Notes under the pieces: generated by a model
What the model saw: only the letters and a program-made list of their open reading frames with translations
What the model was told of the DNA's origin: nothing
Databases searched by the model: none
Made by a program: the position numbers and the translations under genes
Assembly (NCBI RefSeq): GCF_013393385.1
Contig: NZ_AP023239.1
Coordinates: 1,922,001 to 1,986,000, forward strand
Direction: 5' to 3'
DNA: 64,000 nucleotides
Origin: Paenibacillus sp. URB8-2
GTDB lineage: Bacteria > Bacillota > Bacilli > Paenibacillales > Paenibacillaceae
In this document: in pieces, positions 1-64,000 of the stretch
Numbering within the stretch: position 1 is the first letter of the stretch
Layout of the letters: each line of letters starts with the position of its first letter

Positions 1-200
1 ACACTGTCGCTCCAGTCCATAACTCTCAGCGTAATAGGTGAGTCAGCAGTACTGCCCGAATTATTTTTTGCTATGTTGGCTTCCCCGGCTTTAGCCTCTT
101 TGCCCGCACCGTTGCTGCCGTTTGTTGATGTGCAAGCCGACAGCGGCAGCACAAACAGTACAACAAGCAATAAGACGAGCAAACGCATAAACACTTTCAA
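1..200 (-). CDS. Solute-binding lipoprotein, N-terminal part (cut by window edge)
   Basis: Only the first 66 codons are inside the window. The reverse strand reads a charged start, a hydrophobic stretch and the lipobox LSAC, then a Ser/Asn/Gly/Ala-rich linker, and then ITLRVMDWSDS, which is typical of the first strand of extracellular solute-binding proteins of ABC transporters. It would be lipid-anchored outside the membrane and capture a substrate, possibly a sugar. I chose the TTG at 200-198 because a strong GGGGGA ribosome site lies about seven bases upstream. The in-frame ATG at 188-186 would be too far from it. It is divergent from the AraC regulator at 420, a common pairing of transporter and regulator. 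The substrate cannot be told from this fragment. Confidence 0.75.
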   Translation of the reverse strand, partial: MKVFMRLLVLLLVVLFVLPLSACTSTNGSNGAGKEAKAGEANIAKNNSGSTADSPITLRVMDWSDS

Positions 201-419
201 AGTAAATCCCCCTTTTACTATCGGATAATAAGTATTACCTGATCCATTATAGGAGGAGTTATGAAAAAGAGTCCACGTACGTTGTTACAGACATTTGTAC
301 GATTCTATTATCTTTTTCTCTATTGTGACAGGAATCCCTTATAATAAAAGGCAATATTGTTCTCTGAATGTGTATGTTATTACAGTAATGTTTGAGTATT
401 AATTGTGGGGGGATAACCT

Positions 420-1223
420 ATGCTGGTGCTGCATTCCGTACATTTTGATAAAGAGATTCCCCATTGGCGTACACTTATGGAAGAAATCCGGATAAACGTG
501 CTTGTCCTTGTAACCCTGGGAAAGGTGAAATATACCGTGAATGGTCAGCCTATTATTGCGGAACGCGGGGATTTGCTCGTATTGCCCAAAGGCGTCCGTC
601 GTGCGGGGGAAAATGACGAAAGCGGCCTGCATCAAAAATATACGATTCTATTTCATTGCGGCGCCGATGTCGCCGAAGCTATTCCTTTTCTTTCCCTGAA
701 CAGTCCCACGCTCTTCAAACCGCGCAATTTTGAAACCGTCAGAAGGAAGTTCGAGCAGCTATTTCTGGAAAGCCGCGAAGCAAAAAGCTACAGTTCATTT
801 ATCTCTCTCGGTGTGCTTCAAGAGGTGCTCGGTATGCTGGCCCGTGAATTTGAGCAGCCGGAGGTTTCACCCATGAAGCTGAAATACGCCCAGAAAATCC
901 AGCAGTACTTGCTGGAACACTACCGGGAGCAGGTACAGATTCATGAACTAGCAAGTCTAATCCGGCGTTCACCGAATTATACGATTTCCATCTACCGCGA
1001 GGTGACGGGACAATCTCCCATCCGATACTTACACCAGCTTCGGATCATCGAAGCCTGCAATCTGCTGTTGAACTCTGATATGAGTATATCCAGCATTTCC
1101 AGTTATCTAGGTTATTACGATACCTCCTATTTTTTTCGTATATTCAAGAAACAGACTTCATATTCTCCTTCCGAGTTCGCCGTGAACGGCCGTTTGATGG
1201 AGCAATCGGGAGGGTTTGTGTAG
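420..1223 (+). CDS. AraC-family transcriptional regulator
   Basis: This is a 267-residue regulator with an N-terminal cupin-like sensor (about 10-140; the GDLLVLPKGVRR stretch is typical) and a C-terminal double helix-turn-helix of the AraC/XylS type (about 160-255; LRIIEACNLLL, the recognition-helix region and the GYYDTSYFFRIFKK signature). The length is normal for the family. A GGGGGGAT ribosome site precedes the ATG. It is divergent from the solute-binding protein at the left edge, so it probably controls that transporter. The ligand is unknown. Confidence 0.88.
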   Translation: MLVLHSVHFDKEIPHWRTLMEEIRINVLVLVTLGKVKYTVNGQPIIAERGDLLVLPKGVRRAGENDESGLHQKYTILFHCGADVAEAIPFLSLNSPTLFKPRNFETVRRKFEQLFLESREAKSYSSFISLGVLQEVLGMLAREFEQPEVSPMKLKYAQKIQQYLLEHYREQVQIHELASLIRRSPNYTISIYREVTGQSPIRYLHQLRIIEACNLLLNSDMSISSISSYLGYYDTSYFFRIFKKQTSYSPSEFAVNGRLMEQSGGFV

Positions 1224-1369
1224 AGTGGGGCCATAGGCATCCTGGGCAGCGTGCCGACCGGCGTATAGCCGGCAATGCCTGTTGGGGCGTGCCGACTCTA
1301 GCCAAATCCATTAGGCCGCCGAGCGAACGCATTAAATTCATTTAGGCGGGGAGAAGCGATCACCAGAAA

Positions 1370-1594
1370 TCAGCGGATTCTGGAGAAAGAGATCCAGCTC
1401 AGCAGATTGACCCGTGACTTTTTACCTTTGTCCTTAACCATACCGTAAAACTGTCCTAGAAATTGCTCCCACTTGCCGCCGATCTCCTTGCTGGAAGCTT
1501 CATTTTGCGTCACGGTATGTATGCTTTGATTGATGGCTTCCTCCAAATGCGTCAGCGCTTCCCGAAGATGATGATCAATCGTTTGATTTTGCAT
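1370..1594 (-). CDS. Small hypothetical protein (74 aa), ATPase-associated
   Basis: This is a short, mostly soluble, amphipathic protein (MQNQTIDHHLREALTHLEEAINQ at its start, basic end) that I cannot assign to a family. It is probably real: GGAG lies about nine bases upstream of the ATG, and it overlaps the end of the preceding DUF5132-like gene by 20 bases, so it reads as the last gene of the operon with the large P-type ATPase. The N-terminal half looks helical. No catalytic motif is visible. Confidence 0.5.
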   Translation of the reverse strand: MQNQTIDHHLREALTHLEEAINQSIHTVTQNEASSKEIGGKWEQFLGQFYGMVKDKGKKSRVNLLSWISFSRIR

Positions 1595-1874
1595 GTAGTG
1601 TGTCTCCAGTCTCTTCGGATGAAGGTGATTCGGTGGAGATTTCCTTATCGAGCTGTTTTCTCATTCGTTCGAATTGGGCTTCGGCGACAATGTCTTCGAT
1701 TTCATCGCGAGCGATCTGCAGGGCGTATTGGATACGGCCTGTCAAACCTGTTGCACCTTGAGTCCCGGTTTCTGCCAGCGGCTTCAAGGTGTTTTTCACA
1801 ATCGGCCAAAGCGTTGAGGCGGCAAAAGCGAGCGCAGTGCCCACGATAAGTTTGTCTGGATTTCTTTCCAGCAT
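1575..1874 (-). CDS. DUF5132-like small membrane-associated protein
   Basis: This is a 99-residue protein with one hydrophobic segment near the start (LIVGTALAFAASTLW), then a helical segment ending in an acidic patch (ARDEIEDIVAEAQ). That layout resembles the DUF5132 family, whose function is not known. I chose the ATG at 1874 because an excellent AAGGAGG lies nine bases upstream. An ATG at 1898 would sit 5' of that site. The gene lies 44 bases after the end of the P-type ATPase and overlaps the 74-residue gene behind it, which implies one transcript and perhaps an accessory role for the ATPase. The family call is by eye. Confidence 0.6.
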   Translation of the reverse strand: MLERNPDKLIVGTALAFAASTLWPIVKNTLKPLAETGTQGATGLTGRIQYALQIARDEIEDIVAEAQFERMRKQLDKEISTESPSSEETGDTLHAKSND

Positions 1875-1918
1875 GTTCGGTAACCTCCTTAAGTTCATAT
1901 GAAAAGCCTATCCCGCAG

Positions 1919-4900
1919 CTAAGCCGCGGAATAGGAGAGGGCTGCCGTGCCCGTTGTCTCGTCCTTCCTTTCGAGTAAGGACAGAATCGGCTTGGAGAGC
2001 CAAGAAATCGAGCCGGCGACGAGCAGGATTGGTCCCCAGAGATGCAGAGGGATTGGCGCAGTATGGAAAAACTGGTTGAGCGGAGGCACATACAGCGCGC
2101 CCAGCAGGGCGAGCCAGGAGATGCTCAATGCGCCGACCAGGAAGCGGTCCTTGCTCCAATCTCCCACCGTCTGCTCGGAGCCTTCCTGGCGCCAGGAGAA
2201 CGTTTGGATCAGCTGGCCTGCCACCAGCGTCGCGAAAGCGACGCTTTGCGCCACAGCCACGGGTTGCCCGGAGGCCAGCGCCAGACTAAACAGGCCAAGC
2301 GATCCGGCGCCAAGCAGGGCTCCGCGGGTGATTACCTTGCGATACAGCGGCTTGTCCACAATCGCCGTCCGTTTCGTCTGCTTGGCTTTATTGCCTGGGT
2401 TGACGGCCAGAATCATGGCCGGCAGCGCATCCGTCAGCATATTCATGAGCAAAATTTGTATGGGCACGAGCGGAATCGGCATGCCGGCGACAACCGCAAC
2501 GCTCGTGACGAGAATTTCCGCAAGATTGCCGGTGAGCAGACAGCCCAGCGCCTTGCGAATATTGCCGATAATTGTTCGGCCCTCCTTGACCCCATCTACG
2601 ATGGAGCCGAAGTGGTCTTCTTTCAGCACGATATCGGCGGTCGCTTTGCTGACCTCCGTTCCTGCTCGCCCCATCGCGATCCCGACGTCAGCCCGCTTGA
2701 TCGCGGGACTGTCATTCACTCCATCCCCAATCATGGCGACGATATGCCCTTTTTTCCGCAGCATGCCAACGATGCGCAGCTTATGCTCCGGCGTCATTCG
2801 GGCAAAGATGGACACCTGGTCGACAGACTGCTCGAGTTCTTCGTCGCTCATCCGGTCAAGTTCATGGCCTGTCAGTACTTGACCTGGCCGGTTGCTGTCA
2901 GTAATTCCGATTTGCCCGGCGATGGTAATCGCCGTGATCGGATGATCCCCGGTAATCATCACTGGCTTCACGCCGAGGGAAATCGCCTCTTCGATGCTAT
3001 TCCGTACATCGGCCTTCGGCGGGTCGATCATGCCGGCCATGCCGACGTAGATCATATCCCGCTCGTCGAGGTCGGCCTGCTGCTCATGCTCATCCGCTTG
3101 CAGCGGGCGGTACGCAAAGCCGAGCACACGCAGAGCGCCGGAAGCGAGCCGTTCGCTTTGCTTCAGAATGTCCGCTTGCAGCTGCACGGTGAAAGGGTGC
3201 ACTTCACCGTTCTGCTGGTACTTGCCGCAGCGGCGGAGAATCGATTCTACAGAGCCCTTGGAAAAAATATAACAAGCATGCCCGGACGAAGTGTCCTTGC
3301 ACACCACGCTCATTTTTCCCGTGCCGGAGTCAAAAGGCACCTCTACGCCGCGATGCCAATGGGCCAACTCCTCCGGATTGAACCCGCCTTTATAGGCCAT
3401 CGTCAGCAGCGCTCCCTCGGTCGGATCGCCCTGCATCGACCATTGGTCCCCTTGCTTCAACAATTTGCTGTTATTGCACAAGCAGGCAATCTGCAGGATT
3501 CGCCGCAGCTCCGGCTGGGTGACGGAACTTTCATACGCCGTGAAATCCTGCAAGCCGGAGCCGTTGTCTGCCCGGCGCTTCTCCCGGAAACCGCCCTCCG
3601 GAGCGTATCCGTTGCCGGATACCTCCCAGTCGCGGCCGACGGCGGTGATTTGCTTGACCGTCATTTCATTTTTCGTGAGCGTGCCGGTTTTGTCCGTACA
3701 GATGATGGTCGCATGGCCCAGTGTTTCCAAAGCCGACAGCTTGCGTACGAGCGCATTTTTCTTGGACATGCGGTAAATGCCCGCACTCAGCGCGATCGTA
3801 ATGGTAACCGGAAGCCCCTCGGGAATCGCCGAGGCAATCAACGTGATTGAGGTGCTCACCAACTGAGTAAACGGAACGCCCCGGAGAAGCCCGGAAGCAA
3901 ATACGATACTTCCGGCGATAAATGCCCATTTGATAAACTTTTTACTGATGGATGTAACCTTTTCCTGGAGCGGCGTAGTCGTCTTCTCATTCGTTTTGAG
4001 CAGTGACATCAGGTGGCCGAATTCCGTATTCATGCCGGTTTGGACGACAACACCCAAGGCTTTCCCCCGGGAAATATCGGTGCCCATATACAGCATGCAG
4101 CTTCGCTCCGGCAGCGGGCAATCGCCTTCAGCCTCGGTCTCCTTCTTTGCGACGGGGACTGACTCGCCGGTTAACGCCGATTCGTTGACCTCCAGATTCC
4201 ATGCGCGAATCAGACGAATATCGGCAGGCACCCGGTCGCCCGGTTCGAGGCATACGATGTCGCCCGGCACAAGGTCGGCGGCGCTTATGTTCTGTTCCGC
4301 ACCGTCACGGATAACCTTGCTGGCCGGGGGCTGGAACTGATTCAGGCTTTCAACAATCCGCTCGGCTTTTCGCTCCTGAAACGTGCCGATTGCCGCGTTC
4401 GCGAGCAGTACGGCGCCCATGGCGAGACCGTCGAACAGTCCGCCCGTGAACAGGGCGAGCGCCGAGGTGCCCAGTAAGATCAGCGTCGTAAATTCTTTAA
4501 ACTGGCCAGCATAGGAGACGATCCAGGGGGTGTGCTCCTTTTCGGCCAGCCGATTCATTCCGTGCCGGCCTCGCGACTCGCTCACTTGAGCCGCCGTCAA
4601 GCCGTGCTGGACGTTAACCTGAAGCTGCTGCGTGACAGATTCCCAGGGCAAACCGTGCCAAATGGCAGCTTCTGAAGTCGCGGCAACCTCGTTTCGGGCC
4701 CGGTCGTCACAGGCTGGGTCAGCGGGAAATAGCTGCTGAGCCAGCTTTTGAGAGCGGGAAAGAAAGATCAGCGAGAGGGCGTCGCTGGCCAAATTGGCAA
4801 TCGGAGCGCTAAGCACGCCAAAGGCGGCAAGAAGCGATCCGAATACATTCCATTTCTTCGTAAATTGGAGGTGCTCATTTATTGTACTCTCTATCTTTTG

Positions 4901-6655
4901 AGCGGATTGTTTGGTGTCCAGTACCTGTTCCAACTGATCGAACGTGACTCCGGGGACGCCGGCTTCCATTAAATAGCGGCCATACTCACCGGGAGCCTCG
5001 CTTATGAGGAGTACGCGGTTTCCCCGTTCATACAGCCTGGCGAGGCGCTCGGCCGCTTCGCTGACAGGAGTGTCCAGCCAATCCGTCTGCAGTCCGAGCC
5101 GGGCCAAAGCATCCCGGCCCATACCGGAGCTATCCTCCAGTACGGCAACCTGAATGCCCTGCTGTCCCGCTCGCGAGAGCAGTTCCCTCCGCCCGGTATC
5201 GAGCTGCTGTCCCCGATAGACCAGCCCTTGGCTAATCCAATTCCCGCCGATTTGCTTCGCCAGGTACAGCACCTCGCAGCTTTTGCTTTCAATCCGTTTC
5301 GCTTCAAGGTAATACCGCTCGAAAGATACCCCGTGCCGTTTGCAGTAAGCGAGATTGCCGATGCAATAAGCCGTATTGCTGATGAGGCCGCGAATTCCGT
5401 CCTCCTCTTCAGCGACGCGGAAGGCTGAGCGTAACGTCCGGCAGGATAGTTTTGCCTTTCGCTGAACTTCTTCTTTCCACGGATGGTCGGTTTTTTTCAT
5501 CAAACCTGCGGCTAGACAAATGAGCTTGTCCGTATCTTCCTCATGTGATATACATTCCGTCTCCTGAATATTCGTCTGCATAAGCTGGGAGGTGCTTTCA
5601 AGAAGCAGCGTGCCGGTTTGGGTTAAATGGGCAAACGACGCTCCTTGAGGAAGACTTTGCTGCGTTTCCTTTGAGTATAGCTCCGCCTGCTGCCACGCCG
5701 TCTTCACCGGAACCGTCGCCGGCCGCGGATTGGCGGCAAGCAAGACCGCAATGGCCCGCAGAGGGCTGCGGGTGAACAGCCAGGTGGCAGCCGCGGCAGC
5801 CGTACCTAAGCGGCCGGCACGCTCGCTGTAGGTTTGAATTTCGGGAGACAGCGGCTGGGCATCCGCATCGGCCACACCAATACGGCTCCTTTTCCAATTC
5901 ACATACTGAAGTATGCTTAAAGCGCCCAATACGACGAGATTTTCCCGGACCAGCGCAAGTCCCAGCGCAGCGGTGCCAAGAATCAAATCGGGATTTAGCT
6001 TGCCCTGCTCGGACAGACGAGCGAAGCCCCTGCGCAGGAAAGGGTATCCGGTGACGGCTGCGACCAGTCCGGACATGTAGAAGGGAACCGGGCTCGCCGC
6101 CAATGCCGACTTGCCGAATATCAATTGCTTCGTTCCAAGCACTAGCAATCCGCCCACTGCAATCGCAAGCGGAAGGGGGACGCCCGGCGGCGAAGCGGAA
6201 CGCGGATCTACCGGGGCCGATATTTTCCTCGGCGTTTCAGGTACAGTCCTCACATCCTGTAAGGAATTCGCCTGTTCTGAAGGTTGCAGGGCAAGGTCTG
6301 GCGTTTCCAAAGAGACGGCCGCTTCGGCGCGCGCCTCCAGTTCGGAGGCTTCTTGTACAGGCGTATCCTGGCTTGCTTGGGCTCTTGTTTCTTCCTGCAC
6401 AAGACCGGTGTATTTGTTCTCCAGGAGTTCCAATTGATGCAGCAGCCGATGCTTGGAAGTTTGCTGTTCGTCATATACAACGAGAATTCGGCCGGTGATC
6501 GCGGATGCTTCGGCTCTAGTGACACCTGCCAGGAGCGCCAGTTCTTGACGCAGAGACAGTTCTGTTTGCTTGCTGTGCAGCAGACTCGCAAATTCCAGGC
6601 GAATACGCCCCGGCAAAAAGCGGATAAACCGGCAGTGATGAGCGGTAGTCGACAT
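1919..6655 (-). CDS. Tandem P-type ATPase: degenerate N-terminal copy fused to a P2-type cation pump
   Basis: At 1578 residues this is about twice the usual length. Residues 1-80 resemble an HMA domain without CxxC, followed by a Glu/Ala/Pro-rich linker. Residues 155-640 look like a decayed P1B-type ATPase: the phosphorylation motif position reads TQTGT (345-349), with Asp replaced by Thr. Residues 660-1560 are a complete P2 pump: TGES (829-832), PEGLP (945-949), DKTGT with D988, and GDGVND later. Membrane residues that bind calcium in SERCA-type pumps appear kept (PEGLP glutamate; GNLAE; NMLTD), so Ca2+ or Mn2+ transport is a reasonable guess. The architecture recalls mycobacterial CtpH/CtpI. 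AAGGAG precedes the ATG. It heads an operon with the DUF5132-like and 74-residue genes and is divergent from three small genes. Confidence 0.9.
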   Translation of the reverse strand: MSTTAHHCRFIRFLPGRIRLEFASLLHSKQTELSLRQELALLAGVTRAEASAITGRILVVYDEQQTSKHRLLHQLELLENKYTGLVQEETRAQASQDTPVQEASELEARAEAAVSLETPDLALQPSEQANSLQDVRTVPETPRKISAPVDPRSASPPGVPLPLAIAVGGLLVLGTKQLIFGKSALAASPVPFYMSGLVAAVTGYPFLRRGFARLSEQGKLNPDLILGTAALGLALVRENLVVLGALSILQYVNWKRSRIGVADADAQPLSPEIQTYSERAGRLGTAAAAATWLFTRSPLRAIAVLLAANPRPATVPVKTAWQQAELYSKETQQSLPQGASFAHLTQTGTLLLESTSQLMQTNIQETECISHEEDTDKLICLAAGLMKKTDHPWKEEVQRKAKLSCRTLRSAFRVAEEEDGIRGLISNTAYCIGNLAYCKRHGVSFERYYLEAKRIESKSCEVLYLAKQIGGNWISQGLVYRGQQLDTGRRELLSRAGQQGIQVAVLEDSSGMGRDALARLGLQTDWLDTPVSEAAERLARLYERGNRVLLISEAPGEYGRYLMEAGVPGVTFDQLEQVLDTKQSAQKIESTINEHLQFTKKWNVFGSLLAAFGVLSAPIANLASDALSLIFLSRSQKLAQQLFPADPACDDRARNEVAATSEAAIWHGLPWESVTQQLQVNVQHGLTAAQVSESRGRHGMNRLAEKEHTPWIVSYAGQFKEFTTLILLGTSALALFTGGLFDGLAMGAVLLANAAIGTFQERKAERIVESLNQFQPPASKVIRDGAEQNISAADLVPGDIVCLEPGDRVPADIRLIRAWNLEVNESALTGESVPVAKKETEAEGDCPLPERSCMLYMGTDISRGKALGVVVQTGMNTEFGHLMSLLKTNEKTTTPLQEKVTSISKKFIKWAFIAGSIVFASGLLRGVPFTQLVSTSITLIASAIPEGLPVTITIALSAGIYRMSKKNALVRKLSALETLGHATIICTDKTGTLTKNEMTVKQITAVGRDWEVSGNGYAPEGGFREKRRADNGSGLQDFTAYESSVTQPELRRILQIACLCNNSKLLKQGDQWSMQGDPTEGALLTMAYKGGFNPEELAHWHRGVEVPFDSGTGKMSVVCKDTSSGHACYIFSKGSVESILRRCGKYQQNGEVHPFTVQLQADILKQSERLASGALRVLGFAYRPLQADEHEQQADLDERDMIYVGMAGMIDPPKADVRNSIEEAISLGVKPVMITGDHPITAITIAGQIGITDSNRPGQVLTGHELDRMSDEELEQSVDQVSIFARMTPEHKLRIVGMLRKKGHIVAMIGDGVNDSPAIKRADVGIAMGRAGTEVSKATADIVLKEDHFGSIVDGVKEGRTIIGNIRKALGCLLTGNLAEILVTSVAVVAGMPIPLVPIQILLMNMLTDALPAMILAVNPGNKAKQTKRTAIVDKPLYRKVITRGALLGAGSLGLFSLALASGQPVAVAQSVAFATLVAGQLIQTFSWRQEGSEQTVGDWSKDRFLVGALSISWLALLGALYVPPLNQFFHTAPIPLHLWGPILLVAGSISWLSKPILSLLERKDETTGTAALSYSAA

Positions 6656-6822
6656 GAAATTGCTCCTTTTAAAGGGAAATACTCCAGTTTATTTAAGCAC
6701 GAAGTAGTATTCGCAAATTGAACAAGGTTATACACCGGAATTATTGGACGGGATGCATAAAACTCTGGGCATTAAGGGATAATCTAATCAGCTTAAACCA
6801 ATCCATTTATTGGAGGACTCTC

Positions 6823-7026
6823 ATGATCAAATCACGTATGGGATTAATATTGGGCGCGGCGGCTTTATTGTTGGCATTGTCGCCGGAGGCTAGAACAACC
6901 GTAAGAAGATGGGCCGTCAGAGGAACGGAAACTGTGCTCGATTTAACCGAAATGGCGAAGGATGCTGGGGCCGTGGCACAGAGCAAACTGCAGTCTTTAA
7001 CCGCCCGTGACGGAGAAAAAAATTAA
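6823..7026 (+). CDS. Small single-helix membrane protein (67 aa)
   Basis: The protein starts MIKSRMGLILGAAALLLALSP, a single hydrophobic segment, followed by a basic segment (TTVRRWAVRG) and a polar helical tail. No family is recognised. A TTGGAGGACT ribosome site sits at the right distance from the ATG at 6823, which is why I prefer it to a longer reading frame upstream. The gene is divergent from the giant ATPase across 167 bases and is followed by the glycine-rich gene at 7117, so all of them may share regulation. Confidence 0.6.
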   Translation: MIKSRMGLILGAAALLLALSPEARTTVRRWAVRGTETVLDLTEMAKDAGAVAQSKLQSLTARDGEKN

Positions 7027-7116
7027 CAGACGCCGGACTGATAACTGAACCGCAAATAGGGCACAATCTCATAAGGCCGCAAGATGCGGTTATATAGAAG
7101 AATGGAGGGCTTTCCT

Positions 7117-7458
7117 ATGTTCCAAGGCGGATCACTTTGGGCAGGCCTTCTTGCCGGAGGCATGTCGCAGGTTCAGGACACCAAGAGCTTGCAGCAAGGG
7201 CAACTGGGCAAGAAGGAGTATACGGCGCACACGGTGGAGAATGTAACCGGAGCGGTCGGCGTAATGGCCGGAGTGGAGTACGGAGCGGTGCTCGGCAGTA
7301 CGGTGTTGCCCGGTGTAGGTACCGTCGTTGGGGCGGTGCTTGGCGGCGTACTGGGTGACCGGGTCGGCCGGGTTGTAGGCAATCAGGCAGGCAATATGAT
7401 CAGCCGGAACCCGCTGGTTCAGAAGGTGGCAGATCCGGTTGAAGAGGCGATTAAGTGA
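7117..7458 (+). CDS. Glycine-zipper membrane protein (113 aa)
   Basis: Residues about 45-95 hold repeated small-residue patterns (GAVGVMAGVEYGAVLG, GTVVGAVLGGVLGDRVG) typical of glycine-zipper proteins, which pack into or across membranes. The N-terminus has GGSLWAGLLAGGM. The start at 7117 is set by GGAGGG nine bases upstream. The gene ends just before a strong terminator. No enzyme motif is present. Its place beside the ATPase, the 67-residue protein and the GerW-like gene suggests a membrane-linked accessory role, which is inference. Confidence 0.65.
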   Translation: MFQGGSLWAGLLAGGMSQVQDTKSLQQGQLGKKEYTAHTVENVTGAVGVMAGVEYGAVLGSTVLPGVGTVVGAVLGGVLGDRVGRVVGNQAGNMISRNPLVQKVADPVEEAIK

Positions 7459-7461
7459 CAA

Positions 7462-7494
7462 GAAAGGCGGGGTGTGACCCCGCCTTTCTTTTTT
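7462..7494 (+). terminator. Rho-independent terminator after the glycine-zipper gene
   Basis: A perfect stem GAAAGGCGGGGT / ACCCCGCCTTTC with a three-base loop is followed by a run of T. It ends the 6823-7458 transcript. Confidence 0.92.
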
Positions 7495-7563
7495 GTTATA
7501 CCGTTTGAAGGTAGGAGACGTTGTCAAGACTGGTTAGCACTGAAGCAGAGAAGAGGTGCCTGC

Positions 7564-7926
7564 ATGTCCGAGCAAATTAAACAATTACTTGAAACCGCAT
7601 TGCATAATCTGAAAGGCATCAACGACGCAGAGTCCGTCATCGGAAAACCGATCCAGACGCCGGATGGCACCGTCGTAATCCCCATTTGCCGAGCAAGCCT
7701 TGGGTTTGTGACCGGGGGTACGGAATTTTCAAGCTCGGTCTCTTCGGTGCTGCCGTTTGGCGGAGGGATAGGCGGAGGCATGTCCTTGACTCCCGTCGCG
7801 TTTCTCATTATCGGCCCTTCCGGAGTCCAGACGGTATCGCTTGAATCCCCGAAAGATATATACAGCCGCATTATTGATCTGAGTCCGCAGCTGCTTGAAA
7901 AGTTGAAAGATTTGTTAGACCGGTAA
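7564..7926 (+). CDS. GerW/YtfJ-family protein
   Basis: This 120-residue protein has the YtfJ/GerW layout: an N-terminal helix, a segment with VIGKPIQTPDGTVVIP, a glycine-rich middle (PFGGGIGGGM) and a TPVAFLII strand near the end. In Bacillus, YtfJ (GerW) is a sporulation protein needed for normal germination. Homologues also occur in non-spore-formers, so the role here is not certain. I set the start at ATG 7564, preceded by AGAGGTG. It lies downstream of a terminator and therefore probably has its own promoter. Confidence 0.8.
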   Translation: MSEQIKQLLETALHNLKGINDAESVIGKPIQTPDGTVVIPICRASLGFVTGGTEFSSSVSSVLPFGGGIGGGMSLTPVAFLIIGPSGVQTVSLESPKDIYSRIIDLSPQLLEKLKDLLDR

Positions 7927-8038
7927 CCGGCCAGCGGCTGCCTTACAGTAATCCGGATAACAGATATGTTGTATCGCTAATTGGGGCATCATACATAATC
8001 ACGCTGGGTGTGTTCTCCTTGGGATCATGAACCAAAAG

Positions 8039-8070
8039 CGCAGAAGCTCGATTAAGCTTCTGCGTTTTTT
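8039..8070 (+). terminator. Terminator between the GerW-like gene and the NRPS/PKS locus
   Basis: The stem CGCAGAAGCT / AGCTTCTGCG with a six-base loop is followed by TTTTTT. It lies in the 440-base gap 7927-8366, which otherwise holds only the promoter at 8213 and no convincing gene. It marks the left border of the biosynthetic locus. Confidence 0.88.
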
Positions 8071-8212
8071 CTTTTACTGAGGATGGTGACTTCAGCAGCG
8101 CCGACAATCCCATTTTTGGCATTGTAACCCACATCTTATTATGGATTTATTGCATAACTATGTTAATTGGACATTAAATTTTATATAAATTGAAATATAA
8201 GGTAAATTATCA

Positions 8213-8242
8213 TTGACAAGAAATCCCAACCCAAGGTACATA
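8213..8242 (+). promoter_or_regulatory. Putative sigma-A promoter of the NRPS/PKS operon
   Basis: TTGACA (8213-8218) is followed after 18 bases by TACATA (8237-8242), in an AT-rich stretch about 125 bases upstream of the first biosynthetic gene. The -35 is perfect and the -10 is weak. The long leader between it and the start codon shows no structure I recognise. Confidence 0.45.
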
Positions 8243-8366
8243 CATATATAAGATCAATAATACCAAGATTATCTTTCTCTTTAGCCTGATCTTTCATGAA
8301 TGAATTGCTGAGGGTGCACCTGGTGTTGACTTAAGCGAGTCTAACTATTTAAGGGGGGATAGCTTA

Positions 8367-11300
8367 ATGAGCAAAATGTATGTTGATTCATCAAAGGAAA
8401 GCGGAATAACCAAGCAAAGGATTTTTCATACGGTTTCCAGTGTAACGGGCCACAGGGTTGAAGATATCGAAGCGGAAATGTTTCTGGAAGACGATCTGGG
8501 ACTGGATTCCATTAAGATGATTTCACTGATGAATGAAATGATTAAGCTGATCCCGGAGGACCAACTGGATGATTTTCATACCGCCTATCCGGTGGGTTCA
8601 TTGCTGGCAATATCCACTGTCCGCGAATTGTTAGGAATTTTTGAGGAGTGGGAAGCCACCCAAAGAAATGCTTTGGAATCTCCTGAAATTGCGGTTACTG
8701 CCGATGCATCTGCCACAGCCGGAGAAGTTGACGAACAGTTGAAAGTGGATGTCTGCCAATTGATATCCGAAATCACCGGCCATAACCCCCGGGATTTGTA
8801 TGTGGACATGGATCTGGAAAGTGATTTGGGTCTGGATTCCATCAAAATGATTTCGCTCATGAACAGTTTGCTCAAACTCATTCCTGCGGACCAGGCAGAC
8901 GACTTTACCTGCAAATATTCCTTTGCTTCACTGCTCACCTTGCAGACGATAGGGGATATTGTAGAGTTGTTTGCCGATTGGCGGATGAGTGTTGGCACTG
9001 CCCCCCAACCGCTCATAAACACAGATACTCCTGTTTTGACGCAAATTTCTGAAAATCACCCCGAATTTCTTGAAATCTTACATACCCAGTATTTATTTTT
9101 GGTCACGTATTTGTCCGTAGCCAACCTCTCGATCAGTACGGGAGTGAAGGTCAGGGGCGAACTGAACTTGGAAAGTCTGAGGGAGTCCTGGAGAGAGCTT
9201 ATTTACCGCCATCCCATCCTCCGCAGCGTGTTTACCATTGATCAGGGAACAAGCAGTCTGAAGGGTTACCGCCTGAAACTGCTCAAGGATATCACCCCGC
9301 CGGAAATTTCCGTTGAGGATATCCGGCATCTGGACCAAAAGGCTCAGCAGCAAGCCATCTCCCGGAAATTTGAAGACTCGCTGAATCGTAAATTTAATAT
9401 TACACAGTGGCCGCTGCACTCCTTCTCCGTAATACGTACCGCCGCTGATGAGTACGAGCTTATACTGGACATCAATCATCTCATTTCGGACGGTCTGGGC
9501 AACCAGCAGATCGTGAAGGAATTGCTGGAGATTTATGGCGCGAGATCACAAAAGAGAACTGCCCGGTTAGGACCTGCCCTGCTTGCCAAAGAGTATAACG
9601 ATATCGTGATAAAGCTTAATCAGTGGGAAGCACCGGAGGAAGTTCAAGCCCTGGACGATTATGTACGGCAGCAGGGCAGGGGAACCTATTTTTTCAACCC
9701 CTATAAATCCGCCGGCAAACTTACACCTGAACGTACTAAAGAGGCCGTAATCCATACCCGGAAATATTGGATCGATGAGCAGACAACGTCTCTCCTGATC
9801 AAGCGCACCAAAGCATGGCGCACCTCCTTGTTCGTTCTTCTGGTCAGTGCGTATTTAAAGACGATCAAGCAGCAGGGGGAAGAGCAGAACCGAATCATAC
9901 TCAATCTGCCGACAAGCGGAAAGCTGTACCCCAATCAAGATGCAACGGACGTACTCGGAGCGTTTGCGCAGAATCTGGCCCTCACCTTTGCTTGCGAGGA
10001 TGCAGACGAAGGTTGGGGATCGCTGATCGGCAGAACGAAAGAAGTCATCAACAGTAAGTTATCCTCAGGAATGGACCGGGCGCAGACCTCCAGAGCCGCA
10101 CACTACGCCAAAGACTCGATCCGCCTGCAAAATGGCAGCATGCCCGATGCGGCAGCTTCCATGATCCGCTCAACTTTGAAATCTAACCTTTACCTCTCCT
10201 TCGTAGGAAATACATCCATTGATAAGAAATACGGGCATTATGAAGTTCATGATTATGAAGCTTATACGGGAACCAATCCCGGAACGATTGACAATCTGGT
10301 TGAAATCTTCCAAGGCAGACTCATGATTACATCGAACTATGACAGCACCTTTTTTGACGACGGGTACATCGACAAGCATATGAGCAGATTTATCGAAAAT
10401 ATTAACCGGCTCGCTGCTTTTGAAGTGAAGACCGCCGAACCTCTCTCCGTGGCGCAGGAAGCGAACGCTGCCCGGGAAGCTGGAGAAACGGAAGAGAAAT
10501 TGCGGGCAATCGTTGAAGAAATCAGCACAAGGAAACTTGGGGCCGAGGATATGTCCCGGGATTTGGAAGCCGAACTGGGTCTGGATTCCCTGCAGCGTAT
10601 CCGGCTTATCGCGAGGCTGGGCGGCGCATTTAGGAATATCGATAAGGCGGCTTTGTTCGAATGCAGGACGCTGAATGAGATGATTTCCAAAATAACAGGC
10701 AGAGGCACTCGGCCGTCTGCGGACGGCAAAACGGCGGAAACGGGCATTCCTTATAAGAAAATCTCCGAACAATGCAAACTCACGCCGGATGCCGTCGCTG
10801 TCCTGGACGGAGCAAGAAGCGTCACTTATCGTGAGCTGGATGAATTATCCAACCGATTGGCGCACTATCTTCGCTCACAGGGGGTGAAATCCCAGACGCT
10901 GGTCGGGATCATGACGCTTCCCGGTCATCTTATGCTGATCGGAATTTTAGGAATCCTCAAGGCGGGGGCCGCCTATATTCCTCTTGATCCGGTGTATCCG
11001 CCTGAACGGATTAAGTATATTACCCGGCATGCTCAGCTTCAATTCCTGTTGACGGAACAGCTGCTGAAAGAGCAGGCGAACCTCATCGTTCAGGAGAGCC
11101 CGTCTATCAAGACATTAATTGTTCTGGATGAAGATGTTGAAAAGAACAAACCGCAAGTCCATCTAGATTCGGCGCAATGGCGGAATTACTCCGATCGCGA
11201 TCTTGAAGTCGACAGTTCGCCCCATGATGTTATGGTGGTTCTATATACGTCGGGATCAACCGGAAATCCGAAAGGAGTCATACTCAATCACCGAGGCTAT

Positions 11301-14300
11301 ATGAACCGGCTGGAATGGCATCAAGAGACTTTCCTGCTGCAGCCCGGTGAACGGGTGGCGCAAAAGACTTCCTGCTGCTTCGATATCTCGGTTTGGGAGC
11401 TGCTGTGGCCGTTGATGTATGGAGGGACCGTATGCCCGGCCAAGCAGGAGGTAGTCAAGAATCCATGGAGCCTGGCCCGGTGGATGGTCGACACCCGCAT
11501 CAATGTCATGCACTTTGTACCTTCATTGTTCGGTGAATTTGTAAATTCGCTTGAGGACGAGGGATATGCGTTTCCTGAGCTGCGCTGGCTCATTTTCAGC
11601 GGAGAAGGTCTTCCGCTCTCTCCTGTTCAAAAGTGGATGGACCGGTACGGGAAGTCGACCGGGATCGCCAATCTCTATGGCCCCACCGAGGCTTCCATCG
11701 ATGTCACTTGCCACATCGTTTCGGACAGACCGGGGGCGAACGGTGAGTTTAGCATTCCTATTGGAAAGCCTATCAACGGCGTGTTTATTAAAAATCTGGA
11801 TGAGCAAATGCGTGAAGTGCCCGAGGGTGAGATTGGCGAGCTATGGATTGGCGGCATCCAACTGGCGAAAGGTTATTTGCATGATCCGGAGAAGACCCGT
11901 GCAGCTTTCCATCCTAATCCGTTCCCGGAAATTCCGGGGAAATTCATTTACCGTACAGGGGATTTAACAGTGAAACGGGCGGACGGCAGCTACGAATATC
12001 ATGGGCGCATCGATAATCAGGTGAAGCTTCGCGGCTTCCGGGTAGAATTGGGTGAGATTGAGGCGGTCTTGGATGCCCATGGCAATATCGACGAGGCAGC
12101 CGTCATTGTAATCGAACCCGCTCCCGGACAGCAAACGCTGCTGGCCTGCCTATCCGGCCGGATGACCGATGAAAAAGAAATCAAGGATTTCATTGGCCGG
12201 AAGCTTCCCTACTACATGATTCCACATCGTTTGGAGTGGCTGCCGCGGCTGCCGAAGAATCCGAACGGCAAGCTGGACCGTAAAGCGCTGCGAGACCGGT
12301 TCGGCGGATCAGGATATCCGGCAGAATCATTGGAGCAACCGCATATCACAGAGGTCAAAGAGGTCAAAGTGGAGGACACACTTCCACTCGCGCCGGCTCA
12401 AAGCTGGCTGATGAATTATTTTGAATCCCCGTATTGCTGGGCGGGCTATACCCGATTTGTATACAATCAGCCGCTGGATTTGCAGCGGTTCAAGAAAGCC
12501 GCCGCTTTATTGAACGGGCGTCATGATGTGCTGAGAAGCGTCTTGGTGCAGAAAGACTCCGGATGGGAGCAGCGTTTCCTTTCTGAAGAAATGGACAGCA
12601 ATGTGGATTTCTACGACGGAACCCATCTGGAGGAAGCTCAAAGAAACGAAGCGATTCAAGCAACCCTGACAGAAGCGATAAAGGGATTACAGGTTGATCA
12701 GTGGCCTTTATGGAGAATTGTCGTGGTTCAGATTTCGGAGTCGTCGTACGATATTGCGGCGGTTGGCCATCATTTGATTTCGGATGTGATTACCAATCAG
12801 CTGTTGGTCCGGGAAATTTGGCAGATTTATACCGGGCTCGGGTCGGAAGAGCAAAAAGTACAGCTTTCGAAGCCCAAATTGTATGCCGATTTCATACGGG
12901 CTGTGCAGGAAGAAAGAAGAATCCATGCCAAAACCTATGTGGATTACTGGTCTTCACAGTTTCCGCCGGAGTCCGTATGCAAGCTTCCCACCGATTTTAT
13001 CAAAGGGCCAAACGATGAGCAGTCCGCAAGGATCATACGCTTTGAATTTGACAAAGAAAACACTTCATCGATATTAGGTAAGGCCAAAAAGCACTTTGGC
13101 AGCAATGTATATCCGATTTTGCTGGCTCCACTTTACCGGATGATGAGCAACCTCTTTCAGCGCTCCAAAATCATTGTCAGTCACCGGGTGCATGGGAGAG
13201 AGCTGGGCGGCGAGCAGAGCTTTATGCAGACGCCGGGCAATTTTGCCGTCAATTTTCCAATGGGCATTCTTGTGGAGGAGAACAGCGGTTGGCAGGATCT
13301 TGTCCGCAGCATTCGTCAGAGTTTAGAGGATGTTCCACTTGGCGGGGTGAGCTATGATCTCGTCTCCGAGAATTTGCCGATCTACATGTACCCGGATGTC
13401 AAATTGACTCCGATCAGGGCCAATTATCTAGGGAACCGGGATATGCCGAAGCTGCCGGGCTTTGAATTCTCGAAGGAAGGGCTGGATCGCAGGTTTGCGC
13501 TGCCGCTGCAAAAAAGAATATCGGTCATTGAATTCTTTTTCTCCATCGAGGAGGGCAAGCTGGTGGTCGAGATCGAGTATTCGTCCAATCTTCATGCTGC
13601 CGAAACGATCAATCGTCTGGCGGAGCATTACACCGAAAATATGCAAAAGCTGCTCTCGTCGATTGAATTGCCGGCACCGCATTTTAGCCTGAGAGAAGGA
13701 CAGCTTTCCAATAAAGTGGCTATTGTTACCGGCGGCAGTAAAGGAATCGGACGGAGCATCGCTGAGTCGTTGGCCCGGGAGGGAGCCGATATTGTTCTAA
13801 TATCCAGATCGGCCCGGCAGCTTCAAGAGACGGCCGAAGAGATACGCAAATTAGGCGCGGAGGTCCTGGCGATATCGGCGGATGTCAGTGATGTTTCAAG
13901 TGTTTATAAGGCCGTAGATCAAACAATGGAACGCTTCGGACATATTGATATTCTTGTCAACAGCGCAGGAATCACAGGAATGGCCGCGACGGCGGATATG
14001 AGCCCCGAGGTGTGGAACACGATTATTCAAGTGAATTTGTTGGGGACGTATCACTTTTGCTATGCGGTAATACCGCATCTGATGAAACAGAAGCAAGGCA
14101 AGATCATCAATATCGGCTCCGACTCCTCCTTTATCGGCTACCCGATGATGAGCGCCTATGCGGCATCCAAGCATGGAGTTCTGGGACTGACCCGGTCTTT
14201 GTCAGAAGAACTGAAAAATAGCAATATTCAGGTAAACGCACTATGCCCGGCGCTCGTGGATACCGATATGGCGCCCGCAGCGTTTAGGGGAAGAGCCATC

Positions 14301-14459
14301 CCTCCATCGGGAGTTGCGGAATCGGCGGTATTCCTGGCTTCGTCCCGTTCGGATTATATTACCGGCGAAGCTCTGCAAATCTATGGCAAGCAGGATATGA
14401 ACTGGTTCGGAGCACAGCAGATGCAAATGCTGCAGGCTGTCATGCGCAAGCGACCATAA
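8367..14459 (+). CDS. Hybrid NRPS protein: ACP-ACP-C-PCP-A-C-SDR
   Basis: The 2030 residues hold, in order: two near-identical carrier domains (phosphopantetheine serines S48 and S158, both in GLDSIKMISLM); a condensation domain (about 225-690, NHLISDG at 370-376, second His kept); a third carrier (S741); an adenylation domain (about 785-1310, TSGSTGNPKG near 961, NGKLDRK near its end); a second condensation domain (HHLISD at 1468-1473); and a classical short-chain reductase (about 1780-2030, TGGSKGIG, Y1931 and K1935). The carrier precedes the adenylation domain, the reverse of normal. The specificity pocket reads roughly D-I-W-S-I-S-L-I-D by eye, closest to serine codes. No thioesterase is present. 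GGGGGGAT precedes the ATG. It is the first gene of the operon with the MFS and PKS genes. Confidence 0.9.
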   Translation: MSKMYVDSSKESGITKQRIFHTVSSVTGHRVEDIEAEMFLEDDLGLDSIKMISLMNEMIKLIPEDQLDDFHTAYPVGSLLAISTVRELLGIFEEWEATQRNALESPEIAVTADASATAGEVDEQLKVDVCQLISEITGHNPRDLYVDMDLESDLGLDSIKMISLMNSLLKLIPADQADDFTCKYSFASLLTLQTIGDIVELFADWRMSVGTAPQPLINTDTPVLTQISENHPEFLEILHTQYLFLVTYLSVANLSISTGVKVRGELNLESLRESWRELIYRHPILRSVFTIDQGTSSLKGYRLKLLKDITPPEISVEDIRHLDQKAQQQAISRKFEDSLNRKFNITQWPLHSFSVIRTAADEYELILDINHLISDGLGNQQIVKELLEIYGARSQKRTARLGPALLAKEYNDIVIKLNQWEAPEEVQALDDYVRQQGRGTYFFNPYKSAGKLTPERTKEAVIHTRKYWIDEQTTSLLIKRTKAWRTSLFVLLVSAYLKTIKQQGEEQNRIILNLPTSGKLYPNQDATDVLGAFAQNLALTFACEDADEGWGSLIGRTKEVINSKLSSGMDRAQTSRAAHYAKDSIRLQNGSMPDAAASMIRSTLKSNLYLSFVGNTSIDKKYGHYEVHDYEAYTGTNPGTIDNLVEIFQGRLMITSNYDSTFFDDGYIDKHMSRFIENINRLAAFEVKTAEPLSVAQEANAAREAGETEEKLRAIVEEISTRKLGAEDMSRDLEAELGLDSLQRIRLIARLGGAFRNIDKAALFECRTLNEMISKITGRGTRPSADGKTAETGIPYKKISEQCKLTPDAVAVLDGARSVTYRELDELSNRLAHYLRSQGVKSQTLVGIMTLPGHLMLIGILGILKAGAAYIPLDPVYPPERIKYITRHAQLQFLLTEQLLKEQANLIVQESPSIKTLIVLDEDVEKNKPQVHLDSAQWRNYSDRDLEVDSSPHDVMVVLYTSGSTGNPKGVILNHRGYMNRLEWHQETFLLQPGERVAQKTSCCFDISVWELLWPLMYGGTVCPAKQEVVKNPWSLARWMVDTRINVMHFVPSLFGEFVNSLEDEGYAFPELRWLIFSGEGLPLSPVQKWMDRYGKSTGIANLYGPTEASIDVTCHIVSDRPGANGEFSIPIGKPINGVFIKNLDEQMREVPEGEIGELWIGGIQLAKGYLHDPEKTRAAFHPNPFPEIPGKFIYRTGDLTVKRADGSYEYHGRIDNQVKLRGFRVELGEIEAVLDAHGNIDEAAVIVIEPAPGQQTLLACLSGRMTDEKEIKDFIGRKLPYYMIPHRLEWLPRLPKNPNGKLDRKALRDRFGGSGYPAESLEQPHITEVKEVKVEDTLPLAPAQSWLMNYFESPYCWAGYTRFVYNQPLDLQRFKKAAALLNGRHDVLRSVLVQKDSGWEQRFLSEEMDSNVDFYDGTHLEEAQRNEAIQATLTEAIKGLQVDQWPLWRIVVVQISESSYDIAAVGHHLISDVITNQLLVREIWQIYTGLGSEEQKVQLSKPKLYADFIRAVQEERRIHAKTYVDYWSSQFPPESVCKLPTDFIKGPNDEQSARIIRFEFDKENTSSILGKAKKHFGSNVYPILLAPLYRMMSNLFQRSKIIVSHRVHGRELGGEQSFMQTPGNFAVNFPMGILVEENSGWQDLVRSIRQSLEDVPLGGVSYDLVSENLPIYMYPDVKLTPIRANYLGNRDMPKLPGFEFSKEGLDRRFALPLQKRISVIEFFFSIEEGKLVVEIEYSSNLHAAETINRLAEHYTENMQKLLSSIELPAPHFSLREGQLSNKVAIVTGGSKGIGRSIAESLAREGADIVLISRSARQLQETAEEIRKLGAEVLAISADVSDVSSVYKAVDQTMERFGHIDILVNSAGITGMAATADMSPEVWNTIIQVNLLGTYHFCYAVIPHLMKQKQGKIINIGSDSSFIGYPMMSAYAASKHGVLGLTRSLSEELKNSNIQVNALCPALVDTDMAPAAFRGRAIPPSGVAESAVFLASSRSDYITGEALQIYGKQDMNWFGAQQMQMLQAVMRKRP

Positions 14460-14482
14460 TCGTAAAAGGGGCCTAAGCGAAA

Positions 14483-15661
14483 ATGGAGCAACGATCGGGC
14501 AAACTTCATGAACTCTTTGGCGGGGGCAAAGGGATCATTTTCAGCATTGCCCTGCTGGTGGGGACTTCCATGGGTGTCATCAACCCGCTTTCTACCACCC
14601 ATATGACAACCAACCATGGTGATGAAATTTGGATCGGCATTATTTCTTCCTCTTATTTTTTCTTTATGGCGCTTGGTTCCGTTTTTGTGGACCGAACGAT
14701 GAGAGGAAGCAATGTGAAAAGGGTCATAACGACAGGTCTGCTGCTAACCGCAGTTTGCGCATCGATTTTCCCTTTTTTCACCATCAACGGAATTTGGCTG
14801 GGCCTTATGTCTGTGATGGGGATTGGCATTAGCTGCAATATGGTGGGGATGCAGACGGCGCTGCACAATCTTTCTAGTGTGAAGAGTCTGGGGATGATCA
14901 ACGGCATTTACAGCTTGTGCTTTGCCTTGGGGCTGATTGTCAGCGCGGCTCTGGCGCCGCAGGTGTACGGCTATGCAGCATGGCTGCCGTTTGCTTTCAG
15001 CGGTCTGTGCCTGATGCTCGCAGCAGGAATAATTCATTTTAAGCTGACGGATGTATTGGTCATTCCCGGGCGCGCGAGGGACAAGGTCATTTCCAAAATT
15101 ACGCCGGCGCTCTTCGGCGCCTTCGTGTACGGGTTCAGCGAAACGATTGTCGTTTCTTTATATCCCCTCTATTTAATAAGGGAGCATGTCGCGGTCTCCC
15201 GGACAGGATATGCCTTAAGTATTTTTGTGATCGGCAGCATTATCGGCCTGCTTCCATTAACCTATCTGGCCGACCGGATGGGGCGGAGGAAGTGCCTGGC
15301 TTTATGTGTTCTTTTTTCCACTTTGGCTGTGATCGGCATCGTGTCCGTTTCGGATTTAACTCTTAAAATGCTGTTTTCCTTCGCCGCCGGGTTTATGATC
15401 GGACCGCTGTATCCTCTCTCTATGGCTCTTGCGGTTCAAGATTTATCGGAAAGCGAGCGTTCCTCGGGAAATGCGTGGTTCACTACCTTTTACGGCTTTG
15501 GTTCGGCGGCGGGGCCGTTCTTCTCCTCTGTCGTTATGGACGTGTGGGGGCACCGGCATATTTTTACGGCAAGTCTGCTGCTGTTTGGCTTGTTTCTGAC
15601 CCATATGTTTGTGACAAGAAAAGGTTCAAAAGTACGATTAGCCAAGGAGGAAATGTTGTGA
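14483..15661 (+). CDS. MFS transporter, probable product exporter
   Basis: This is a 392-residue membrane protein with about 12 hydrophobic segments and MFS loop motifs (DRTMRG after helix 2; ADRMGRRK in the second half). It lies 23 bases after the NRPS gene, and its stop codon overlaps the GTG start of the PKS gene by four bases, so it is co-translated with the assembly line. The position suggests export of, or self-resistance to, the product. The substrate is inferred from context only. Confidence 0.85.
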   Translation: MEQRSGKLHELFGGGKGIIFSIALLVGTSMGVINPLSTTHMTTNHGDEIWIGIISSSYFFFMALGSVFVDRTMRGSNVKRVITTGLLLTAVCASIFPFFTINGIWLGLMSVMGIGISCNMVGMQTALHNLSSVKSLGMINGIYSLCFALGLIVSAALAPQVYGYAAWLPFAFSGLCLMLAAGIIHFKLTDVLVIPGRARDKVISKITPALFGAFVYGFSETIVVSLYPLYLIREHVAVSRTGYALSIFVIGSIIGLLPLTYLADRMGRRKCLALCVLFSTLAVIGIVSVSDLTLKMLFSFAAGFMIGPLYPLSMALAVQDLSESERSSGNAWFTTFYGFGSAAGPFFSSVVMDVWGHRHIFTASLLLFGLFLTHMFVTRKGSKVRLAKEEML

Positions 15662-18600
15662 GCAGATTCAAAAGGAAGAGTAAAGAGAACCTTTCCATTC
15701 TCAAAGGGAAAAGCATAACCGGCAAATTTGCCGAGCTCGGGAATCTGGCGAATGCCCTCGTTCAAGTGACGGGCAACCCGGACAGAGGCATCACTTTTAT
15801 CCAAAATGATAACTCGGAGTTCTTCCTTTCGTATCAGGCTCTGCTGGACGGAGCTACCCGCCGTCTCGGAGGCCTGCAGGAACAAGGGTTTAAGCCGGGC
15901 CAGTATGCGCTGATTTTGCTGGAAGACAGCAAGGAGTTCATTCTTACTTTCTGGGCATGCATCCTTGGTGGCGTTATCCCTGTTCCGGCATCCTACCCGG
16001 CTTCCTCCAAAGTAATCAATACCTCGCTCAGCAAGCTGCTGGCAATATGGGAGGTTCTGGAGCGTCCCCGGATTCTGTCCGACCGCAGTCTGCTCGAGGC
16101 CCGTGCAGAAATGGAAACCACACTCGGCATCGGCGGACTTGAGATTCTTGAAGCTCACAGCCTGGATCAGGCGCAGCAGGACGGAGTTCTTATGCTGGCT
16201 GATGCCCATTCGCCCGCGCTGATCCAGTTTAGCTCCGGCAGCACGAATATACCCAAGGGAACGATCCTGACCCATGACAACCTGTTAACAAATTTAGAAG
16301 CCATTATATCCAGCATGGGGATGACGGATGAAGACCGTTCCCTCGGCTGGATGCCGTACCACCACGATATGGGGCTGATCGGCTTCCACCTCTCCACTTT
16401 GGTTTGCGGAATTAAACAGTTCAATATGACGCCCATGAAATTCGTCAAGCGGCCGACTCTGTGGCTCGATATGATCGATAAGCACCGGATCACCTTCTCC
16501 GGCTGCCCCAATTTCGGACTCCGTCTCGTTTATAGCAGGGTGAAGGAAGAGCAGCTGGGCTCATGGGACCTAAGCTCGCTAAGATTGCTCTTTAACGGCG
16601 CCGAGCCCATTTCGGTCAAGACGATGCGGAAATTCATGGACAAGTTTGCGAAAAGCGGATTCAACAAAAATGCGATGTTTCCGGTCTACGGGATGGCTGA
16701 GGCCTGCCTGGCCGTAAGCTTTCCCATCCTGGGCGAAGAGCCTCAGGTACACTCGCTGAACCGCGAATTGCTGGCGGGGGAATCCCGCGCCGAGGCTATT
16801 GACGAGAACGACAAGCGGGCCACTTTAATGGCCGATGAAGGCTATCCTGTTAACGGCATGGAAATTCGGATTGTGGAGGAGGAGACCAGCGCAGTCGTTC
16901 CAGAGGGAACGGTGGGTGAAATTCAGATTCGCGGGCGGAATGTCACTTCCGGCTACATCAACAACCCTGAGGTTACGGCCAAGTCTTTTCAGGACGGCTG
17001 GTTAAAGACCGGCGATACCGGCTTTATTTTGAACGGGCGTTTAACGGTCAGCGGACGAATCAAGGACATTATCTTCGTCAATGGACAGAACTTTTTCGCC
17101 CATGATATTGAAGCGGTTATCGAAGAACTGGACGAAGTCGAACCCGGGAAAATTGCCGTTTGCGGTTGGCATGATGAGGAAGAGGGAAAAGAAAAGGTGG
17201 GGCTGTTCTCTACCCTGCGGCTGCAGGAGAAGGATGTGGAGCCGGTCTATTCACGAATCCTCCGCCACATCAACGAGACGATAGGGATTCCTGTCGACTA
17301 TGTCTCATTCATCCGCTCCATTCCCAAGACGACCAGCGGCAAAGTGCAGCGATTCCAGCTCGTCGGATCATTCAAGAAGGGTGAATTTAAGGACAAGACG
17401 TATCCGGGCTCTTATTTTGCCGCTGAAGCTAAGCCGTTGGAACCGGAGAGAACGCCGGGCGGTGAAGCCGCTTCCGCTTCCGGGGCATTTGCGGAGAAAA
17501 TCCGGAACATATGGGCATCTGTTCTTCATAAACCGGTGGAAACTATTCCGTACGATGAGCCCTTCCTGTCACTGGGAGGGACTTCGCTGAAGGCGATGCA
17601 AATTCTTGGGGCGCTTGAGGATGAGCTGTCCATGGAGCTGACACATGATCTGTTAATCAAATGCCGCACCGTGCGTGAAATGGACGAGTACCTTGCCGCC
17701 TGGGTTAACTCCAACGGCAGACCGTCCGAAGAACGAAAGGAACCGTCCGTTTCAAATGGAGTGAAGTCCGGCGGCGGGGATATTGCCGTGATCGCGATGG
17801 CCTGCCGCTTCCCGGGAGCTTCCAGCCCGGAGGAGTTCTGGAACAACCTGGCGCAGGGAGTGCAGTCTATCGGCGAAGTGCCCGGCAGCCATTGGAATAT
17901 TGACGATTATTACAGTCCCACTCCGGAATTCGGCAAGACCTACTGCCGTACCGGGGGCTTTCTTGACAATCCCTACGGCTTCGACGCCGGCTTGTTTGGC
18001 ATCTCCGAAGAAGAAGCGGCGGTGATGGACCCGCAGCAGCGGATGGTCCTGGAACTGACATACGAGCTGATCGAACGGGCGGGGTATTCCCGGCAGCAAA
18101 TGAGCGGGAAGAAGGTTGGACTCTTTGTCGGTGCGGGAGGAAATTCCTATTTCGAATACCATCTGAATACGTTGAACCGGATGAAGCTGCAGAGCTTCGA
18201 CAGCTTCGCCGTGCTTAGCAGCGAACAGCAGGAGCGGATCCTGGAAGAGTGGCGGTGGAAGCTGGGTTACACTGGCGATCATTCCAATCTGCTGGTCGAT
18301 AATATCGTCAATATGATTCCGGCGCGGACCTCCCAGGAATTCAATTTCAAAGGTCCGAGCATGGCGGTGGATACGGCCTGCTCATCATCGCTGGTCACGC
18401 TGCATCTTGCCGCCGATTCCATTCGCCGAGGGGAATGCGAGTCCGCGATCGCCGGAGGAGTTTCTCTCCTGCTGACGCCTACTTCGTATCAATATTTCAG
18501 CAATGCAGGCGCTTTGTCTCCAAGCGGGCGCAGCAGCGTCTTTGATGCCGATGCGGACGGATTCGTGCCGGGAGAAGGCGGCGGGCTCGTGATGCTGAAG

Positions 18601-21600
18601 TCCCTTGAACAAGCGCAAAGAGACGGAGATTCCGTCCTGGCGGTTCTGAGGGCGAGTGAAATCAACAATGACGGCCATTCCATCGGTGTAATGGCCCCAA
18701 ACCCTGACGGGCAGAGGGAGTTGATCGAGTCCCTCTATGTGCGCAGCGGGCTGAATCCGGCGGATATTCAGTATGTGGAGGCCCATGGAACGGGTACGAA
18801 GATCGGCGACCCAAGCGAAGTCAGAGCGCTGGATAAAGCGTTCAAGAGCTGGGGGCTTGCAAGGCAGTCGATTGCCATTGGTTCGGTAAAATCCAATATC
18901 GGACACCTTTTGGGCGCGGCGGGAATCGCCAGCTTTATCAAAATCGTCATGGCCTTGCGGAACAAAACGATGCCGCCGCAGATGAATGTCGTTAAGCCGA
19001 ATCCAATGCTGAAATTTGAGCAGACTCCCTTCTATCTGCTCTCGGAAGCCAGCGAATGGAAAGTAGCGGATGGAGCGGCCAGACGTGCGGCCATTAACTC
19101 TTTCGGCTTTGGCGGGACCAACAGCCATATGGTTGTAGAAGAGGCGCCGCAGGGCCACACGATAAGCGGGGAAGCGTATCCGGAGCGGCCGAAGCATGTC
19201 ATCGGGCTGTCGGCTCATACGTCTTCCGCGCTGGAGCAGAAGAAAGCGGATCTTGCGGCCTTTCTCGAACAATCCGGGGAGTATTCACTCGCCGAGATTT
19301 GCTATACGGAAAATGTTGCGCGTACGGCGCTGCCGCACCGTTTCCATGCTGTAGCGGATTCGGCCCAGGACCTTATCGGCAAATTGAAACTCAGTTCACC
19401 GGAATCCACCCCAGCCTTTATTTCGCCGAAGATTGCGTTGATGTTTACCGGACAAGGTTCGCAATACGCGGGGATGGGCAGAGCTTTATACGACCAACTT
19501 CCCGCTTTCCGTAAAATTGTGGACGATTGCTCCGAAGCCTTTTATCCGTATCTGCAGTTGAAGCTGACCGATTTACTCTACGGTGCGGAGGCCGATAACC
19601 AAGTTCTTGCACAGACAAACATCACCCAACCGGCCGTCTTCACGATGGACTATGCCTTTGGCAGGCTGCTGCTGGATTCCGGCATCCGGCCCGCTTACCT
19701 TCTCGGTCACAGCATCGGCGAATGGGCTGCCGCTTGTCTCGCGGGCGTCGTTAACCTTGCGGATGCGGCAAGATTGGTAGCCGTAAGAGGCAAATTAATG
19801 AGCGAGCTGCCGGCGGCGGGAGCCATGGCCGCCGTATTTACTTCAAGCAGCAAGCTTGATGCCTTGATGCAATCCTTTGAAGGTTCCTTGTGGGTCGCCG
19901 GATACAACGTCACGCATCAGGTTGTGTCCGGAACGGCGGAGGCGGTGGAAGCATTTGTGACCGCGCTGCAGACGCAAGGAATCGGAGCTAAGAGACTCAA
20001 CGTTTCCCAAGCCTTTCACACGCCGCTGATGCAGCCGATGCTGGAAGCGTTCAAGAAAGAACTGGAAGCCACGGTGTTCCACGCTCCGCAGATTCCGGTC
20101 ATTTCCAATGTGACTGCTGAAGTCATTCAGGAGCCGCCCACGGCGCAGTATTGGATGCAGCATATTCTGGATGCCGTGAAGTTTGAGCAAAGCATAACTT
20201 ACGCGATTGACCAGGAGGTTACGGTTCTGGTCGAATGCGGCCCGGACGCTATTCTTGCCGGGATGGCCGGAGGCTTGCAGTACGCAAGCAAACCGCAGGC
20301 CCTCCATACCCTTAGCCGTAAGAAGGATAATTGGGAGACCTGGCTCGGCATGCTTGGTCAATTATTTTCTCTTGGAGTGAACATCAATTGGACCGCGGTA
20401 GAGCCCGATCATGCCTATCGCAAAGCGGCTCTGCCGGTCTATCCCTTTGAGCGTAAAACGTTCAAGCCAGACTTTGGAACTGGGTCGGATTCGGCTTATG
20501 CCGTGAATGGCAGCGGTTTGTTCCATGAATGGCAGTGGAAGCCTGAGGCTCTTGTTGACAACACCCTTATAAATGAGGGGGCTGTGCTCGTATGGAACGG
20601 CAACCTTGAGATTGGCGGGGAACTGGAGCGCTCATTGGACGCTGAACGAAATCCGGTCTTCTATGTAGCCTCCGGCGATAAGTTCCACTACGATGGTAAG
20701 CGCAGCTTTACTATACGGCCGGACCATGCGGAGGATTATACGGATTTACTGGAACAGATGCCAGGCAAGCTATCGGCTGTTATTCATTTATCCCATTATC
20801 TGCAGGAAGAGCTTCAGACTGAAAATCTGCTGAATGACATCAGCATGAATGAAAACTTCTACAGTCTGCTTCACTTTGGACAAGCCATGGTCCGCCATGG
20901 GCTGAGCCAGGGGCATCTTGTAATTGTTACGGATAAAGCTTATAAACTGCCGGAAGATGCAGGCGGGGGCAACCCGAATCAGGCGGCAGCCGCCACACTG
21001 AGCCAGGTCATCGATTCTGAAAATGACGGAATCCAGGTTACAGTGATCGATATGAACAAGGAAGAATATCCATCAGACCGGGATTTTGCCAAAGCATTGA
21101 AGATTGCAATGAAGCAGAAGGCCGATGAGGAGTCGATCACGGTCATACGTGGCGGAGTGCGTTATGTCCGCACCTTGGAGAAAATGCCCGTGCCGGCAGT
21201 CGGAAAAAGCGTTGAACTTCACGATGGGGAAACGTACCTGATCACCGGAGGAACTGGGCTCGTGGGAGGCCAAATTGCTCTGGCGCTTGCGCGGCAAGCA
21301 CGGATAAATGTGGTTCTTACGGGCAGAAAACAGCTTCCGCCCGATCATCTTCTCCTGCCGAAACTGGAAGAGCTGGGCGCTCAGGTTATGTATGCGGCCG
21401 CAGATGTTACGGATCAGGCCCAAATGGAGGATCTGCTGCGCAAGATTCACGCCGCCTACGGCCCCCTGCATGGAGTAATTCATGCCGCAGGGCAACTGGA
21501 GTACACGCCTCATAAGCTTTTAAACCGAAGTGTAAGCGATATTGACAACGTCCTGGCTCCCAAATGGAAGGGGACCATTATTACGGATCTCGTAACCCGT

Positions 21601-24600
21601 TCGGAGCCGCTGCGATTCTTCGCGTCCCTGTCTTCCGTTTCGGCCACCCGCAAAGCATGGGCCTCGGGTCTTGGAGACTATGCAGCCGCCAACGCATTCT
21701 TAAATGGCTACAGCTCCTACCGGACAAAGGGGCAGGCGCCGGGGCGTTCCTTGTCGATCAACTTCTCGCTCTGGTCAGATACGGGGGCGGGAACGGAGTT
21801 TGGAGATCTTCTTCAGCTGACGCTTAGAGCACAAGGGATGAAGCCGCTTGTTCATTCCGCCGCCGCCGATGCTTTCCTGAGAGCCTTGGGAACCGACCGG
21901 CCTGATGTCATTCATATACTGGACCTGGTAAAGAGCGATGAGAAGAAGGAGCGCTCCACCGCGCTAAAAGCAGAGCAGCAGCCCGCCGCTGTCGATTCTG
22001 GCGCCCGTTCGCCGGTTTATCGTACTGCGAAAGAAGTGCGGGATATTGTGTACCGGACGATTGCCGAGCAGCTTCAAGTTCCTGTCCGCCATCTGGAGGC
22101 GGGCAAGAACTTCATGGAACTTGGGCTCGATTCGCTTGGGGCGGTCCAGGTTGTTTCCAAGCTCGGCGGCATATTTAATACCGAACTGTACCCGACGCTT
22201 ATTTTTGAATATCAGACACCGGAAGAATTGTCCGCACATATCGAAGAGCTGCTAACAGCGGACCCAGTGAAAATGACTGCTCACGAAGAGAATAAGAAAC
22301 CTGAAGAAAGCAGGAAGGATGAAAAACTGCAGGATATCGCCATTATTGGGATCGGTCTGCGCATACCTGGAGCAAACAATCAGGAGGAGTATTGGGAGCT
22401 GCTGCATAACGGCAGAAGCGCCATCCGCCCCGTTGCTCCCGGAAGATGGTCTAATCATGAGCATGTGAACACCGATGCAAATGTGCTTCATACGACCTAC
22501 ATGAGCCGGGGGGGCTTTATCGATGCTCCTTACGACTTTGATCCGTTGTTCTTTGGAATGTCGCCGAAAGAAGCGGAGGCTACCGATCCCCAGCAGAGGA
22601 TCTTTCTGCAGATTGCCTGGGAGGCCTTGCAGCAAGCGGGGTATGGAGGGAAATACCGCACCCGCAAAATCGGCGTGTTCGCAGGCTGCGAGCAGAACAC
22701 CTACATGGAGCATTTCGCCAATTACCGTTCCTATATGCTGATTAAAAACCGTCTGGCGGACAGCCCCGCCTTCAACCGGATGAACCCTGAAGAACGGCAA
22801 GAAATTCTCGCCGGTATTTCCGGGGTGCTGGAGCCGGCCCGCCTCGTTCCGGATACGGTCGCCGGAAATGGCCTGAATGAGGTGGCGGCGCGGGTAAGCC
22901 ACTGCTTGAATTTGACGGGGCCGAGTCTGATCGTAAATTCCGCCTGCTCCTCTTCCCTGGTAGCCATTCACATGGCCTGCGAAAGTCTGCGCACCGGGGA
23001 GTCGGAAATGGCCATTGCGGGCGGCGTGAACCTGAATTTAAGCCCGACGCCGTTCGTCTCCCTCAGCCGGGTGACCGCGCTGTCGCCGACCGGGGTCTGC
23101 TATCCGTTTGACGAAAGAGCAAACGGAATGGTCCTGGGTGAAGGGGCGGGAGCCATACTGCTGAAGCCGCTTGAAGCCGCGCTGAGAGACGGCGATTGCA
23201 TCCACGCGGTGATCAAAGGCTCGGCCATTAACAACGACGGCCGCTCCCAGGGAATTACGGCGCCAAGGCCGCAAGGCCAAGCCGAAGTTATCAGAGAAGC
23301 GTTCCGGCGGTCGGGAATTCATCCCGAAACCATTTCTTATGTCGAAACGCACGGCACAGCCACGCCGCTTGGCGACCCCATTGAAGTTGAGGGGATGACC
23401 CAGGCGTTCAGCACCTTTACGAACAAGACGCAGTTTTGCGGAATTGGTTCGGTCAAATCGTCCGTTGGGCACATGCTTTCAGCCGCCGGGGTAACCAGTC
23501 TGATTAAGGTGGCCCTTGCGCTCAAACATCAAACCCTGCCGCATACGCTGAATTATGACCAGCCGAATCCGAATATTGATTTTGAGCATTCCCCGTTCTA
23601 TGTGGTCGATAAATATCCAAGACCCTGGAAGGCGGAAGGAAGCGCTCCGCTCAGGGCAAGCGTCAATGCCTTCGGATTCGGAGGAACCAACGCCCATGTT
23701 ATTTTGGAACAAGCGCCGCAAATTTCGGATACGCCTTCCCCGGCGGACAACGGGCCGCATCTGCTGCTGCTTACGGGCAGAAATGAACAAGGCATCAGAG
23801 CAGTTGCCGGAAACCTCAGAGCGCATCTGGAGAAGCAAGCGGAGGTTAGCGTAGCTTCAGTATGCTGCACAATGAATCTTTCACAGAAAGAAATGTCCGT
23901 CAAAGCTGCGGCCGTCATTAAATCCAAAGAGCATTTGACCAGCATTCTTTCTGCGGTTGAAAATGGCGAGTCTTTTGCGGAAATTAGCAGAGGGCGTTCT
24001 AATCCAAGCCGAACTGCAGCGGTCCATCTCATGCTGGACGGTAAAATAACCGTGAGCGGCAGCGAACTGGATGTGCTCTGCTCGCGGTTCCCAGGCTTTG
24101 ACTCTGCCTACCGGCAGGCGAAACAAGAAATAAAGGATGGCGGGGAGAAGCTTGAGTCTTTTGCTCTTCACTATGCGGCTTCAAAACTGCTGCTCGATTT
24201 AGGGATTCGTCCCGCCGGAATCTTTGCCGAGGGAACAGGCATACTCGCGGCACTCGTTCTCACAGGCCAAGTTTCGCTGCGGCAAGCCGCATTATTCATT
24301 CAGGACGAAAGCGGGGAGCCCGTTTATACAACAACCGATGCCCAAGAATTTTTAAAATGCCCGGTGGTAACTCCTTCAGGCGTAATCTACCGCAGCCACA
24401 ACCGCGAGCTCTGGCCTTTCGTCAAGAACGCTACCCGGGATAAATTAGAGGAACAAGATTTTACGGAAGCCTTGGGTGCGGGCGAAGCGCTGCTTTATTA
24501 CGGAAGCGATCTTCGCTCTGTTAATCTGCCGGTCAGTCACCAAGAAACATTCCAGACCATAAGCCTCTCCCTGGATTTGGACGCCGTGGAGAACCTTTTG

Positions 24601-24780
24601 CAGGGTATGGGCAAGCTGTATGTTCTTGGAGTTCCATTTGATCCGTCAGGACTTTTTAATCCCCATGAGAAAAAGGTTCTCTTGCCGACCTATCCGTTCG
24701 CTAATGAGACCTATAAGGTTTCATATGAACAAGAGGAAGAACCGGCCATTAAGACAGGGCTTCGAAAAATAGAGGTATAA
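15658..24780 (+). CDS. Hybrid PKS protein: FAAL-ACP-KS-AT-KR-ACP-KS-degenerate AT
   Basis: The start is GTG 15658 (AAGGAGGAA about eight bases upstream, overlapping the MFS stop), giving 3040 residues. Domains: fatty acyl-AMP ligase 1-600 (SSGSTNIPKG near 190); ACP with S643; KS1 707-1165 (C908, HGTG, NIGHLLGAAG); AT1 1260-1550 (GHSIG with S1352, AFH motif as in malonyl-type ATs); KR 1855-2050 (TGGTGLVGG, S1993, Y2008); ACP with S2159; KS2 2226-2680 (C2430, HGTA, SVGHMLSAAG); then 2700-3020, which aligns with an AT but reads AEGTG (2857-2861) where GHSxG belongs, so the catalytic Ser is Gly. There is no DH, ER, final ACP or thioesterase. It would load a fatty acid, extend it once and leave a beta-hydroxyacyl chain for KS2. 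Confidence 0.92.
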   Translation: MSRFKRKSKENLSILKGKSITGKFAELGNLANALVQVTGNPDRGITFIQNDNSEFFLSYQALLDGATRRLGGLQEQGFKPGQYALILLEDSKEFILTFWACILGGVIPVPASYPASSKVINTSLSKLLAIWEVLERPRILSDRSLLEARAEMETTLGIGGLEILEAHSLDQAQQDGVLMLADAHSPALIQFSSGSTNIPKGTILTHDNLLTNLEAIISSMGMTDEDRSLGWMPYHHDMGLIGFHLSTLVCGIKQFNMTPMKFVKRPTLWLDMIDKHRITFSGCPNFGLRLVYSRVKEEQLGSWDLSSLRLLFNGAEPISVKTMRKFMDKFAKSGFNKNAMFPVYGMAEACLAVSFPILGEEPQVHSLNRELLAGESRAEAIDENDKRATLMADEGYPVNGMEIRIVEEETSAVVPEGTVGEIQIRGRNVTSGYINNPEVTAKSFQDGWLKTGDTGFILNGRLTVSGRIKDIIFVNGQNFFAHDIEAVIEELDEVEPGKIAVCGWHDEEEGKEKVGLFSTLRLQEKDVEPVYSRILRHINETIGIPVDYVSFIRSIPKTTSGKVQRFQLVGSFKKGEFKDKTYPGSYFAAEAKPLEPERTPGGEAASASGAFAEKIRNIWASVLHKPVETIPYDEPFLSLGGTSLKAMQILGALEDELSMELTHDLLIKCRTVREMDEYLAAWVNSNGRPSEERKEPSVSNGVKSGGGDIAVIAMACRFPGASSPEEFWNNLAQGVQSIGEVPGSHWNIDDYYSPTPEFGKTYCRTGGFLDNPYGFDAGLFGISEEEAAVMDPQQRMVLELTYELIERAGYSRQQMSGKKVGLFVGAGGNSYFEYHLNTLNRMKLQSFDSFAVLSSEQQERILEEWRWKLGYTGDHSNLLVDNIVNMIPARTSQEFNFKGPSMAVDTACSSSLVTLHLAADSIRRGECESAIAGGVSLLLTPTSYQYFSNAGALSPSGRSSVFDADADGFVPGEGGGLVMLKSLEQAQRDGDSVLAVLRASEINNDGHSIGVMAPNPDGQRELIESLYVRSGLNPADIQYVEAHGTGTKIGDPSEVRALDKAFKSWGLARQSIAIGSVKSNIGHLLGAAGIASFIKIVMALRNKTMPPQMNVVKPNPMLKFEQTPFYLLSEASEWKVADGAARRAAINSFGFGGTNSHMVVEEAPQGHTISGEAYPERPKHVIGLSAHTSSALEQKKADLAAFLEQSGEYSLAEICYTENVARTALPHRFHAVADSAQDLIGKLKLSSPESTPAFISPKIALMFTGQGSQYAGMGRALYDQLPAFRKIVDDCSEAFYPYLQLKLTDLLYGAEADNQVLAQTNITQPAVFTMDYAFGRLLLDSGIRPAYLLGHSIGEWAAACLAGVVNLADAARLVAVRGKLMSELPAAGAMAAVFTSSSKLDALMQSFEGSLWVAGYNVTHQVVSGTAEAVEAFVTALQTQGIGAKRLNVSQAFHTPLMQPMLEAFKKELEATVFHAPQIPVISNVTAEVIQEPPTAQYWMQHILDAVKFEQSITYAIDQEVTVLVECGPDAILAGMAGGLQYASKPQALHTLSRKKDNWETWLGMLGQLFSLGVNINWTAVEPDHAYRKAALPVYPFERKTFKPDFGTGSDSAYAVNGSGLFHEWQWKPEALVDNTLINEGAVLVWNGNLEIGGELERSLDAERNPVFYVASGDKFHYDGKRSFTIRPDHAEDYTDLLEQMPGKLSAVIHLSHYLQEELQTENLLNDISMNENFYSLLHFGQAMVRHGLSQGHLVIVTDKAYKLPEDAGGGNPNQAAAATLSQVIDSENDGIQVTVIDMNKEEYPSDRDFAKALKIAMKQKADEESITVIRGGVRYVRTLEKMPVPAVGKSVELHDGETYLITGGTGLVGGQIALALARQARINVVLTGRKQLPPDHLLLPKLEELGAQVMYAAADVTDQAQMEDLLRKIHAAYGPLHGVIHAAGQLEYTPHKLLNRSVSDIDNVLAPKWKGTIITDLVTRSEPLRFFASLSSVSATRKAWASGLGDYAAANAFLNGYSSYRTKGQAPGRSLSINFSLWSDTGAGTEFGDLLQLTLRAQGMKPLVHSAAADAFLRALGTDRPDVIHILDLVKSDEKKERSTALKAEQQPAAVDSGARSPVYRTAKEVRDIVYRTIAEQLQVPVRHLEAGKNFMELGLDSLGAVQVVSKLGGIFNTELYPTLIFEYQTPEELSAHIEELLTADPVKMTAHEENKKPEESRKDEKLQDIAIIGIGLRIPGANNQEEYWELLHNGRSAIRPVAPGRWSNHEHVNTDANVLHTTYMSRGGFIDAPYDFDPLFFGMSPKEAEATDPQQRIFLQIAWEALQQAGYGGKYRTRKIGVFAGCEQNTYMEHFANYRSYMLIKNRLADSPAFNRMNPEERQEILAGISGVLEPARLVPDTVAGNGLNEVAARVSHCLNLTGPSLIVNSACSSSLVAIHMACESLRTGESEMAIAGGVNLNLSPTPFVSLSRVTALSPTGVCYPFDERANGMVLGEGAGAILLKPLEAALRDGDCIHAVIKGSAINNDGRSQGITAPRPQGQAEVIREAFRRSGIHPETISYVETHGTATPLGDPIEVEGMTQAFSTFTNKTQFCGIGSVKSSVGHMLSAAGVTSLIKVALALKHQTLPHTLNYDQPNPNIDFEHSPFYVVDKYPRPWKAEGSAPLRASVNAFGFGGTNAHVILEQAPQISDTPSPADNGPHLLLLTGRNEQGIRAVAGNLRAHLEKQAEVSVASVCCTMNLSQKEMSVKAAAVIKSKEHLTSILSAVENGESFAEISRGRSNPSRTAAVHLMLDGKITVSGSELDVLCSRFPGFDSAYRQAKQEIKDGGEKLESFALHYAASKLLLDLGIRPAGIFAEGTGILAALVLTGQVSLRQAALFIQDESGEPVYTTTDAQEFLKCPVVTPSGVIYRSHNRELWPFVKNATRDKLEEQDFTEALGAGEALLYYGSDLRSVNLPVSHQETFQTISLSLDLDAVENLLQGMGKLYVLGVPFDPSGLFNPHEKKVLLPTYPFANETYKVSYEQEEEPAIKTGLRKIEV

Positions 24781-25983
24781 ATGGAGAGAGGCATGAGCAA
24801 GGGCTACAAAATTACGAAGATCACTATCCTATCTGTCGTTGTTCTGCTCGCCGTGCTGGCCGTGACCTTGTTCACAGCCAGCGGTGCGCAGAAGAAGGCC
24901 AAGTATCTCGATCCTTGGAAACGGGATTATTTCGAACAGTTTGAGGACCCGCGATTGCAGGTCATAGCTCATGGATTATTGGCCGCGAACAGCCACAACC
25001 TTCAGCCATGGAAGATCCGCCTGGATCAACAGAACCCGCTGCTATTGTACCTTTACACCGACAACGAACGGCTCGCGCTGGAATCGGACTCTTTAGCCCG
25101 GCAAACGTTGGTTTCACAAGGCACCTTTTTGGAATATATGCGAGTAGCCGGCGAGCAGTTGGGGTATCCAGCCGAGATCGTCCTGTTTCCGGATGGGGAG
25201 TACGATGAACAACATTTAAGCGAGAGTATGGAACGGAAGCCGGTGGCGAAGATTACGCTGTCCAAGGCGAGCCCGCAAAATAATCCGCTCTATGAATTCA
25301 TGTTCTTGCCGGATACGAACAGAATGGCCTATCAGCCGGATGAAATAACGTCCGCTCAAATCCGAAAGCTGAACAAAACCAACACGGATCAAGACTTGAT
25401 CTTATCTATCCTGAACGATAAAGCGGATATCGAAAAGTTCGGAGCCTACGGTGTGGAGGGCACGGAGATCGAAACCGGTCTGCGGCGGATGAACGACGAG
25501 TCGGCCCGGATTTTCCGTTCCAATGAATATCAGAAAAATAAATACCGTTATGGATTTTCATTTGAAGGGCAGGGAACGACGGGATGGAAAAAGCATCTGC
25601 TGCAAGGGTTAATCACGATCATTCCATTTCTTAACAATGAGGAAGCATCGACCAAGCTCGCAGTCGAAGCGGCCCAAACCGCAGCCGGCCATACTCCTTC
25701 GTATGCCTTGATCCTTAGCAAGGATAACAGCCGGACCAGCCAGGTTAAGGCGGGAATGTTGTACAGCAGGCTCATACTTACCGCGCATGAGGAAGGACTC
25801 GTGATGCAGCCGCTCAGCCAAGTATTGCAGGAATATCCTGAAATGCATGAGGCTTACGGCAAAATTCACCGGGAATATGCAGCGGCGGGTGAAACGATCC
25901 AGTTCCTGATCCGTTTAGGCAGACCGACACAAGATACACCGCTCAGCATGAGGCGGGAGGCAGTGGATTTGATTTCGGAATAA
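24781..25983 (+). CDS. Membrane-anchored Acg-like nitroreductase-fold protein
   Basis: The 400 residues start with one membrane segment (about 17-35), then a domain resembling the Acg family of FMN-binding nitroreductase-like proteins: AANSHNLQPWKI near 60, and SRTSQVKAGMLYSRLILTA with MQPLSQ in the last third. In Mycobacterium, Acg is thought to bind flavin without classical nitroreductase activity. The gene begins directly after the PKS stop, so it belongs to the operon. The ATG at 24793 has an equally good ribosome site (GGAG six bases upstream). It could tailor the product by a redox step at the membrane, or have a sequestering role. Neither can be decided from sequence. Confidence 0.75.
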   Translation: MERGMSKGYKITKITILSVVVLLAVLAVTLFTASGAQKKAKYLDPWKRDYFEQFEDPRLQVIAHGLLAANSHNLQPWKIRLDQQNPLLLYLYTDNERLALESDSLARQTLVSQGTFLEYMRVAGEQLGYPAEIVLFPDGEYDEQHLSESMERKPVAKITLSKASPQNNPLYEFMFLPDTNRMAYQPDEITSAQIRKLNKTNTDQDLILSILNDKADIEKFGAYGVEGTEIETGLRRMNDESARIFRSNEYQKNKYRYGFSFEGQGTTGWKKHLLQGLITIIPFLNNEEASTKLAVEAAQTAAGHTPSYALILSKDNSRTSQVKAGMLYSRLILTAHEEGLVMQPLSQVLQEYPEMHEAYGKIHREYAAAGETIQFLIRLGRPTQDTPLSMRREAVDLISE

Positions 25984-26014
25984 GAAAGCATGCGGTTTAG
26001 ATCGATAAACGCGG

Positions 26015-26060
26015 CAGTGAGCAGGGGGATCGACACTCCTCTGTTCACTGTTCATTTTTT
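26015..26060 (+). terminator. Terminator-like hairpin before the Sfp-type gene
   Basis: CAGTGAGCAG pairs with CTGTTCACTG (one G-T pair) across a 16-base loop, followed by TTCATTTTTT. It ends the nitroreductase transcript or attenuates the phosphopantetheinyl transferase gene 30 bases further on. Confidence 0.65.
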
Positions 26061-26089
26061 ATGTTCATTGAAGGAGTGGATTGTAATCA

Positions 26090-26815
26090 ATGGTTGAGGT
26101 TTATGCGCTGCCGGTACCGCATGAGGATTGTTATCAAAAATATTTAGGATTATGCGATTATGTGTCATTCGAGAAAAGTGCACGCATCAAGCGCATGGCA
26201 AGCAAAAAAGATGCATTGCGGATTCTTTGGGCCGATTTGCTCATCCGCGTTCTGATTATGGACAAATACAAGCTGAAAAACAGAGAGATTTCGTTTATTT
26301 ACAATCCCAACGGCAAGCCTATTTTTGAAATGGATCCAAGTTTTGCATTCAATGTATCTCACTCCGGAAACTGGATTGTTGCTGCCGTTGCGGAAAAAGG
26401 ACAATGGATCGGGGTTGATATTGAAGAAATCCGGCCGATTGAACTCGACATTGCCGAACGTTTTTTCGCGCCAGCGGAGTACTGCCATTTGATTACGGAG
26501 AACAAGTCCCGTCAACTGGACTATTTCTATGATTTATGGACACTTAAAGAAAGCTATCTCAAAGCTACCGGCGCCGGACTGACGCTGCCTCTTGGTTCAT
26601 TTGCGATCCATAAGGACAGGGAATCCGATACCATTTCCATTTCCCAGACACACTCCGCGCATGCGTTCTTTTTTCGGCAATACGAGGTTGATCCTTCGTA
26701 CAAGCTGTCCGTGTGCTCCACGGAGGAATACTTTGCAGATGCTGTTAAAAGGGTTGAGTGTTCTGAGGTTTATGAACGGATAGCCGGAATGCCTGTGCAA
26801 AGCACTATTTTGTAA
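26090..26815 (+). CDS. Sfp-type 4'-phosphopantetheinyl transferase
   Basis: The 241-residue protein carries the family motifs: FNVSHSGNW near 84-92, GVDIEEI near 107-113 (Mg-binding Asp and Glu) and WTLKESYLKATGAGL near 150-164. It transfers the phosphopantetheine arm from CoA to the serine of carrier domains, here most likely S48, S158 and S741 of the NRPS protein and S643 and S2159 of the PKS protein. It is the last gene of the locus on this strand, and a dpaA gene converges on it 29 bases later. Confidence 0.93.
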   Translation: MVEVYALPVPHEDCYQKYLGLCDYVSFEKSARIKRMASKKDALRILWADLLIRVLIMDKYKLKNREISFIYNPNGKPIFEMDPSFAFNVSHSGNWIVAAVAEKGQWIGVDIEEIRPIELDIAERFFAPAEYCHLITENKSRQLDYFYDLWTLKESYLKATGAGLTLPLGSFAIHKDRESDTISISQTHSAHAFFFRQYEVDPSYKLSVCSTEEYFADAVKRVECSEVYERIAGMPVQSTIL

Positions 26816-26844
26816 TATTTATCTCATATCCCGTGAAATTTCGA

Positions 26845-27786
26845 TTATTCGTATTCAAACCTTTGTTTTTCCTGCAAAAGCAGTTTCGTGATCGTTCTGC
26901 CCAGGATGTGTCCTGCTGTTTTAGGAGCCACAATTCCTGGCAGACCCAGTGCCAATAACGCCTTAATTCCATGCTCCTCGGCAAAGTGAAAGTCTGTTCC
27001 ACCCGGACGGGAAGCCAGATCGATAATAAGAGTTTCCTTTGAAATACAGGCAATGATGTCCTGAGTGATAACCAATGAAGGAATAGTGTTGAAGATAATA
27101 TGGACGTCATTCACCTGACTTTTTAAATCCGTTGTATAGAAGGCGTTGAAGCCCATTTCCCAGGCTCTTGCATAAACTTCAGGCTTGTTGACTCCTGCTT
27201 TTACACCGGCTCCCAGCCCCTTGAGCGTTCTTGCTAGTGTCATCCCGATTCTACCCAGGCCCAATACCATGCAGGTGGAGCCGTGAATCGTAATATCCGT
27301 ATGCTGGATTGCCAACATCACAGCACCTTCGGCCGTAGGAATAGAATTGTAGATGGCTACGTCATCGCGTTCAAATAGCTCTATTAATTCTAAACCAAGA
27401 ATCTTGCATAAGTCTCTAAGATAACGATTGGCTATGCCAGTAAATACTTTGGCATGTTTGGGAATCGAGGCCAACAGATCTTCGGTTAGAATCAGCTCCT
27501 CTGACGAGAATACAGACTCTGTTTTTCCATATTCATCGGTTCCGGATACGGGGAGAATCACTGCGTCCGCTTGGCTTAAAGATTCGACGCTTAGACTAGT
27601 TTTAACAGTTCCGTCCAGTGGCAACAGATTATCAAAGCCAATGATTCGAACGTCTGCTCTCAGCTCAAGAAGCACTCGAATCACTTCCAGCTGGCGGTTA
27701 TCTCCGCCAATCAGAACAACCTTTTTACCGATTAACGACTCCACATACTCAGTCCTCTCAGCTACTTTTCCTAAGAGATTCGACAT
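26845..27786 (-). CDS. dpaA: Dipicolinate synthase subunit A (DpaA/SpoVFA)
   Basis: The 313-residue protein has an N-terminal Rossmann segment (VVLIGGDNRQLEVIR, the DpaA signature) and a second NAD-binding segment (VLGLGRIGMTLARTL), ending with a D-isomer-dehydrogenase-like part (LIIDLASRPGGTDF). With DpaB it makes dipicolinate from a tetrahydrodipicolinate pathway intermediate in the mother cell during sporulation. The ATG at 27786 fits family length. The longer frame upstream has no good ribosome site. Unusually, no dpaB follows: the gene is alone and converges on the phosphopantetheinyl transferase gene. A sigma-K-like promoter lies upstream. Confidence 0.85.
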   Translation of the reverse strand: MSNLLGKVAERTEYVESLIGKKVVLIGGDNRQLEVIRVLLELRADVRIIGFDNLLPLDGTVKTSLSVESLSQADAVILPVSGTDEYGKTESVFSSEELILTEDLLASIPKHAKVFTGIANRYLRDLCKILGLELIELFERDDVAIYNSIPTAEGAVMLAIQHTDITIHGSTCMVLGLGRIGMTLARTLKGLGAGVKAGVNKPEVYARAWEMGFNAFYTTDLKSQVNDVHIIFNTIPSLVITQDIIACISKETLIIDLASRPGGTDFHFAEEHGIKALLALGLPGIVAPKTAGHILGRTITKLLLQEKQRFEYE

Positions 27787-27850
27787 CAGAATTTTGTTTT
27801 CCTTTACCTTTCCGTTGTTATCCCCATTTGCCGAACTAGTTAAACGATTA

Positions 27851-27877
27851 CACTTTATGTAAATTATACTTGCCGGT
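27851..27877 (-). promoter_or_regulatory. Putative sigma-K promoter of dpaA
   Basis: On the reverse strand AC (27877-27876) is followed after 16 bases by CATAAAGTG (27859-27851). The sigma-K consensus is AC, 16-17 bases, CATANNNTA. One base of the -10 differs. The spacing to dpaA and its known mother-cell expression support it. Confidence 0.4.
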
Positions 27878-28047
27878 TTCTCTGTCCTTATGGTAGTATC
27901 GATAGAAATAATTGGAAAAGACAGCTGGAGAACCGGGGTTCGAGGCTGCCGAACCAAGCGAAGATCAGGCGCTGCGAATATACTGCTCGGCGTCCCATCA
28001 TAGAGTTAAAAGACCTCAGGCAAGTTCGGTGCCAGGGTCTTTTTTTA
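27870..28047 (+). ncRNA. Possible short attenuated leader or small RNA upstream of the ABC exporter
   Basis: TTGCCG (27870-27875), 18 bases, and TAGTAT (27894-27899) with TGG before it looks like an extended -10 promoter. The predicted transcript has a perfect 6-bp hairpin (GGTTCG 27937-27942 with CGAACC 27950-27955) and ends at a terminator. It is not a riboswitch class I recognise. It could be a leader that controls the ABC genes at 28153, or an independent RNA. Confidence 0.3.
28008..28047 (+). terminator. Rho-independent terminator upstream of the ABC exporter
   Basis: AAAAGACC pairs with GGTCTTTT, with an inner GGCA/TGCC stem, followed by a run of seven or more T. No protein gene on this strand ends just before it, which is why an RNA transcript is suspected. 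Confidence 0.85.
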
Positions 28048-28121
28048 AAATATTAGAATTTATAAGCTGGGCGCTTATCATTTTTAAGCTGCCAAAAGGA
28101 CGGCGAAGCCGTTTCTTCTTA
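28047..28121 (+). repeat. Diverged copy C of the intergenic stem-loop repeat
   Basis: It shares the ATAAGC...GCTTAT hairpin and the block GGACGGCGAAGCCGTTTC plus TTCTT with the copies at 40507 and 43079, but the middle part differs and is shorter. It lies between the terminator and the ABC exporter. Confidence 0.7.
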
Positions 28122-28152
28122 TTTAAAGAGTAAACTCGGGGAGGAAATGTCA

Positions 28153-29232
28153 ATGTCGGCCATACGTGTGCAGGGCCTAAGTAAGGTGTTCAATGTCAAG
28201 GAAAAGCGGCAGGGGCTTCGCGGCAGTATGCAGTCTTTGTTCCGGCCTGTATACAAGGAGAAAGTAGCGGTGAGGCCAATTGATTTTGCGGTCGAGGAGG
28301 GAGAGATCCTGGCCTTTATGGGACCTAACGGTGCAGGAAAATCAACAACGATTAAAATGCTGACCGGTATTCTCCATCCGACATCAGGCCATGCAGAGGT
28401 GCTGGGTCTGTGCCCCTGGAAGGAACGCGGCAGGCTGGGCTTCGTGGTCGGGTCCGTCTTCGGGCAGAAGTCGCAGCTCTGGTATCATCTTCCGCCTGTG
28501 GACTCTTTCGAGCTGCTCGGGGCCGTCTACGAGCTCCCGAAAATGGACTTTCTGCGTCGCAGAGACGATTTGGCCGAACGCTTTGAGATTGGACCTTATA
28601 TGAACACTCCCGTGCGCAGGCTGTCTCTTGGCGAAAGAATGCGCTGTGAGATTGTGGCGGCGCTGCTCCACAGCCCAAGAGTGGTATTCCTCGACGAGCC
28701 CACCATCGGACTGGATATTGTCGTCAAGCAGAAGATTCGCGACCTGATTGTAGAGATGAACAGGGAGGAAGGAACCACGTTGTTCCTCACCTCTCATGAC
28801 GCGGGCGATATTGAGCAGTTGTGCAAAAGGGCTATCGTCATCAACCATGGCGATATTATTCTCGATCAGGAGGTATCCCGGATGAAGCGGGATTACCTCA
28901 CCTACAAGACCATCGACCTACGGCTGAAGGAGAAGCCCGACTCTATGGAGCTCCCCGGCGTGCAGATCCTGAAGCAGCAAGGGAATGGGCTGAAGCTTAA
29001 CATTGACACCGCTGTGATTAACATCGAAGAGGTTCTCGGGTACATCGTCGCTCACTATCGGGTAGAGGATGTAACCATTGAAGATCCTCCTATGGAGGAG
29101 ATTATCGCCAAGATATACGAGCGCACCGGCGGCGCGCTCGGCTCCTTCGCCGGGCATCCCGCAGGCGCGGAAAAGGAAGCTGCTCGGGCAGCCGCCTTTC
29201 ACCGCGGCAACGCTTCAGGAGGTTCCCTATGA
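28153..29232 (+). CDS. ABC-2 exporter ATP-binding protein
   Basis: This 359-residue ATPase has Walker A GPNGAGKST (near 60), the signature LSLGERMRCE and Walker B VVFLDEPTIGLD, followed by a switch His in LTSHD. The C-terminal 80 residues form the extension seen in drug and polysaccharide exporters of the ABC-2 type. I chose ATG 28153, eight bases after GGAGG. The ATG at 28147 is too close to it. Its end overlaps the first permease by four bases. The exporter substrate is unknown. The nearby biosynthetic locus is on the other side of dpaA, so a link is only possible. Confidence 0.9.
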   Translation: MSAIRVQGLSKVFNVKEKRQGLRGSMQSLFRPVYKEKVAVRPIDFAVEEGEILAFMGPNGAGKSTTIKMLTGILHPTSGHAEVLGLCPWKERGRLGFVVGSVFGQKSQLWYHLPPVDSFELLGAVYELPKMDFLRRRDDLAERFEIGPYMNTPVRRLSLGERMRCEIVAALLHSPRVVFLDEPTIGLDIVVKQKIRDLIVEMNREEGTTLFLTSHDAGDIEQLCKRAIVINHGDIILDQEVSRMKRDYLTYKTIDLRLKEKPDSMELPGVQILKQQGNGLKLNIDTAVINIEEVLGYIVAHYRVEDVTIEDPPMEEIIAKIYERTGGALGSFAGHPAGAEKEAARAAAFHRGNASGGSL

Positions 29233-30032
29233 ATGTATCGGTCAAGCTGCGCAAATATCGGGCCGTTAGCCGCATAACGGTCAAAAATCAGCTCATGTAT
29301 GTTATGGATTTGCTGGTAAGGACGCTGTTTCTGCTCATCATTCTCTATATCTTCATTCAGTTGTGGACCGCCACTTATGCCGGTACAGGGGAGAAGGTTA
29401 TCGGAGGCTACCGCTTCGAGGAACTGATCTGGTATCTTATTTTTTCCGAATCTCTCGTGACGGCTATGCCGAAGCTTCATATTACAGTGGAGGACGAGGT
29501 GAAGACGGGAGGCATCGGGTACCTGCTGTGCAGACCGGTGAACTACATCCTCTACCGGTACGCGGAGTTTGCCGGGGAATTTGCCGTAAGGCTTGTCGTC
29601 AACCTGTTGGTGGGAGGCGCCCTGGGCCTGGCGCTTTTTGGCGTCCCGGGCTTCGGATGGGGTTGGCTCGGCTTTGTGCCGGTGGCTGCCGCGGCGGTAA
29701 CGCTGAATTTTATGATCCGGATGATGCTGGCGCTGTGCGCTTTTTGGGTGGAGGAAATTCAAGGCTTGGTTTTCGTATATGACAAGCTGCTGTTTACAGT
29801 GGGAGGGATGCTGCTTCCCTTGGAACTGTTTGCAGAGCCGTTCCGGAGCATCTGCCGCTGGCTGCCTTTTCAGACCATGATCTATTTTCCGGTCAAGACG
29901 GCCGTTCAATTTGAAGCCGGGAGAATGCTCCAGATGCTGGGAATCCAGGTTGTCTGGGGGCTGGTGTTCGGTCTGCTGCTCAGCCTGGTGTTCAGGAGAG
30001 GGGTGAACAAGCTTAATGTTAACGGCGGTTAA
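29229..30032 (+). CDS. ABC-2 family permease, first subunit
   Basis: This 267-residue membrane protein has about six hydrophobic segments and the ABC-2 family N-terminus (basic helix, then LLVRTLFLLIILYIFIQLW) and the loop KTGGIGYLLCRPVNY. It overlaps the ATPase gene (ATGA) and the following permease by 17 bases, so the three were one translationally coupled unit. It should pair with the second permease to form the export channel. Confidence 0.85.
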   Translation: MNVSVKLRKYRAVSRITVKNQLMYVMDLLVRTLFLLIILYIFIQLWTATYAGTGEKVIGGYRFEELIWYLIFSESLVTAMPKLHITVEDEVKTGGIGYLLCRPVNYILYRYAEFAGEFAVRLVVNLLVGGALGLALFGVPGFGWGWLGFVPVAAAAVTLNFMIRMMLALCAFWVEEIQGLVFVYDKLLFTVGGMLLPLELFAEPFRSICRWLPFQTMIYFPVKTAVQFEAGRMLQMLGIQVVWGLVFGLLLSLVFRRGVNKLNVNGG

Positions 30033-30814
30033 ACGAAAATACGGCTTTGTCTTTACAGCGTGGAAGCTGAATCTGGCCGGCGCCATGGAGTTTCGCCTCA
30101 GCTTCTTCCATGACGGCTGGGATGATGGCCTTAAGCAACATGGTGTTCCTGTTCTTCTGGGCCATGTACTTTCAGCGGTTTCCCCTGATCAACGGATGGA
30201 CCTTGAGCGATGTGATGATGGTCTGGGCCGTCAGCACGGCCGGCTTTGGCATATCCAATATGCTGTTCGGCAATACGCTGCGCATCGCTTTTATCGTGGC
30301 GAACGGCGAGTTGGATTTGTATCTGGCTCAGCCCAAGCCGGTGCTTCTGAATGTTCTGGTCAACCGGATGTCGCTAACGGCGGTAGGGGATTTTGTATTC
30401 GGGCTGGTGATCTATGCCTGGTTCGGGCAGCATACCCCGCTGGGGCTGTTAAAATACGTCGCTGCGGTGCTGCTGGCCGCTATGATCTTCACCTTTTTTA
30501 ACCTGCTGATCCAGTCCCTTGCCTTCTATATCGGAAATGCGGAAGGAATCGGGTATCAGATGTTTATAGGCTTCATATCGTTCAGTACCTACCCTACGGA
30601 TATTTTCAAAAGCTGGGGGAAGATCCTGCTGTTTACCATTTTACCAGCAGGATTCATCAGCTATCTGCCGGTTGGTTTATTGCGGGAGTTCAACTGGGGC
30701 TTTATGGTCGGGCTGCTGGCTGCGGTAACTGTGCTGGGGATAGGCGCGTTGACGTCGTTCCACCGGGGGCTCGCCCGGTATAGTTCCGGCAACCGGATGG
30801 GGCTGCGGGGATAA
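30016..30814 (+). pseudogene. ABC-2 family permease, second subunit, with a one-base frameshift
   Basis: Reading from ATG 30016 gives a normal permease start (KRKYGFVFTAWKLNLAGAMEFRLSFF), but after about 30105 that frame turns to nonsense. The next frame, from 30107-30110 on, continues MTAGMMALSNMVFLFFWAMYF and five more membrane segments to 30814. Removing one C of the run before ATG 30110 restores a single protein of about 265 residues, the length of its partner. No ribosome site precedes ATG 30110. It may be a real mutation, a sequencing error or, less likely, programmed frameshifting. Confidence 0.75.
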
Positions 30815-30887
30815 AGCGGGTATCGGCAGGCAGGTGAGTTGTATAGAGGACACCAATTTTGATATTTATGATCTTTTTAGTGACAAC

Positions 30888-30912
30888 AAAAAAGCCCTTG
30901 ATCTATCAAGGG
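30888..30912 (-). terminator. Terminator of the tRNA-Pro gene
   Basis: On the reverse strand CCCTTGAT pairs perfectly with ATCAAGGG across two bases and is followed by CTTTTTTG, 17 bases after the tRNA 3' end. Confidence 0.9.
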
Positions 30913-30928
30913 TTTGGTCATTTTTAGA

Positions 30929-31005
30929 TGGTCGAGACGACAGGATTTGAACCTGCGACCTCTTGCTCCCGAAGCAAGCGCTCTACCAAGCTGAGCCACG
31001 TCTCG
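30929..31005 (-). tRNA. tRNA-Pro (anticodon CGG)
   Basis: The reverse strand gives a full cloverleaf: acceptor CGAGACG/CGTCTCG, D arm with AGCTTGGTAGAGC, anticodon stem CTTGC/GCAAG with loop TTCGGGA (anticodon CGG), T arm GCAGGTTCGAATCCTGT, discriminator A and an encoded CCA. It is a single tRNA gene, not in a cluster, between the ABC exporter and an SDR gene. Confidence 0.95.
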
Positions 31006-31146
31006 TTAACGGATTTATCGGTGATGTTGCGCCCGAACAATTAGAGATTATACGCCTGATTGCGATTCCTGTAAAGGAGTGTTTTTGGAAAAAAAGAGTT
31101 GAAAATATGAACATCTTCCGCAGTAGGTTTACTGGCCGTCAGTCTG

Positions 31147-31152
31147 TATAAT
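31147..31152 (+). promoter_or_regulatory. Possible -10 element before the SDR gene
   Basis: A perfect TATAAT lies about 60 bases upstream of the SDR start. The -35 region at the expected distance is poor, so the promoter call is weak. Confidence 0.3.
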
Positions 31153-31209
31153 GTCCATATGAGAATTTTTAACAGGGCGGTATCATCCGCCGTTTAAGGG
31201 GGAGTTAAC

Positions 31210-31992
31210 ATGGAACTGGGGTTGAAAGGAAAAAAGGCAATTGTGACCGGCGGAAGCAAAGGAATCGGCCTGGCCACGGCCATCGTTCTGGCGAGCGAAG
31301 GCGCTGAGGTGGCGATCGTCGCCCGTACGCTGGAGCCGCTTCAGGCAGCCGCGCGTCGTATATATGAAGAGACGGGAACGGAGCCGCTGGTCATTCAGGC
31401 CGATATCTCGTCGGAGGAGGGCGCCCGGCGAGCGGTCGAGACGGCTGGAGCGCATTTTGGAGGCGTCGATATTCTGATCAACAATGCCGGAACCTCTGCC
31501 GCCAAGCCGTTCGAGGAAGTGGACGCCGAGTCCTGGGACGCCGACCTTGACCTGAAGCTGCTGGGCGCTGTCCACTGCGCGCGGGCGGCGATCCCGTATA
31601 TGCGCGGGGCGGGCGGCGGCGCGATCGTTAATGTCACAGCGGTAAAAGGCAAGGCTCCGTCCGCAGCTTCCCTGCCAACGTCGGTTAGCCGCGCCGCAGG
31701 GCTCGCGCTGACCAAAGCGATGAGCAAGGATTTGGCCGGAGCAGGCATTCGCGTCAACGCGGTATGCATCGGCCTTATCCGAAGCGACCAAATCGAGCGG
31801 AAGTGGAAACAGGCCGCGCCGGATTTGAGCTGGGAGGAATTCTCGGCCGCTCCCAGCCACGGCATTCCGCTGGGAAGAATCGGGGAAGCCGTAGAAGCGG
31901 CCAATGTGATCGCGTTCCTGGTATCCGATGCGGCATCCTATGTAACCGGAACGTCCGTCAATATCGACGGGGGCTCTTCAGCGGTGCTGTAA
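31210..31992 (+). CDS. SDR-fold protein lacking the catalytic tetrad
   Basis: The 260-residue protein has the classical short-chain dehydrogenase fold: cofactor loop TGGSKGIG near the start, NNAG near 93, and a C-terminal GTSVNIDGG. The active site is altered, however. The YxxxK position reads TSVSR (157-161), the catalytic serine position reads Ala (N141-V-T-A144), and the structural Asn before it appears to be Lys. A GGGG ribosome site precedes the ATG. It stands alone between a tRNA gene and the alaS T-box. It may bind NAD(P) without oxidoreductase activity. Homologues are probably annotated as 3-oxoacyl-ACP reductases, which would be misleading. Confidence 0.85.
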   Translation: MELGLKGKKAIVTGGSKGIGLATAIVLASEGAEVAIVARTLEPLQAAARRIYEETGTEPLVIQADISSEEGARRAVETAGAHFGGVDILINNAGTSAAKPFEEVDAESWDADLDLKLLGAVHCARAAIPYMRGAGGGAIVNVTAVKGKAPSAASLPTSVSRAAGLALTKAMSKDLAGAGIRVNAVCIGLIRSDQIERKWKQAAPDLSWEEFSAAPSHGIPLGRIGEAVEAANVIAFLVSDAASYVTGTSVNIDGGSSAVL

Positions 31993-32016
31993 CCGGGATT
32001 GGATAAAGCATGCAGA

Positions 32017-32045
32017 TTGACAGGAACGAGGGCCATGGATATACT
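32017..32045 (+). promoter_or_regulatory. Sigma-A promoter of alaS
   Basis: TTGACA (32017-32022), exactly 17 bases, TATACT (32040-32045). It lies just upstream of the T-box leader and is close to ideal. Confidence 0.85.
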
Positions 32046-32084
32046 TGAAATGTTAAAATGCGTTAACCTCATAGCTATGAATAC

Positions 32085-32365
32085 GCAGATGAAATGAAGT
32101 ACGCCGGAAACAAGGCTTCACCAGAGAACGGATTCCCTTGCGGGTAACGCAAGCGGCTGCGAGAATCCGGAAGACGGGCCGGCGGAAAGCTGATTTCGGA
32201 GTGCGGGTACAAGCCCGCCGGATGGTCCCGTTAACGGCCGTAACAAGGCGATCGCTCGACTGCAGCGTGTCTGAAGCATCTTACAAGATGCCGGGACGCT
32301 AATGGGCGATAACCAGGGTGGTACCGCGATATTAATCGTCCCTGAATTTATTCAGGGGCGTTTTT
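32085..32365 (+). promoter_or_regulatory. T-box riboswitch controlling alaS
   Basis: The leader carries the conserved T-box sequence AGGGTGGTACCGCG (32315-32328) and a terminator (CGTCCCTGAA / TTCAGGGGCG, then TTTTT, 32337-32365). An AGAGA-type motif and a GGCTGCGAG motif lie in stem I. A likely specifier GCT (32189-32191), in the context GGAAAGCTGATTT, is an alanine codon. Uncharged tRNA-Ala would pair there and free the antiterminator, so alaS is read when alanine charging is low. The left border is approximate. Confidence 0.92.
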
Positions 32366-32385
32366 ATTTTCCTTTTCAAAATCTC

Positions 32386-32432
32386 GGTAAGGACAAGCGG
32401 AATGCTTATCCTTGACCTGATATTTATGTTTC
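32386..32432 (+). repeat. Partial copy D of the intergenic stem-loop repeat
   Basis: The stretch around GCTTATCCTTGACCTGATATTT matches the centre of the repeat at 40507 and 43079 with one mismatch. The rest is not recognisable, so it is a decayed or truncated copy between the T-box terminator and alaS. Confidence 0.5.
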
Positions 32433-32466
32433 CTCTTAAACTTCAATCGACGGGAGCTGTATTTAG

Positions 32467-35097
32467 ATGAAAGCTAGTGAAATCCGTTCCAAATGGCTGG
32501 AGTTTTTTGCGGGAAAAGGCCATAAAATCGAGCCCAGTGCGTCTCTTGTTCCCCACAACGACCCATCGCTTTTGTGGATTAACGCAGGGATGGCGCCGCT
32601 TAAAGCTTATTTTGACGGCCGGGTGAAGCCGGAGAATCCGCGCCTCACCAACTCGCAGAAGTGTATCCGCACGAACGACATCGAGAACGTCGGCAAGACG
32701 CGCCGGCACCATACATTTTTTGAAATGCTGGGCAACTTCTCCATCGGCGACTACTTTAAGGAAGAAGCGATTACCTGGGCCTGGGAGTTTCTGACGGGCA
32801 AGGAGTGGATCGGCTTCGATCCGGACCGTTTGGCGGTTACCGTCTATCCCGAGGATGAAGAAGCGTTCAAGTTCTGGAATGAAAAAATCGGACTGCCCGC
32901 AGAGCGCATCATCAAGCTCGAGGACAACTTCTGGGATATCGGCGAAGGGCCGTGCGGGCCCTGCACGGAAATCTTCTACGACCGCGGCGAAGCCTACGGC
33001 AGTGACATGTCGGACCCGGAAATGTACCCGGGCGGCGAGAATGAACGCTACCTGGAAGTATGGAATCTGGTGTTCTCGCAGTTCAACCATAACAAGGACG
33101 GCAGCTACACGCCGCTTCCGAACAAGAACATCGATACCGGCGCGGGTCTGGAGCGTTTCGCCTCGATCCTTCAGGACGTGGATTCGAACTTCGACACCGA
33201 TTTGTTCCAGCCGCTTATTCAGTCAACGGCCAAGCTTGCCGGCGTGAATTACAAGGACAACCTGGAGCAGGATATCGCGCTGAAAGTTATTGCCGACCAT
33301 ATCCGTACCGTGACTTTCGCGGTCGGCGACGGCGTGCTCCCTTCCAATGAAGGACGCGGGTATATTATCCGCCGCCTGCTTCGCCGCGCGGTGCGCTACG
33401 GGAAGACGCTGGGCCTCGATCGGCCGTTCATGTACGAGCTGACAAGCGTTGTGGGCGAGATTATGGGCGTTTATTATCCGACTGTGGTTGAGAACCGTGA
33501 ATATATCGCCAAAATCATCCGTACGGAAGAAGAACGCTTCCATGAAACGCTGTCCGACGGACTGGCGATTCTGGGTGAAATCAGCGACCGGGCGAAAGCG
33601 AACGGCGTGGATGTGATCAGCGGAGCGGACGCGTTCAAGCTGTATGACACGTACGGCTTCCCGTTCGACCTGACGGAAGACTACGCCGCCGAGCAGGGGC
33701 TGAAGGTCGACCGCGAAGGGTTCGATGCGGCGATGCAGGAGCAGCGCGACCGGGCGAGAGCGGCCCGCCACGACAGCGGCAGCATGAAGGTACAGGGAGG
33801 TGCGCTGTCCGAACTGACGATTAAAAGTGAATTTGTTGGATATAATGACCTCGTAACCGAATCGAAAATCGCAGCAATTCTGGTTGGCGACGAGTTAGTG
33901 GATACCGCCGGCGAGGGCGCGGAAGCGCAGGTTATTCTGGAGTCGACTCCGTTCTACGCCGAAAGCGGCGGTCAAGTAAGCGACCATGGCGTGCTGACGG
34001 GCGGTGCGGTTACAGCCAAGGTGAACGGGCTCTTCAAGGCGCCGCGCGGCCAGCATGTCCATCTCGTGACCGTGGAATCCGGTGAGCTGAGAGTAGGCGA
34101 TACGGTCCGCGCCGAAGTGGACCGGGCGGAACGCGAGGATGTTGTGAAGAATCACACGGCAACCCACCTGCTGCACAAAGCGCTGAAGGAAGTGCTTGGC
34201 GGCCACGTTAACCAGGCGGGTTCGCTTGTGGAAGGGCAGCGCCTGCGGTTCGACTTCTCGCATTTCGGCGCGATTACGCCGGAAGAGCTGACCGAAATCG
34301 AGCATAAGGTCAACGAGCAGATCTGGCGCGGACTGGATGTCGTAATCGAGAACAAACCGATCGACGAAGCCAAAGCGATGGGAGCGATGGCGCTTTTCGG
34401 CGAGAAATACGGCGATATCGTCCGTGTGGTGCAGGTCGGCGACTACAGCCTTGAGCTGTGCGGCGGCTGTCATGTAGGCAACACGTCGCAGATCGGCATT
34501 TTCAAGCTGGTCAGCGAGAGCGGCATCGGCTCCGGCGTGCGCCGGATCGAAGCGGTGACCGGCCGTTACGCTTACCAGCACACGGAGAGCCAGCTCGACG
34601 TGCTGAAGCAGGCCGCTGCGCTGCTGAAATCCTCGCTTCCGGATGTGCCGAAGCGCATCGAGGGCTTGAGCGGCCAAGTTCGCGAGCTTACGCGCGAAAA
34701 TGAGTCGCTGCAGTCCAAGCTCAGCGCAGCGGCAGCGGCCGAACTGACGGGCAGCGTGAAGACAGTCGGCAGCGGCGTTCAGGTGCTGACGGCTGCCGTG
34801 CAGGCGGGCAGCATGGACGCGCTGCGGTCGATGGCCGACGAGCTGAAGGCAAAGCTCCCGACGGCAGTCATCGCGCTGGGCGCCGCCATGGACGACAAGG
34901 TGAACTTTGTCGTCGCGGTACCGCAGTCGCTGGTGAAGCAGGGCTACCATGCCGGCAAGCTGGTCAAGGAAGTCGCCGCGGTATGCGGCGGAGGCGGAGG
35001 CGGCCGTCCGGATATGGCGCAGGCAGGCGGCAAGGACGCCTCCAAGCTGGCCGCCGCGCTGGCAAAGGCGGAAGAACTGGTAGCCGCTCAGGGCTAG
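32467..35097 (+). CDS. alaS: Alanyl-tRNA synthetase
   Basis: The 876-residue length is standard. The N-terminal class II catalytic core (1-365) has the motif region [14 protein letters not shown]. The editing domain has [11 protein letters not shown] near 562 and CGGCHVG near 664, which bind zinc. The C-terminal oligomerisation domain ends with the glycine-rich [15 protein letters not shown]. It charges tRNA-Ala and clears mis-charged Ser and Gly. It is transcribed behind the T-box and stands at the head of the conserved ireB-ruvX block. Confidence 0.98.
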
Positions 35098-35498
35098 AGA
35101 GCGGCTGGACCGTCCTTCGCCGCATCCTGCAGGGAGCGGCGAAAGGACAAACTTGAGCGTGCCTAAACCGTGTCGGAGCAGCACGCGGGGTTCCCAGAAC
35201 AGGCGGCCTGGAGACTTGCAGGCGAATGGTTCGCCCTTTCGCCGGAGACGTCGGGCCTGCGGGATGACGGGGCTCACGGCCCCGCAGGACAAGTTTTGCG
35301 CTTTTTCATGTCTTCTGCTCACATCCCATTGTTATTATTGCGGGGTTTGAAGGCGAAATCCCAAAAAAACGCTATATTACGGCAGGATTTTCTTGTTTGG
35401 CCGTGAATATGTTATTATGGGGACAGATATAAATCAGTAATACAGCAACTTTGCGAGTGCCGCTTTAAAATCGGCTGCGCAGGAGGAAGGTGTCACAG
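35098..35498 (+). other. Gap between alaS and ireB with hairpins
   Basis: It holds a strong inverted repeat, GTCCTTCGCCGC (35112-35123) with GCGGCGAAAGGAC (35136-35148), without a T tract, and a shorter CGGGGC/GCCCCG hairpin near 35268-35284. An extended -10 like TGTTATTAT near 35410-35418 may start the ireB operon. No convincing gene is present. Confidence 0.4.
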
Positions 35499-35774
35499 AT
35501 GGACTCCATGGACAAAACGGTCAAATTCAATGTGAAGGGCGACGAAAAAGAGGCATCTCCCCGCGAGATCCTGCTTACCGTTCACAACGCCCTGTTGGAG
35601 AAGGATTATAATCCGATCAACCAGATTGTAGGTTATCTTCTTTCCGGTGATCCGGCTTATATTCCGCGCCACAACAATGCGAGAAGTTTGGTCCGGAGGA
35701 AAGAACGTGACGAGCTGATTGAAGAGCTGGTCCGGTTCTACCTTGCCAATCAGCCGGCGGATAAGGTCAAATGA
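35499..35774 (+). CDS. ireB: IreB family regulatory protein (UPF0297, YrzL)
   Basis: The 91-residue protein matches the IreB family almost end to end, including [19 protein letters not shown] and [18 protein letters not shown]. In Enterococcus, IreB is phosphorylated by the kinase IreK and lowers cephalosporin resistance, linking it to cell-wall control. I prefer ATG 35499. A GTG nine bases earlier is too near the GGAGG. Its stop overlaps the ruvX start (ATGA). Confidence 0.93.
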
Positions 35775-36187
35775 GGAAGCTTGGTCTGGATTACGGGGAT
35801 CGCCGGATCGGCGCAGCCGTAAGCGATGCTTTTGGATGGACCGCTCAGGGACTGGAAACCATCGAACGCCGCCGGGACGGAAGCGAACTGGAGCGAATTC
35901 GTCACCTGATCGAGGAGTACGAAGTATCCGAGGTTGTGGTCGGCCTGCCCAAGAATATGAACGGCACAGTGGGTCCTCGCGGCGAGATTTGCATTGAATT
36001 TGCAAATGTGCTGCGGGAGACGCTGAATTTGCCCGTACACCTTTGGGATGAGCGCCTGACGACGGTATCCGCGGAGCGGGTGCTGATTGAAGGCGATGTC
36101 AGCCGTAAGAAGCGCAAAGGAATTGTGGATAAAATGGCCGCGGTTCTGATTTTGCAAAATTATTTGGATGCTAACAGTAAAAGGTGA
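35771..36187 (+). CDS. ruvX: RuvX/YqgF family nuclease
   Basis: The 138-residue RNase H-fold protein has the first strand [16 protein letters not shown] with the catalytic Asp, [12 protein letters not shown] in the middle and DERLTT near the end. Family members process pre-16S rRNA and were once thought to be Holliday junction resolvases. The gene overlaps ireB by four bases. Confidence 0.95.
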
Positions 36188-36200
36188 GGGGTGCGCACAC

Positions 36201-36509
36201 ATGGCAAACGAGCAGATCGGCATGGATGAGGAACCGGAAATTATTTATATTCCCGATGACGAAGGCAACGAAGAGGAATTCGAGGTTATCATGAAGTTTG
36301 AGGTTGACGGCTCCGATTCCAAATATATGATGGTGGTTCCGCTCGATTCCGAGGACGAAGAAGCCGACGAGGTATACGCATTCCGCTATGAAGAAGACGG
36401 AGACGATCTGCAGCTGTTCATGATCGAGGATGACGAGGAGTGGGCGATTGTCGAAGAGACCTTCAACACTCTGGTCGACGAGCTGGACGGGGGAGCGGAG
36501 AATGACTGA
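36201..36509 (+). CDS. DUF1292 family protein (YrzB-like), first copy
   Basis: This is a very acidic 102-residue protein: PEIIYIPDDEGNEEEFEV at the start, then a strand-rich core and DDEEWAIVEETFN near the end, as in YrzB. Function is unknown. The ATG is nine bases after GAGGGG. It sits at the usual YrzB place between ruvX and mltG and overlaps the second copy by eight bases. Confidence 0.85.
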   Translation: MANEQIGMDEEPEIIYIPDDEGNEEEFEVIMKFEVDGSDSKYMMVVPLDSEDEEADEVYAFRYEEDGDDLQLFMIEDDEEWAIVEETFNTLVDELDGGAEND

Positions 36510-36807
36510 GTTTTCTGCCGGCCAGGTCATATGGACCTCCAGGCTGAAGGACGCCTATGGAGAGACCGTTGAACTGGAAGACGAGAACGGCAAAGCTTCC
36601 GTATACGAGATCATCGCCGAATTTGAAGTGCAAGGCCGCGGATATGCGGTGCTGAAAGAGTCGGATAAGGACGGAGAACAGGAAATCCTGCGGGTGCTCG
36701 TTTCCCCGGATGGCCTGCCGGAGCTTGAAAGTATTGAAGACGACGACGAATGGGAAGATGTCTCGGAGCTTTACGACGAGCTGACTTTTCCAGACGACGA
36801 AGTGTAA
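36502..36807 (+). CDS. DUF1292 family protein, second copy
   Basis: This 101-residue protein is again acidic, with the same layout as its neighbour (VELEDENGKASVYEIIAEF near the start; DDDEWEDVSELYDEL near the end). The two genes appear to be a tandem duplication that has diverged. It is translated from an ATG inside the end of the first copy. Bacillus subtilis has a single such gene here as far as I recall. Confidence 0.75.
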   Translation: MTEFSAGQVIWTSRLKDAYGETVELEDENGKASVYEIIAEFEVQGRGYAVLKESDKDGEQEILRVLVSPDGLPELESIEDDDEWEDVSELYDELTFPDDEV

Positions 36808-36855
36808 GCATATACGGCTTGCCGCTTTCGGTCCTCGGGCCGGCTGCCGCAGCCA

Positions 36856-36896
36856 CATGCAGGGGAGGGCGGAGCATTCCGCGCTCCTTTTGCATG
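36856..36896 (+). terminator. Long hairpin between the DUF1292 genes and mltG
   Basis: Nested arms pair symmetrically: CATGCA/TGCATG outside, then GGAG/CTCC and GCGGA/TCCGC inside, with TTTT inside the outer arm. It could end or attenuate transcription before mltG. Confidence 0.6.
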
Positions 36897-36970
36897 ATTA
36901 TTTTTTAAAATATCTATTGAATTTAAATGAATACAATTTTATATTTATAGTCGGAAAGCGAGGAGAACGA

Positions 36971-38032
36971 TTGAAATCCGCCATCCGCAATCTGTTGATT
37001 GTCCTGCTGCTGTTGATCATTGCGGCGGGAGGAGGAGTCTGGTACGTATGGAACGGTATGAAGCCGGTGGAGCCGTCAGGCCCTGCCGTAAACTTTACTG
37101 TACAAAAGGGAATGGGCAGCTCGGAAATCGCCGACCTGTTAGAGAAAAACGGCATTATCCGCAGCGCTTTTTTATTTAAAGGCTATTTGAAGTGGACGAA
37201 CGAAGGCTCGCAGTTCAAGGCGGGAACCTACAGCGCCGCGCCCGGCGCAACGTATGACAATCTGATTGTCCGGCTCAACGGGGGAGACGTAGTGAAGAAG
37301 GAAACGGTCGTCTTTACCATCCCGGAAGGGTACACGGCGGAGCAGATTGCGGACAGGCTGGCTCAAGCGTGGGGCAAGGAAGCTTCCGTCTTTTTGTCGC
37401 TGATGGACAAAGGGGAGGGCCTTAAGGAGACGGAGATTCTAGGCGTCCCGCAGGATCAGGATTTGCGTCACCGGCTGGAGGGCTATCTGTTTCCGGAGAC
37501 GTATGAGCTGGTGAAGGAGAGCACACCCCAGCAAGTTGTCGAGAAATTGATGGAGGAGCTGCAAAAGAAGCTGGACGGCATTCCCGAGTGGCAGACCCGG
37601 CTTAAAGACCGCGGAATGACTCTGCATGAATTGCTGACCGTCGCTTCGCTTGTGGAGCGTGAAGTCGTTGTGGACAGCGAGCGTCCGCTTGTAGCTGGCG
37701 TTATATACAATCGGCTGAAGAAGGGACAAAAGCTGGAGATTGACGCCACCGTCCAGTATTTGCTGGGCCGCCAGAAAGAACGATTGCTGTATAAAGACCT
37801 TGAAGTCAAGAGTCCATACAATACGTATCGCAATACGGGCCTGCCGCCGGGACCGATCTGCAACCCCGGACTGGCCTCCATTAAAGCGGCCCTTGAGCCG
37901 AAGGCTTCGGATTATTATTTCTATGTAACGAAAAAGGATGGAACTCACGCCCATTTGTTCGCCAAGACGTACAAGGAACATTTATCCAATATCAAAATAA
38001 GCCAAGAAGGGGCGAAGGAGACATCCTCATAG
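36971..38032 (+). CDS. mltG: Endolytic murein transglycosylase MltG
   Basis: This 353-residue protein has one N-terminal membrane helix (about 8-28), then a LysM-like segment and the YceG catalytic domain. The general acid Glu is in ASLVEREVV near 229, and NTYRNTGLPPGPICNP lies near the end. It cuts nascent glycan strands outside the membrane. I chose the TTG at 36971: AGGAG is five bases upstream, and it puts the membrane helix at the start. The longer frame would begin in the upstream hairpin region. Confidence 0.93.
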   Translation: MKSAIRNLLIVLLLLIIAAGGGVWYVWNGMKPVEPSGPAVNFTVQKGMGSSEIADLLEKNGIIRSAFLFKGYLKWTNEGSQFKAGTYSAAPGATYDNLIVRLNGGDVVKKETVVFTIPEGYTAEQIADRLAQAWGKEASVFLSLMDKGEGLKETEILGVPQDQDLRHRLEGYLFPETYELVKESTPQQVVEKLMEELQKKLDGIPEWQTRLKDRGMTLHELLTVASLVEREVVVDSERPLVAGVIYNRLKKGQKLEIDATVQYLLGRQKERLLYKDLEVKSPYNTYRNTGLPPGPICNPGLASIKAALEPKASDYYFYVTKKDGTHAHLFAKTYKEHLSNIKISQEGAKETSS

Positions 38033-38147
38033 GGAGGATATCGTTTCCCGCCGGAATATATGGAGAGTATAGGCGAATAGCAAGCTAACAATAGAGGATG
38101 CTGTCCGGGGGCATTACTGCCAGGACGGCATGACAGGAGGGTACACG

Positions 38148-39080
38148 ATGAAGAGCAAACCGGAGCTGCTGGCGACGGCCGCTTCCCTTACGGAAGCAGC
38201 CGCGCTGCTGGATGCCGGAGCCGACGCGCTGCTCATCGGCGACGATCGGTTCGGTATGCGGCTGGCGGGACATTTCAGCCTGGAAGATACGGCGGCAGCC
38301 GTGGAGATGGCCCATGCGCGCGGCCGCAAAGTATATGCCGGGCTCGGAGGACTGATGCCGAACCGGCTGCTGGACGAGCTTCCGGCTTATATCAAGGCCA
38401 TCGCGGAGATCGGCGTGGATGCGGCCGAGTTCGGCGATCCGGCCGTGCTGGCCGCGGCCCGGCGCGAGGCGCCTGGCTTTAAGCTTCACTGGAACGCGGA
38501 GATGACGTCGACGAATTTCGCGACGGCCAATTACTGGGGGAGCAAAGGCGCTTCCCGCGTTGTTCTCGCCCGGGAGCTGAATATGGACGAGATCACGGAA
38601 ATGGTGCCGAAGCTTGAGGTGGAGGCCCAGGTTCAGGTTCACGGCATGACCAATATTTATCACTCCAAGCGAAAGCTTGTAGAGAGCTATATGGCTCATC
38701 AGGGACGTCCGATCACTGGCGGAAGCCTTGGGAAGGAACGCGGCCTGTTCCTGATCGAGGCGGAACGGCCTGACGAGAAATTTCCGATTTACGAGGACGG
38801 AAACGGCACCCATATTATGAGCTCGGACGATATTTGCATTATGGAAGATTTGCATGTGCTGATGGAGGCCGGCGTACACAGCTTCAAAATAGAAGGGCTG
38901 CTGAAGCCGACGGTTTACAACGTTGCGGCAGTCAATGCTTACCGCCAGGCGATCGACGCCTATGCGGCGGACCCTGCGGGTTATACCTTCCGGGAGGAGT
39001 GGCTGGATGAAGTCCGGGCGCTTCAGGACCCGGAGCGGGAGCTGACCTTCGGCTTCTTTTACAAGGAGCAGGTTTATTGA
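38148..39080 (+). CDS. U32 family protein without the cysteine signature (YrrN-like)
   Basis: This 310-residue protein has a TIM-barrel start (ELLATAASLTEAAALLDAGADALL) and the U32 end (HSFKIEGLLKPTVYNVAAVNAYR). The usual U32 cysteine motif is absent: its place reads VHGMTNIYHSKRK. It is therefore the YrrN-type partner of the protein that follows. In Bacillus the pair is linked to tRNA uridine hydroxylation. ATG 38148 follows AGGAGGG. Confidence 0.85.
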   Translation: MKSKPELLATAASLTEAAALLDAGADALLIGDDRFGMRLAGHFSLEDTAAAVEMAHARGRKVYAGLGGLMPNRLLDELPAYIKAIAEIGVDAAEFGDPAVLAAARREAPGFKLHWNAEMTSTNFATANYWGSKGASRVVLARELNMDEITEMVPKLEVEAQVQVHGMTNIYHSKRKLVESYMAHQGRPITGGSLGKERGLFLIEAERPDEKFPIYEDGNGTHIMSSDDICIMEDLHVLMEAGVHSFKIEGLLKPTVYNVAAVNAYRQAIDAYAADPAGYTFREEWLDEVRALQDPERELTFGFFYKEQVY

Positions 39081-39118
39081 ACATCTAATTTTTTGGACAA
39101 AAGGAGAGGAGAAAAGGT

Positions 39119-40444
39119 ATGAACACTGTGGCCAAGCCGCAATACAAAGGCAAGCGTTACCGCTTGGACAAACCGGAGCTCCTGGCTCCGGCGGGCAATC
39201 TGGAAAAATTGAAATTCGCCGTGCATTACGGCGCGGATGCGGTATATATTGGCGGGCAGAAATACGGCCTGCGCTCGAATGCGGATAACTTCAGCTTCGA
39301 GGAAATGCGCGAGGGTGTGGAATTCGCCAAAAAATACGGCGCCAAAGTATTTGTGGCGACGAATATTTACGCTCATAACGAGGATATCGCCGGGATCGAG
39401 GAGTACCTGCGCAATTTGCATGAGGTCGGCATCGCCGCCATTATTGTGGCGGACCCCGCGATTGTGGACATTGCCCTGCGGACCGTCCCCGGTCTGGAGG
39501 TGCACCTCAGCACCCAGCAGTCTACGCTGAACTGGCAGGCCGTGTCCTTCTGGAAGGAAGAGGGGCTGCCGCGCGTCGTACTGGGCCGCGAAACGAGCCT
39601 TGAGGAGATCGCGGAGATCAAGAAGCATGTCGACATCGAAATTGAGGCTTTTATTCATGGAGCGATGTGCTCCTCGTATTCCGGCCGCTGCGTGCTGTCC
39701 AACCATTTTACGGACCGCGACTCGAACCGGGGGGGCTGCTGCCAGTCCTGCCGATGGAAGTACGATTTGTTCGAGGATGCGCGCGAAGGTGAAGTCTGGG
39801 TCTCCGAAGAACAAAGCGCTGGACAGCCGCCGCAGCGCCTTGTTCCGGGCGTAACGCAGCTTCCGCTGCATCAGCCGGAGGACAATCCGTTTACGATGGG
39901 CGCCAAGGATCTGTGTATGCTGGGTAGCATTCCCGATCTGATCGAGGCGGGGATCGACAGCTTCAAAATCGAAGGGCGGATGAAGTCGATCCACTATGTA
40001 GCTACCGTGGTCAATGCCTACCGGAAGGCAATCGACGCGTATATGGCCGATCCCGAGCATTACGAGCTGAAGCCGGAATGGATGGATGAGCTGAACAAAG
40101 CCGCCAACCGTCCGCTGAACACGGGATTTTTCTACGATACGCCTGATCATGAGGATCATATATACGAGCCGGAAGAAAAGGCCGCTCCGTTTGATTTTGC
40201 CGGCCTTGTGCTGGACTATGACGCGGAGACGGGGACAGCACTGATTCAGCAGCGCAATCATTTCAAACCGGGCCAGGAAGTCGAATTCTTCGGACCGGAC
40301 CGCAGCCCTTTTAAGCAGATTGTGGGCGAGCTGCGGGATGAGGAAGGCACTGTACTGGACGCCGCGCGTCATCCTTTGCAGCGCATCCGGATGAAGGTCG
40401 AGCAGCCGGTGGCTTATTTTGATATGATGCGGAAGAAGAAATAA
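39119..40444 (+). CDS. trhP: U32 family tRNA hydroxylation protein (YrrO/TrhP-like)
   Basis: This 441-residue protein starts ELLAPAGNLEKLKFAVHYGADA. It has the full U32 signature with cysteines (EAFIHGAMCSSYSGRCVLSN and GGCCQSC) that probably bind an Fe-S cluster, FKIEGRMKSIHYVATVVNAYR, and a C-terminal beta-barrel. TrhP-type proteins use prephenate-derived chemistry to hydroxylate uridine 34 of some tRNAs. It is co-transcribed with the U32 protein 38 bases before it. Confidence 0.88.
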   Translation: MNTVAKPQYKGKRYRLDKPELLAPAGNLEKLKFAVHYGADAVYIGGQKYGLRSNADNFSFEEMREGVEFAKKYGAKVFVATNIYAHNEDIAGIEEYLRNLHEVGIAAIIVADPAIVDIALRTVPGLEVHLSTQQSTLNWQAVSFWKEEGLPRVVLGRETSLEEIAEIKKHVDIEIEAFIHGAMCSSYSGRCVLSNHFTDRDSNRGGCCQSCRWKYDLFEDAREGEVWVSEEQSAGQPPQRLVPGVTQLPLHQPEDNPFTMGAKDLCMLGSIPDLIEAGIDSFKIEGRMKSIHYVATVVNAYRKAIDAYMADPEHYELKPEWMDELNKAANRPLNTGFFYDTPDHEDHIYEPEEKAAPFDFAGLVLDYDAETGTALIQQRNHFKPGQEVEFFGPDRSPFKQIVGELRDEEGTVLDAARHPLQRIRMKVEQPVAYFDMMRKKK

Positions 40445-40469
40445 CAAAGAAAGCTTAGGCTTAGAACGG

Positions 40470-40505
40470 GCGGGTTTCCGGAATGCGGGAACTCGCTCTT
40501 TTTTT
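40470..40505 (+). terminator. Terminator after the trhP-like gene
   Basis: GCGGGTTTCC pairs with GGGAACTCGC (with G-T pairs) and is followed by TCTTTTTTT. It closes the alaS-to-trhP region. Confidence 0.85.
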
Positions 40506-40506
40506 G

Positions 40507-40609
40507 AGAATATCAGAAAGTATAAGCTTCGCGCTTATCCTTAACCTGATATTTTTACGAGAAACGGATGCCTTCCTCTTCCAGAGGACGGCGAAGCCGT
40601 TTCTTCTTA
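40507..40609 (+). repeat. Copy A of an intergenic two-stem-loop repeat
   Basis: This roughly 100-base element is almost identical to copy B at 43079. It folds as two stem-loops: AATATCAG with CTGATATT enclosing ATAAGC/GCTTAT, and AGAAACGG with CCGTTTCT enclosing an ACGGC/GCCGT hairpin. It lies in the 304-base gap between trhP and the chemoreceptor gene. Confidence 0.9.
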
Positions 40610-40667
40610 AATATTACAATTTGGAAGTTGAGTAGGTCTATAGACATAAAAAAAATGTAGAAAGGTA

Positions 40668-40695
40668 TAAGAAATATCTACCAGTCTGCCGATAT
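40668..40695 (+). promoter_or_regulatory. Putative sigma-D promoter of the chemoreceptor gene
   Basis: TAAG (40668-40671), 16 bases, GCCGATAT (40688-40695). The sigma-D consensus is TAAA, about 15 bases, GCCGATAA/T. The -10 is essentially perfect, and the gene 54 bases on is a chemoreceptor, a typical sigma-D target. Confidence 0.7.
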
Positions 40696-40748
40696 ATAAG
40701 ATAACGCTTACATAATGTAATGCAAATTCATCAGGCAGGTGATCAGGA

Positions 40749-42992
40749 ATGGGAGAAGCTGAAAGAGAGAGAAAACGAGTTCAACGCAAAGAAAGGTTAG
40801 CGAAAGGTCAGCGGGATGAAAGCCGGCCAGGCAAGAACCTGACGACAAGAGAGAAGCCCAGCGGCAGGTTTACGGGAACAACGTCACGCCAGATATGGAA
40901 GCGGTTTCTACCCCAATCTGCAGGGCAATTCAGAATGGTCAATCCCGCCAAGTCGGTCGGCGTAAAGCTGTTCCTTATTTTTTTATCGTCCATAATCGTC
41001 GTGGTTATGTTCCTGGGATTAATGTCTTATACGAAAGCCAAGAATACGATCAAGGATAATGTGTCCGAAGCAAACCACCAGACGATTATTCAAAATGCCG
41101 AGAAGCTCGATATTATTTTGAACCAGTACGAGACACTGGCTTTGCAGCTGTTCTTTGATCCGGAGGTTCAGGCGCAAATCTCCACTCTGAAGAACGCCAA
41201 ATCATTCTATGATCAATTTGTGGCGATGGATAACATCGGCGACAAGCTGACCAATCAGACGACCGCGGATTCCAATATCATCAGCTTTTCGCTGATCCCG
41301 GACAATACTAAAGAGCAAGTCATGACAAGCGGTAACTCCAAGCTGATTGCGGAGGATATGCGTGACAAGGACTGGTACAAGCAGATTGTCGCCAATACCG
41401 AAGCCTATAAACCAACGTATGCCGGCGACTCCTTCAGTTCGAAGTTTTACTGGTTTCCGGTGAGTGATGTTGTGAAGGAAAGCACGAATATTGCCGTTGT
41501 GCGAAAGCTCCAGAATATGGGGGACACGTCGGGTTACATCGTTGTGATTGAAATTAAACAAGATGTACTTGAAAGCGCCTTCCGCAGCGTAAATTTGGGG
41601 GACGGCTCGCATATTCAGCTTGTTTCTCCGGGAGGCACCGTAATCGCTTCCTCGGTCAAAGAGGAGGACGGACAAGCGTCGGCCCATGCTTTTATCAAAG
41701 ACAGCAAAGCCAATAATAGCAGCATCGAAACCCGGGACGCGAAGGGCCGTGACCTGCTGGCCGTGTTCAGCCCGCTCGCAAAAGCCGACTGGAAGCTTAC
41801 GGGCATCGTTCCGACCGATGCGCTCGTGAAGGACGCGAAGCCGATCCTCTTCACCACATATATCGCCGCCGGTGCGGCAGCCCTGCTTGCGCTCTTGGTA
41901 GGAATATGGATGGTGCGCATGATTGCCCGTCCGCTCGCGCGGCTTAAGGATCTGATGGGCGAAGGCGCCAAGGGAGATTTGACGGTTCGCACGCCGTATA
42001 CATCCTCGGATGAGATCGGCCAGCTGTCGGCTTCCTTTAATCTGATGATGGAACGTATTACAGAGCTAGTCTCCCAAACGACGGAAACGGCCCGTGATGT
42101 GCTGGAGACGGCAGGCGAGCTCGGGGAAGCTTCCCGGAAGACGGCGGTTTCCGCCAAGGACATTGCGACCGCAACCGAAGAGATCGCCGAGGGAGCGGGC
42201 AGTCTTGCGCTTGAAGCGGAGAAAGGAAATGCATTGACCGACGCCTTGTCGGTCCAAATGGAGGCGGTCATTCTCTCCAACCGTGAAATGGATGACAGGG
42301 CGCATATTGTCGGTGAATCCAGCGGCAAAGGGATGAAGCAGCTCGAGGAGCTGCTGAAGCAGACGGGGCGTACGGGCCAGATGACCAAGGCACTCGTCGA
42401 TAAAGTGGACAACCTGAAGCAGACGGCTCTGTCCGTCCTGAAAGTGCTTGACGTGATGAAAAATATTACCCAGCAGACGAACATTCTCTCGCTGAATGCG
42501 ACGATCGAAGCGGCGCGCGCAGGCGCGGCCGGCCGGGGCTTTATGGTGGTGGCGGGCGAAATACGGGCGCTTGCCGATCAATCGAAGAACTCAATCGCGC
42601 TGGTTGCGGACATAACCGACAAGATCATGACAGAAATGAACGAAACGGTGGATGTGCTGTCAGAGGTGACGCCTATGTTTGCGGAGCAGATGAATTCGGT
42701 CAAGAACACCAGTGAAATTTTTGTATCGGTCCGTGAACAGATGGATGGCTTCATTGCCAGCCTGCAATCGGTAACGGCTTCAATCGACAGTCTTAAAGCT
42801 TCGCAGACGGTATTGTCGGAAGCGATGGGAAATGTAAGCGCTGTTGCAGAGCAGTCGTCGGCAACCTCGGAGGAGGTGGCGTCGCTCAGCAGCGAGCAGC
42901 AAAATGTGAGCGATCAGCTGGTCATGCTGTCGGCCAACCTGGAAAGCGTTTCCGGTCATTTGAAGGAAAAGCTGTCGCTGTTCAAGGTTTAA
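40749..42992 (+). CDS. Methyl-accepting chemotaxis protein
   Basis: The 747 residues comprise a basic N-terminal extension of about 70, a membrane helix (75-95), a Cache-type extracellular sensor (100-360), a second helix (366-390), a HAMP domain and a signalling coiled coil. The conserved tip reads [21 protein letters not shown] near 577. It would sense a small molecule outside and signal through CheA. The ligand is unknown. The long charged N-terminus ([18 protein letters not shown]) is unusual for a receptor. A start nearer the helix is possible. Confidence 0.92.
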
Positions 42993-43048
42993 CAGCAGAA
43001 AAATTTATATAAGGCAGCAGTCAATGTTGATATGAAAAATAGCCAGGC

Positions 43049-43077
43049 CTTCGCACTAATCGTGCGGAGTTTTTTTT
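43049..43077 (+). terminator. Terminator of the chemoreceptor gene
   Basis: CTTCGCAC pairs with GTGCGGAG (one G-T pair) across five bases and is followed by eight T. Confidence 0.9.
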
Positions 43078-43078
43078 G

Positions 43079-43181
43079 AAATATCAAGAAAGTATAAGCT
43101 TCGCGCTTATCCTTAACCTGATATTTTTACGAGAGACGGATGCCTTCCTCTTCCAGAGGACGGCGAAGCCGTTTCTTCTTG
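43079..43181 (+). repeat. Copy B of the intergenic two-stem-loop repeat
   Basis: It matches copy A (40507) over about 100 bases with one extra A and very few substitutions. One substitution, AGAAACGG to AGAGACGG, keeps pairing with CCGTTTCT through a G-T pair. It lies between the chemoreceptor terminator and the PBP gene. Confidence 0.9.
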
Positions 43182-43268
43182 AATCCTAAGCGAAAACAAC
43201 CGACTGCGGGGATTCTTTTTGTGGCCGCTGGACATAATAGGGAAAAATTACGCTCCGGAGGCAGTCCG

Positions 43269-45116
43269 ATGCTTAGTAAACGCCATCAACGAAACAAGCG
43301 AATCTATATTGCCCTGTTTCTTCTTGCCTCGGTCTTCGCTCTGCTTGCGCTGCGGCTCGCCTGGATTCAGTTCGTGATCAGCGGGCGCCGGGTTCCGGGA
43401 GGGCAGTATCCTCTCGCCAAAATGTCCAAGATTCAGAGCGAGCGGGAGGTTGTGCTTGATACCGGGCGGGGACGGCTGTACGACCGCCATGGACTGCCGC
43501 TGGCCGGAGAAACGGTCTGGACGGCGGCTTTTTATCCGCAGGAGGAAGAACAGCGCGGAGCGGATGGCTCCGGGAATGCGGATTCTCTTCGTTCTCTCCG
43601 CCGTCTGGCTGCGATTCTCGGCGTGCCCTTTAAACAGCTTCAGGAAAAAAGAGAGAAGCTTGTCCAGCCGTTCCTGTGGCCCGCGAAATCCGGCGGCGGT
43701 CCGCTTGCGCTTACGCCGGATCAGGCCGCCGAGATCGGCGGCCTTCAGATTGACGGCGTCCGGGTTATGCCGTTCGCGAGCAGACCGGGCGGCAGCCTTA
43801 CCGGGCGGCAGTGGCTAGGCCATTTGTCCGAAGCCCGGCCGAAGAAGGAGAGCCGCGGGCAGGGCGGCAGAACGGCATCCCGCGGAAATGACGATTCCGG
43901 TCTGCGCGTAACGATGGAAGGAACGACAGGACTGGAGAAGACGCTGGAGCCGCTGCTGCGGGGTGTCGGACATACCGAAGTCTATGCCAGAGTCGACGCG
44001 GATGGGAAACGTCTGCCGGGCAGCGAATTGACGGTGCGGACGCCGTCCAATCCCTATTATCCGCTGTCGCTGCACACAACCGTCGATCTGAAGCTTCAGG
44101 ACAAGATTGAAAGGCTGGCCGCCGGAAACGGCGTGAAGGAAGGAGCGGTCGTCGTGCTGGAAGCCGGGACGGGCGATGTGACGGCGATGGTATCGCTGCC
44201 GTTCTACGATCCCGGCAACGTGTCGCCAGAGGGAGGCGAGTGGAATAACCGCGCGCTCCAGGCGGCGGCACCCGGCTCGATCTTCAAAATCGTTACCGCC
44301 GCCGCCGCGCTGGAAGCGGGAGTAACTTCGCCTGACGAGACGTTCCACTGCCATGGAGCCTACGGCAGATACGGATTGTCCTGCCATAAGGAAGCCGGAC
44401 ATGGAGCGCTCACCCTGGAGCAGGGCTTTGCCCAGTCCTGCAACAACGTATTCGCTTCGCTCGCGGAGCGGCTGACCGCAGGCCAGCTCCAGTCGGCTGC
44501 GCTGGCGCTCGGCCTTGGCCGGGACATCGGCTGGCGCCAGGAGCAGGTTCTCGGCCAGCCAATGCTGCAGCCGCTCTCCGGCGAACAACGGGGGACCGTC
44601 TTTCGGACCTTATCTCCCGATGACGGGGGAGCCCGGGTGCAGACGGCCATCGGCCAGCGCGACTCCATGGTGACCCCGCTGCAGGCGGCAAACCTTGTCG
44701 TCACGCTGCTGCACGGCGGCGAGGTTCGCGCCCCGCGAATCCTGCGCGAGGTCAATTTTGCCAATGGGCAGAAACTGATGGATCTGCCCCCGCATCTGGC
44801 TCCCGCCGCGGAAGGACGCATCTCGGAGCGGACCGCTAAGCAGCTGCGGTCCTGGATGCGCCGGGTGGTGACGGAAGGCACCGGACGGTCGCTGCGCGGC
44901 GCGCGCTGGGCGCTTGCCGGCAAGTCCGGCACGGCGCAGACGCTGGTCAAGGGAGCCCGGCGCAACAATCAATGGTTCATTGGCTTCGGTCCGGCGGAGC
45001 AGCCTCAGTATGCGGTGGCGGTGCTGGTCAAGAGCGCGGCTCCGGGGAGCCCCCACACCGCCACCCGGCTGTTCGGCGAGATCATGGACCTTCTGGCGGA
45101 GCCTTCCGGTAGCTGA
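43269..45116 (+). CDS. Class B penicillin-binding protein (transpeptidase)
   Basis: The 615-residue protein has one N-terminal membrane helix (about 14-34), a dimerisation-like region, and a transpeptidase domain with the three active-site motifs: SxxK as APGSIFK near 335-341, SxN as SCN near 390, and KSGTA near 552. It cross-links peptidoglycan outside the membrane. No PASTA domain is present. ATG 43269 follows GGAGG. An in-frame extension upstream would read through repeat copy B and is not coding. Its last 35 bases overlap the convergent AI-2E-type gene. Confidence 0.92.
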   Translation: MLSKRHQRNKRIYIALFLLASVFALLALRLAWIQFVISGRRVPGGQYPLAKMSKIQSEREVVLDTGRGRLYDRHGLPLAGETVWTAAFYPQEEEQRGADGSGNADSLRSLRRLAAILGVPFKQLQEKREKLVQPFLWPAKSGGGPLALTPDQAAEIGGLQIDGVRVMPFASRPGGSLTGRQWLGHLSEARPKKESRGQGGRTASRGNDDSGLRVTMEGTTGLEKTLEPLLRGVGHTEVYARVDADGKRLPGSELTVRTPSNPYYPLSLHTTVDLKLQDKIERLAAGNGVKEGAVVVLEAGTGDVTAMVSLPFYDPGNVSPEGGEWNNRALQAAAPGSIFKIVTAAAALEAGVTSPDETFHCHGAYGRYGLSCHKEAGHGALTLEQGFAQSCNNVFASLAERLTAGQLQSAALALGLGRDIGWRQEQVLGQPMLQPLSGEQRGTVFRTLSPDDGGARVQTAIGQRDSMVTPLQAANLVVTLLHGGEVRAPRILREVNFANGQKLMDLPPHLAPAAEGRISERTAKQLRSWMRRVVTEGTGRSLRGARWALAGKSGTAQTLVKGARRNNQWFIGFGPAEQPQYAVAVLVKSAAPGSPHTATRLFGEIMDLLAEPSGS

Positions 45117-46275
45117 TCTCCGCATCGCTGTCTGCGGCTGACTCTCCCGGCGCATCCCCGTTTCCATCTCCGTATGCGAACGGAGAAACGATGAATTCCT
45201 CCTGCGGCAACGAAATCCACTTCTGGAGATAGCCCTGCTGCAGCAGCTCCTTTAGCAGAATCAGTAGAATGGGCGAGAGAATCAGCCCTGCGACGCCAAA
45301 GGCGGAAGTCGACAGGATAACAAAGGACAGCATCAGGAACGCCGAAGAGACGCCGATGGAATTGCCGGTGATTTTCGGCTCCAGCAGCTGGCGGACGAGC
45401 AGCACGACAGCCAGCAGGACGAGAAGGCCGATTGCGAGCGGCGTGCTGCCTACGATGAACAAATAGACAATCCAGGGGATAAGAATCGTCGATACCCCCA
45501 GCAGCGGCAGTACGTCGAACACCGCGCAGACAAGCGCCATCGTGATTTCATTTCCGGTCCGAAGGATGAACAGGCCGACCAATACAATGACGAATGTAAT
45601 TGAAATCAGGATCAGCTGAGCTTTTAAATAGTAGCCGATGGCTTTGAAGACGTTGCCCTGCAGGAAGCTATAAGCCGTCTTGAACGTCTTCGGCATTTTA
45701 TCATGCGCGACCCGCCGCCAATCCTTGATCTCCATGCTCAGGAAGAACGCGAGGATGATGGCGACCCCGAAATTGGCCATAAACGAGGAGAACGTGCCCA
45801 GAAGCCGGATCATATATTTAAATAACACAATCAGCCAACCCGACAGCAGATCGGTAGCCGTTTTGAAATAGCCGTTCAGCTTGTCGGTGATGTCGGGCGG
45901 AAGATTCGCTATTTTTTGCTGAAGCCAGGTCGTCAGTTCCATAAATTGCTGCTGCACCACATATGTATAATGGGGGAGATTTTCCTGAAGCTGCAGCGCC
46001 TGCGATGCAATCAGCAGTCCGGCGCCGAACAGTGTGCCGAGCAGCAGAATCAGGAACAGCAGCACGGAGATAGCGGAAGCGAACGGCTTGGGTAGCCCCC
46101 TGCGATTCAGGAAGCGCGCCAGAGGTTCGATCAGCATAAATACGAAAAAGGACAAAAACACGGGAGCGGCCATTTGGTACAGCTTGCTGAAGGCGAACAT
46201 GACTAGATAGACGGTAAGCACGAGCAGTCCGATATCGAAAAAGGTACGCCAATATTTTTTGTAAAGCGGCAGCAT
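45082..46275 (-). CDS. AI-2E family permease
   Basis: This 397-residue membrane protein has about eight hydrophobic segments and family features (PLARFLNRRGLPKPFAS, then the long amphipathic middle and VLPLLGVSTILIPW near the end). Family members include proposed exporters and Na+/H+ antiporters. The name is historical and does not prove AI-2 transport. ATG 46275 with GGAG 11 bases upstream fits a start just before the first helix. It is convergent with the PBP gene. Confidence 0.85.
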   Translation of the reverse strand: MLPLYKKYWRTFFDIGLLVLTVYLVMFAFSKLYQMAAPVFLSFFVFMLIEPLARFLNRRGLPKPFASAISVLLFLILLLGTLFGAGLLIASQALQLQENLPHYTYVVQQQFMELTTWLQQKIANLPPDITDKLNGYFKTATDLLSGWLIVLFKYMIRLLGTFSSFMANFGVAIILAFFLSMEIKDWRRVAHDKMPKTFKTAYSFLQGNVFKAIGYYLKAQLILISITFVIVLVGLFILRTGNEITMALVCAVFDVLPLLGVSTILIPWIVYLFIVGSTPLAIGLLVLLAVVLLVRQLLEPKITGNSIGVSSAFLMLSFVILSTSAFGVAGLILSPILLILLKELLQQGYLQKWISLPQEEFIVSPFAYGDGNGDAPGESAADSDAEISYRKAPPEGP

Positions 46276-46540
46276 GGATTTAACGACTCCTTTGCGATTG
46301 GGATGGCATTCTTTCACAGACCTGATTTCCATTGTACACGATTTTACCAAAAAACCGTCTTTTTCTTTAACAGCTGTGGTAAAATGGGGAGTAACGGTTT
46401 TTAAAGAACGGCACCGCCGCTTCTTCTTGCCATATCGCCGTTTACGCGGCAGTCATCTCTACTTGGCCGTCTCCCGCCTGTCAGCTAGCAGACGAAAGAG
46501 CGGCTCTCAAGTCAACTTTAGAGAAAAGCGGGGAAGAAAA

Positions 46541-47923
46541 ATGCAGACTTTGCTGCTCTGGTTATTCTACATCTCATCATTTTATGCTTTTATTCCCGGC
46601 ATAATCAGCCGGATCTTCGGTTACCGCGTCTTTCGAAAAGGAATCGGAGTGCAGGATTTTGCCCTTACCTTCGACGACGGGCCTGACCCGCAGTACACGC
46701 CAAGGCTGCTTGATTTGCTGAACAAGTATAATGCCAAGGCTACCTTTTTTGTAGTCGGCTCCCACGCGGAGCGCTGCCCTGAACTGATCCGCCGCATGCA
46801 TACGGAGGGCCACCTGGTCGGTATTCACAATTATGTCCACAAGAGCAACTGGCTAATGCGCCCCGGCACCGTCCGCAAGCAGATTCAGCTCACCGACGAC
46901 ATTATTTACGGAATTACCGGCGAGCGCAGCACGTACTACCGTCCGCCTTGGGGCATCGTCAATCTGTTCGATTTCTCAAAGCGCCGTCATGTCAAAATCG
47001 TGCTGTGGTCGGCCATGTTCGGCGATTGGCGCAAGAAGCTCGGAGTGGAGCGGCTGACGGAAAAAATGCTGGCCCGTCTGAATCCCGGCGAAGTGATGCT
47101 GCTGCATGACTGCGGCTTGACGCTGGGGGCCGATCCCGAGGCGCCGGAGCAAATGCTGGCGGCGCTGGAACGCACCTTGGAAGAAGCCAAGGACCGGGGG
47201 CTCAGCAGCATCCGGATCGACGATATGATCAGGGCGGCCGAGAAATCCCCGCTGGCCCGGATGTCCTTCGGCAAACGTCTGCTTGTCGGACTGTGGCTCC
47301 TTTGGGAACGGTGTTTTCACTTCCTGTTCCGCCTGCGGACCGTTACGCCGGATCTGCCTTTCCTGCATTACCGCCTGCGCCCCTACCAGGGGCATACGGT
47401 TTCGCTGGATGACGGAACGACGCTAAACAAGGGCGACCCAATCATCGAGCTTCATATCGACAACCGGCAGCTGTTCGAGCTCGGCATGCGGTCACGGTCG
47501 GCGGCCCAGCTCGCAATTCGGATGATTCGCCGGATGGATAAGGAAATGCCGTTTCTAGCGGAAATCATCGCCGAAGACGAATCTCTTTCGGAAGCCAAGG
47601 CGCTGTACGGAGTCACCATGATCAACCGGGGGCCGGAGAAATTCGGCTTTACCGTTAAGGATCTGCCGAAAGGGCTGTTTGCGAGCCTTACGAAATTCTA
47701 TCTCAGCATTCTTATGAGCGTTATTCACCCGGCGGGCGGAGCGCGGCTCAAGGAACGCAGCGAAGCGCTTGTTCCCAAGATCATCCTGATGCCGGTATCG
47801 CAGCTGCTGGATGCCAACGGACAAAAATATACCGGAGCAAAGCTCCGGAGACGGCAGGATGCCGGAACGGAACTTGAAGCCGATATAGCGGAAGCCGAGT
47901 TCCCCGGCGCTCATGCGCATTGA
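46541..47923 (+). CDS. Membrane-anchored polysaccharide deacetylase with a C-terminal extra domain
   Basis: The 460-residue protein starts with a membrane anchor (LLLWLFYISSFYAFIPG), then a NodB deacetylase domain (about 45-240): ALTFDDGPDP with the catalytic and metal Asp residues, HNYVH as the metal-binding HxxxH, and RPPWG. Residues 260-460 form a second domain I cannot name with certainty; it resembles the YkoP-type domain seen beside such deacetylases. It would remove acetyl groups from a surface glycan, perhaps peptidoglycan. ATG 46541 follows GGGGAAGAAAA. Confidence 0.85.
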   Translation: MQTLLLWLFYISSFYAFIPGIISRIFGYRVFRKGIGVQDFALTFDDGPDPQYTPRLLDLLNKYNAKATFFVVGSHAERCPELIRRMHTEGHLVGIHNYVHKSNWLMRPGTVRKQIQLTDDIIYGITGERSTYYRPPWGIVNLFDFSKRRHVKIVLWSAMFGDWRKKLGVERLTEKMLARLNPGEVMLLHDCGLTLGADPEAPEQMLAALERTLEEAKDRGLSSIRIDDMIRAAEKSPLARMSFGKRLLVGLWLLWERCFHFLFRLRTVTPDLPFLHYRLRPYQGHTVSLDDGTTLNKGDPIIELHIDNRQLFELGMRSRSAAQLAIRMIRRMDKEMPFLAEIIAEDESLSEAKALYGVTMINRGPEKFGFTVKDLPKGLFASLTKFYLSILMSVIHPAGGARLKERSEALVPKIILMPVSQLLDANGQKYTGAKLRRRQDAGTELEADIAEAEFPGAHAH

Positions 47924-47952
47924 TTTAGCAATCATCCGGCGAAATAACCGAT

Positions 47953-48024
47953 CCCTTTCTTGAAGACGTGAACAGACCCGCTTTGGCGGGATTTAACGGC
48001 GCCTGACGGAAAGGGTTTTTATTT
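47953..48024 (+). terminator. Composite terminator after the deacetylase gene
   Basis: CCCTTTC (47953) pairs with GGAAAGGG (48008-48015), enclosing a CCCGC/GCGGG hairpin (47977-47990), followed by TTTTTATTT. Confidence 0.65.
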
Positions 48025-48155
48025 AGTTTCGGATGGAAAGGCGCCGGCAGCGCTTTGATTTATTAGTCCATTCTCATAGACTCTTTTAAAAGGTAATATA
48101 GAAGTGTGAAAGTATTCATTATTGTCAGCCTAACGATAACAGGAGGTTCATGCTA

Positions 48156-49493
48156 ATGAGACCCGTACAGTTTCCACAGGATTTTGCCTGGGGCGCAGCC
48201 ACCGCTTCGTATCAGATCGAAGGCGCATACGATGAAGACGGCAGGGGAATGTCCATTTGGGATACGTTCGTCCGCATTCCCGGCAAAGTCGCGAACATGG
48301 ACAACGGAGATGTCGCCTGCGACAGCTATCACCGGTTCCGCGAGGATATCGCCTTGATGAAGGACCTCGGTCTTAAAGCTTACCGGTTCTCCATTGCCTG
48401 GCCGCGGATTTTTCCGGAAGGCGCGGGAGAGCTCAACCCGAAGGGGCTCGCGTTCTATGAGACTTTGGTTGACGCTCTGCTAGAGAACGGAATTGAGCCT
48501 GTATGCACGCTGTACCACTGGGACCTGCCGCAATCGCTTCAGGATGCGGGGGGATGGGAGAACCGGGACACGGTCGATGCGTTTGCCGCTTACGCCGAAA
48601 CGCTGTTCCGCAGCCTTGGAGGCAAGATCAAGAAATGGTTAACGGTGAACGAGCCATGGTGCGTGTCGTTTCTGTCCAATTACCTTGGACAACAAGCGCC
48701 CGGCAATAAGGATTTGCAGTTAGCTGTTACCGTCTCCCATCATCTGCTGCTGGCCCACGGACGCGCCGTTCGAACATTTCGGGAATTGGGAATCCCCGGA
48801 GAGATCGGCTATGCACCGAACGTAACATGGATGGAGCCATACAGCGGCCGGAAAAAGGATGTGGAAGCCTGTAAACGGGAGAATGGCTGGTTTGTGGAAT
48901 GGTTCATGGACCCGGTGTTTAAAGGCGAGTATCCGTCTTTCCTGGTCAAATGGTTCCGGGAGAAGGGTGCGAAGGTTCCTGTACTGGAAGGCGATATGGA
49001 AATTATCCATGAGAAAATCGATATCCTGGGCATCAATTATTACACCGGATCCGTGGCGAAATACGGAGAAAGCGCGGGTCTTATGGCATGCGAACCGGTG
49101 GACATGGGCTACGACCGGACGGATATCGGCTGGCCGATTTATCCGGAAGGCTTTTACAAGGTACTGAGCTATATTAACGGCCGTTACGGCGATATACCGA
49201 TCTACATTACCGAGAATGGGGCCTGCTACAACGACGGACCGGACAAGGGGATCGTGGCGGATCAGAAGCGGATCGATTATCTGTACAAGCATCTGCTTCA
49301 GCTTCACCGCAGTATCGCAAACGGCATTCCGGTCAAAGGTTATTTTGCCTGGTCGCTGCTCGATAATTTCGAATGGTCTTACGGATACAGCATGCGGTTC
49401 GGTCTGGTTCATGTGGATTACGATACGCTTGCCCGTACGCCCAAGGACAGCTTTTATTGGTATCAGGATGTAATCACAACCGGCGAGGTTTAA
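48156..49493 (+). CDS. GH1 beta-glucosidase
   Basis: The 445-residue TIM-barrel enzyme starts FPQDFAWGAATASYQIEGA, a GH1 signature. The acid/base Glu is in TVNEPW near 163 and the nucleophile Glu in YITENGA near 352. The last part has GYFAWSLLDNFEWSYGY. It splits beta-glucosides or related sugars in the cytoplasm. There is no signal peptide and no 6-phospho-specific motif I can judge. I chose ATG 48156, nine bases after AGGAGG; the ATG at 48150 is too close. Confidence 0.95.
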   Translation: MRPVQFPQDFAWGAATASYQIEGAYDEDGRGMSIWDTFVRIPGKVANMDNGDVACDSYHRFREDIALMKDLGLKAYRFSIAWPRIFPEGAGELNPKGLAFYETLVDALLENGIEPVCTLYHWDLPQSLQDAGGWENRDTVDAFAAYAETLFRSLGGKIKKWLTVNEPWCVSFLSNYLGQQAPGNKDLQLAVTVSHHLLLAHGRAVRTFRELGIPGEIGYAPNVTWMEPYSGRKKDVEACKRENGWFVEWFMDPVFKGEYPSFLVKWFREKGAKVPVLEGDMEIIHEKIDILGINYYTGSVAKYGESAGLMACEPVDMGYDRTDIGWPIYPEGFYKVLSYINGRYGDIPIYITENGACYNDGPDKGIVADQKRIDYLYKHLLQLHRSIANGIPVKGYFAWSLLDNFEWSYGYSMRFGLVHVDYDTLARTPKDSFYWYQDVITTGEV

Positions 49494-49572
49494 GGCTGAA
49501 AGGCGCATTTCATGGATCGAATCGACCGCGAAGTGTGAGCGGAGGCTGCCGGCATAAGGGAATCGGCAAAAA

Positions 49573-49621
49573 AATAAGCCCGGAAGGCATCGTCAATCGA
49601 CGAACGCCTTCCGGGCTTATT
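49573..49621 (-). terminator. Terminator of ilvD
   Basis: A 16-base arm, AATAAGCCCGGAAGGC, pairs with GCCTTCCGGGCTTATT. On the reverse strand it is followed by a run of T. It may also stop the convergent glucosidase transcript. Confidence 0.9.
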
Positions 49622-49664
49622 GCTGCTTGAATTGTGGCAGTCTGTACCGCTGGCTGCGCGGGAA

Positions 49665-51350
49665 TTAAATTTTCAGTACGCCGCCTTTGCTGGCGTTGGT
49701 AACAAGCTTGGAGTACCGGGCGAGATAGCCCGTCTTCACCTTCGGCTCGAACTCTTTCCAGTCTTCACGGCGTACCGCCAGTTCCTCATCGCTGACGAGC
49801 AGCTCGATTTTGCGGTTGTTCAGATCCAGCTCGATGATGTCGCCGTTCCGTACAAATGCGATCGGTCCGCCTTCCGCCGCCTCCGGCGAGATATGGCCGA
49901 TACTGATGCCGCGGGAAGCGCCCGAGAAGCGGCCGTCCGTAATCAGACCGACCTTGGCGCCGAGTCCCATGCCGACGATCTGCGAGGTCGGGGCAAGCAT
50001 TTCGGGCATACCCGGTCCGCCTTTCGGACCTTCGTAGCGGATAACGACGACGTGGCCTTCTTTGACCTTGCCGCCCGCGATGCCTTCCAGCGCTTCCTCC
50101 TGGGAGTCAAAGCAGATGGCCGGACCTTTGTGGTAGCCACCCACGGACGGGTCTACCGCTCCGACCTTGATGATGGAGCCCTCCGGAGCGAGGTTGCCGT
50201 ACAGCACGGACAATCCGCCGACCTGGGAGTACGGGTTGTCAAGCGGATGGATAACGCTTGTATCCTGGATTTCATGTCCGGTGACATTCTCGGCCAGCGT
50301 CTTTCCGGTAACGGTCATGCAGTCGCCGAACAGCGTGCCCGGCTTCTTGAGCAGTTCGTTCAGTACGGCGCTGACGCCGCCCGCACGATCCACGTCCTCG
50401 ATAAAGATGTCCGAAGCAGGAGCCAGCTTGGCCAGGTACGGCGTGCGGTTGGCAACTTCGTTGATCCGCTCCAGCGGGTATTCGATGTCGGCTTCCTGCG
50501 CCAGCGCGAGGGTATGCAGCACCGTGTTGGTGGAGCCGCCCATTGCCATGTCCATGGCAAATGCGTTGTCGATCGATTCTCTGGTCACGATATCGCGCGG
50601 CTTCAGGTCCAGTTTGATCAGCTCCATCAGCTGTTTGGCGGACTTCCGTACAAAATCCTTGCGTTCTTCCGCCACGGCAAGAATCGTTCCGTTGCCCGGC
50701 AGCGCGAGACCCAGTGCTTCGGCAAGACAGTTCATGGAATTGGCGGTGAACATGCCCGAACAGGAGCCGCATGTCGGACAACCGTATTGTTCCAGCTCCG
50801 TCAGTTCCGCTTCGTTGATCTTGCCGACCTGGTACGCGCCGACGCCTTCGAATACGGAGGTCAGCGAAAGCTTGCGGCCCTTGCTGTCAACGCCGGCCTT
50901 CATAGGTCCGCCGCTGACAAAGATGGTCGGGATGTTGACCCGCAGGGCTCCCATCATCATGCCCGGTGTAATCTTGTCGCAGTTCGGGATGCAGACCATG
51001 CCGTCGAACCAGTGCGCGGACACGACCGTTTCCAGAGAGTCGGCGATAATCTCGCGGCTGGGCAGCGAGTAGCGCATGCCGATATGTCCCATGGCGATAC
51101 CGTCGTCAACGCCGATCGTATTGAATTCAAAAGGAACGCCGCCCGCTTCGCGGATCGCTTCCTTGACGATTTTGCCAAATTCCTGGAGATGCACATGACC
51201 CGGCACGATGTCGATATAGGAGTTGCAGACCGCGATAAACGGTTTGCCGAAATCCTCTTCTTTCACGCCGGCCGCCCGCAGCAGACTGCGGTGCGGAGCC
51301 CGGTCGAAGCCCTTCGTAATCATGTCTGAACGCATTTTCTTGGCTGCCAT
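49665..51350 (-). CDS. ilvD: Dihydroxy-acid dehydratase
   Basis: The 561-residue enzyme has family motifs: [14 protein letters not shown] near the start, [28 protein letters not shown] with the Fe-S cysteines, and [10 protein letters not shown] near the end. It makes the 2-oxo acids for valine and isoleucine. GGGGGAA lies upstream of the ATG. It is not with other ilv genes here. Confidence 0.97.
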
Positions 51351-51620
51351 TTTAAACAGTTCCCCCTTTTAATCAATTGTAATTCCGTATTTTGCCGCAT
51401 TAACGCGCTGCTCTCTGAAGAGCCGCGAATCCGCGGTTTATAGAAAGAACAGGGTCCAACTCTATAGAAGAGGGTGGTCGACGCTGTTTCTATAAAAATA
51501 TAAAGGCTGCAGTCAGCCTGAAGGACAGGCTTTGCTTATTTATTAGTTGAGTCTATCACATAGGGCCGTTTTTTTCTACCGGGCGATGTTAAGTTTACCG
51601 CAAACGGCTGCGTAAAAATT
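51351..51620 (-). other. Structured leader region upstream of ilvD
   Basis: The gap on the ilvD strand has several hairpins: AGCCTG/CAGGCT, TATAGAAA...TTTCTATA enclosing an ACAG/CTGT pair, CCGCG/CGCGG and CTCT/AGAG. I see no T-box core and no gene. It may be an attenuator or a regulator-binding region. Confidence 0.35.
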
Positions 51621-51684
51621 TGCCACTCATTGCGGAGCATTGGCTTTCAAGGATAGGAACGCAGCTGATCCTTCTGGAAATATC

Positions 51685-51705
51685 AAAAAAGCCCGCAATG
51701 CGGGC
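51685..51705 (-). terminator. Terminator of the acyltransferase gene
   Basis: On the reverse strand GCCCGC pairs with GCGGGC across three bases and is followed by TTTTTTG. Confidence 0.9.
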
Positions 51706-51720
51706 CAAGGACCTTTAGGA

Positions 51721-52806
51721 TCATTGATCGTTCGCTGCCGGTTTGGAGGCCGGACGGCGAAGCAGGCGGTGAAGAGGACGGTGAAGCATGCGGTGAAGGG
51801 AAAGAACCGGCTCGATTCCAGGCTCCACAAGGGGATGCAGCGCACTCTTGACGAAGGGTTGGGCGAGCAGCAGGGTAAGCAGGACGGCGGCGGCCGGAAC
51901 GAGAACAGCACCGGCAGGGTTGCTCAGATAAGAATAGATGCCGGATGCCGCAGCGAAGCGGACGATCAGTCCGTGCAGCAGGAAGACGTACAGCGTGCGC
52001 CGCCCCAGGCTGGTCATCCGGCCCTCCCTAAGCGGCACCAGACCGAGAAAAGCGAGGGAGGACGCGAGCTGGAGGCCGTAGAGCGCAAGCCGGTACAGTC
52101 CGGCGTACCAATGCTCGGCCCCAAGCTGGGTGTAAGTCATGCTGCCGTACAGCCATCCGGCAGGTATATTCCCGGCAGCGCCAGTCGACAGGATAGCCAG
52201 CAGCACAGCGGAGAACAGGGCGGCGGCGATTTTTACTCCGGGTACAAACAGACGGGCGACGGCGGCGAACGAAAGGTGATAGCCTATAATAAAGAAAGGG
52301 AGATATACAAAGGTGCGGCTGATGCTGAACCAAATGCCGTCCACCGGCAAATAACCGACGGCTATGCCCGCTGCGGCGGCGAAGGCCAACTGGCAGGGCG
52401 CCTTCCATCTGCGCATACCGAGAAGCAGCAGCCGCCACATGGCGTGGCTCGCCAGAAACCAGAGCAGAAGATAGGGCGCAAAGAAGGAATGGTGAATGCC
52501 GCCCACACGGAAAACGGTTGCATCAAGCAGGGAGTAAAGGCTCTGAAAAATAAGGTATTGCATGCTGATCTGCAGCAGCAACTTTCGTCCCGCAGCGCCT
52601 GTCAGGCTGTTTTTGGCAAAATATCCGGTAACCAGTACGAACAACGGCATATGGAAGCTGAAAATCCACAAATACAGGCTGTGCAGACCACCCATTTCAG
52701 GGGTTATTGGCTCTATGGCGTTGCCGACAAAAACGGTGACAATCAGCATAAACCGAAGATTCAGAAAAAAGGTTTCTCCCCGATCCTCCAACGATTGGCC
52801 CTTCAT
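51721..52806 (-). CDS. Membrane acyltransferase (acyltransferase 3 / fucose 4-O-acetylase type)
   Basis: This is a roughly 361-residue protein with about ten membrane segments. It begins with NLRFMLIVTVFVGN, followed by the family pattern LWIFSFHMPLFVLVTGYFAKN. Members acetylate surface sugars or related acceptors. I prefer the ATG at 52806, preceded by GGTGGAAG; an ATG at 52824 is possible. It is a single gene with its own terminator. Confidence 0.82.
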   Translation of the reverse strand: MKGQSLEDRGETFFLNLRFMLIVTVFVGNAIEPITPEMGGLHSLYLWIFSFHMPLFVLVTGYFAKNSLTGAAGRKLLLQISMQYLIFQSLYSLLDATVFRVGGIHHSFFAPYLLLWFLASHAMWRLLLLGMRRWKAPCQLAFAAAAGIAVGYLPVDGIWFSISRTFVYLPFFIIGYHLSFAAVARLFVPGVKIAAALFSAVLLAILSTGAAGNIPAGWLYGSMTYTQLGAEHWYAGLYRLALYGLQLASSLAFLGLVPLREGRMTSLGRRTLYVFLLHGLIVRFAAASGIYSYLSNPAGAVLVPAAAVLLTLLLAQPFVKSALHPLVEPGIEPVLSLHRMLHRPLHRLLRRPASKPAANDQ

Positions 52807-53008
52807 ACTTCCACCGGCTCTCATTCCATTATTTTAATTTTAAAATACGTATTTTCTCCTCAAACGGTTGTGACTTTGTTTACTATTGTGAAGCTATCGG
52901 CAAGTCCGATTGTGGCAAATTGTTGAAGGTTGTTTGCTTGTGGCGATTCCTCTATAATTTTCCTTAAGAATAAAAGCGTCGTATGCGGTATATCCGGGAG
53001 TGGACAAA

Positions 53009-53749
53009 TTGATTGAAACTCGTACGAAGCGCGGTTTTGCACTATTGGTATTGGCGTTCATTGCGGCTGTGGCGTTGGCTCTCTGGGTCTATTTGAAGCC
53101 TTACGCCCCGATAGGCCAGGCCGAAACGGCTCTCGTCTCCGGGAAGGGAATCACTGTGGAGCTGAACGACAACTGGATTTCCCTTGAACCTTCAGCCGCG
53201 AGCGGTACAGGCGTCATTTTCTATCCCGGCGGTCTGGTGAAGGCCGAAGCTTATGCGCCGCTTGCCAGAGGATTGGCCGCAGCCGGACATCCGGTCTACA
53301 TCGCCCGCATGCCGCTCAATCTCGCGTTGACCCGAAGCGATGCGGCGGAGGACATTATCCGCGTGCATCCCAAGCTGTCTTTTGTGCTGGGCGGACATTC
53401 GCTGGGTGGCGTTATGGCTGCGCGGTTTGCCGCCAAGCATCCGGACGAATTGGCCGGTGTGTTCCTTCTGGCTTCCTATCCCGACGAAAAAGGGAGCCTG
53501 AAGTCGACGACGCTGGCTGTGCTGTCGGTGCTTGGCACGGAGGACAAGGTGCTGGACCGGAAAAAGTACCGTGAGGGCAGGGCCTACCTGCCGGACAGCA
53601 CCGTGTACTACTCGCTGGAAGGCGGCAACCACGCCCAGTTCGGCAGCTACGGCCCTCAAAAAGGAGACGGAGAGGCGACGATTTCCGAGAGTGAACAGCA
53701 GGGGCAGACGGTTCAGGCACTGCTTGATTGGATGAGCAATTTACGGTAA
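53009..53749 (+). CDS. Secreted or membrane-anchored alpha/beta hydrolase
   Basis: It is about 246 residues long with an N-terminal hydrophobic helix (about 10-30). The hydrolase fold has the nucleophile elbow GGHSLGG near 130, GVIFYPGG as the oxyanion strand, and a late acid and His (GTEDKVLDR; GGNHAQFG). The active site would lie outside the membrane. I chose the TTG at 53009, eight bases after GGGAG. A GTG at 53000 overlaps that site. The substrate is unknown. Cut sites and a lipobox are not evident. Confidence 0.8.
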   Translation: MIETRTKRGFALLVLAFIAAVALALWVYLKPYAPIGQAETALVSGKGITVELNDNWISLEPSAASGTGVIFYPGGLVKAEAYAPLARGLAAAGHPVYIARMPLNLALTRSDAAEDIIRVHPKLSFVLGGHSLGGVMAARFAAKHPDELAGVFLLASYPDEKGSLKSTTLAVLSVLGTEDKVLDRKKYREGRAYLPDSTVYYSLEGGNHAQFGSYGPQKGDGEATISESEQQGQTVQALLDWMSNLR

Positions 53750-53828
53750 TCCCGGATTTACCGTCAGCTTCGGCTGCGGCATCCGGGATGCGGGGCCGCA
53801 GTACATACGGACGAAGGGAGAAACGAAA

Positions 53829-54596
53829 GTGCCTCTATTGCACGTAAACGGCATTTCGGTGCCCTGCAAAGCCATCCTGTTCGACAAGGACGGCACGCTG
53901 CTGGATCTGATGGAGATGTGGGGGACATGGGCCGAATCGGTGCTTCGCGATATGGAAACTCATCTGGCCCTGGCCGGTTCGGGCTTTACGGGCGACAAAA
54001 GCCTGCTGCTCGGCACCGTTCAGGATGCTAAAGGCCGGATCACCGGCTACGATCCCGGCGGGCCTCTCCCGATGGCGACGGTGGAGCAGACCTACGGGAT
54101 TCTGGCCTGGCAGTTCTATGCCGCGGGCGTTCCCTGGAATGATGCGGTAACGCGGGTAATGGGCATCGCCAAGGATGCGATGAACGGGCTGCGCGAGCGC
54201 CGCTCCGCAAGGCCTCTGCCCGGGCTGCTTCCTTTTCTAAGGCAATGTCAAGAGGTTTCACTGCGGATGGGCGTGGTCACGTCGGATGAATCGCAGACGA
54301 CGGCCGAGCATCTAGAGTGGCTCGGAATTTCCGGCTATTTCGGCTCGGTGGTGACGAGGGACAGAGTGCGTAAGGGAAAGCCAGCCCCGGAAATGGCTGA
54401 AACCGCCTGCCGGGAGCTGGGCGCCCTGCCCGAGGAGACGGTCGTCATCGGCGACAGCAACGCCGACATGCAGATGGGCAGGGGAGCCGGACTTCGCCTG
54501 GCTATCGGCATATCATCGGCGGCGGGGACGGCGGAGCATTTGACGGACGCCGATATCGTCGTCCGCGATTTTACCCAGTTATCCGTTTCGCTATAA
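53829..54596 (+). CDS. HAD family phosphatase
   Basis: The 255-residue enzyme has the four HAD motifs: LFDKDGTLLD near 20 (nucleophile Asp), the TSDES region near 155, the Lys in RKGKPAPEM, and VIGDSNADMQMG near 215. It resembles phosphoglycolate-phosphatase-like hydrolases, but the substrate cannot be set. The GTG start at 53829 follows AAGGGAG. Confidence 0.85.
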   Translation: MPLLHVNGISVPCKAILFDKDGTLLDLMEMWGTWAESVLRDMETHLALAGSGFTGDKSLLLGTVQDAKGRITGYDPGGPLPMATVEQTYGILAWQFYAAGVPWNDAVTRVMGIAKDAMNGLRERRSARPLPGLLPFLRQCQEVSLRMGVVTSDESQTTAEHLEWLGISGYFGSVVTRDRVRKGKPAPEMAETACRELGALPEETVVIGDSNADMQMGRGAGLRLAIGISSAAGTAEHLTDADIVVRDFTQLSVSL

Positions 54597-54628
54597 CTCT
54601 ATAAGAACAGAAAGGATGGTAGCAAGCT

Positions 54629-55369
54629 ATGGATTCTTTGCAGACCTTGGCTTCCTGGATACAGGAAAGCGGCAGCATCGTCTTCTTCGGAGGGGCGGGA
54701 ACGTCCACGGAAAGCGGCATTCCCGATTTTCGTTCCGCGGCGGGGCTGTACCTGACGGAGAAGCATTCGCCGTATCCGCCCGAGCAAATGCTCAGCCACA
54801 GCTTTTTCATGTCCAAGCCTGATGTCTTTTTTGATTTTTACCGTACCAAGATGCTCCATCCCGACGCGGAACCCAATGGCTCCCACCGCCTGCTGGCCCG
54901 GCTGGAAAGCGAAGGTCGGCTGAGCGCGGTCGTGACGCAGAATATCGACGGGCTTCACCAGAAGGCGGGCAGCCGGCGCGTGCTGGAGCTTCACGGGTCC
55001 GTGCACCGCAACCACTGCATGAGCTGCTCCCGCTATTACGGATTGGATGCCATTACAAGCAGCGCCGAAACCGTCCCCCGCTGTCCGGCCTGCGGCGGCA
55101 TCATTAAGCCGGATGTTGTGCTTTATGAGGAACAGTTGGACGATCAGGTGCTGAATGATTCCGTCCAGGCGATTGCAAACGCAGATCTGCTTCTCATCGG
55201 CGGGACTTCGCTGACGGTTCAGCCTGCCGCAAGTCTGATCCAATATTTTCATGGCAAGCATACGGTGCTGCTCAACGGAGAATCGACGCCTTACGACTCC
55301 CGCGCAGATCTGATTATTACCGATCGAATCGGCCAGGCGATGGACAGAATAGGAGAGCTGTTGTCCTGA
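54629..55369 (+). CDS. Sir2-family NAD-dependent deacylase
   Basis: The 246-residue sirtuin has GGAGTSTESGIPDFRS near 20, TQNIDGLHQKAGS near 108, the catalytic His in ELHGS, and two Cys pairs (CMSCS, CPACGG) for the structural zinc. It removes acyl groups from lysines using NAD. It lies 32 bases after the HAD gene and may be co-transcribed. Confidence 0.95.
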   Translation: MDSLQTLASWIQESGSIVFFGGAGTSTESGIPDFRSAAGLYLTEKHSPYPPEQMLSHSFFMSKPDVFFDFYRTKMLHPDAEPNGSHRLLARLESEGRLSAVVTQNIDGLHQKAGSRRVLELHGSVHRNHCMSCSRYYGLDAITSSAETVPRCPACGGIIKPDVVLYEEQLDDQVLNDSVQAIANADLLLIGGTSLTVQPAASLIQYFHGKHTVLLNGESTPYDSRADLIITDRIGQAMDRIGELLS

Positions 55370-55460
55370 CCGTTCGTGCTGCTCTCCGGCAACGGAGATT
55401 ATGATGGCCTGCGGCAGTTTAAGAACAGGGTAGACACTAGACCGAGAGGCAGGGATACGC

Positions 55461-56465
55461 ATGGTATATGTGGCAAGCGACGAGCGCTATGAGGCAATGA
55501 GGTACAACCGCTGCGGTAAATCCGGACTCAAGCTACCGGCCATCTCGCTTGGACTGTGGCATAATTTCGGCGGAATCGATGCTTATGAGAACGGCAGGGA
55601 CATGATTACCCGGGCTTTCGATCTGGGCATCACCCATTTCGATTTAGCGAACAATTACGGTCCTCCCCCGGGTTCCGCGGAGGAACTGTTCGGCAGGGTA
55701 CTCGTCAGAGATCTGGCGCCTTACCGCGACGAAATGGTGATCTCAACCAAAGCCGGCTTCTATATGTGGCCGGGACCATACGGAGAGTGGGGCTCCCGTA
55801 AATATGTGCTGTCGAGCCTGGACCAAAGCCTGAAGCGGCTCGGGCTGGATTATGTGGATATTTTTTATTCCCATCGTCCCGATCCGGAGACTCCGCTGGA
55901 AGAAACAATGGGCGCGCTGGACCAGGCCGTCCGCTCCGGCAAGGCCTTATATGTCGGATTGTCCAATTATTCCGCCGACCAGACGGAAGCCGCTATCGCC
56001 ATCCTGAGGGATCTTGGCACTCCGCTGCTGATCCACCAGCCCAGATATTCCCTCCTGGACCGCTGGATCGAGAACGGGCTGCAGGATGTGCTGGAACACA
56101 ATGGCGTCGGCAGCATCGCCTTTACGCCTCTGGCGCAGGGAATGCTGACGAATAAATACTTGAACGGTATTCCCGGCGATTCCAGGGCGGCCAAGCCTTC
56201 GACCGCGCTGAACGAAAGCCAGATTACGCCGGAGGCGCTGCGCAAAGTGCGGCTGCTGAATCAGATGGCCTCGGCGCGCGGCCAGAGCCTGGCGCAGTTC
56301 GCGTTGGCCTGGGTGCTGCGCAGCGGCAGAGTCTCCTCCGCGCTGATCGGCGCGAGCCGGGTCAGCCAAATCGAAGAGAATGTCGCTGCTCTGTCCAATC
56401 TGGAATTCTCGCAGGAGGAGCTGGAAAGGATCGAGGTCATTCTGGGAGCGGAGAACGGCGGTTAA
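55461..56465 (+). CDS. Aldo/keto reductase (YghZ-like)
   Basis: The 334-residue TIM-barrel protein has GKSGLKLPAISLGLWHNFGG at the start, the catalytic Asp and Tyr in FDLANNYGPPPGSAE, and YSHRPDPETPLEETM. This is the pattern of the YghZ (glyceraldehyde-3-phosphate/methylglyoxal reductase) group. It is NADPH dependent. It runs convergent to the AraC gene, leaving only 15 bases between them. Confidence 0.92.
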   Translation: MVYVASDERYEAMRYNRCGKSGLKLPAISLGLWHNFGGIDAYENGRDMITRAFDLGITHFDLANNYGPPPGSAEELFGRVLVRDLAPYRDEMVISTKAGFYMWPGPYGEWGSRKYVLSSLDQSLKRLGLDYVDIFYSHRPDPETPLEETMGALDQAVRSGKALYVGLSNYSADQTEAAIAILRDLGTPLLIHQPRYSLLDRWIENGLQDVLEHNGVGSIAFTPLAQGMLTNKYLNGIPGDSRAAKPSTALNESQITPEALRKVRLLNQMASARGQSLAQFALAWVLRSGRVSSALIGASRVSQIEENVAALSNLEFSQEELERIEVILGAENGG

Positions 56466-56480
56466 CCGCCAGGATGGGGC

Positions 56481-57338
56481 TTAGTTGTCCTGCTGCCGTG
56501 CCGTGAATATTCGGTAAGCCGTCGGCGACTGTCCGCAGAAGCGCTTGAACTGGCGCGAGAAATACAGGGCGTCGGTCAGGCCGACCGAGGCCGCCACCTG
56601 CTCCACAGACAGCTCCGGCCGTTCGCGCAGCAGCTGGCGCGACTTGTCGATCCGCAGCTTGAGCAGATAGGTAACGGGCGACAGGCCCGTCTCCTCCTTA
56701 AAAATGCGCGACAGATAAGCCCGGTTGTAGCCGAGACTCGCGCACATCTGCTCAATGGAGACGGGATGGGCGTACTGCGAGGACATGTAGTGGATCATCT
56801 GCTTGACGGTCCGTTTCACCTGCGAGTCCTTACCCTGGGGTCCCGACTCAGCCTTAAGCATTCCCGCCGCCTCGCCCAGCGTCAGATACAGCAGTCCAAG
56901 CGAGGTCAAATGACCGCTCTCCCGGCCTGCGAAGAACGTTTCCATAATGCCGGCCAGCGCTCCCGGAATGACGCTTCCTTCGCCGCAAGCCGCCACCGGC
57001 TGCTCGGGAGAGAAGCCTGCCTCGCGGACGGTACTGTCCGCCTCCTTGCCGGAAAAGGCCGCCCAGCGGTATCTCCACGGATGCTCGGAATCGGAGACAT
57101 AGCTGACCAGCTGGCCGGGATGAATGAGAAAGCAGTCCCCCGGTCCAAGCTCATAAGTGCGCTGCTCCGTACGGAACACACCTGCTCCCGTTTCAATGCA
57201 GTGCAGCAGGAAATAATCGTAGATTTTTGGTCCGACCTGGTGCGTCGGGGGTGTCTGGCTTTCGCCCGCGAACAATACATGAAGGTTCTGCTCCTCGTAA
57301 TACACGGGGTTGGAAGCGACGGAGTAGGATTGTTCCAT
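56481..57338 (-). CDS. AraC-family regulator, likely of the gal operon
   Basis: The 285-residue protein has a cupin sensor domain (about 15-150; GDCFLIHPGQLVSYVSD) and the C-terminal double helix-turn-helix (185-280; SLGYNRAYLSRIFKEETG and VGLTDALYFSRQFKRFCG). It is divergent from galK, with 161 bases between them, so control of galKET by a sugar is the simplest reading, though it is unproven. Confidence 0.88.
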   Translation of the reverse strand: MEQSYSVASNPVYYEEQNLHVLFAGESQTPPTHQVGPKIYDYFLLHCIETGAGVFRTEQRTYELGPGDCFLIHPGQLVSYVSDSEHPWRYRWAAFSGKEADSTVREAGFSPEQPVAACGEGSVIPGALAGIMETFFAGRESGHLTSLGLLYLTLGEAAGMLKAESGPQGKDSQVKRTVKQMIHYMSSQYAHPVSIEQMCASLGYNRAYLSRIFKEETGLSPVTYLLKLRIDKSRQLLRERPELSVEQVAASVGLTDALYFSRQFKRFCGQSPTAYRIFTARQQDN

Positions 57339-57499
57339 CCACTGATCCCTTTCTTTCTATGCTTGGGTAAAGTCACATTTATCCATACATTACACACATG
57401 ATTGCATTACAGTCATAGAACCCTTTTATTATACTATAAGCATAAAGGAACTGAATATTCAGTCTGGAAGGATAAGCGGCGAAAGGGTGGAACTTATTT

Positions 57500-58678
57500 A
57501 TGAGCGTGCAGGAACTCAGAGCAGCATTTATTGAAAAATACGGGGAAAGCGGCTTGGAGGAGAAAGTGTTTTACGCTCCGGGCCGGGTCAATCTGATCGG
57601 CGAGCACCTCGACTATAACGGGGGATACGTGCTGCCGGCGGCGCTGGAATTCGGCACTACGCTGATCGTACGGCCTCGCGTGGATGGAAAGCTGACGTTC
57701 GCTTCAACTAATTTTCCATATGTATTATCCATCGACTATACTGATGTCGGCAAAGAGAAGACCGGTGAATGGGTGGATTATCCAATCGGCGTCATGATGG
57801 AACTTAAGGAACAAGGGCATCCCGTGTCTCGGGGGTACGACCTGTTCTTCCACGGCGATATTCCGAACGGTGCGGGCTTGTCGTCATCGGCTTCCATCGA
57901 GGTCGTTACGGCATACGCCTTCCTGACGCTTGAGGGCGGTGACGTGAATACGGTGGAAATCGCGCTGCTGTCCCAGCGCGCGGAGAACCGTTACGTCGGC
58001 GTGAATTCCGGCATCATGGACCAGTTCGCCGTCGCGGTCGGCAGACGGGACCATGCCATTTTGCTGATGTGCAACTCGCTGGAATATGATATGGTGCCTT
58101 TTATTACCGGAGCTTATAAACTGGTTATCGGCAATACGAACAAGCGCAGAGGGCTGGTGGATTCAAAATACAACGAACGCCGCCAGCAGTGCGACGAGGC
58201 GCTCGCCGCGCTGCGCGAAGAGATTCCTTCGCTCGGATTCCTGGCGCAGCTCAAACCGGACGAGTTCGGGCGGCATGCGGACAAGATCCAGGATGAGACC
58301 GTAAGACGGCGGGCGCGCCATGTGGTCGAAGAGAACCAGCGTGTGCTGGATTCCGTCCAGGTGCTGAAGAACAATGATTTGAAGCAGTTCGGCCGGTTTA
58401 TGAACGACTCGCACGCTTCGCTCCGCGATCTGTATGAGGTAAGCTGCAAGGAGCTGGATGTTATGGTCGAAGAAGCTCAGCGCATTCCCGGCACGCTCGG
58501 CTCTCGTATGACAGGAGCGGGGTTTGGCGGCTGTACCGTATCGCTGGTGCATGAAGACGACATCGACCGTTTTATTTCGGAAGTTGGCAAAGCGTATGAG
58601 GAAAGAACGGGCCTTAAGGGCGAATTTTACGTATGCGGCATCGGAAACGGTGTTAATCAACTGGAAGGAGTGAAGTAA
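57500..58678 (+). CDS. galK: Galactokinase
   Basis: The 392-residue GHMP kinase has the galactokinase signature GRVNLIGEHLDYNGGYVLP near the start and the ATP loop GAGLSSSAS near 133, with a C-terminal GAGFGGC. It phosphorylates galactose at C1. It is the first gene of galK-galE-galT; galE starts one base after its stop. Confidence 0.97.
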   Translation: MSVQELRAAFIEKYGESGLEEKVFYAPGRVNLIGEHLDYNGGYVLPAALEFGTTLIVRPRVDGKLTFASTNFPYVLSIDYTDVGKEKTGEWVDYPIGVMMELKEQGHPVSRGYDLFFHGDIPNGAGLSSSASIEVVTAYAFLTLEGGDVNTVEIALLSQRAENRYVGVNSGIMDQFAVAVGRRDHAILLMCNSLEYDMVPFITGAYKLVIGNTNKRRGLVDSKYNERRQQCDEALAALREEIPSLGFLAQLKPDEFGRHADKIQDETVRRRARHVVEENQRVLDSVQVLKNNDLKQFGRFMNDSHASLRDLYEVSCKELDVMVEEAQRIPGTLGSRMTGAGFGGCTVSLVHEDDIDRFISEVGKAYEERTGLKGEFYVCGIGNGVNQLEGVK

Positions 58679-58679
58679 G

Positions 58680-59669
58680 ATGGCAATTTTGGTAACAGGC
58701 GGAGCGGGGTATATCGGTTCCCATACGGTGGCGGAACTGCTGGATCGCGGCGAAGAGGTAGTGGTGCTGGACAGTCTTGTGACGGGGCATCGGGAATCCC
58801 TTCTGGGCGGCAAGCTGTATGTAGGCGATTTGCGGGACAAGGAGATACTCGCCAAGCTGTTTGCCGAGAACGACATTGAAGCGGTCATTCACTTTGCCGC
58901 AAGCTCCCTCGTCGGAGAGAGCATGAAAGACCCGGTAAAATATTACGACAACAACGTTTACGGCACGCAGTGCCTGCTGGAAGGCATGCAGAAGGCGGGA
59001 GTGGACAAAATTGTATTTTCCTCCACCGCTGCAACCTACGGAGAGCCGGAGAAGGTGCCGATTGAAGAGACGGACCGCACCCAGCCGTCCAATGTCTACG
59101 GGGAAACAAAGCTGACGATGGAGCGGATGATGTCGTGGTTCGATAAGGTGCTTGGAATCAAATACGTGGCGCTGCGCTATTTCAATGCCGCCGGGGCCCA
59201 CGCAAGCGGAAAAATCGGCGAGGATCATCGTCCGGAAAGCCATCTGATCCCGCTCGTTCTCCAGACCGCGCTGAAACAGCGCGAAAACATCGCCGTATTT
59301 GGCGACGATTACCCGACCGAAGACGGCACCTGCATCCGCGACTACATCCATGTCAGCGATCTGGCGGACGCCCATATCCGGGCCGTGACCTACCTGCGAA
59401 GCGGAAGCGGAAGCAATGTGTTCAATCTCGGCAACGGCCTCGGCTTCTCCGTCAAAGAGGTGATCGAAACGGCCAAAGAAGTGACCGGTCTTGACATCCC
59501 GGTTGCCATCCAGGAACGCCGCGCGGGCGATCCCGCCGTGCTTGTGGCTTCTTCGGACAAGGCCCGCAGCGTGCTAGGCTGGAATCCTTCCCGCGCCGAT
59601 CTGAAGGAAATTATCCGCAGCGCCTGGAATTGGCATTCGTCCCACCCGCAAGGGTACGGAGAAGCCTGA
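58680..59669 (+). CDS. galE: UDP-glucose 4-epimerase
   Basis: The 329-residue enzyme has the NAD loop GGAGYIGSHTV at the start, SSTAATYG near 118, the catalytic YGETK near 140 and the family stretch RYFNAAGA. It interconverts UDP-galactose and UDP-glucose. Its stop TGA overlaps the ATG of galT. Confidence 0.97.
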   Translation: MAILVTGGAGYIGSHTVAELLDRGEEVVVLDSLVTGHRESLLGGKLYVGDLRDKEILAKLFAENDIEAVIHFAASSLVGESMKDPVKYYDNNVYGTQCLLEGMQKAGVDKIVFSSTAATYGEPEKVPIEETDRTQPSNVYGETKLTMERMMSWFDKVLGIKYVALRYFNAAGAHASGKIGEDHRPESHLIPLVLQTALKQRENIAVFGDDYPTEDGTCIRDYIHVSDLADAHIRAVTYLRSGSGSNVFNLGNGLGFSVKEVIETAKEVTGLDIPVAIQERRAGDPAVLVASSDKARSVLGWNPSRADLKEIIRSAWNWHSSHPQGYGEA

Positions 59670-61297
59670 TGAGCTCCCTTGATACGGTATCTGCAATGAA
59701 GGAGTCTAACGCCATGACCAGCGAAAATTCATCGGCCTCCTCGGCCAGCCGGGCACTGCATGCCATCGAACAACTGGTGCTGTTCACCGCCAGGCGGCGC
59801 CTGTTCGAACCCGCCGACACCGATTACAGCCGCAATCTTCTGCTGGAGCAGTTCCGCTTCAGCGAACCATATGCCGGCGAAGTCGATGAAACGGAGTTGA
59901 ACGGACCGCAGGGCCCGCTGGATATTCTGATTGATTACGGCTTCGAAATTGGACTGATTCCGGAGAACAGCGATACGTACCGGGATCTGCTAGACGCTAA
60001 GATCATGGGACTGCTAATGGCGCGTCCGTCGGAAGTGAACGCGGAATTTTACCGGCTGGGCGCCGAACAGGGCGTCGCCGCCGCGACGGACCGTTTCTAT
60101 CAGCTCAGCATCGATTCCAACTATATCCGCATGGACCGCATTTCCAAGAATGTCTACTGGCTGCAGCCTTCGCCTTACGGCGATCTTGAAATGACGATCA
60201 ATCTGTCCAAGCCGGAAAAAAACCCGAAGGAAATCGCCGCGGCGCGGCTGCTTCCGCCTCCGGTGTATCCGAAATGTTTGCTCTGCCGGGAGAATATCGG
60301 ATATGCCGGGCGGCTTAACCACCCGGCCCGCCAGAATCTGCGCGCTATTCCGATAGAGCTCAATCACGAGAAATGGTTTTTTCAATACTCGCCTTATGTG
60401 TATTACAACGAGCACTGCATCGTATTTCATCATGATCATGTTCCGATGAAACTGACGAAGGATACGCTGAAGCGGCTGCTCGGATTTGTGAGCGAGTTCC
60501 CGCACTATTTTATCGGATCGAATGCGGATCTTCCGATTGTGGGCGGCTCCATATTGACGCATGACCACTTTCAGGGAGGCCGCCATACCTTTGCGCTCCA
60601 AAAGGCGCCGATTGACCAAGCCTTCGAGCATCCAAAGTATCCGGGAGTGGGCCTGGGGCTTGTTAACTGGCCGATGTCGGTGATCCGCCTGCAAGGCGAT
60701 GAGCCGGGCATCCTGCTGGAATGCGCAGACGACCTTTACGAAGCATGGAAAAGCTACAGCGACCCCGAGGCCGATGTTCTGGCCTTCACCGAATTTGAGG
60801 GCGAGCGGCAGCCTCATAACACGGTCACTCCCATTGTCCGGCGCAGTGAAAGCGGCGGCTATGAGATCGATCTGGTGCTTCGCAACAACCGGACCAGTGA
60901 AGAGCATCCCGAGGGCATTTTCCATCCGCACCGGGAGATGCACCATATTAAGAAGGAAAACATCGGCCTCATCGAGGTCATGGGCCTGGCAATTTTGCCG
61001 GGAAGGCTCAAGAAGGAGCTGGACGACATCGCCGACATTCTGGCCGGCAATACGGCGGAACTGGAAGCGGTGCGAAGCGGAGAGGACCATCCTCTGGCCC
61101 AGCATGCGGATTGGATCGCGGAGCTGGCCGGACGCTTTGGCACGGCAATGGACCGCGAAGAGGCCGTTCGGACGGTCCGGAATGAAGTCGGCATCAAGTT
61201 CGCACAGATATTGGAGCATGCAGGCGTATACAAACGCACATCCGAAGGCCGCGAAGCTTTCCGGCGTTTCGTGAAGAGCTTTGGCGCGGTTGAATAA
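59669..61297 (+). CDS. galT: UDP-glucose-hexose-1-phosphate uridylyltransferase (Firmicute type)
   Basis: It is about 542 residues long and belongs to the long GalT type found in Bacillus and Lactobacillus, not the 350-residue enterobacterial type. Conserved stretches include CLLCRENIGYAGRLNHPARQ, the His-rich HHDHVPMKL and ILTHDHFQGGRH. It transfers UMP between UDP-glucose and galactose-1-phosphate. I keep the coupled ATG at 59669; ATG 59714, with AAGGAG nine bases upstream, is an alternative. Confidence 0.95.
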   Translation: MSSLDTVSAMKESNAMTSENSSASSASRALHAIEQLVLFTARRRLFEPADTDYSRNLLLEQFRFSEPYAGEVDETELNGPQGPLDILIDYGFEIGLIPENSDTYRDLLDAKIMGLLMARPSEVNAEFYRLGAEQGVAAATDRFYQLSIDSNYIRMDRISKNVYWLQPSPYGDLEMTINLSKPEKNPKEIAAARLLPPPVYPKCLLCRENIGYAGRLNHPARQNLRAIPIELNHEKWFFQYSPYVYYNEHCIVFHHDHVPMKLTKDTLKRLLGFVSEFPHYFIGSNADLPIVGGSILTHDHFQGGRHTFALQKAPIDQAFEHPKYPGVGLGLVNWPMSVIRLQGDEPGILLECADDLYEAWKSYSDPEADVLAFTEFEGERQPHNTVTPIVRRSESGGYEIDLVLRNNRTSEEHPEGIFHPHREMHHIKKENIGLIEVMGLAILPGRLKKELDDIADILAGNTAELEAVRSGEDHPLAQHADWIAELAGRFGTAMDREEAVRTVRNEVGIKFAQILEHAGVYKRTSEGREAFRRFVKSFGAVE

Positions 61298-61314
61298 GTC
61301 TTGCGAGCGGTAAG

Positions 61315-61348
61315 GCCGGTTTCTCTTTGCGGAGAAGCCGGTTTTTTT
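61315..61348 (+). terminator. Terminator of the gal operon
   Basis: CCGGTTTCTC pairs with GAGAAGCCGG (one G-T pair) and is followed by seven T. Confidence 0.92.
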
Positions 61349-61463
61349 GCTCTGATCCGGTTTGCTTTGATCCATTACATGAACTTCCGCCCGTTTGAAC
61401 GGCAAAAATCAGAGGGCTATAATAAAGGGATGCAGGACTAATCTAATATGCGGAGGTCTACCT

Positions 61464-62627
61464 ATGCGTAATTTCCAATTTTATAATCCGACGAAGCTCA
61501 TTTTCGGCAAAGGCACGCTGGATGCATTATCGGCCGAAGTTCCCAAATACGGAAAAAATGTGCTCCTTCTCTATGGAGGAGGCAGTATTAAACGGAGCGG
61601 CCTATATGACAAAGTAACCTCGCTGCTTCAAAGCATCGGCGCGAACGTAACGGAACTGGCCGGAGTCGAGCCGAATCCCCGCCTGTCCACTGTACATAAA
61701 GGCGTGGAATTATGCCGGAATAACGGCATTGAGCTGATTCTGGCTGTCGGCGGCGGCAGCGTGCTGGACTGCGCCAAGGCGATCGCCGTGGGCGCGAAGT
61801 ACGAAGGCGATATGTGGGATTTCGTGGAGCGCAAGGCGGTTCCGCAGGGAGCCCTGCCGCTCGGCACCGTTCTGACGATGGCGGCGACAGGCTCGGAAAT
61901 GAACAGCAACTCGGTAATTACGAACGAAGCGACCATGGAAAAAATAGGCTGGAGCAGCCCTCATGCTTTCCCGGCATTCTCCATTCTCGATCCCGAGTTT
62001 ACCTTCTCTCTGCCGCGAGACCAGACCGTGTACGGCGTTGTGGATATGATGGTGCATGTCCTGGAGCATTATTTCCACACGGACGGCAACACGCCCGTTC
62101 AGGACGGTTTCTGTGAAGCGCTGCTGCGGACCATGATGGAAGCCGGCTCTAAACTGGTGAATGACCTTGAGAACTACGAGCTGCGCGAGACGATTCTGTA
62201 CTGTGGCACGATGGCCCTGAATGGCATGGTGAGCATGGGCTTTGCCGGAGACTGGGCGACGCACAATATCGAGCATTCCGTCTCGGCCGTTTACGATATC
62301 CCGCATGGCGGAGGCCTTGCGATTCTGTTCCCGCAGTGGATGAAGTACAACCTGGACGCCGGCCCCGAGCGGTTCCGCAAGCTTGCGGTGAATGTGTTCG
62401 GCGTAGATCCTTCCGGTAAAACCGACCGCGAAGCCGGCCTGGAGGGCATCGAAGCCCTGCGCGGCTTCTGGAATTCCATCGGCGCTCCGGCCCGCCTGGC
62501 GGATTACGAGATTGACGGCAGCCATATCGATGATATGGCCGACAAGGCGGTCCGTTTCGGACCGTTCGGTAATTTCCGCAAGCTTCAGCGGGAAGATGTG
62601 GTTGAGATTTACAAAATGTCCTTGTAA
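61464..62627 (+). CDS. Iron-containing alcohol dehydrogenase (YugJ/BdhA-like)
   Basis: The 387-residue group III dehydrogenase starts [17 protein letters not shown], has the NADPH loop GGGSVLD near 95, and the metal ligands in [13 protein letters not shown] and [18 protein letters not shown]. It reduces aldehydes such as butanal. GGAGG lies upstream of ATG 61464. It is a single gene with its own terminator. Confidence 0.93.
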
Positions 62628-62657
62628 GTTCTTTAGCTTTTTGAATAACAGTACTTG

Positions 62658-62683
62658 CCGGAAGCAGCCGCTTCCGGTTTTTT
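62658..62683 (+). terminator. Terminator of the alcohol dehydrogenase gene
   Basis: A perfect stem CCGGAAGC / GCTTCCGG with a four-base loop is followed by TTTTTT. Confidence 0.93.
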
Positions 62684-62742
62684 GCGCTCCTAAACAGCCG
62701 GATGCCTGACAATAAACTTTTTAGGTAAAAATTCACAACTTG

Positions 62743-62769
62743 TGAAACCTATGTCATGCGGTATACGTT
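62743..62769 (+). promoter_or_regulatory. Putative sigma-W promoter of the NfeD-flotillin pair
   Basis: TGAAAC (62743-62748) is followed after 17 bases by CGTT (62766). The sigma-W consensus is TGAAAC, about 16 bases, CGTA. The same gene pair (yuaF-floT) is under sigma-W in Bacillus subtilis. Confidence 0.55.
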
Positions 62770-62811
62770 AGTATTGGTATAGAGTCGGGAACCAAGATCG
62801 GAGGAGAAACA

Positions 62812-63354
62812 ATGCAAACGTTATATATGGGCTGCTTGTTTCTGGGTGTGTTATTTGCCTTGGTCAGCTTGCTGGCAGGGGATTTGATCGGGCATGCGCT
62901 CGGGGGAATGCTTGATTTCCTGTCCTTCGATGCCCTGAGCCCCTCGGTTCTGGCCGGGGGAATTACCGTGTTCGGAGGCGCGGGGATTTTGCTGACAAGG
63001 TACAGCGGGCTTACGAATGAGGCCATTCTCGTCCTGTCTTTGCTGATCTCCGCTTTTTTGAGCGTGCTGCTGTATCTCGGTTTTGTGAAGCCGATGAACA
63101 AAAGCGAAATGTCGACCGGCTTCTCCATGCGCGAGCTTCCCGGCAAAATCGGCGAAATCACCGTTCCTGTTCCCGCGCAGGGTTTTGGCGAAGTGATGGT
63201 GAGATTTGGGCCTGCAAATACGCTTCATACCGCCGCAAGCTTTGACCACAGGACGCTGCCTGCCGGGACGAAAGTGGTCATTGTGGAAGTCAGTGAAGGT
63301 GTGGCGCTCGTGTCTGAACTAGAATTACCAATGAGAAGAGGAGAGGATTCATAA
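62812..63354 (+). CDS. NfeD-like membrane protein (YuaF type)
   Basis: The 180-residue protein has three hydrophobic segments (about 5-27, 45-65, 73-95) and a C-terminal OB-like beta domain (110-175; GKIGEITVPVPAQGFGEV, TVVIVEVSEG-like end). NfeD-like proteins pair with flotillins and are thought to organise membrane microdomains. It is followed immediately by floT (TAATG), as yuaF is in Bacillus. Confidence 0.85.
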   Translation: MQTLYMGCLFLGVLFALVSLLAGDLIGHALGGMLDFLSFDALSPSVLAGGITVFGGAGILLTRYSGLTNEAILVLSLLISAFLSVLLYLGFVKPMNKSEMSTGFSMRELPGKIGEITVPVPAQGFGEVMVRFGPANTLHTAASFDHRTLPAGTKVVIVEVSEGVALVSELELPMRRGEDS

Positions 63355-64000
63355 TGTTTGGGTTGCCTGATTATTTATTAATTCCCGTAGTCGTTATCGC
63401 CGTTTTGATTGTTCTTGGCCTGGCTTTTTGGGCGCGTTACAAAACGGTGGGTCCCGATAAAGCAATGATCGTAACCGGTTCTTTTCTAGGCAACAACCAT
63501 ATCTCCGATGATGGCTCCGGCAGGAAAATCAAAATTGTGCGCGGCGGCGGAGCGTTTATTTTGCCGGTGTTTCAAAAGGCGGAATTTATGTCGCTGCTGT
63601 CCCACAAGCTCGATGTAACCACTCCGGAAGTTTATACCGAGCAAGGTGTTCCCGTAATCGCAGACGGCGTGGCCATCATCAAGGTGGGCAGTTCGGTGGA
63701 GGATGTCGCTACGGCCGCCGAGCAGTTCATGGGTAAGCCCATTGAATCGCTCAAGGCAGAGGCTCAGGAGGTGCTGGAAGGACATCTGCGAGCCATTCTG
63801 GGGACGATGACGGTTGAAGAAGTGTACCGCAACCGCGACCGGTTCGCCCAGGAGGTGCAGGGTGTGGCTGCGCGAGACCTTAAGAAAATGGGGCTGCAGA
63901 TCGTTTCCTTCACCATCAAGGACGTGCGCGACAAGCACGGCTATCTGGAAGCGCTCGGGAAGCCGCGGATCGCCGCCGTCAAACGGGATGCGGAGGTCGC
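63354..64000 (+). CDS. floT: Flotillin FloT, N-terminal part (cut by window edge)
   Basis: The visible 215 residues show the flotillin start: one membrane hairpin (LLIPVVVIAVLIVLGLAFW), then RYKTVGPDKAMIVTGSF and the SPFH domain with ILPVFQKAEFMSLLSHKLDV. The coiled-coil half is outside the window. Flotillin scaffolds ordered lipid domains at the inner membrane face. Its ATG overlaps the NfeD stop codon. Confidence 0.92.
   Translation, partial: MFGLPDYLLIPVVVIAVLIVLGLAFWARYKTVGPDKAMIVTGSFLGNNHISDDGSGRKIKIVRGGGAFILPVFQKAEFMSLLSHKLDVTTPEVYTEQGVPVIADGVAIIKVGSSVEDVATAAEQFMGKPIESLKAEAQEVLEGHLRAILGTMTVEEVYRNRDRFAQEVQGVAARDLKKMGLQIVSFTIKDVRDKHGYLEALGKPRIAAVKRDAEV

What the first reader, a model, noticed from the sequence alone, without database searches (positions are those of the whole stretch)
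8367..26815. Compact FAAL-PKS-NRPS locus in which the two assembly proteins look built to complete each other
Seen: the PKS protein ends KS2-decayed AT with no ACP. The NRPS protein begins with two ACPs and ends with a free SDR reductase. Known: a KS needs an acceptor ACP loaded with malonyl. Inference: KS2 passes its chain to the tandem ACPs (S48, S158) of the other protein, the SDR does the ketoreduction in trans, and AT1 or a housekeeping FabD supplies malonyl. The product would be a fatty-acyl, twice-extended polyketide joined to one amino acid. I do not recognise a known pathway with this domain order.
Basis: partly seen in the sequence, partly recalled or inferred. Interest (0 to 1): 0.85.

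Follow-up and report, generated by a model that had tools for sequence, protein, structure and literature searches.

The report
Conserved split lipid–serine assembly line
Two giant enzymes of a Paenibacillus-type bacterium appear to form one chain-building line that extends a fatty acid and joins it to serine, and the same odd split design recurs in distant bacteria, with no product found for it here.

Summary
The PKS protein (15658-24780) is FAAL-T-KS1-AT1-KR-T-KS2-AT° with no closing carrier. The NRPS protein (8367-14459) is T1-T2-C1-T3-A-C2-SDR, with A after T3 and no thioesterase. The one-contig chromosome has no other PKS and only one other PP-binding hit (100 aa, beside FabD- and FabF-like hits), so the two proteins should complete each other. 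All 15 genus relatives found carry the arrangement (2 cut by contig ends). It recurs in Clostridia, Bacilli, cyanobacteria and Gammaproteobacteria. In 32 of 32 KS2-AT orthologues KS2 keeps its catalytic residues and AT° has lost GHSxG. Related proteins carry KS-T-C1-T3 on one chain. The A domain reads serine (123 of 125 aligned members). "C2" is E-related, with HHxxxD intact and the epimerase Glu replaced by Arg in 124 of 125.

Most likely product: a fatty acid, twice malonyl-extended (5-hydroxy-3-keto, or 3,5-dihydroxy after the SDR), amide-linked to serine. Release by C2 and the SDR's substrate are inferred. No product was found in the open-licence papers searched. Verdict: real; a new variant of a known kind.

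The parts
8367..14459 (+). NRPS-like protein T1-T2-C1-T3-A(Ser)-C2-SDR, 2030 aa
   Evidence: Pfam/NCBIfam; 125 family members aligned (window's included)
8409..8651 (+). T1, acyl carrier, phosphopantetheine Ser at residue 48 (GLDSI); limits approximate
8739..8981 (+). T2, acyl carrier, Ser at residue 158 (GLDSI); limits approximate
9024..10436 (+). C1, condensation domain; His371 and Asp375 (NHLISDG), each present in 123 of 125 (2 gaps)
10497..10685 (+). T3, peptidyl carrier, Ser741 (GLDSL), Ser in 125 of 125
10767..12302 (+). A domain, serine-type code DIWHISLIDK; lies downstream of its carrier
12339..13676 (+). C2, epimerization-related domain, HHLISD intact, EGHGRE Glu replaced by Arg1607; proposed terminal/release domain
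13680..14456 (+). FabG-like SDR fused at the C-terminus (TGGSKGIGR, YAASK)
14483..15661 (+). MFS exporter
   Evidence: PF07690 1.1e-42
15658..24780 (+). PKS FAAL-T-KS1-AT1-KR-T-KS2-AT°, probable GTG start overlapping the MFS stop
22327..24006 (+). KS2, catalytic Cys/His/His intact
23956..24777 (+).
24781..25983 (+). Acg-type FMN nitroreductase-family protein with an N-terminal hydrophobic stretch
   Evidence: NF047509 4.5e-59; PF00881 5.3e-05
26013..26052 (+). terminator-like stem (16 pairs) after the nitroreductase gene
26090..26815 (+). 4'-phosphopantetheinyl transferase
   Evidence: PF01648 1.4e-18; NCBIfam

Best explanation
The locus is a complete two-protein assembly line for a lipid-polyketide-serine conjugate, built round a split module. 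FAAL loads a fatty acid on the first carrier. KS1-AT1-KR adds one malonyl unit and reduces it to a beta-hydroxyl. KS2 takes that chain and passes it to T1/T2 at the start of the NRPS protein, charged with malonyl in trans (AT1 or FabD). AT° does no chemistry; with the conserved tail it probably scaffolds or docks KS2 to the carriers. C1 condenses the 3-keto-5-hydroxy chain with serine, which A loads on T3. The E-like C2 acts on the serine thioester of T3 and most probably frees the chain (by transfer, or by cyclisation such as Dieckmann closure to a serine tetramate). The SDR reduces a ketone, most simply the C3 ketone. MFS exports the product; the PPTase activates the carriers. Shown by sequence: domain order, active-site motifs, serine code, conservation, relatives with the parts on one chain. 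Inferred: every reaction step, in particular who loads malonyl, what C2 and the SDR act on, docking, and the product.
For: Own chromosome: KS hits are the two here plus two single KSs; PP-binding hits are four here (T1 missed) plus one 100-aa ORF; AT hits are AT1 plus one of 314 aa. Of 394 family genomes searched, 15 besides the window's own have a strong match to the NRPS N-terminal region. Of 42 named loci, 17 show NRPS-MFS-FAAL/PKS as far as the stretch reaches, 11 a PKS ending KS2-AT° directly before a T-first NRPS, 8 KS-AT-T-C1-T3 followed by a separate A-C2, 6 are incomplete or otherwise arranged. Parts on one chain: P0170 carries KS-T-C1-T3-A-C2 with the AT deleted; 13 KS-AT-T-C1-T3 proteins checked all have GHSVG. 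KS2 Cys/His/His kept and AT GHSxG lost in 32 of 32. AT° dN/dS 0.17-0.30 in 5 comparisons. Mantel r KS2-C1 0.974 (31 loci), 0.947 (18 outside Paenibacillus). Serine-type code in 123 of 125. SDR nearest to 3-ketoacyl-ACP reductases and 3-hydroxyacyl dehydrogenases.
Against: No product, expression or enzyme data. Relatives with an active AT (KS-AT-T-C1-T3) show that the order KS-T-C1-T3 occurs, not that docking occurs here. The high Mantel correlation could reflect common descent of the whole cluster rather than contact. 54 of 125 members have only one leading carrier, so tandem is not essential; SDR is absent in 17 of 125. AT° is the least conserved part (44-49% against 82-84% for KS2 in the farther Paenibacillus) with the higher dN/dS, which weakens, though does not exclude, a docking role. 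The housekeeping ACP was not excluded as acceptor.
Confidence: 0.75

Rival explanations
1. C2 releases by Dieckmann-type cyclisation: the E-like domain holds T3 in its donor site, the beta-ketoacyl-serine thioester closes on itself and leaves as a serine-derived 3-acyltetramic acid; the SDR acts afterwards or on another ketone.
For: No TE or thioester-reductase family among the Pfam hits of either protein. C2 is E-related (E-type matches 135-190 bits per domain, C domains 85 or less and only in part), a fold that works on a single carrier (recalled). C2 is kept in members with and without the SDR, and the SDR-less cyanobacterial lines show no KR match in the last module, so a beta-keto substrate fits all.
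Against: No characterised E-like domain is known to me to do this (recalled). If the SDR reduces the C3 ketone first, Dieckmann closure is impossible.
Confidence: 0.25
2. C2 transfers the acyl-serine from T3 to a soluble amine or alcohol (VibH-like release) or to a lipid headgroup, giving a membrane or exported lipid.
For: HHxxxD in 125 of 125. MMPL exporters sit next to the PKS in Luteimonas and Shouchella. TE-free release by spermidine is reported for paenilamicin (PMC4397504, passage seen).
Against: C2 groups with E domains rather than with transferring C domains, and E-type domains have no acceptor-carrier role (recalled). I saw no conserved nucleophile-making gene in the stretches looked at, but most neighbouring ORFs were not scanned for families.
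Confidence: 0.3
3. C2 is a true epimerase with altered residues, giving D-serine; release is by hydrolysis or a separate thioesterase.
For: Nearest solved relatives are E-type domains. ORFs that look by eye like type II thioesterases (no family scan run on them) lie near the cluster in Clostridium puniceum and C. lacusfryxellense (L079, L080).
Against: The EGHGRE Glu is Arg in 124 of 125, 1 gap; order is T-A-C2, not A-T-E; none of the five genes of the window cluster is a thioesterase.
Confidence: 0.2
4. The locus is a decaying cluster: AT2 is already dead and the rest is on its way out.
For: AT2 lacks its active site; reading frames are interrupted in two relatives (L029, L035).
Against: The same dead AT with an intact KS2 in 32 of 32 orthologues across phyla; dN/dS at most 0.41 in every domain and comparison that could be computed; KS, C, A, T and SDR motifs intact.
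Confidence: 0.03

Closest known systems
Mycosubtilin/iturin-type lipopeptide synthetases (Firmicutes, FAAL/acyl ligase-PKS-NRPS hybrids)
   Same: An acyl-AMP ligase and carrier start the line, a KS module extends the fatty acid, an NRPS adds amino acids (FAAL review PMC11837247 lists them; details recalled).
   Different: Here one amino acid only, split KS | T-C module, dead AT, C-T-A order, E-like terminal domain and SDR, no TE, no aminotransferase.
Split modules of trans-AT PKSs (e.g. macrolactin KS/KR, gladiolin KS/DH junctions)
   Same: A KS at the C-terminus of one protein works with domains held by the next; described in PMC9113145 (passages read).
   Different: Here a cis-AT-type protein keeps a conserved dead AT after the KS and the junction is KS-AT° | T(T)-C; the passage seen calls cis-AT subunit junctions predominantly intermodular.
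NRPS epimerization (E) domains (TycA, GrsA, PvdL, bacitracin synthetase)
   Same: Best sequence relatives of C2, near full-length match, HHxxxD.
   Different: Glu of EGHGRE replaced by Arg, near-invariant motifs SHRxHGR, GNFAxNFP, RxNYLGN, lies after A not after T, near the end of the line.
Columbamide/serinolamide-type cyanobacterial fatty acyl-serine pathways (recalled; columbamides are in the FAAL review table)
   Same: FAAL-started chain joined to serine (recalled).
   Different: Those end with reductive release to serinol (recalled); here no thioester-reductase family hit and a different domain order. Not compared by sequence.

Membership tests
FAAL-initiated type I PKS-NRPS hybrid | acyl-AMP ligase domain of FAAL type next to a carrier | tested here: met
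   PDB best matches McyG, two entries named amino acid adenylation domain-containing protein, then FAALs and FadD23/28/32, ahead of coumarate- and acyl-CoA ligases; PP-binding follows. FAAL-specific insertion not tested.
FAAL-initiated type I PKS-NRPS hybrid | KS and NRPS A/C/T domains with intact motifs on partner proteins | tested here: met
Split-module PKS (KS and its carrier on different proteins) | terminal KS without ACP; partner begins with ACP; no other carrier but the housekeeping one | tested here: met
Split-module PKS (KS and its carrier on different proteins) | demonstrated acyl transfer or docking between the two | not testable with these tools
   needs an in vitro assay
NRPS epimerization domain | HHxxxD motif | tested here: met
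   125 of 125
NRPS epimerization domain | catalytic Glu of EGHGRE (role recalled) | tested here: not met
   Arg in 124 of 125, 1 gap; EGHGRE itself is seen in the PvdL and bacitracin synthetase alignments
NRPS epimerization domain | order A-T-E | tested here: not met
   T3-A-C2 in the window and in the homologues with these domains
NRPS terminal reductase (R) domain | thioester-reductase family (extended SDR) match | tested here: not met
   12 Pfam families at E up to 0.01 on the NRPS protein, none a thioester reductase; best is adh_short 3.1e-63. NCBIfam: best 25 of 244 seen, all classical SDR models.
Iturin/mycosubtilin family | aminotransferase domain, heptapeptide NRPS, TE (recalled) | tested here: not met
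   one amino acid A domain, no aminotransferase or TE among Pfam hits
MIBiG entry with the same architecture | listed cluster and product | not testable with these tools
   MIBiG not available; the FAAL review's table of examples has no such Firmicute product; paper searches

The most novel reading that the evidence does not exclude
The T-C1-T3-A(Ser)-C2 block is an unrecognised, portable chain-ending cassette spread over several bacterial groups (Bacilli, Clostridia, cyanobacteria, Gammaproteobacteria) and coupled to different starters: fatty acyl in Firmicutes, an aromatic lyase plus A-T in Nostoc, apparently PUFA-synthase/glycolipid-like modules in other cyanobacteria. Its E-derived domain has been turned into a new kind of release catalyst for serine thioesters, for instance a Dieckmann cyclase making serine tetramates.
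Probability: 0.3. Interest if true: 0.8.

Novelty: new variant of a known kind. Interest (0 to 1): 0.6.

Why it matters
A family of assembly lines without a product that I could find, from Paenibacillus and Clostridium to Nostoc and Methylocaldum, shares one unusual logic: a KS with a dead AT hands over to carriers on another protein, and serine is added by a C-T-A-(E-like) block without a thioesterase. Such a locus can look incomplete: a 2015 survey table lists 'Incomplete NRPS predicted' for P. durus DSM 1735, a species in which the family occurs; that this entry is this locus was not shown. Knowing that the two proteins form one line gives a testable product class and a defined junction for engineering. 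The E-like domain may be a new chain-release chemistry.

Tried and rejected
Rejected: (1) a PKS elsewhere in the genome, or a further carrier besides the housekeeping-type one; (2) a decaying cluster; (3) C2 as an ordinary epimerase and the SDR as a thioester reductase; (4) tandem carriers as a requirement (54 of 125 have one by motif count). I did not search the own genome for A or C domains, so a further NRPS there is excluded only through the PP-binding search.

Led nowhere: ten paper searches (the cap) gave no matching pathway in the listings; only open-licence papers are held, so Clostridium and cyanobacterial work may be missing. The structure job for C2 failed, so no fold comparison was made.

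Rows left out: L112 (Crocosphaera; a different module with intact GHSVG and AFHS) was fetched and aligned but not counted in the 32; L023 and L026 (contig ends) gave no KS2. In one search, 125 of the 173 proteins then held were aligned, the window's included: members of 1450-2200 residues with C2; KS-AT types, fragments and P0170-P0173 left out. Two of the 125 have codes unlike serine (DIWLQILIAK, DILLFILIHK). One search scored only the 8000 candidates sharing most words and listed 120 of 448; one search listed 120 of 155. In one search, 26 of 27 loci given had a held genome (L064 not). In one search the T2 value for L034 and the PPTase value for three relatives could not be computed.

Full report
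What is there. The window lies at 1922001-1986000 of a one-contig genome of 5.58 Mb. The nearest named relative of its NRPS protein is from Paenibacillus rhizophilus (89% over the first 700 residues). The genes 8367-25983 run in one direction: NRPS, MFS exporter, PKS, nitroreductase-family protein. The PKS probably starts at GTG 15658 on the stop of the MFS gene, with AAGGAG upstream. A terminator-like stem of 16 pairs follows at 26013-26052 (38 such sites found against 21.5 expected in the region), then a phosphopantetheinyl transferase gene.

Domain anatomy. NRPS protein: T1 (S48), T2 (S158), C1, T3 (S741), A, C2, SDR. PKS protein: FAAL, T, KS1, AT1, KR, T, KS2 and an AT without active site. 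AT1 has GHSIG and AFH, a malonyl-type pattern (recalled). The FAAL domain's best solved matches are McyG, an adenylation-domain protein and FAALs, ahead of CoA ligases. It misses T3, the inverted C-T-A order and the second condensation-superfamily domain, and the SDR is fused, not free.

Is anything missing elsewhere? Whole-genome searches give four KS hits (two here; two single KSs of about 415 aa), five PP-binding hits (four here, T1 being too weak; one of 100 aa beside a KS and an AT hit), and two AT hits (AT1; one of 314 aa). The carrier for KS2 should therefore be T1/T2, unless the housekeeping ACP is used. I did not search for A or C domains.

Conservation in the genus. A search of 394 genomes of the family with the NRPS N-terminal region gave 15 strong relatives besides the window's own, all in its genus. 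Of these 15, 13 have enough contig and all 13 show NRPS-MFS-PKS-nitroreductase with the same domain order; 2 are cut by contig ends. In two of the 13 (L029, L035) reading frames are interrupted. The PPTase gene was seen next to the cluster in 2 relatives (L021, L022); several stretches end before it. AT2 is the least conserved part (44-49% in the farther relatives, KS2 82-84%).

Conservation beyond. Protein searches found members in Clostridium, Bacillus cytotoxicus, Halalkalibacter, cyanobacteria, Methylocaldum and Pendulispora, among others. Among 125 aligned members (the window's included), T3 Ser is present in 125, C1 His in 123 (2 gaps) and C2 HHxxxD in 125. By motif count two leading carriers occur in 66, one in 54, three in 1 and none recognised in 4; 17 lack the SDR, some perhaps as fragments. 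A scan of named genomes gave 42 loci. In one search, 17 have NRPS-MFS-FAAL/PKS as far as the stretch reaches (several are cut and L041 and L074 have interrupted frames), 11 have a PKS ending in KS2-AT° directly before a T-first NRPS, 8 have KS-AT-T-C1-T3 followed by a separate A-C2, and 6 are incomplete or otherwise arranged (L051, L053, L055, L067, L071, L073).

KS2 and AT°. I fetched KS2-AT stretches from 19 further genomes. With the window and 13 Paenibacillus this gives 32 orthologues after leaving out L112: besides Paenibacillus, 10 other Firmicutes, 6 cyanobacteria and 2 Gammaproteobacteria. KS2 keeps Cys and both His in 32 of 32; GHSxG is absent from the AT in 32 of 32. AT° evolves under constraint (dN/dS 0.17-0.30 in five comparisons) but more loosely than KS2 (0.03-0.13). 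A protein search with AT° plus tail gave 31 hits; the 14 best (E at most 6e-25) look by source and length like the same family, the rest are weak PKS matches. In all 14 Paenibacillus sequences printed, the window's included, the tail ends in GL(K/R/I)K(I/V/L)EV; the six cyanobacterial tails carry one or more LSPEQR-like repeats. These tails are candidates for docking; this is inference.

Parts on one chain. Thirteen KS-AT-T-C1-T3 proteins checked (six bear cyanobacterial names, the rest none) have an AT with GHSVG, a GLDSI carrier and one or two GxDSL carriers at the end; C1 between them was recognised by BLAST, not by my motif pattern. P0170 carries KS (TACSGS), no AT, T (LALDSIKM), C1 (EHIISDG), T3, A, C2 within 3540 residues. 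They show the order KS, T, C1, T3 in cis, which the window has split over two proteins. KS2 and C1 distances correlate (Mantel r 0.974 over 31 loci, 0 of 1000 permutations as high; 0.947 over the 18 outside Paenibacillus). Common descent of the whole cluster could also give this: C1-A and C1-C2, on one protein, correlate as well (0.955, 0.980).

Serine. The ten code residues read DIWHISLIDK. In the 125 members the code is DIWHISLIDK in 85, DIWHVSLIDK in 28 and a near variant in 10, three of which are exactly DVWHLSLIDK; 2 are unlike. That DVWHLSLIDK is the canonical serine code is recalled.

C2 and SDR. With a profile of 28 family members, E-type domains of solved structures match at 135-190 bits per domain (PvdL 135, GrsA 150, bacitracin synthetase 152, TycA 164-167, a TycB construct 190; which constructs are E domains is recalled except where EGHGRE is seen in the alignment), almost over the full profile; C domains reach at most 85 and only in part. 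The Glu of EGHGRE, held to be catalytic in E domains (recalled), is Arg in 124 of 125. C2 should therefore not be filed as an epimerase. Near-invariant motifs (SHRxHGR, GNFAxNFP, RxNYLGN) and an invariant HHxxxD speak for a catalytic role. As no TE or thioester-reductase family was found, release by C2 is the most economical reading. The SDR is a FabG-type reductase by family, with an Arg after beta2 in the commoner forms, as in many NADPH enzymes (recalled). Reduction of the C3 ketone fits, but C2 is conserved with and without the SDR, so C2 should not depend on it.

Surroundings and literature. In Nostoc (L089) the starter is an aromatic amino acid lyase with an A-T protein. MMPL exporters stand next to the PKS in Luteimonas and Shouchella, and nitroreductase-family proteins next to the cluster in Luteimonas and Methylocaldum. 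The FAAL review PMC11837247 (outline, passages and section 3.1 read) lists no comparable Firmicute product in its table of examples and does not contain the word Paenibacillus. PMC4397504 (passages) lists 'Incomplete NRPS predicted' for P. durus DSM 1735; the family occurs in P. durus, but that the entry is this locus was not shown. In the passages seen of PMC5100339 and PMC8949500 nothing alike is named. PMC9113145 (passages) describes split modules as a trans-AT habit and cis-AT junctions as predominantly intermodular. The remark that no product was found rests on ten searches of an open-licence library, whose hits I mostly saw as listings, and is limited accordingly.

Verdict. The observation and the core inference stand.

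Noticed in passing
L089:3243-7047; L090 2208-6067 (on the reverse complement of the fetched stretch): In Nostoc the same kind of line is preceded by an aromatic amino acid lyase (PF00221, scanned in L089 only; L090 by likeness) and an A-T protein in place of FAAL, pointing to a cinnamoyl- or coumaroyl-type starter.
   Followed up: partly
L054, L092, L093: In Microcystis wesenbergii and Nostoc mirabile the KS-AT-T-C1-T3 | A-C2 line stands beside proteins with only weak KS/KR matches that look by eye like PUFA-synthase or heterocyst-glycolipid modules.
   Followed up: no
L087:8077-10479; L084:9349-11637 (-): MMPL-family exporters (PF03176) stand next to the PKS gene in Luteimonas and Shouchella, suggesting an exported lipid.
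   Followed up: partly
L082, L083: In Clostridium acidisoli and C. hydrogenum a second FAAL-like protein (36-37% identity) and a PPTase-like protein follow the PKS.
   Followed up: no
window 7474-7926 and 26845-27957: The cluster is flanked by a YtfJ-type sporulation gene (PF09579) and a dipicolinate synthase A-like gene (PF16924, minus strand); both flanks are shared with L021.
   Followed up: partly
window 1919-6655 (-): P-type cation ATPase of 1578 aa with an N-terminal HMA_2 match.
   Followed up: no
L103, L105, L106, L107 (PKS C-termini): These cyanobacterial PKS tails carry two or more copies of an LSPEQR..Y..L..EL-like repeat, perhaps tandem docking peptides.
   Followed up: no
L029, L035: PKS and/or NRPS reading frames are interrupted in two Paenibacillus relatives; sequencing error and real mutation were not told apart.
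   Followed up: no
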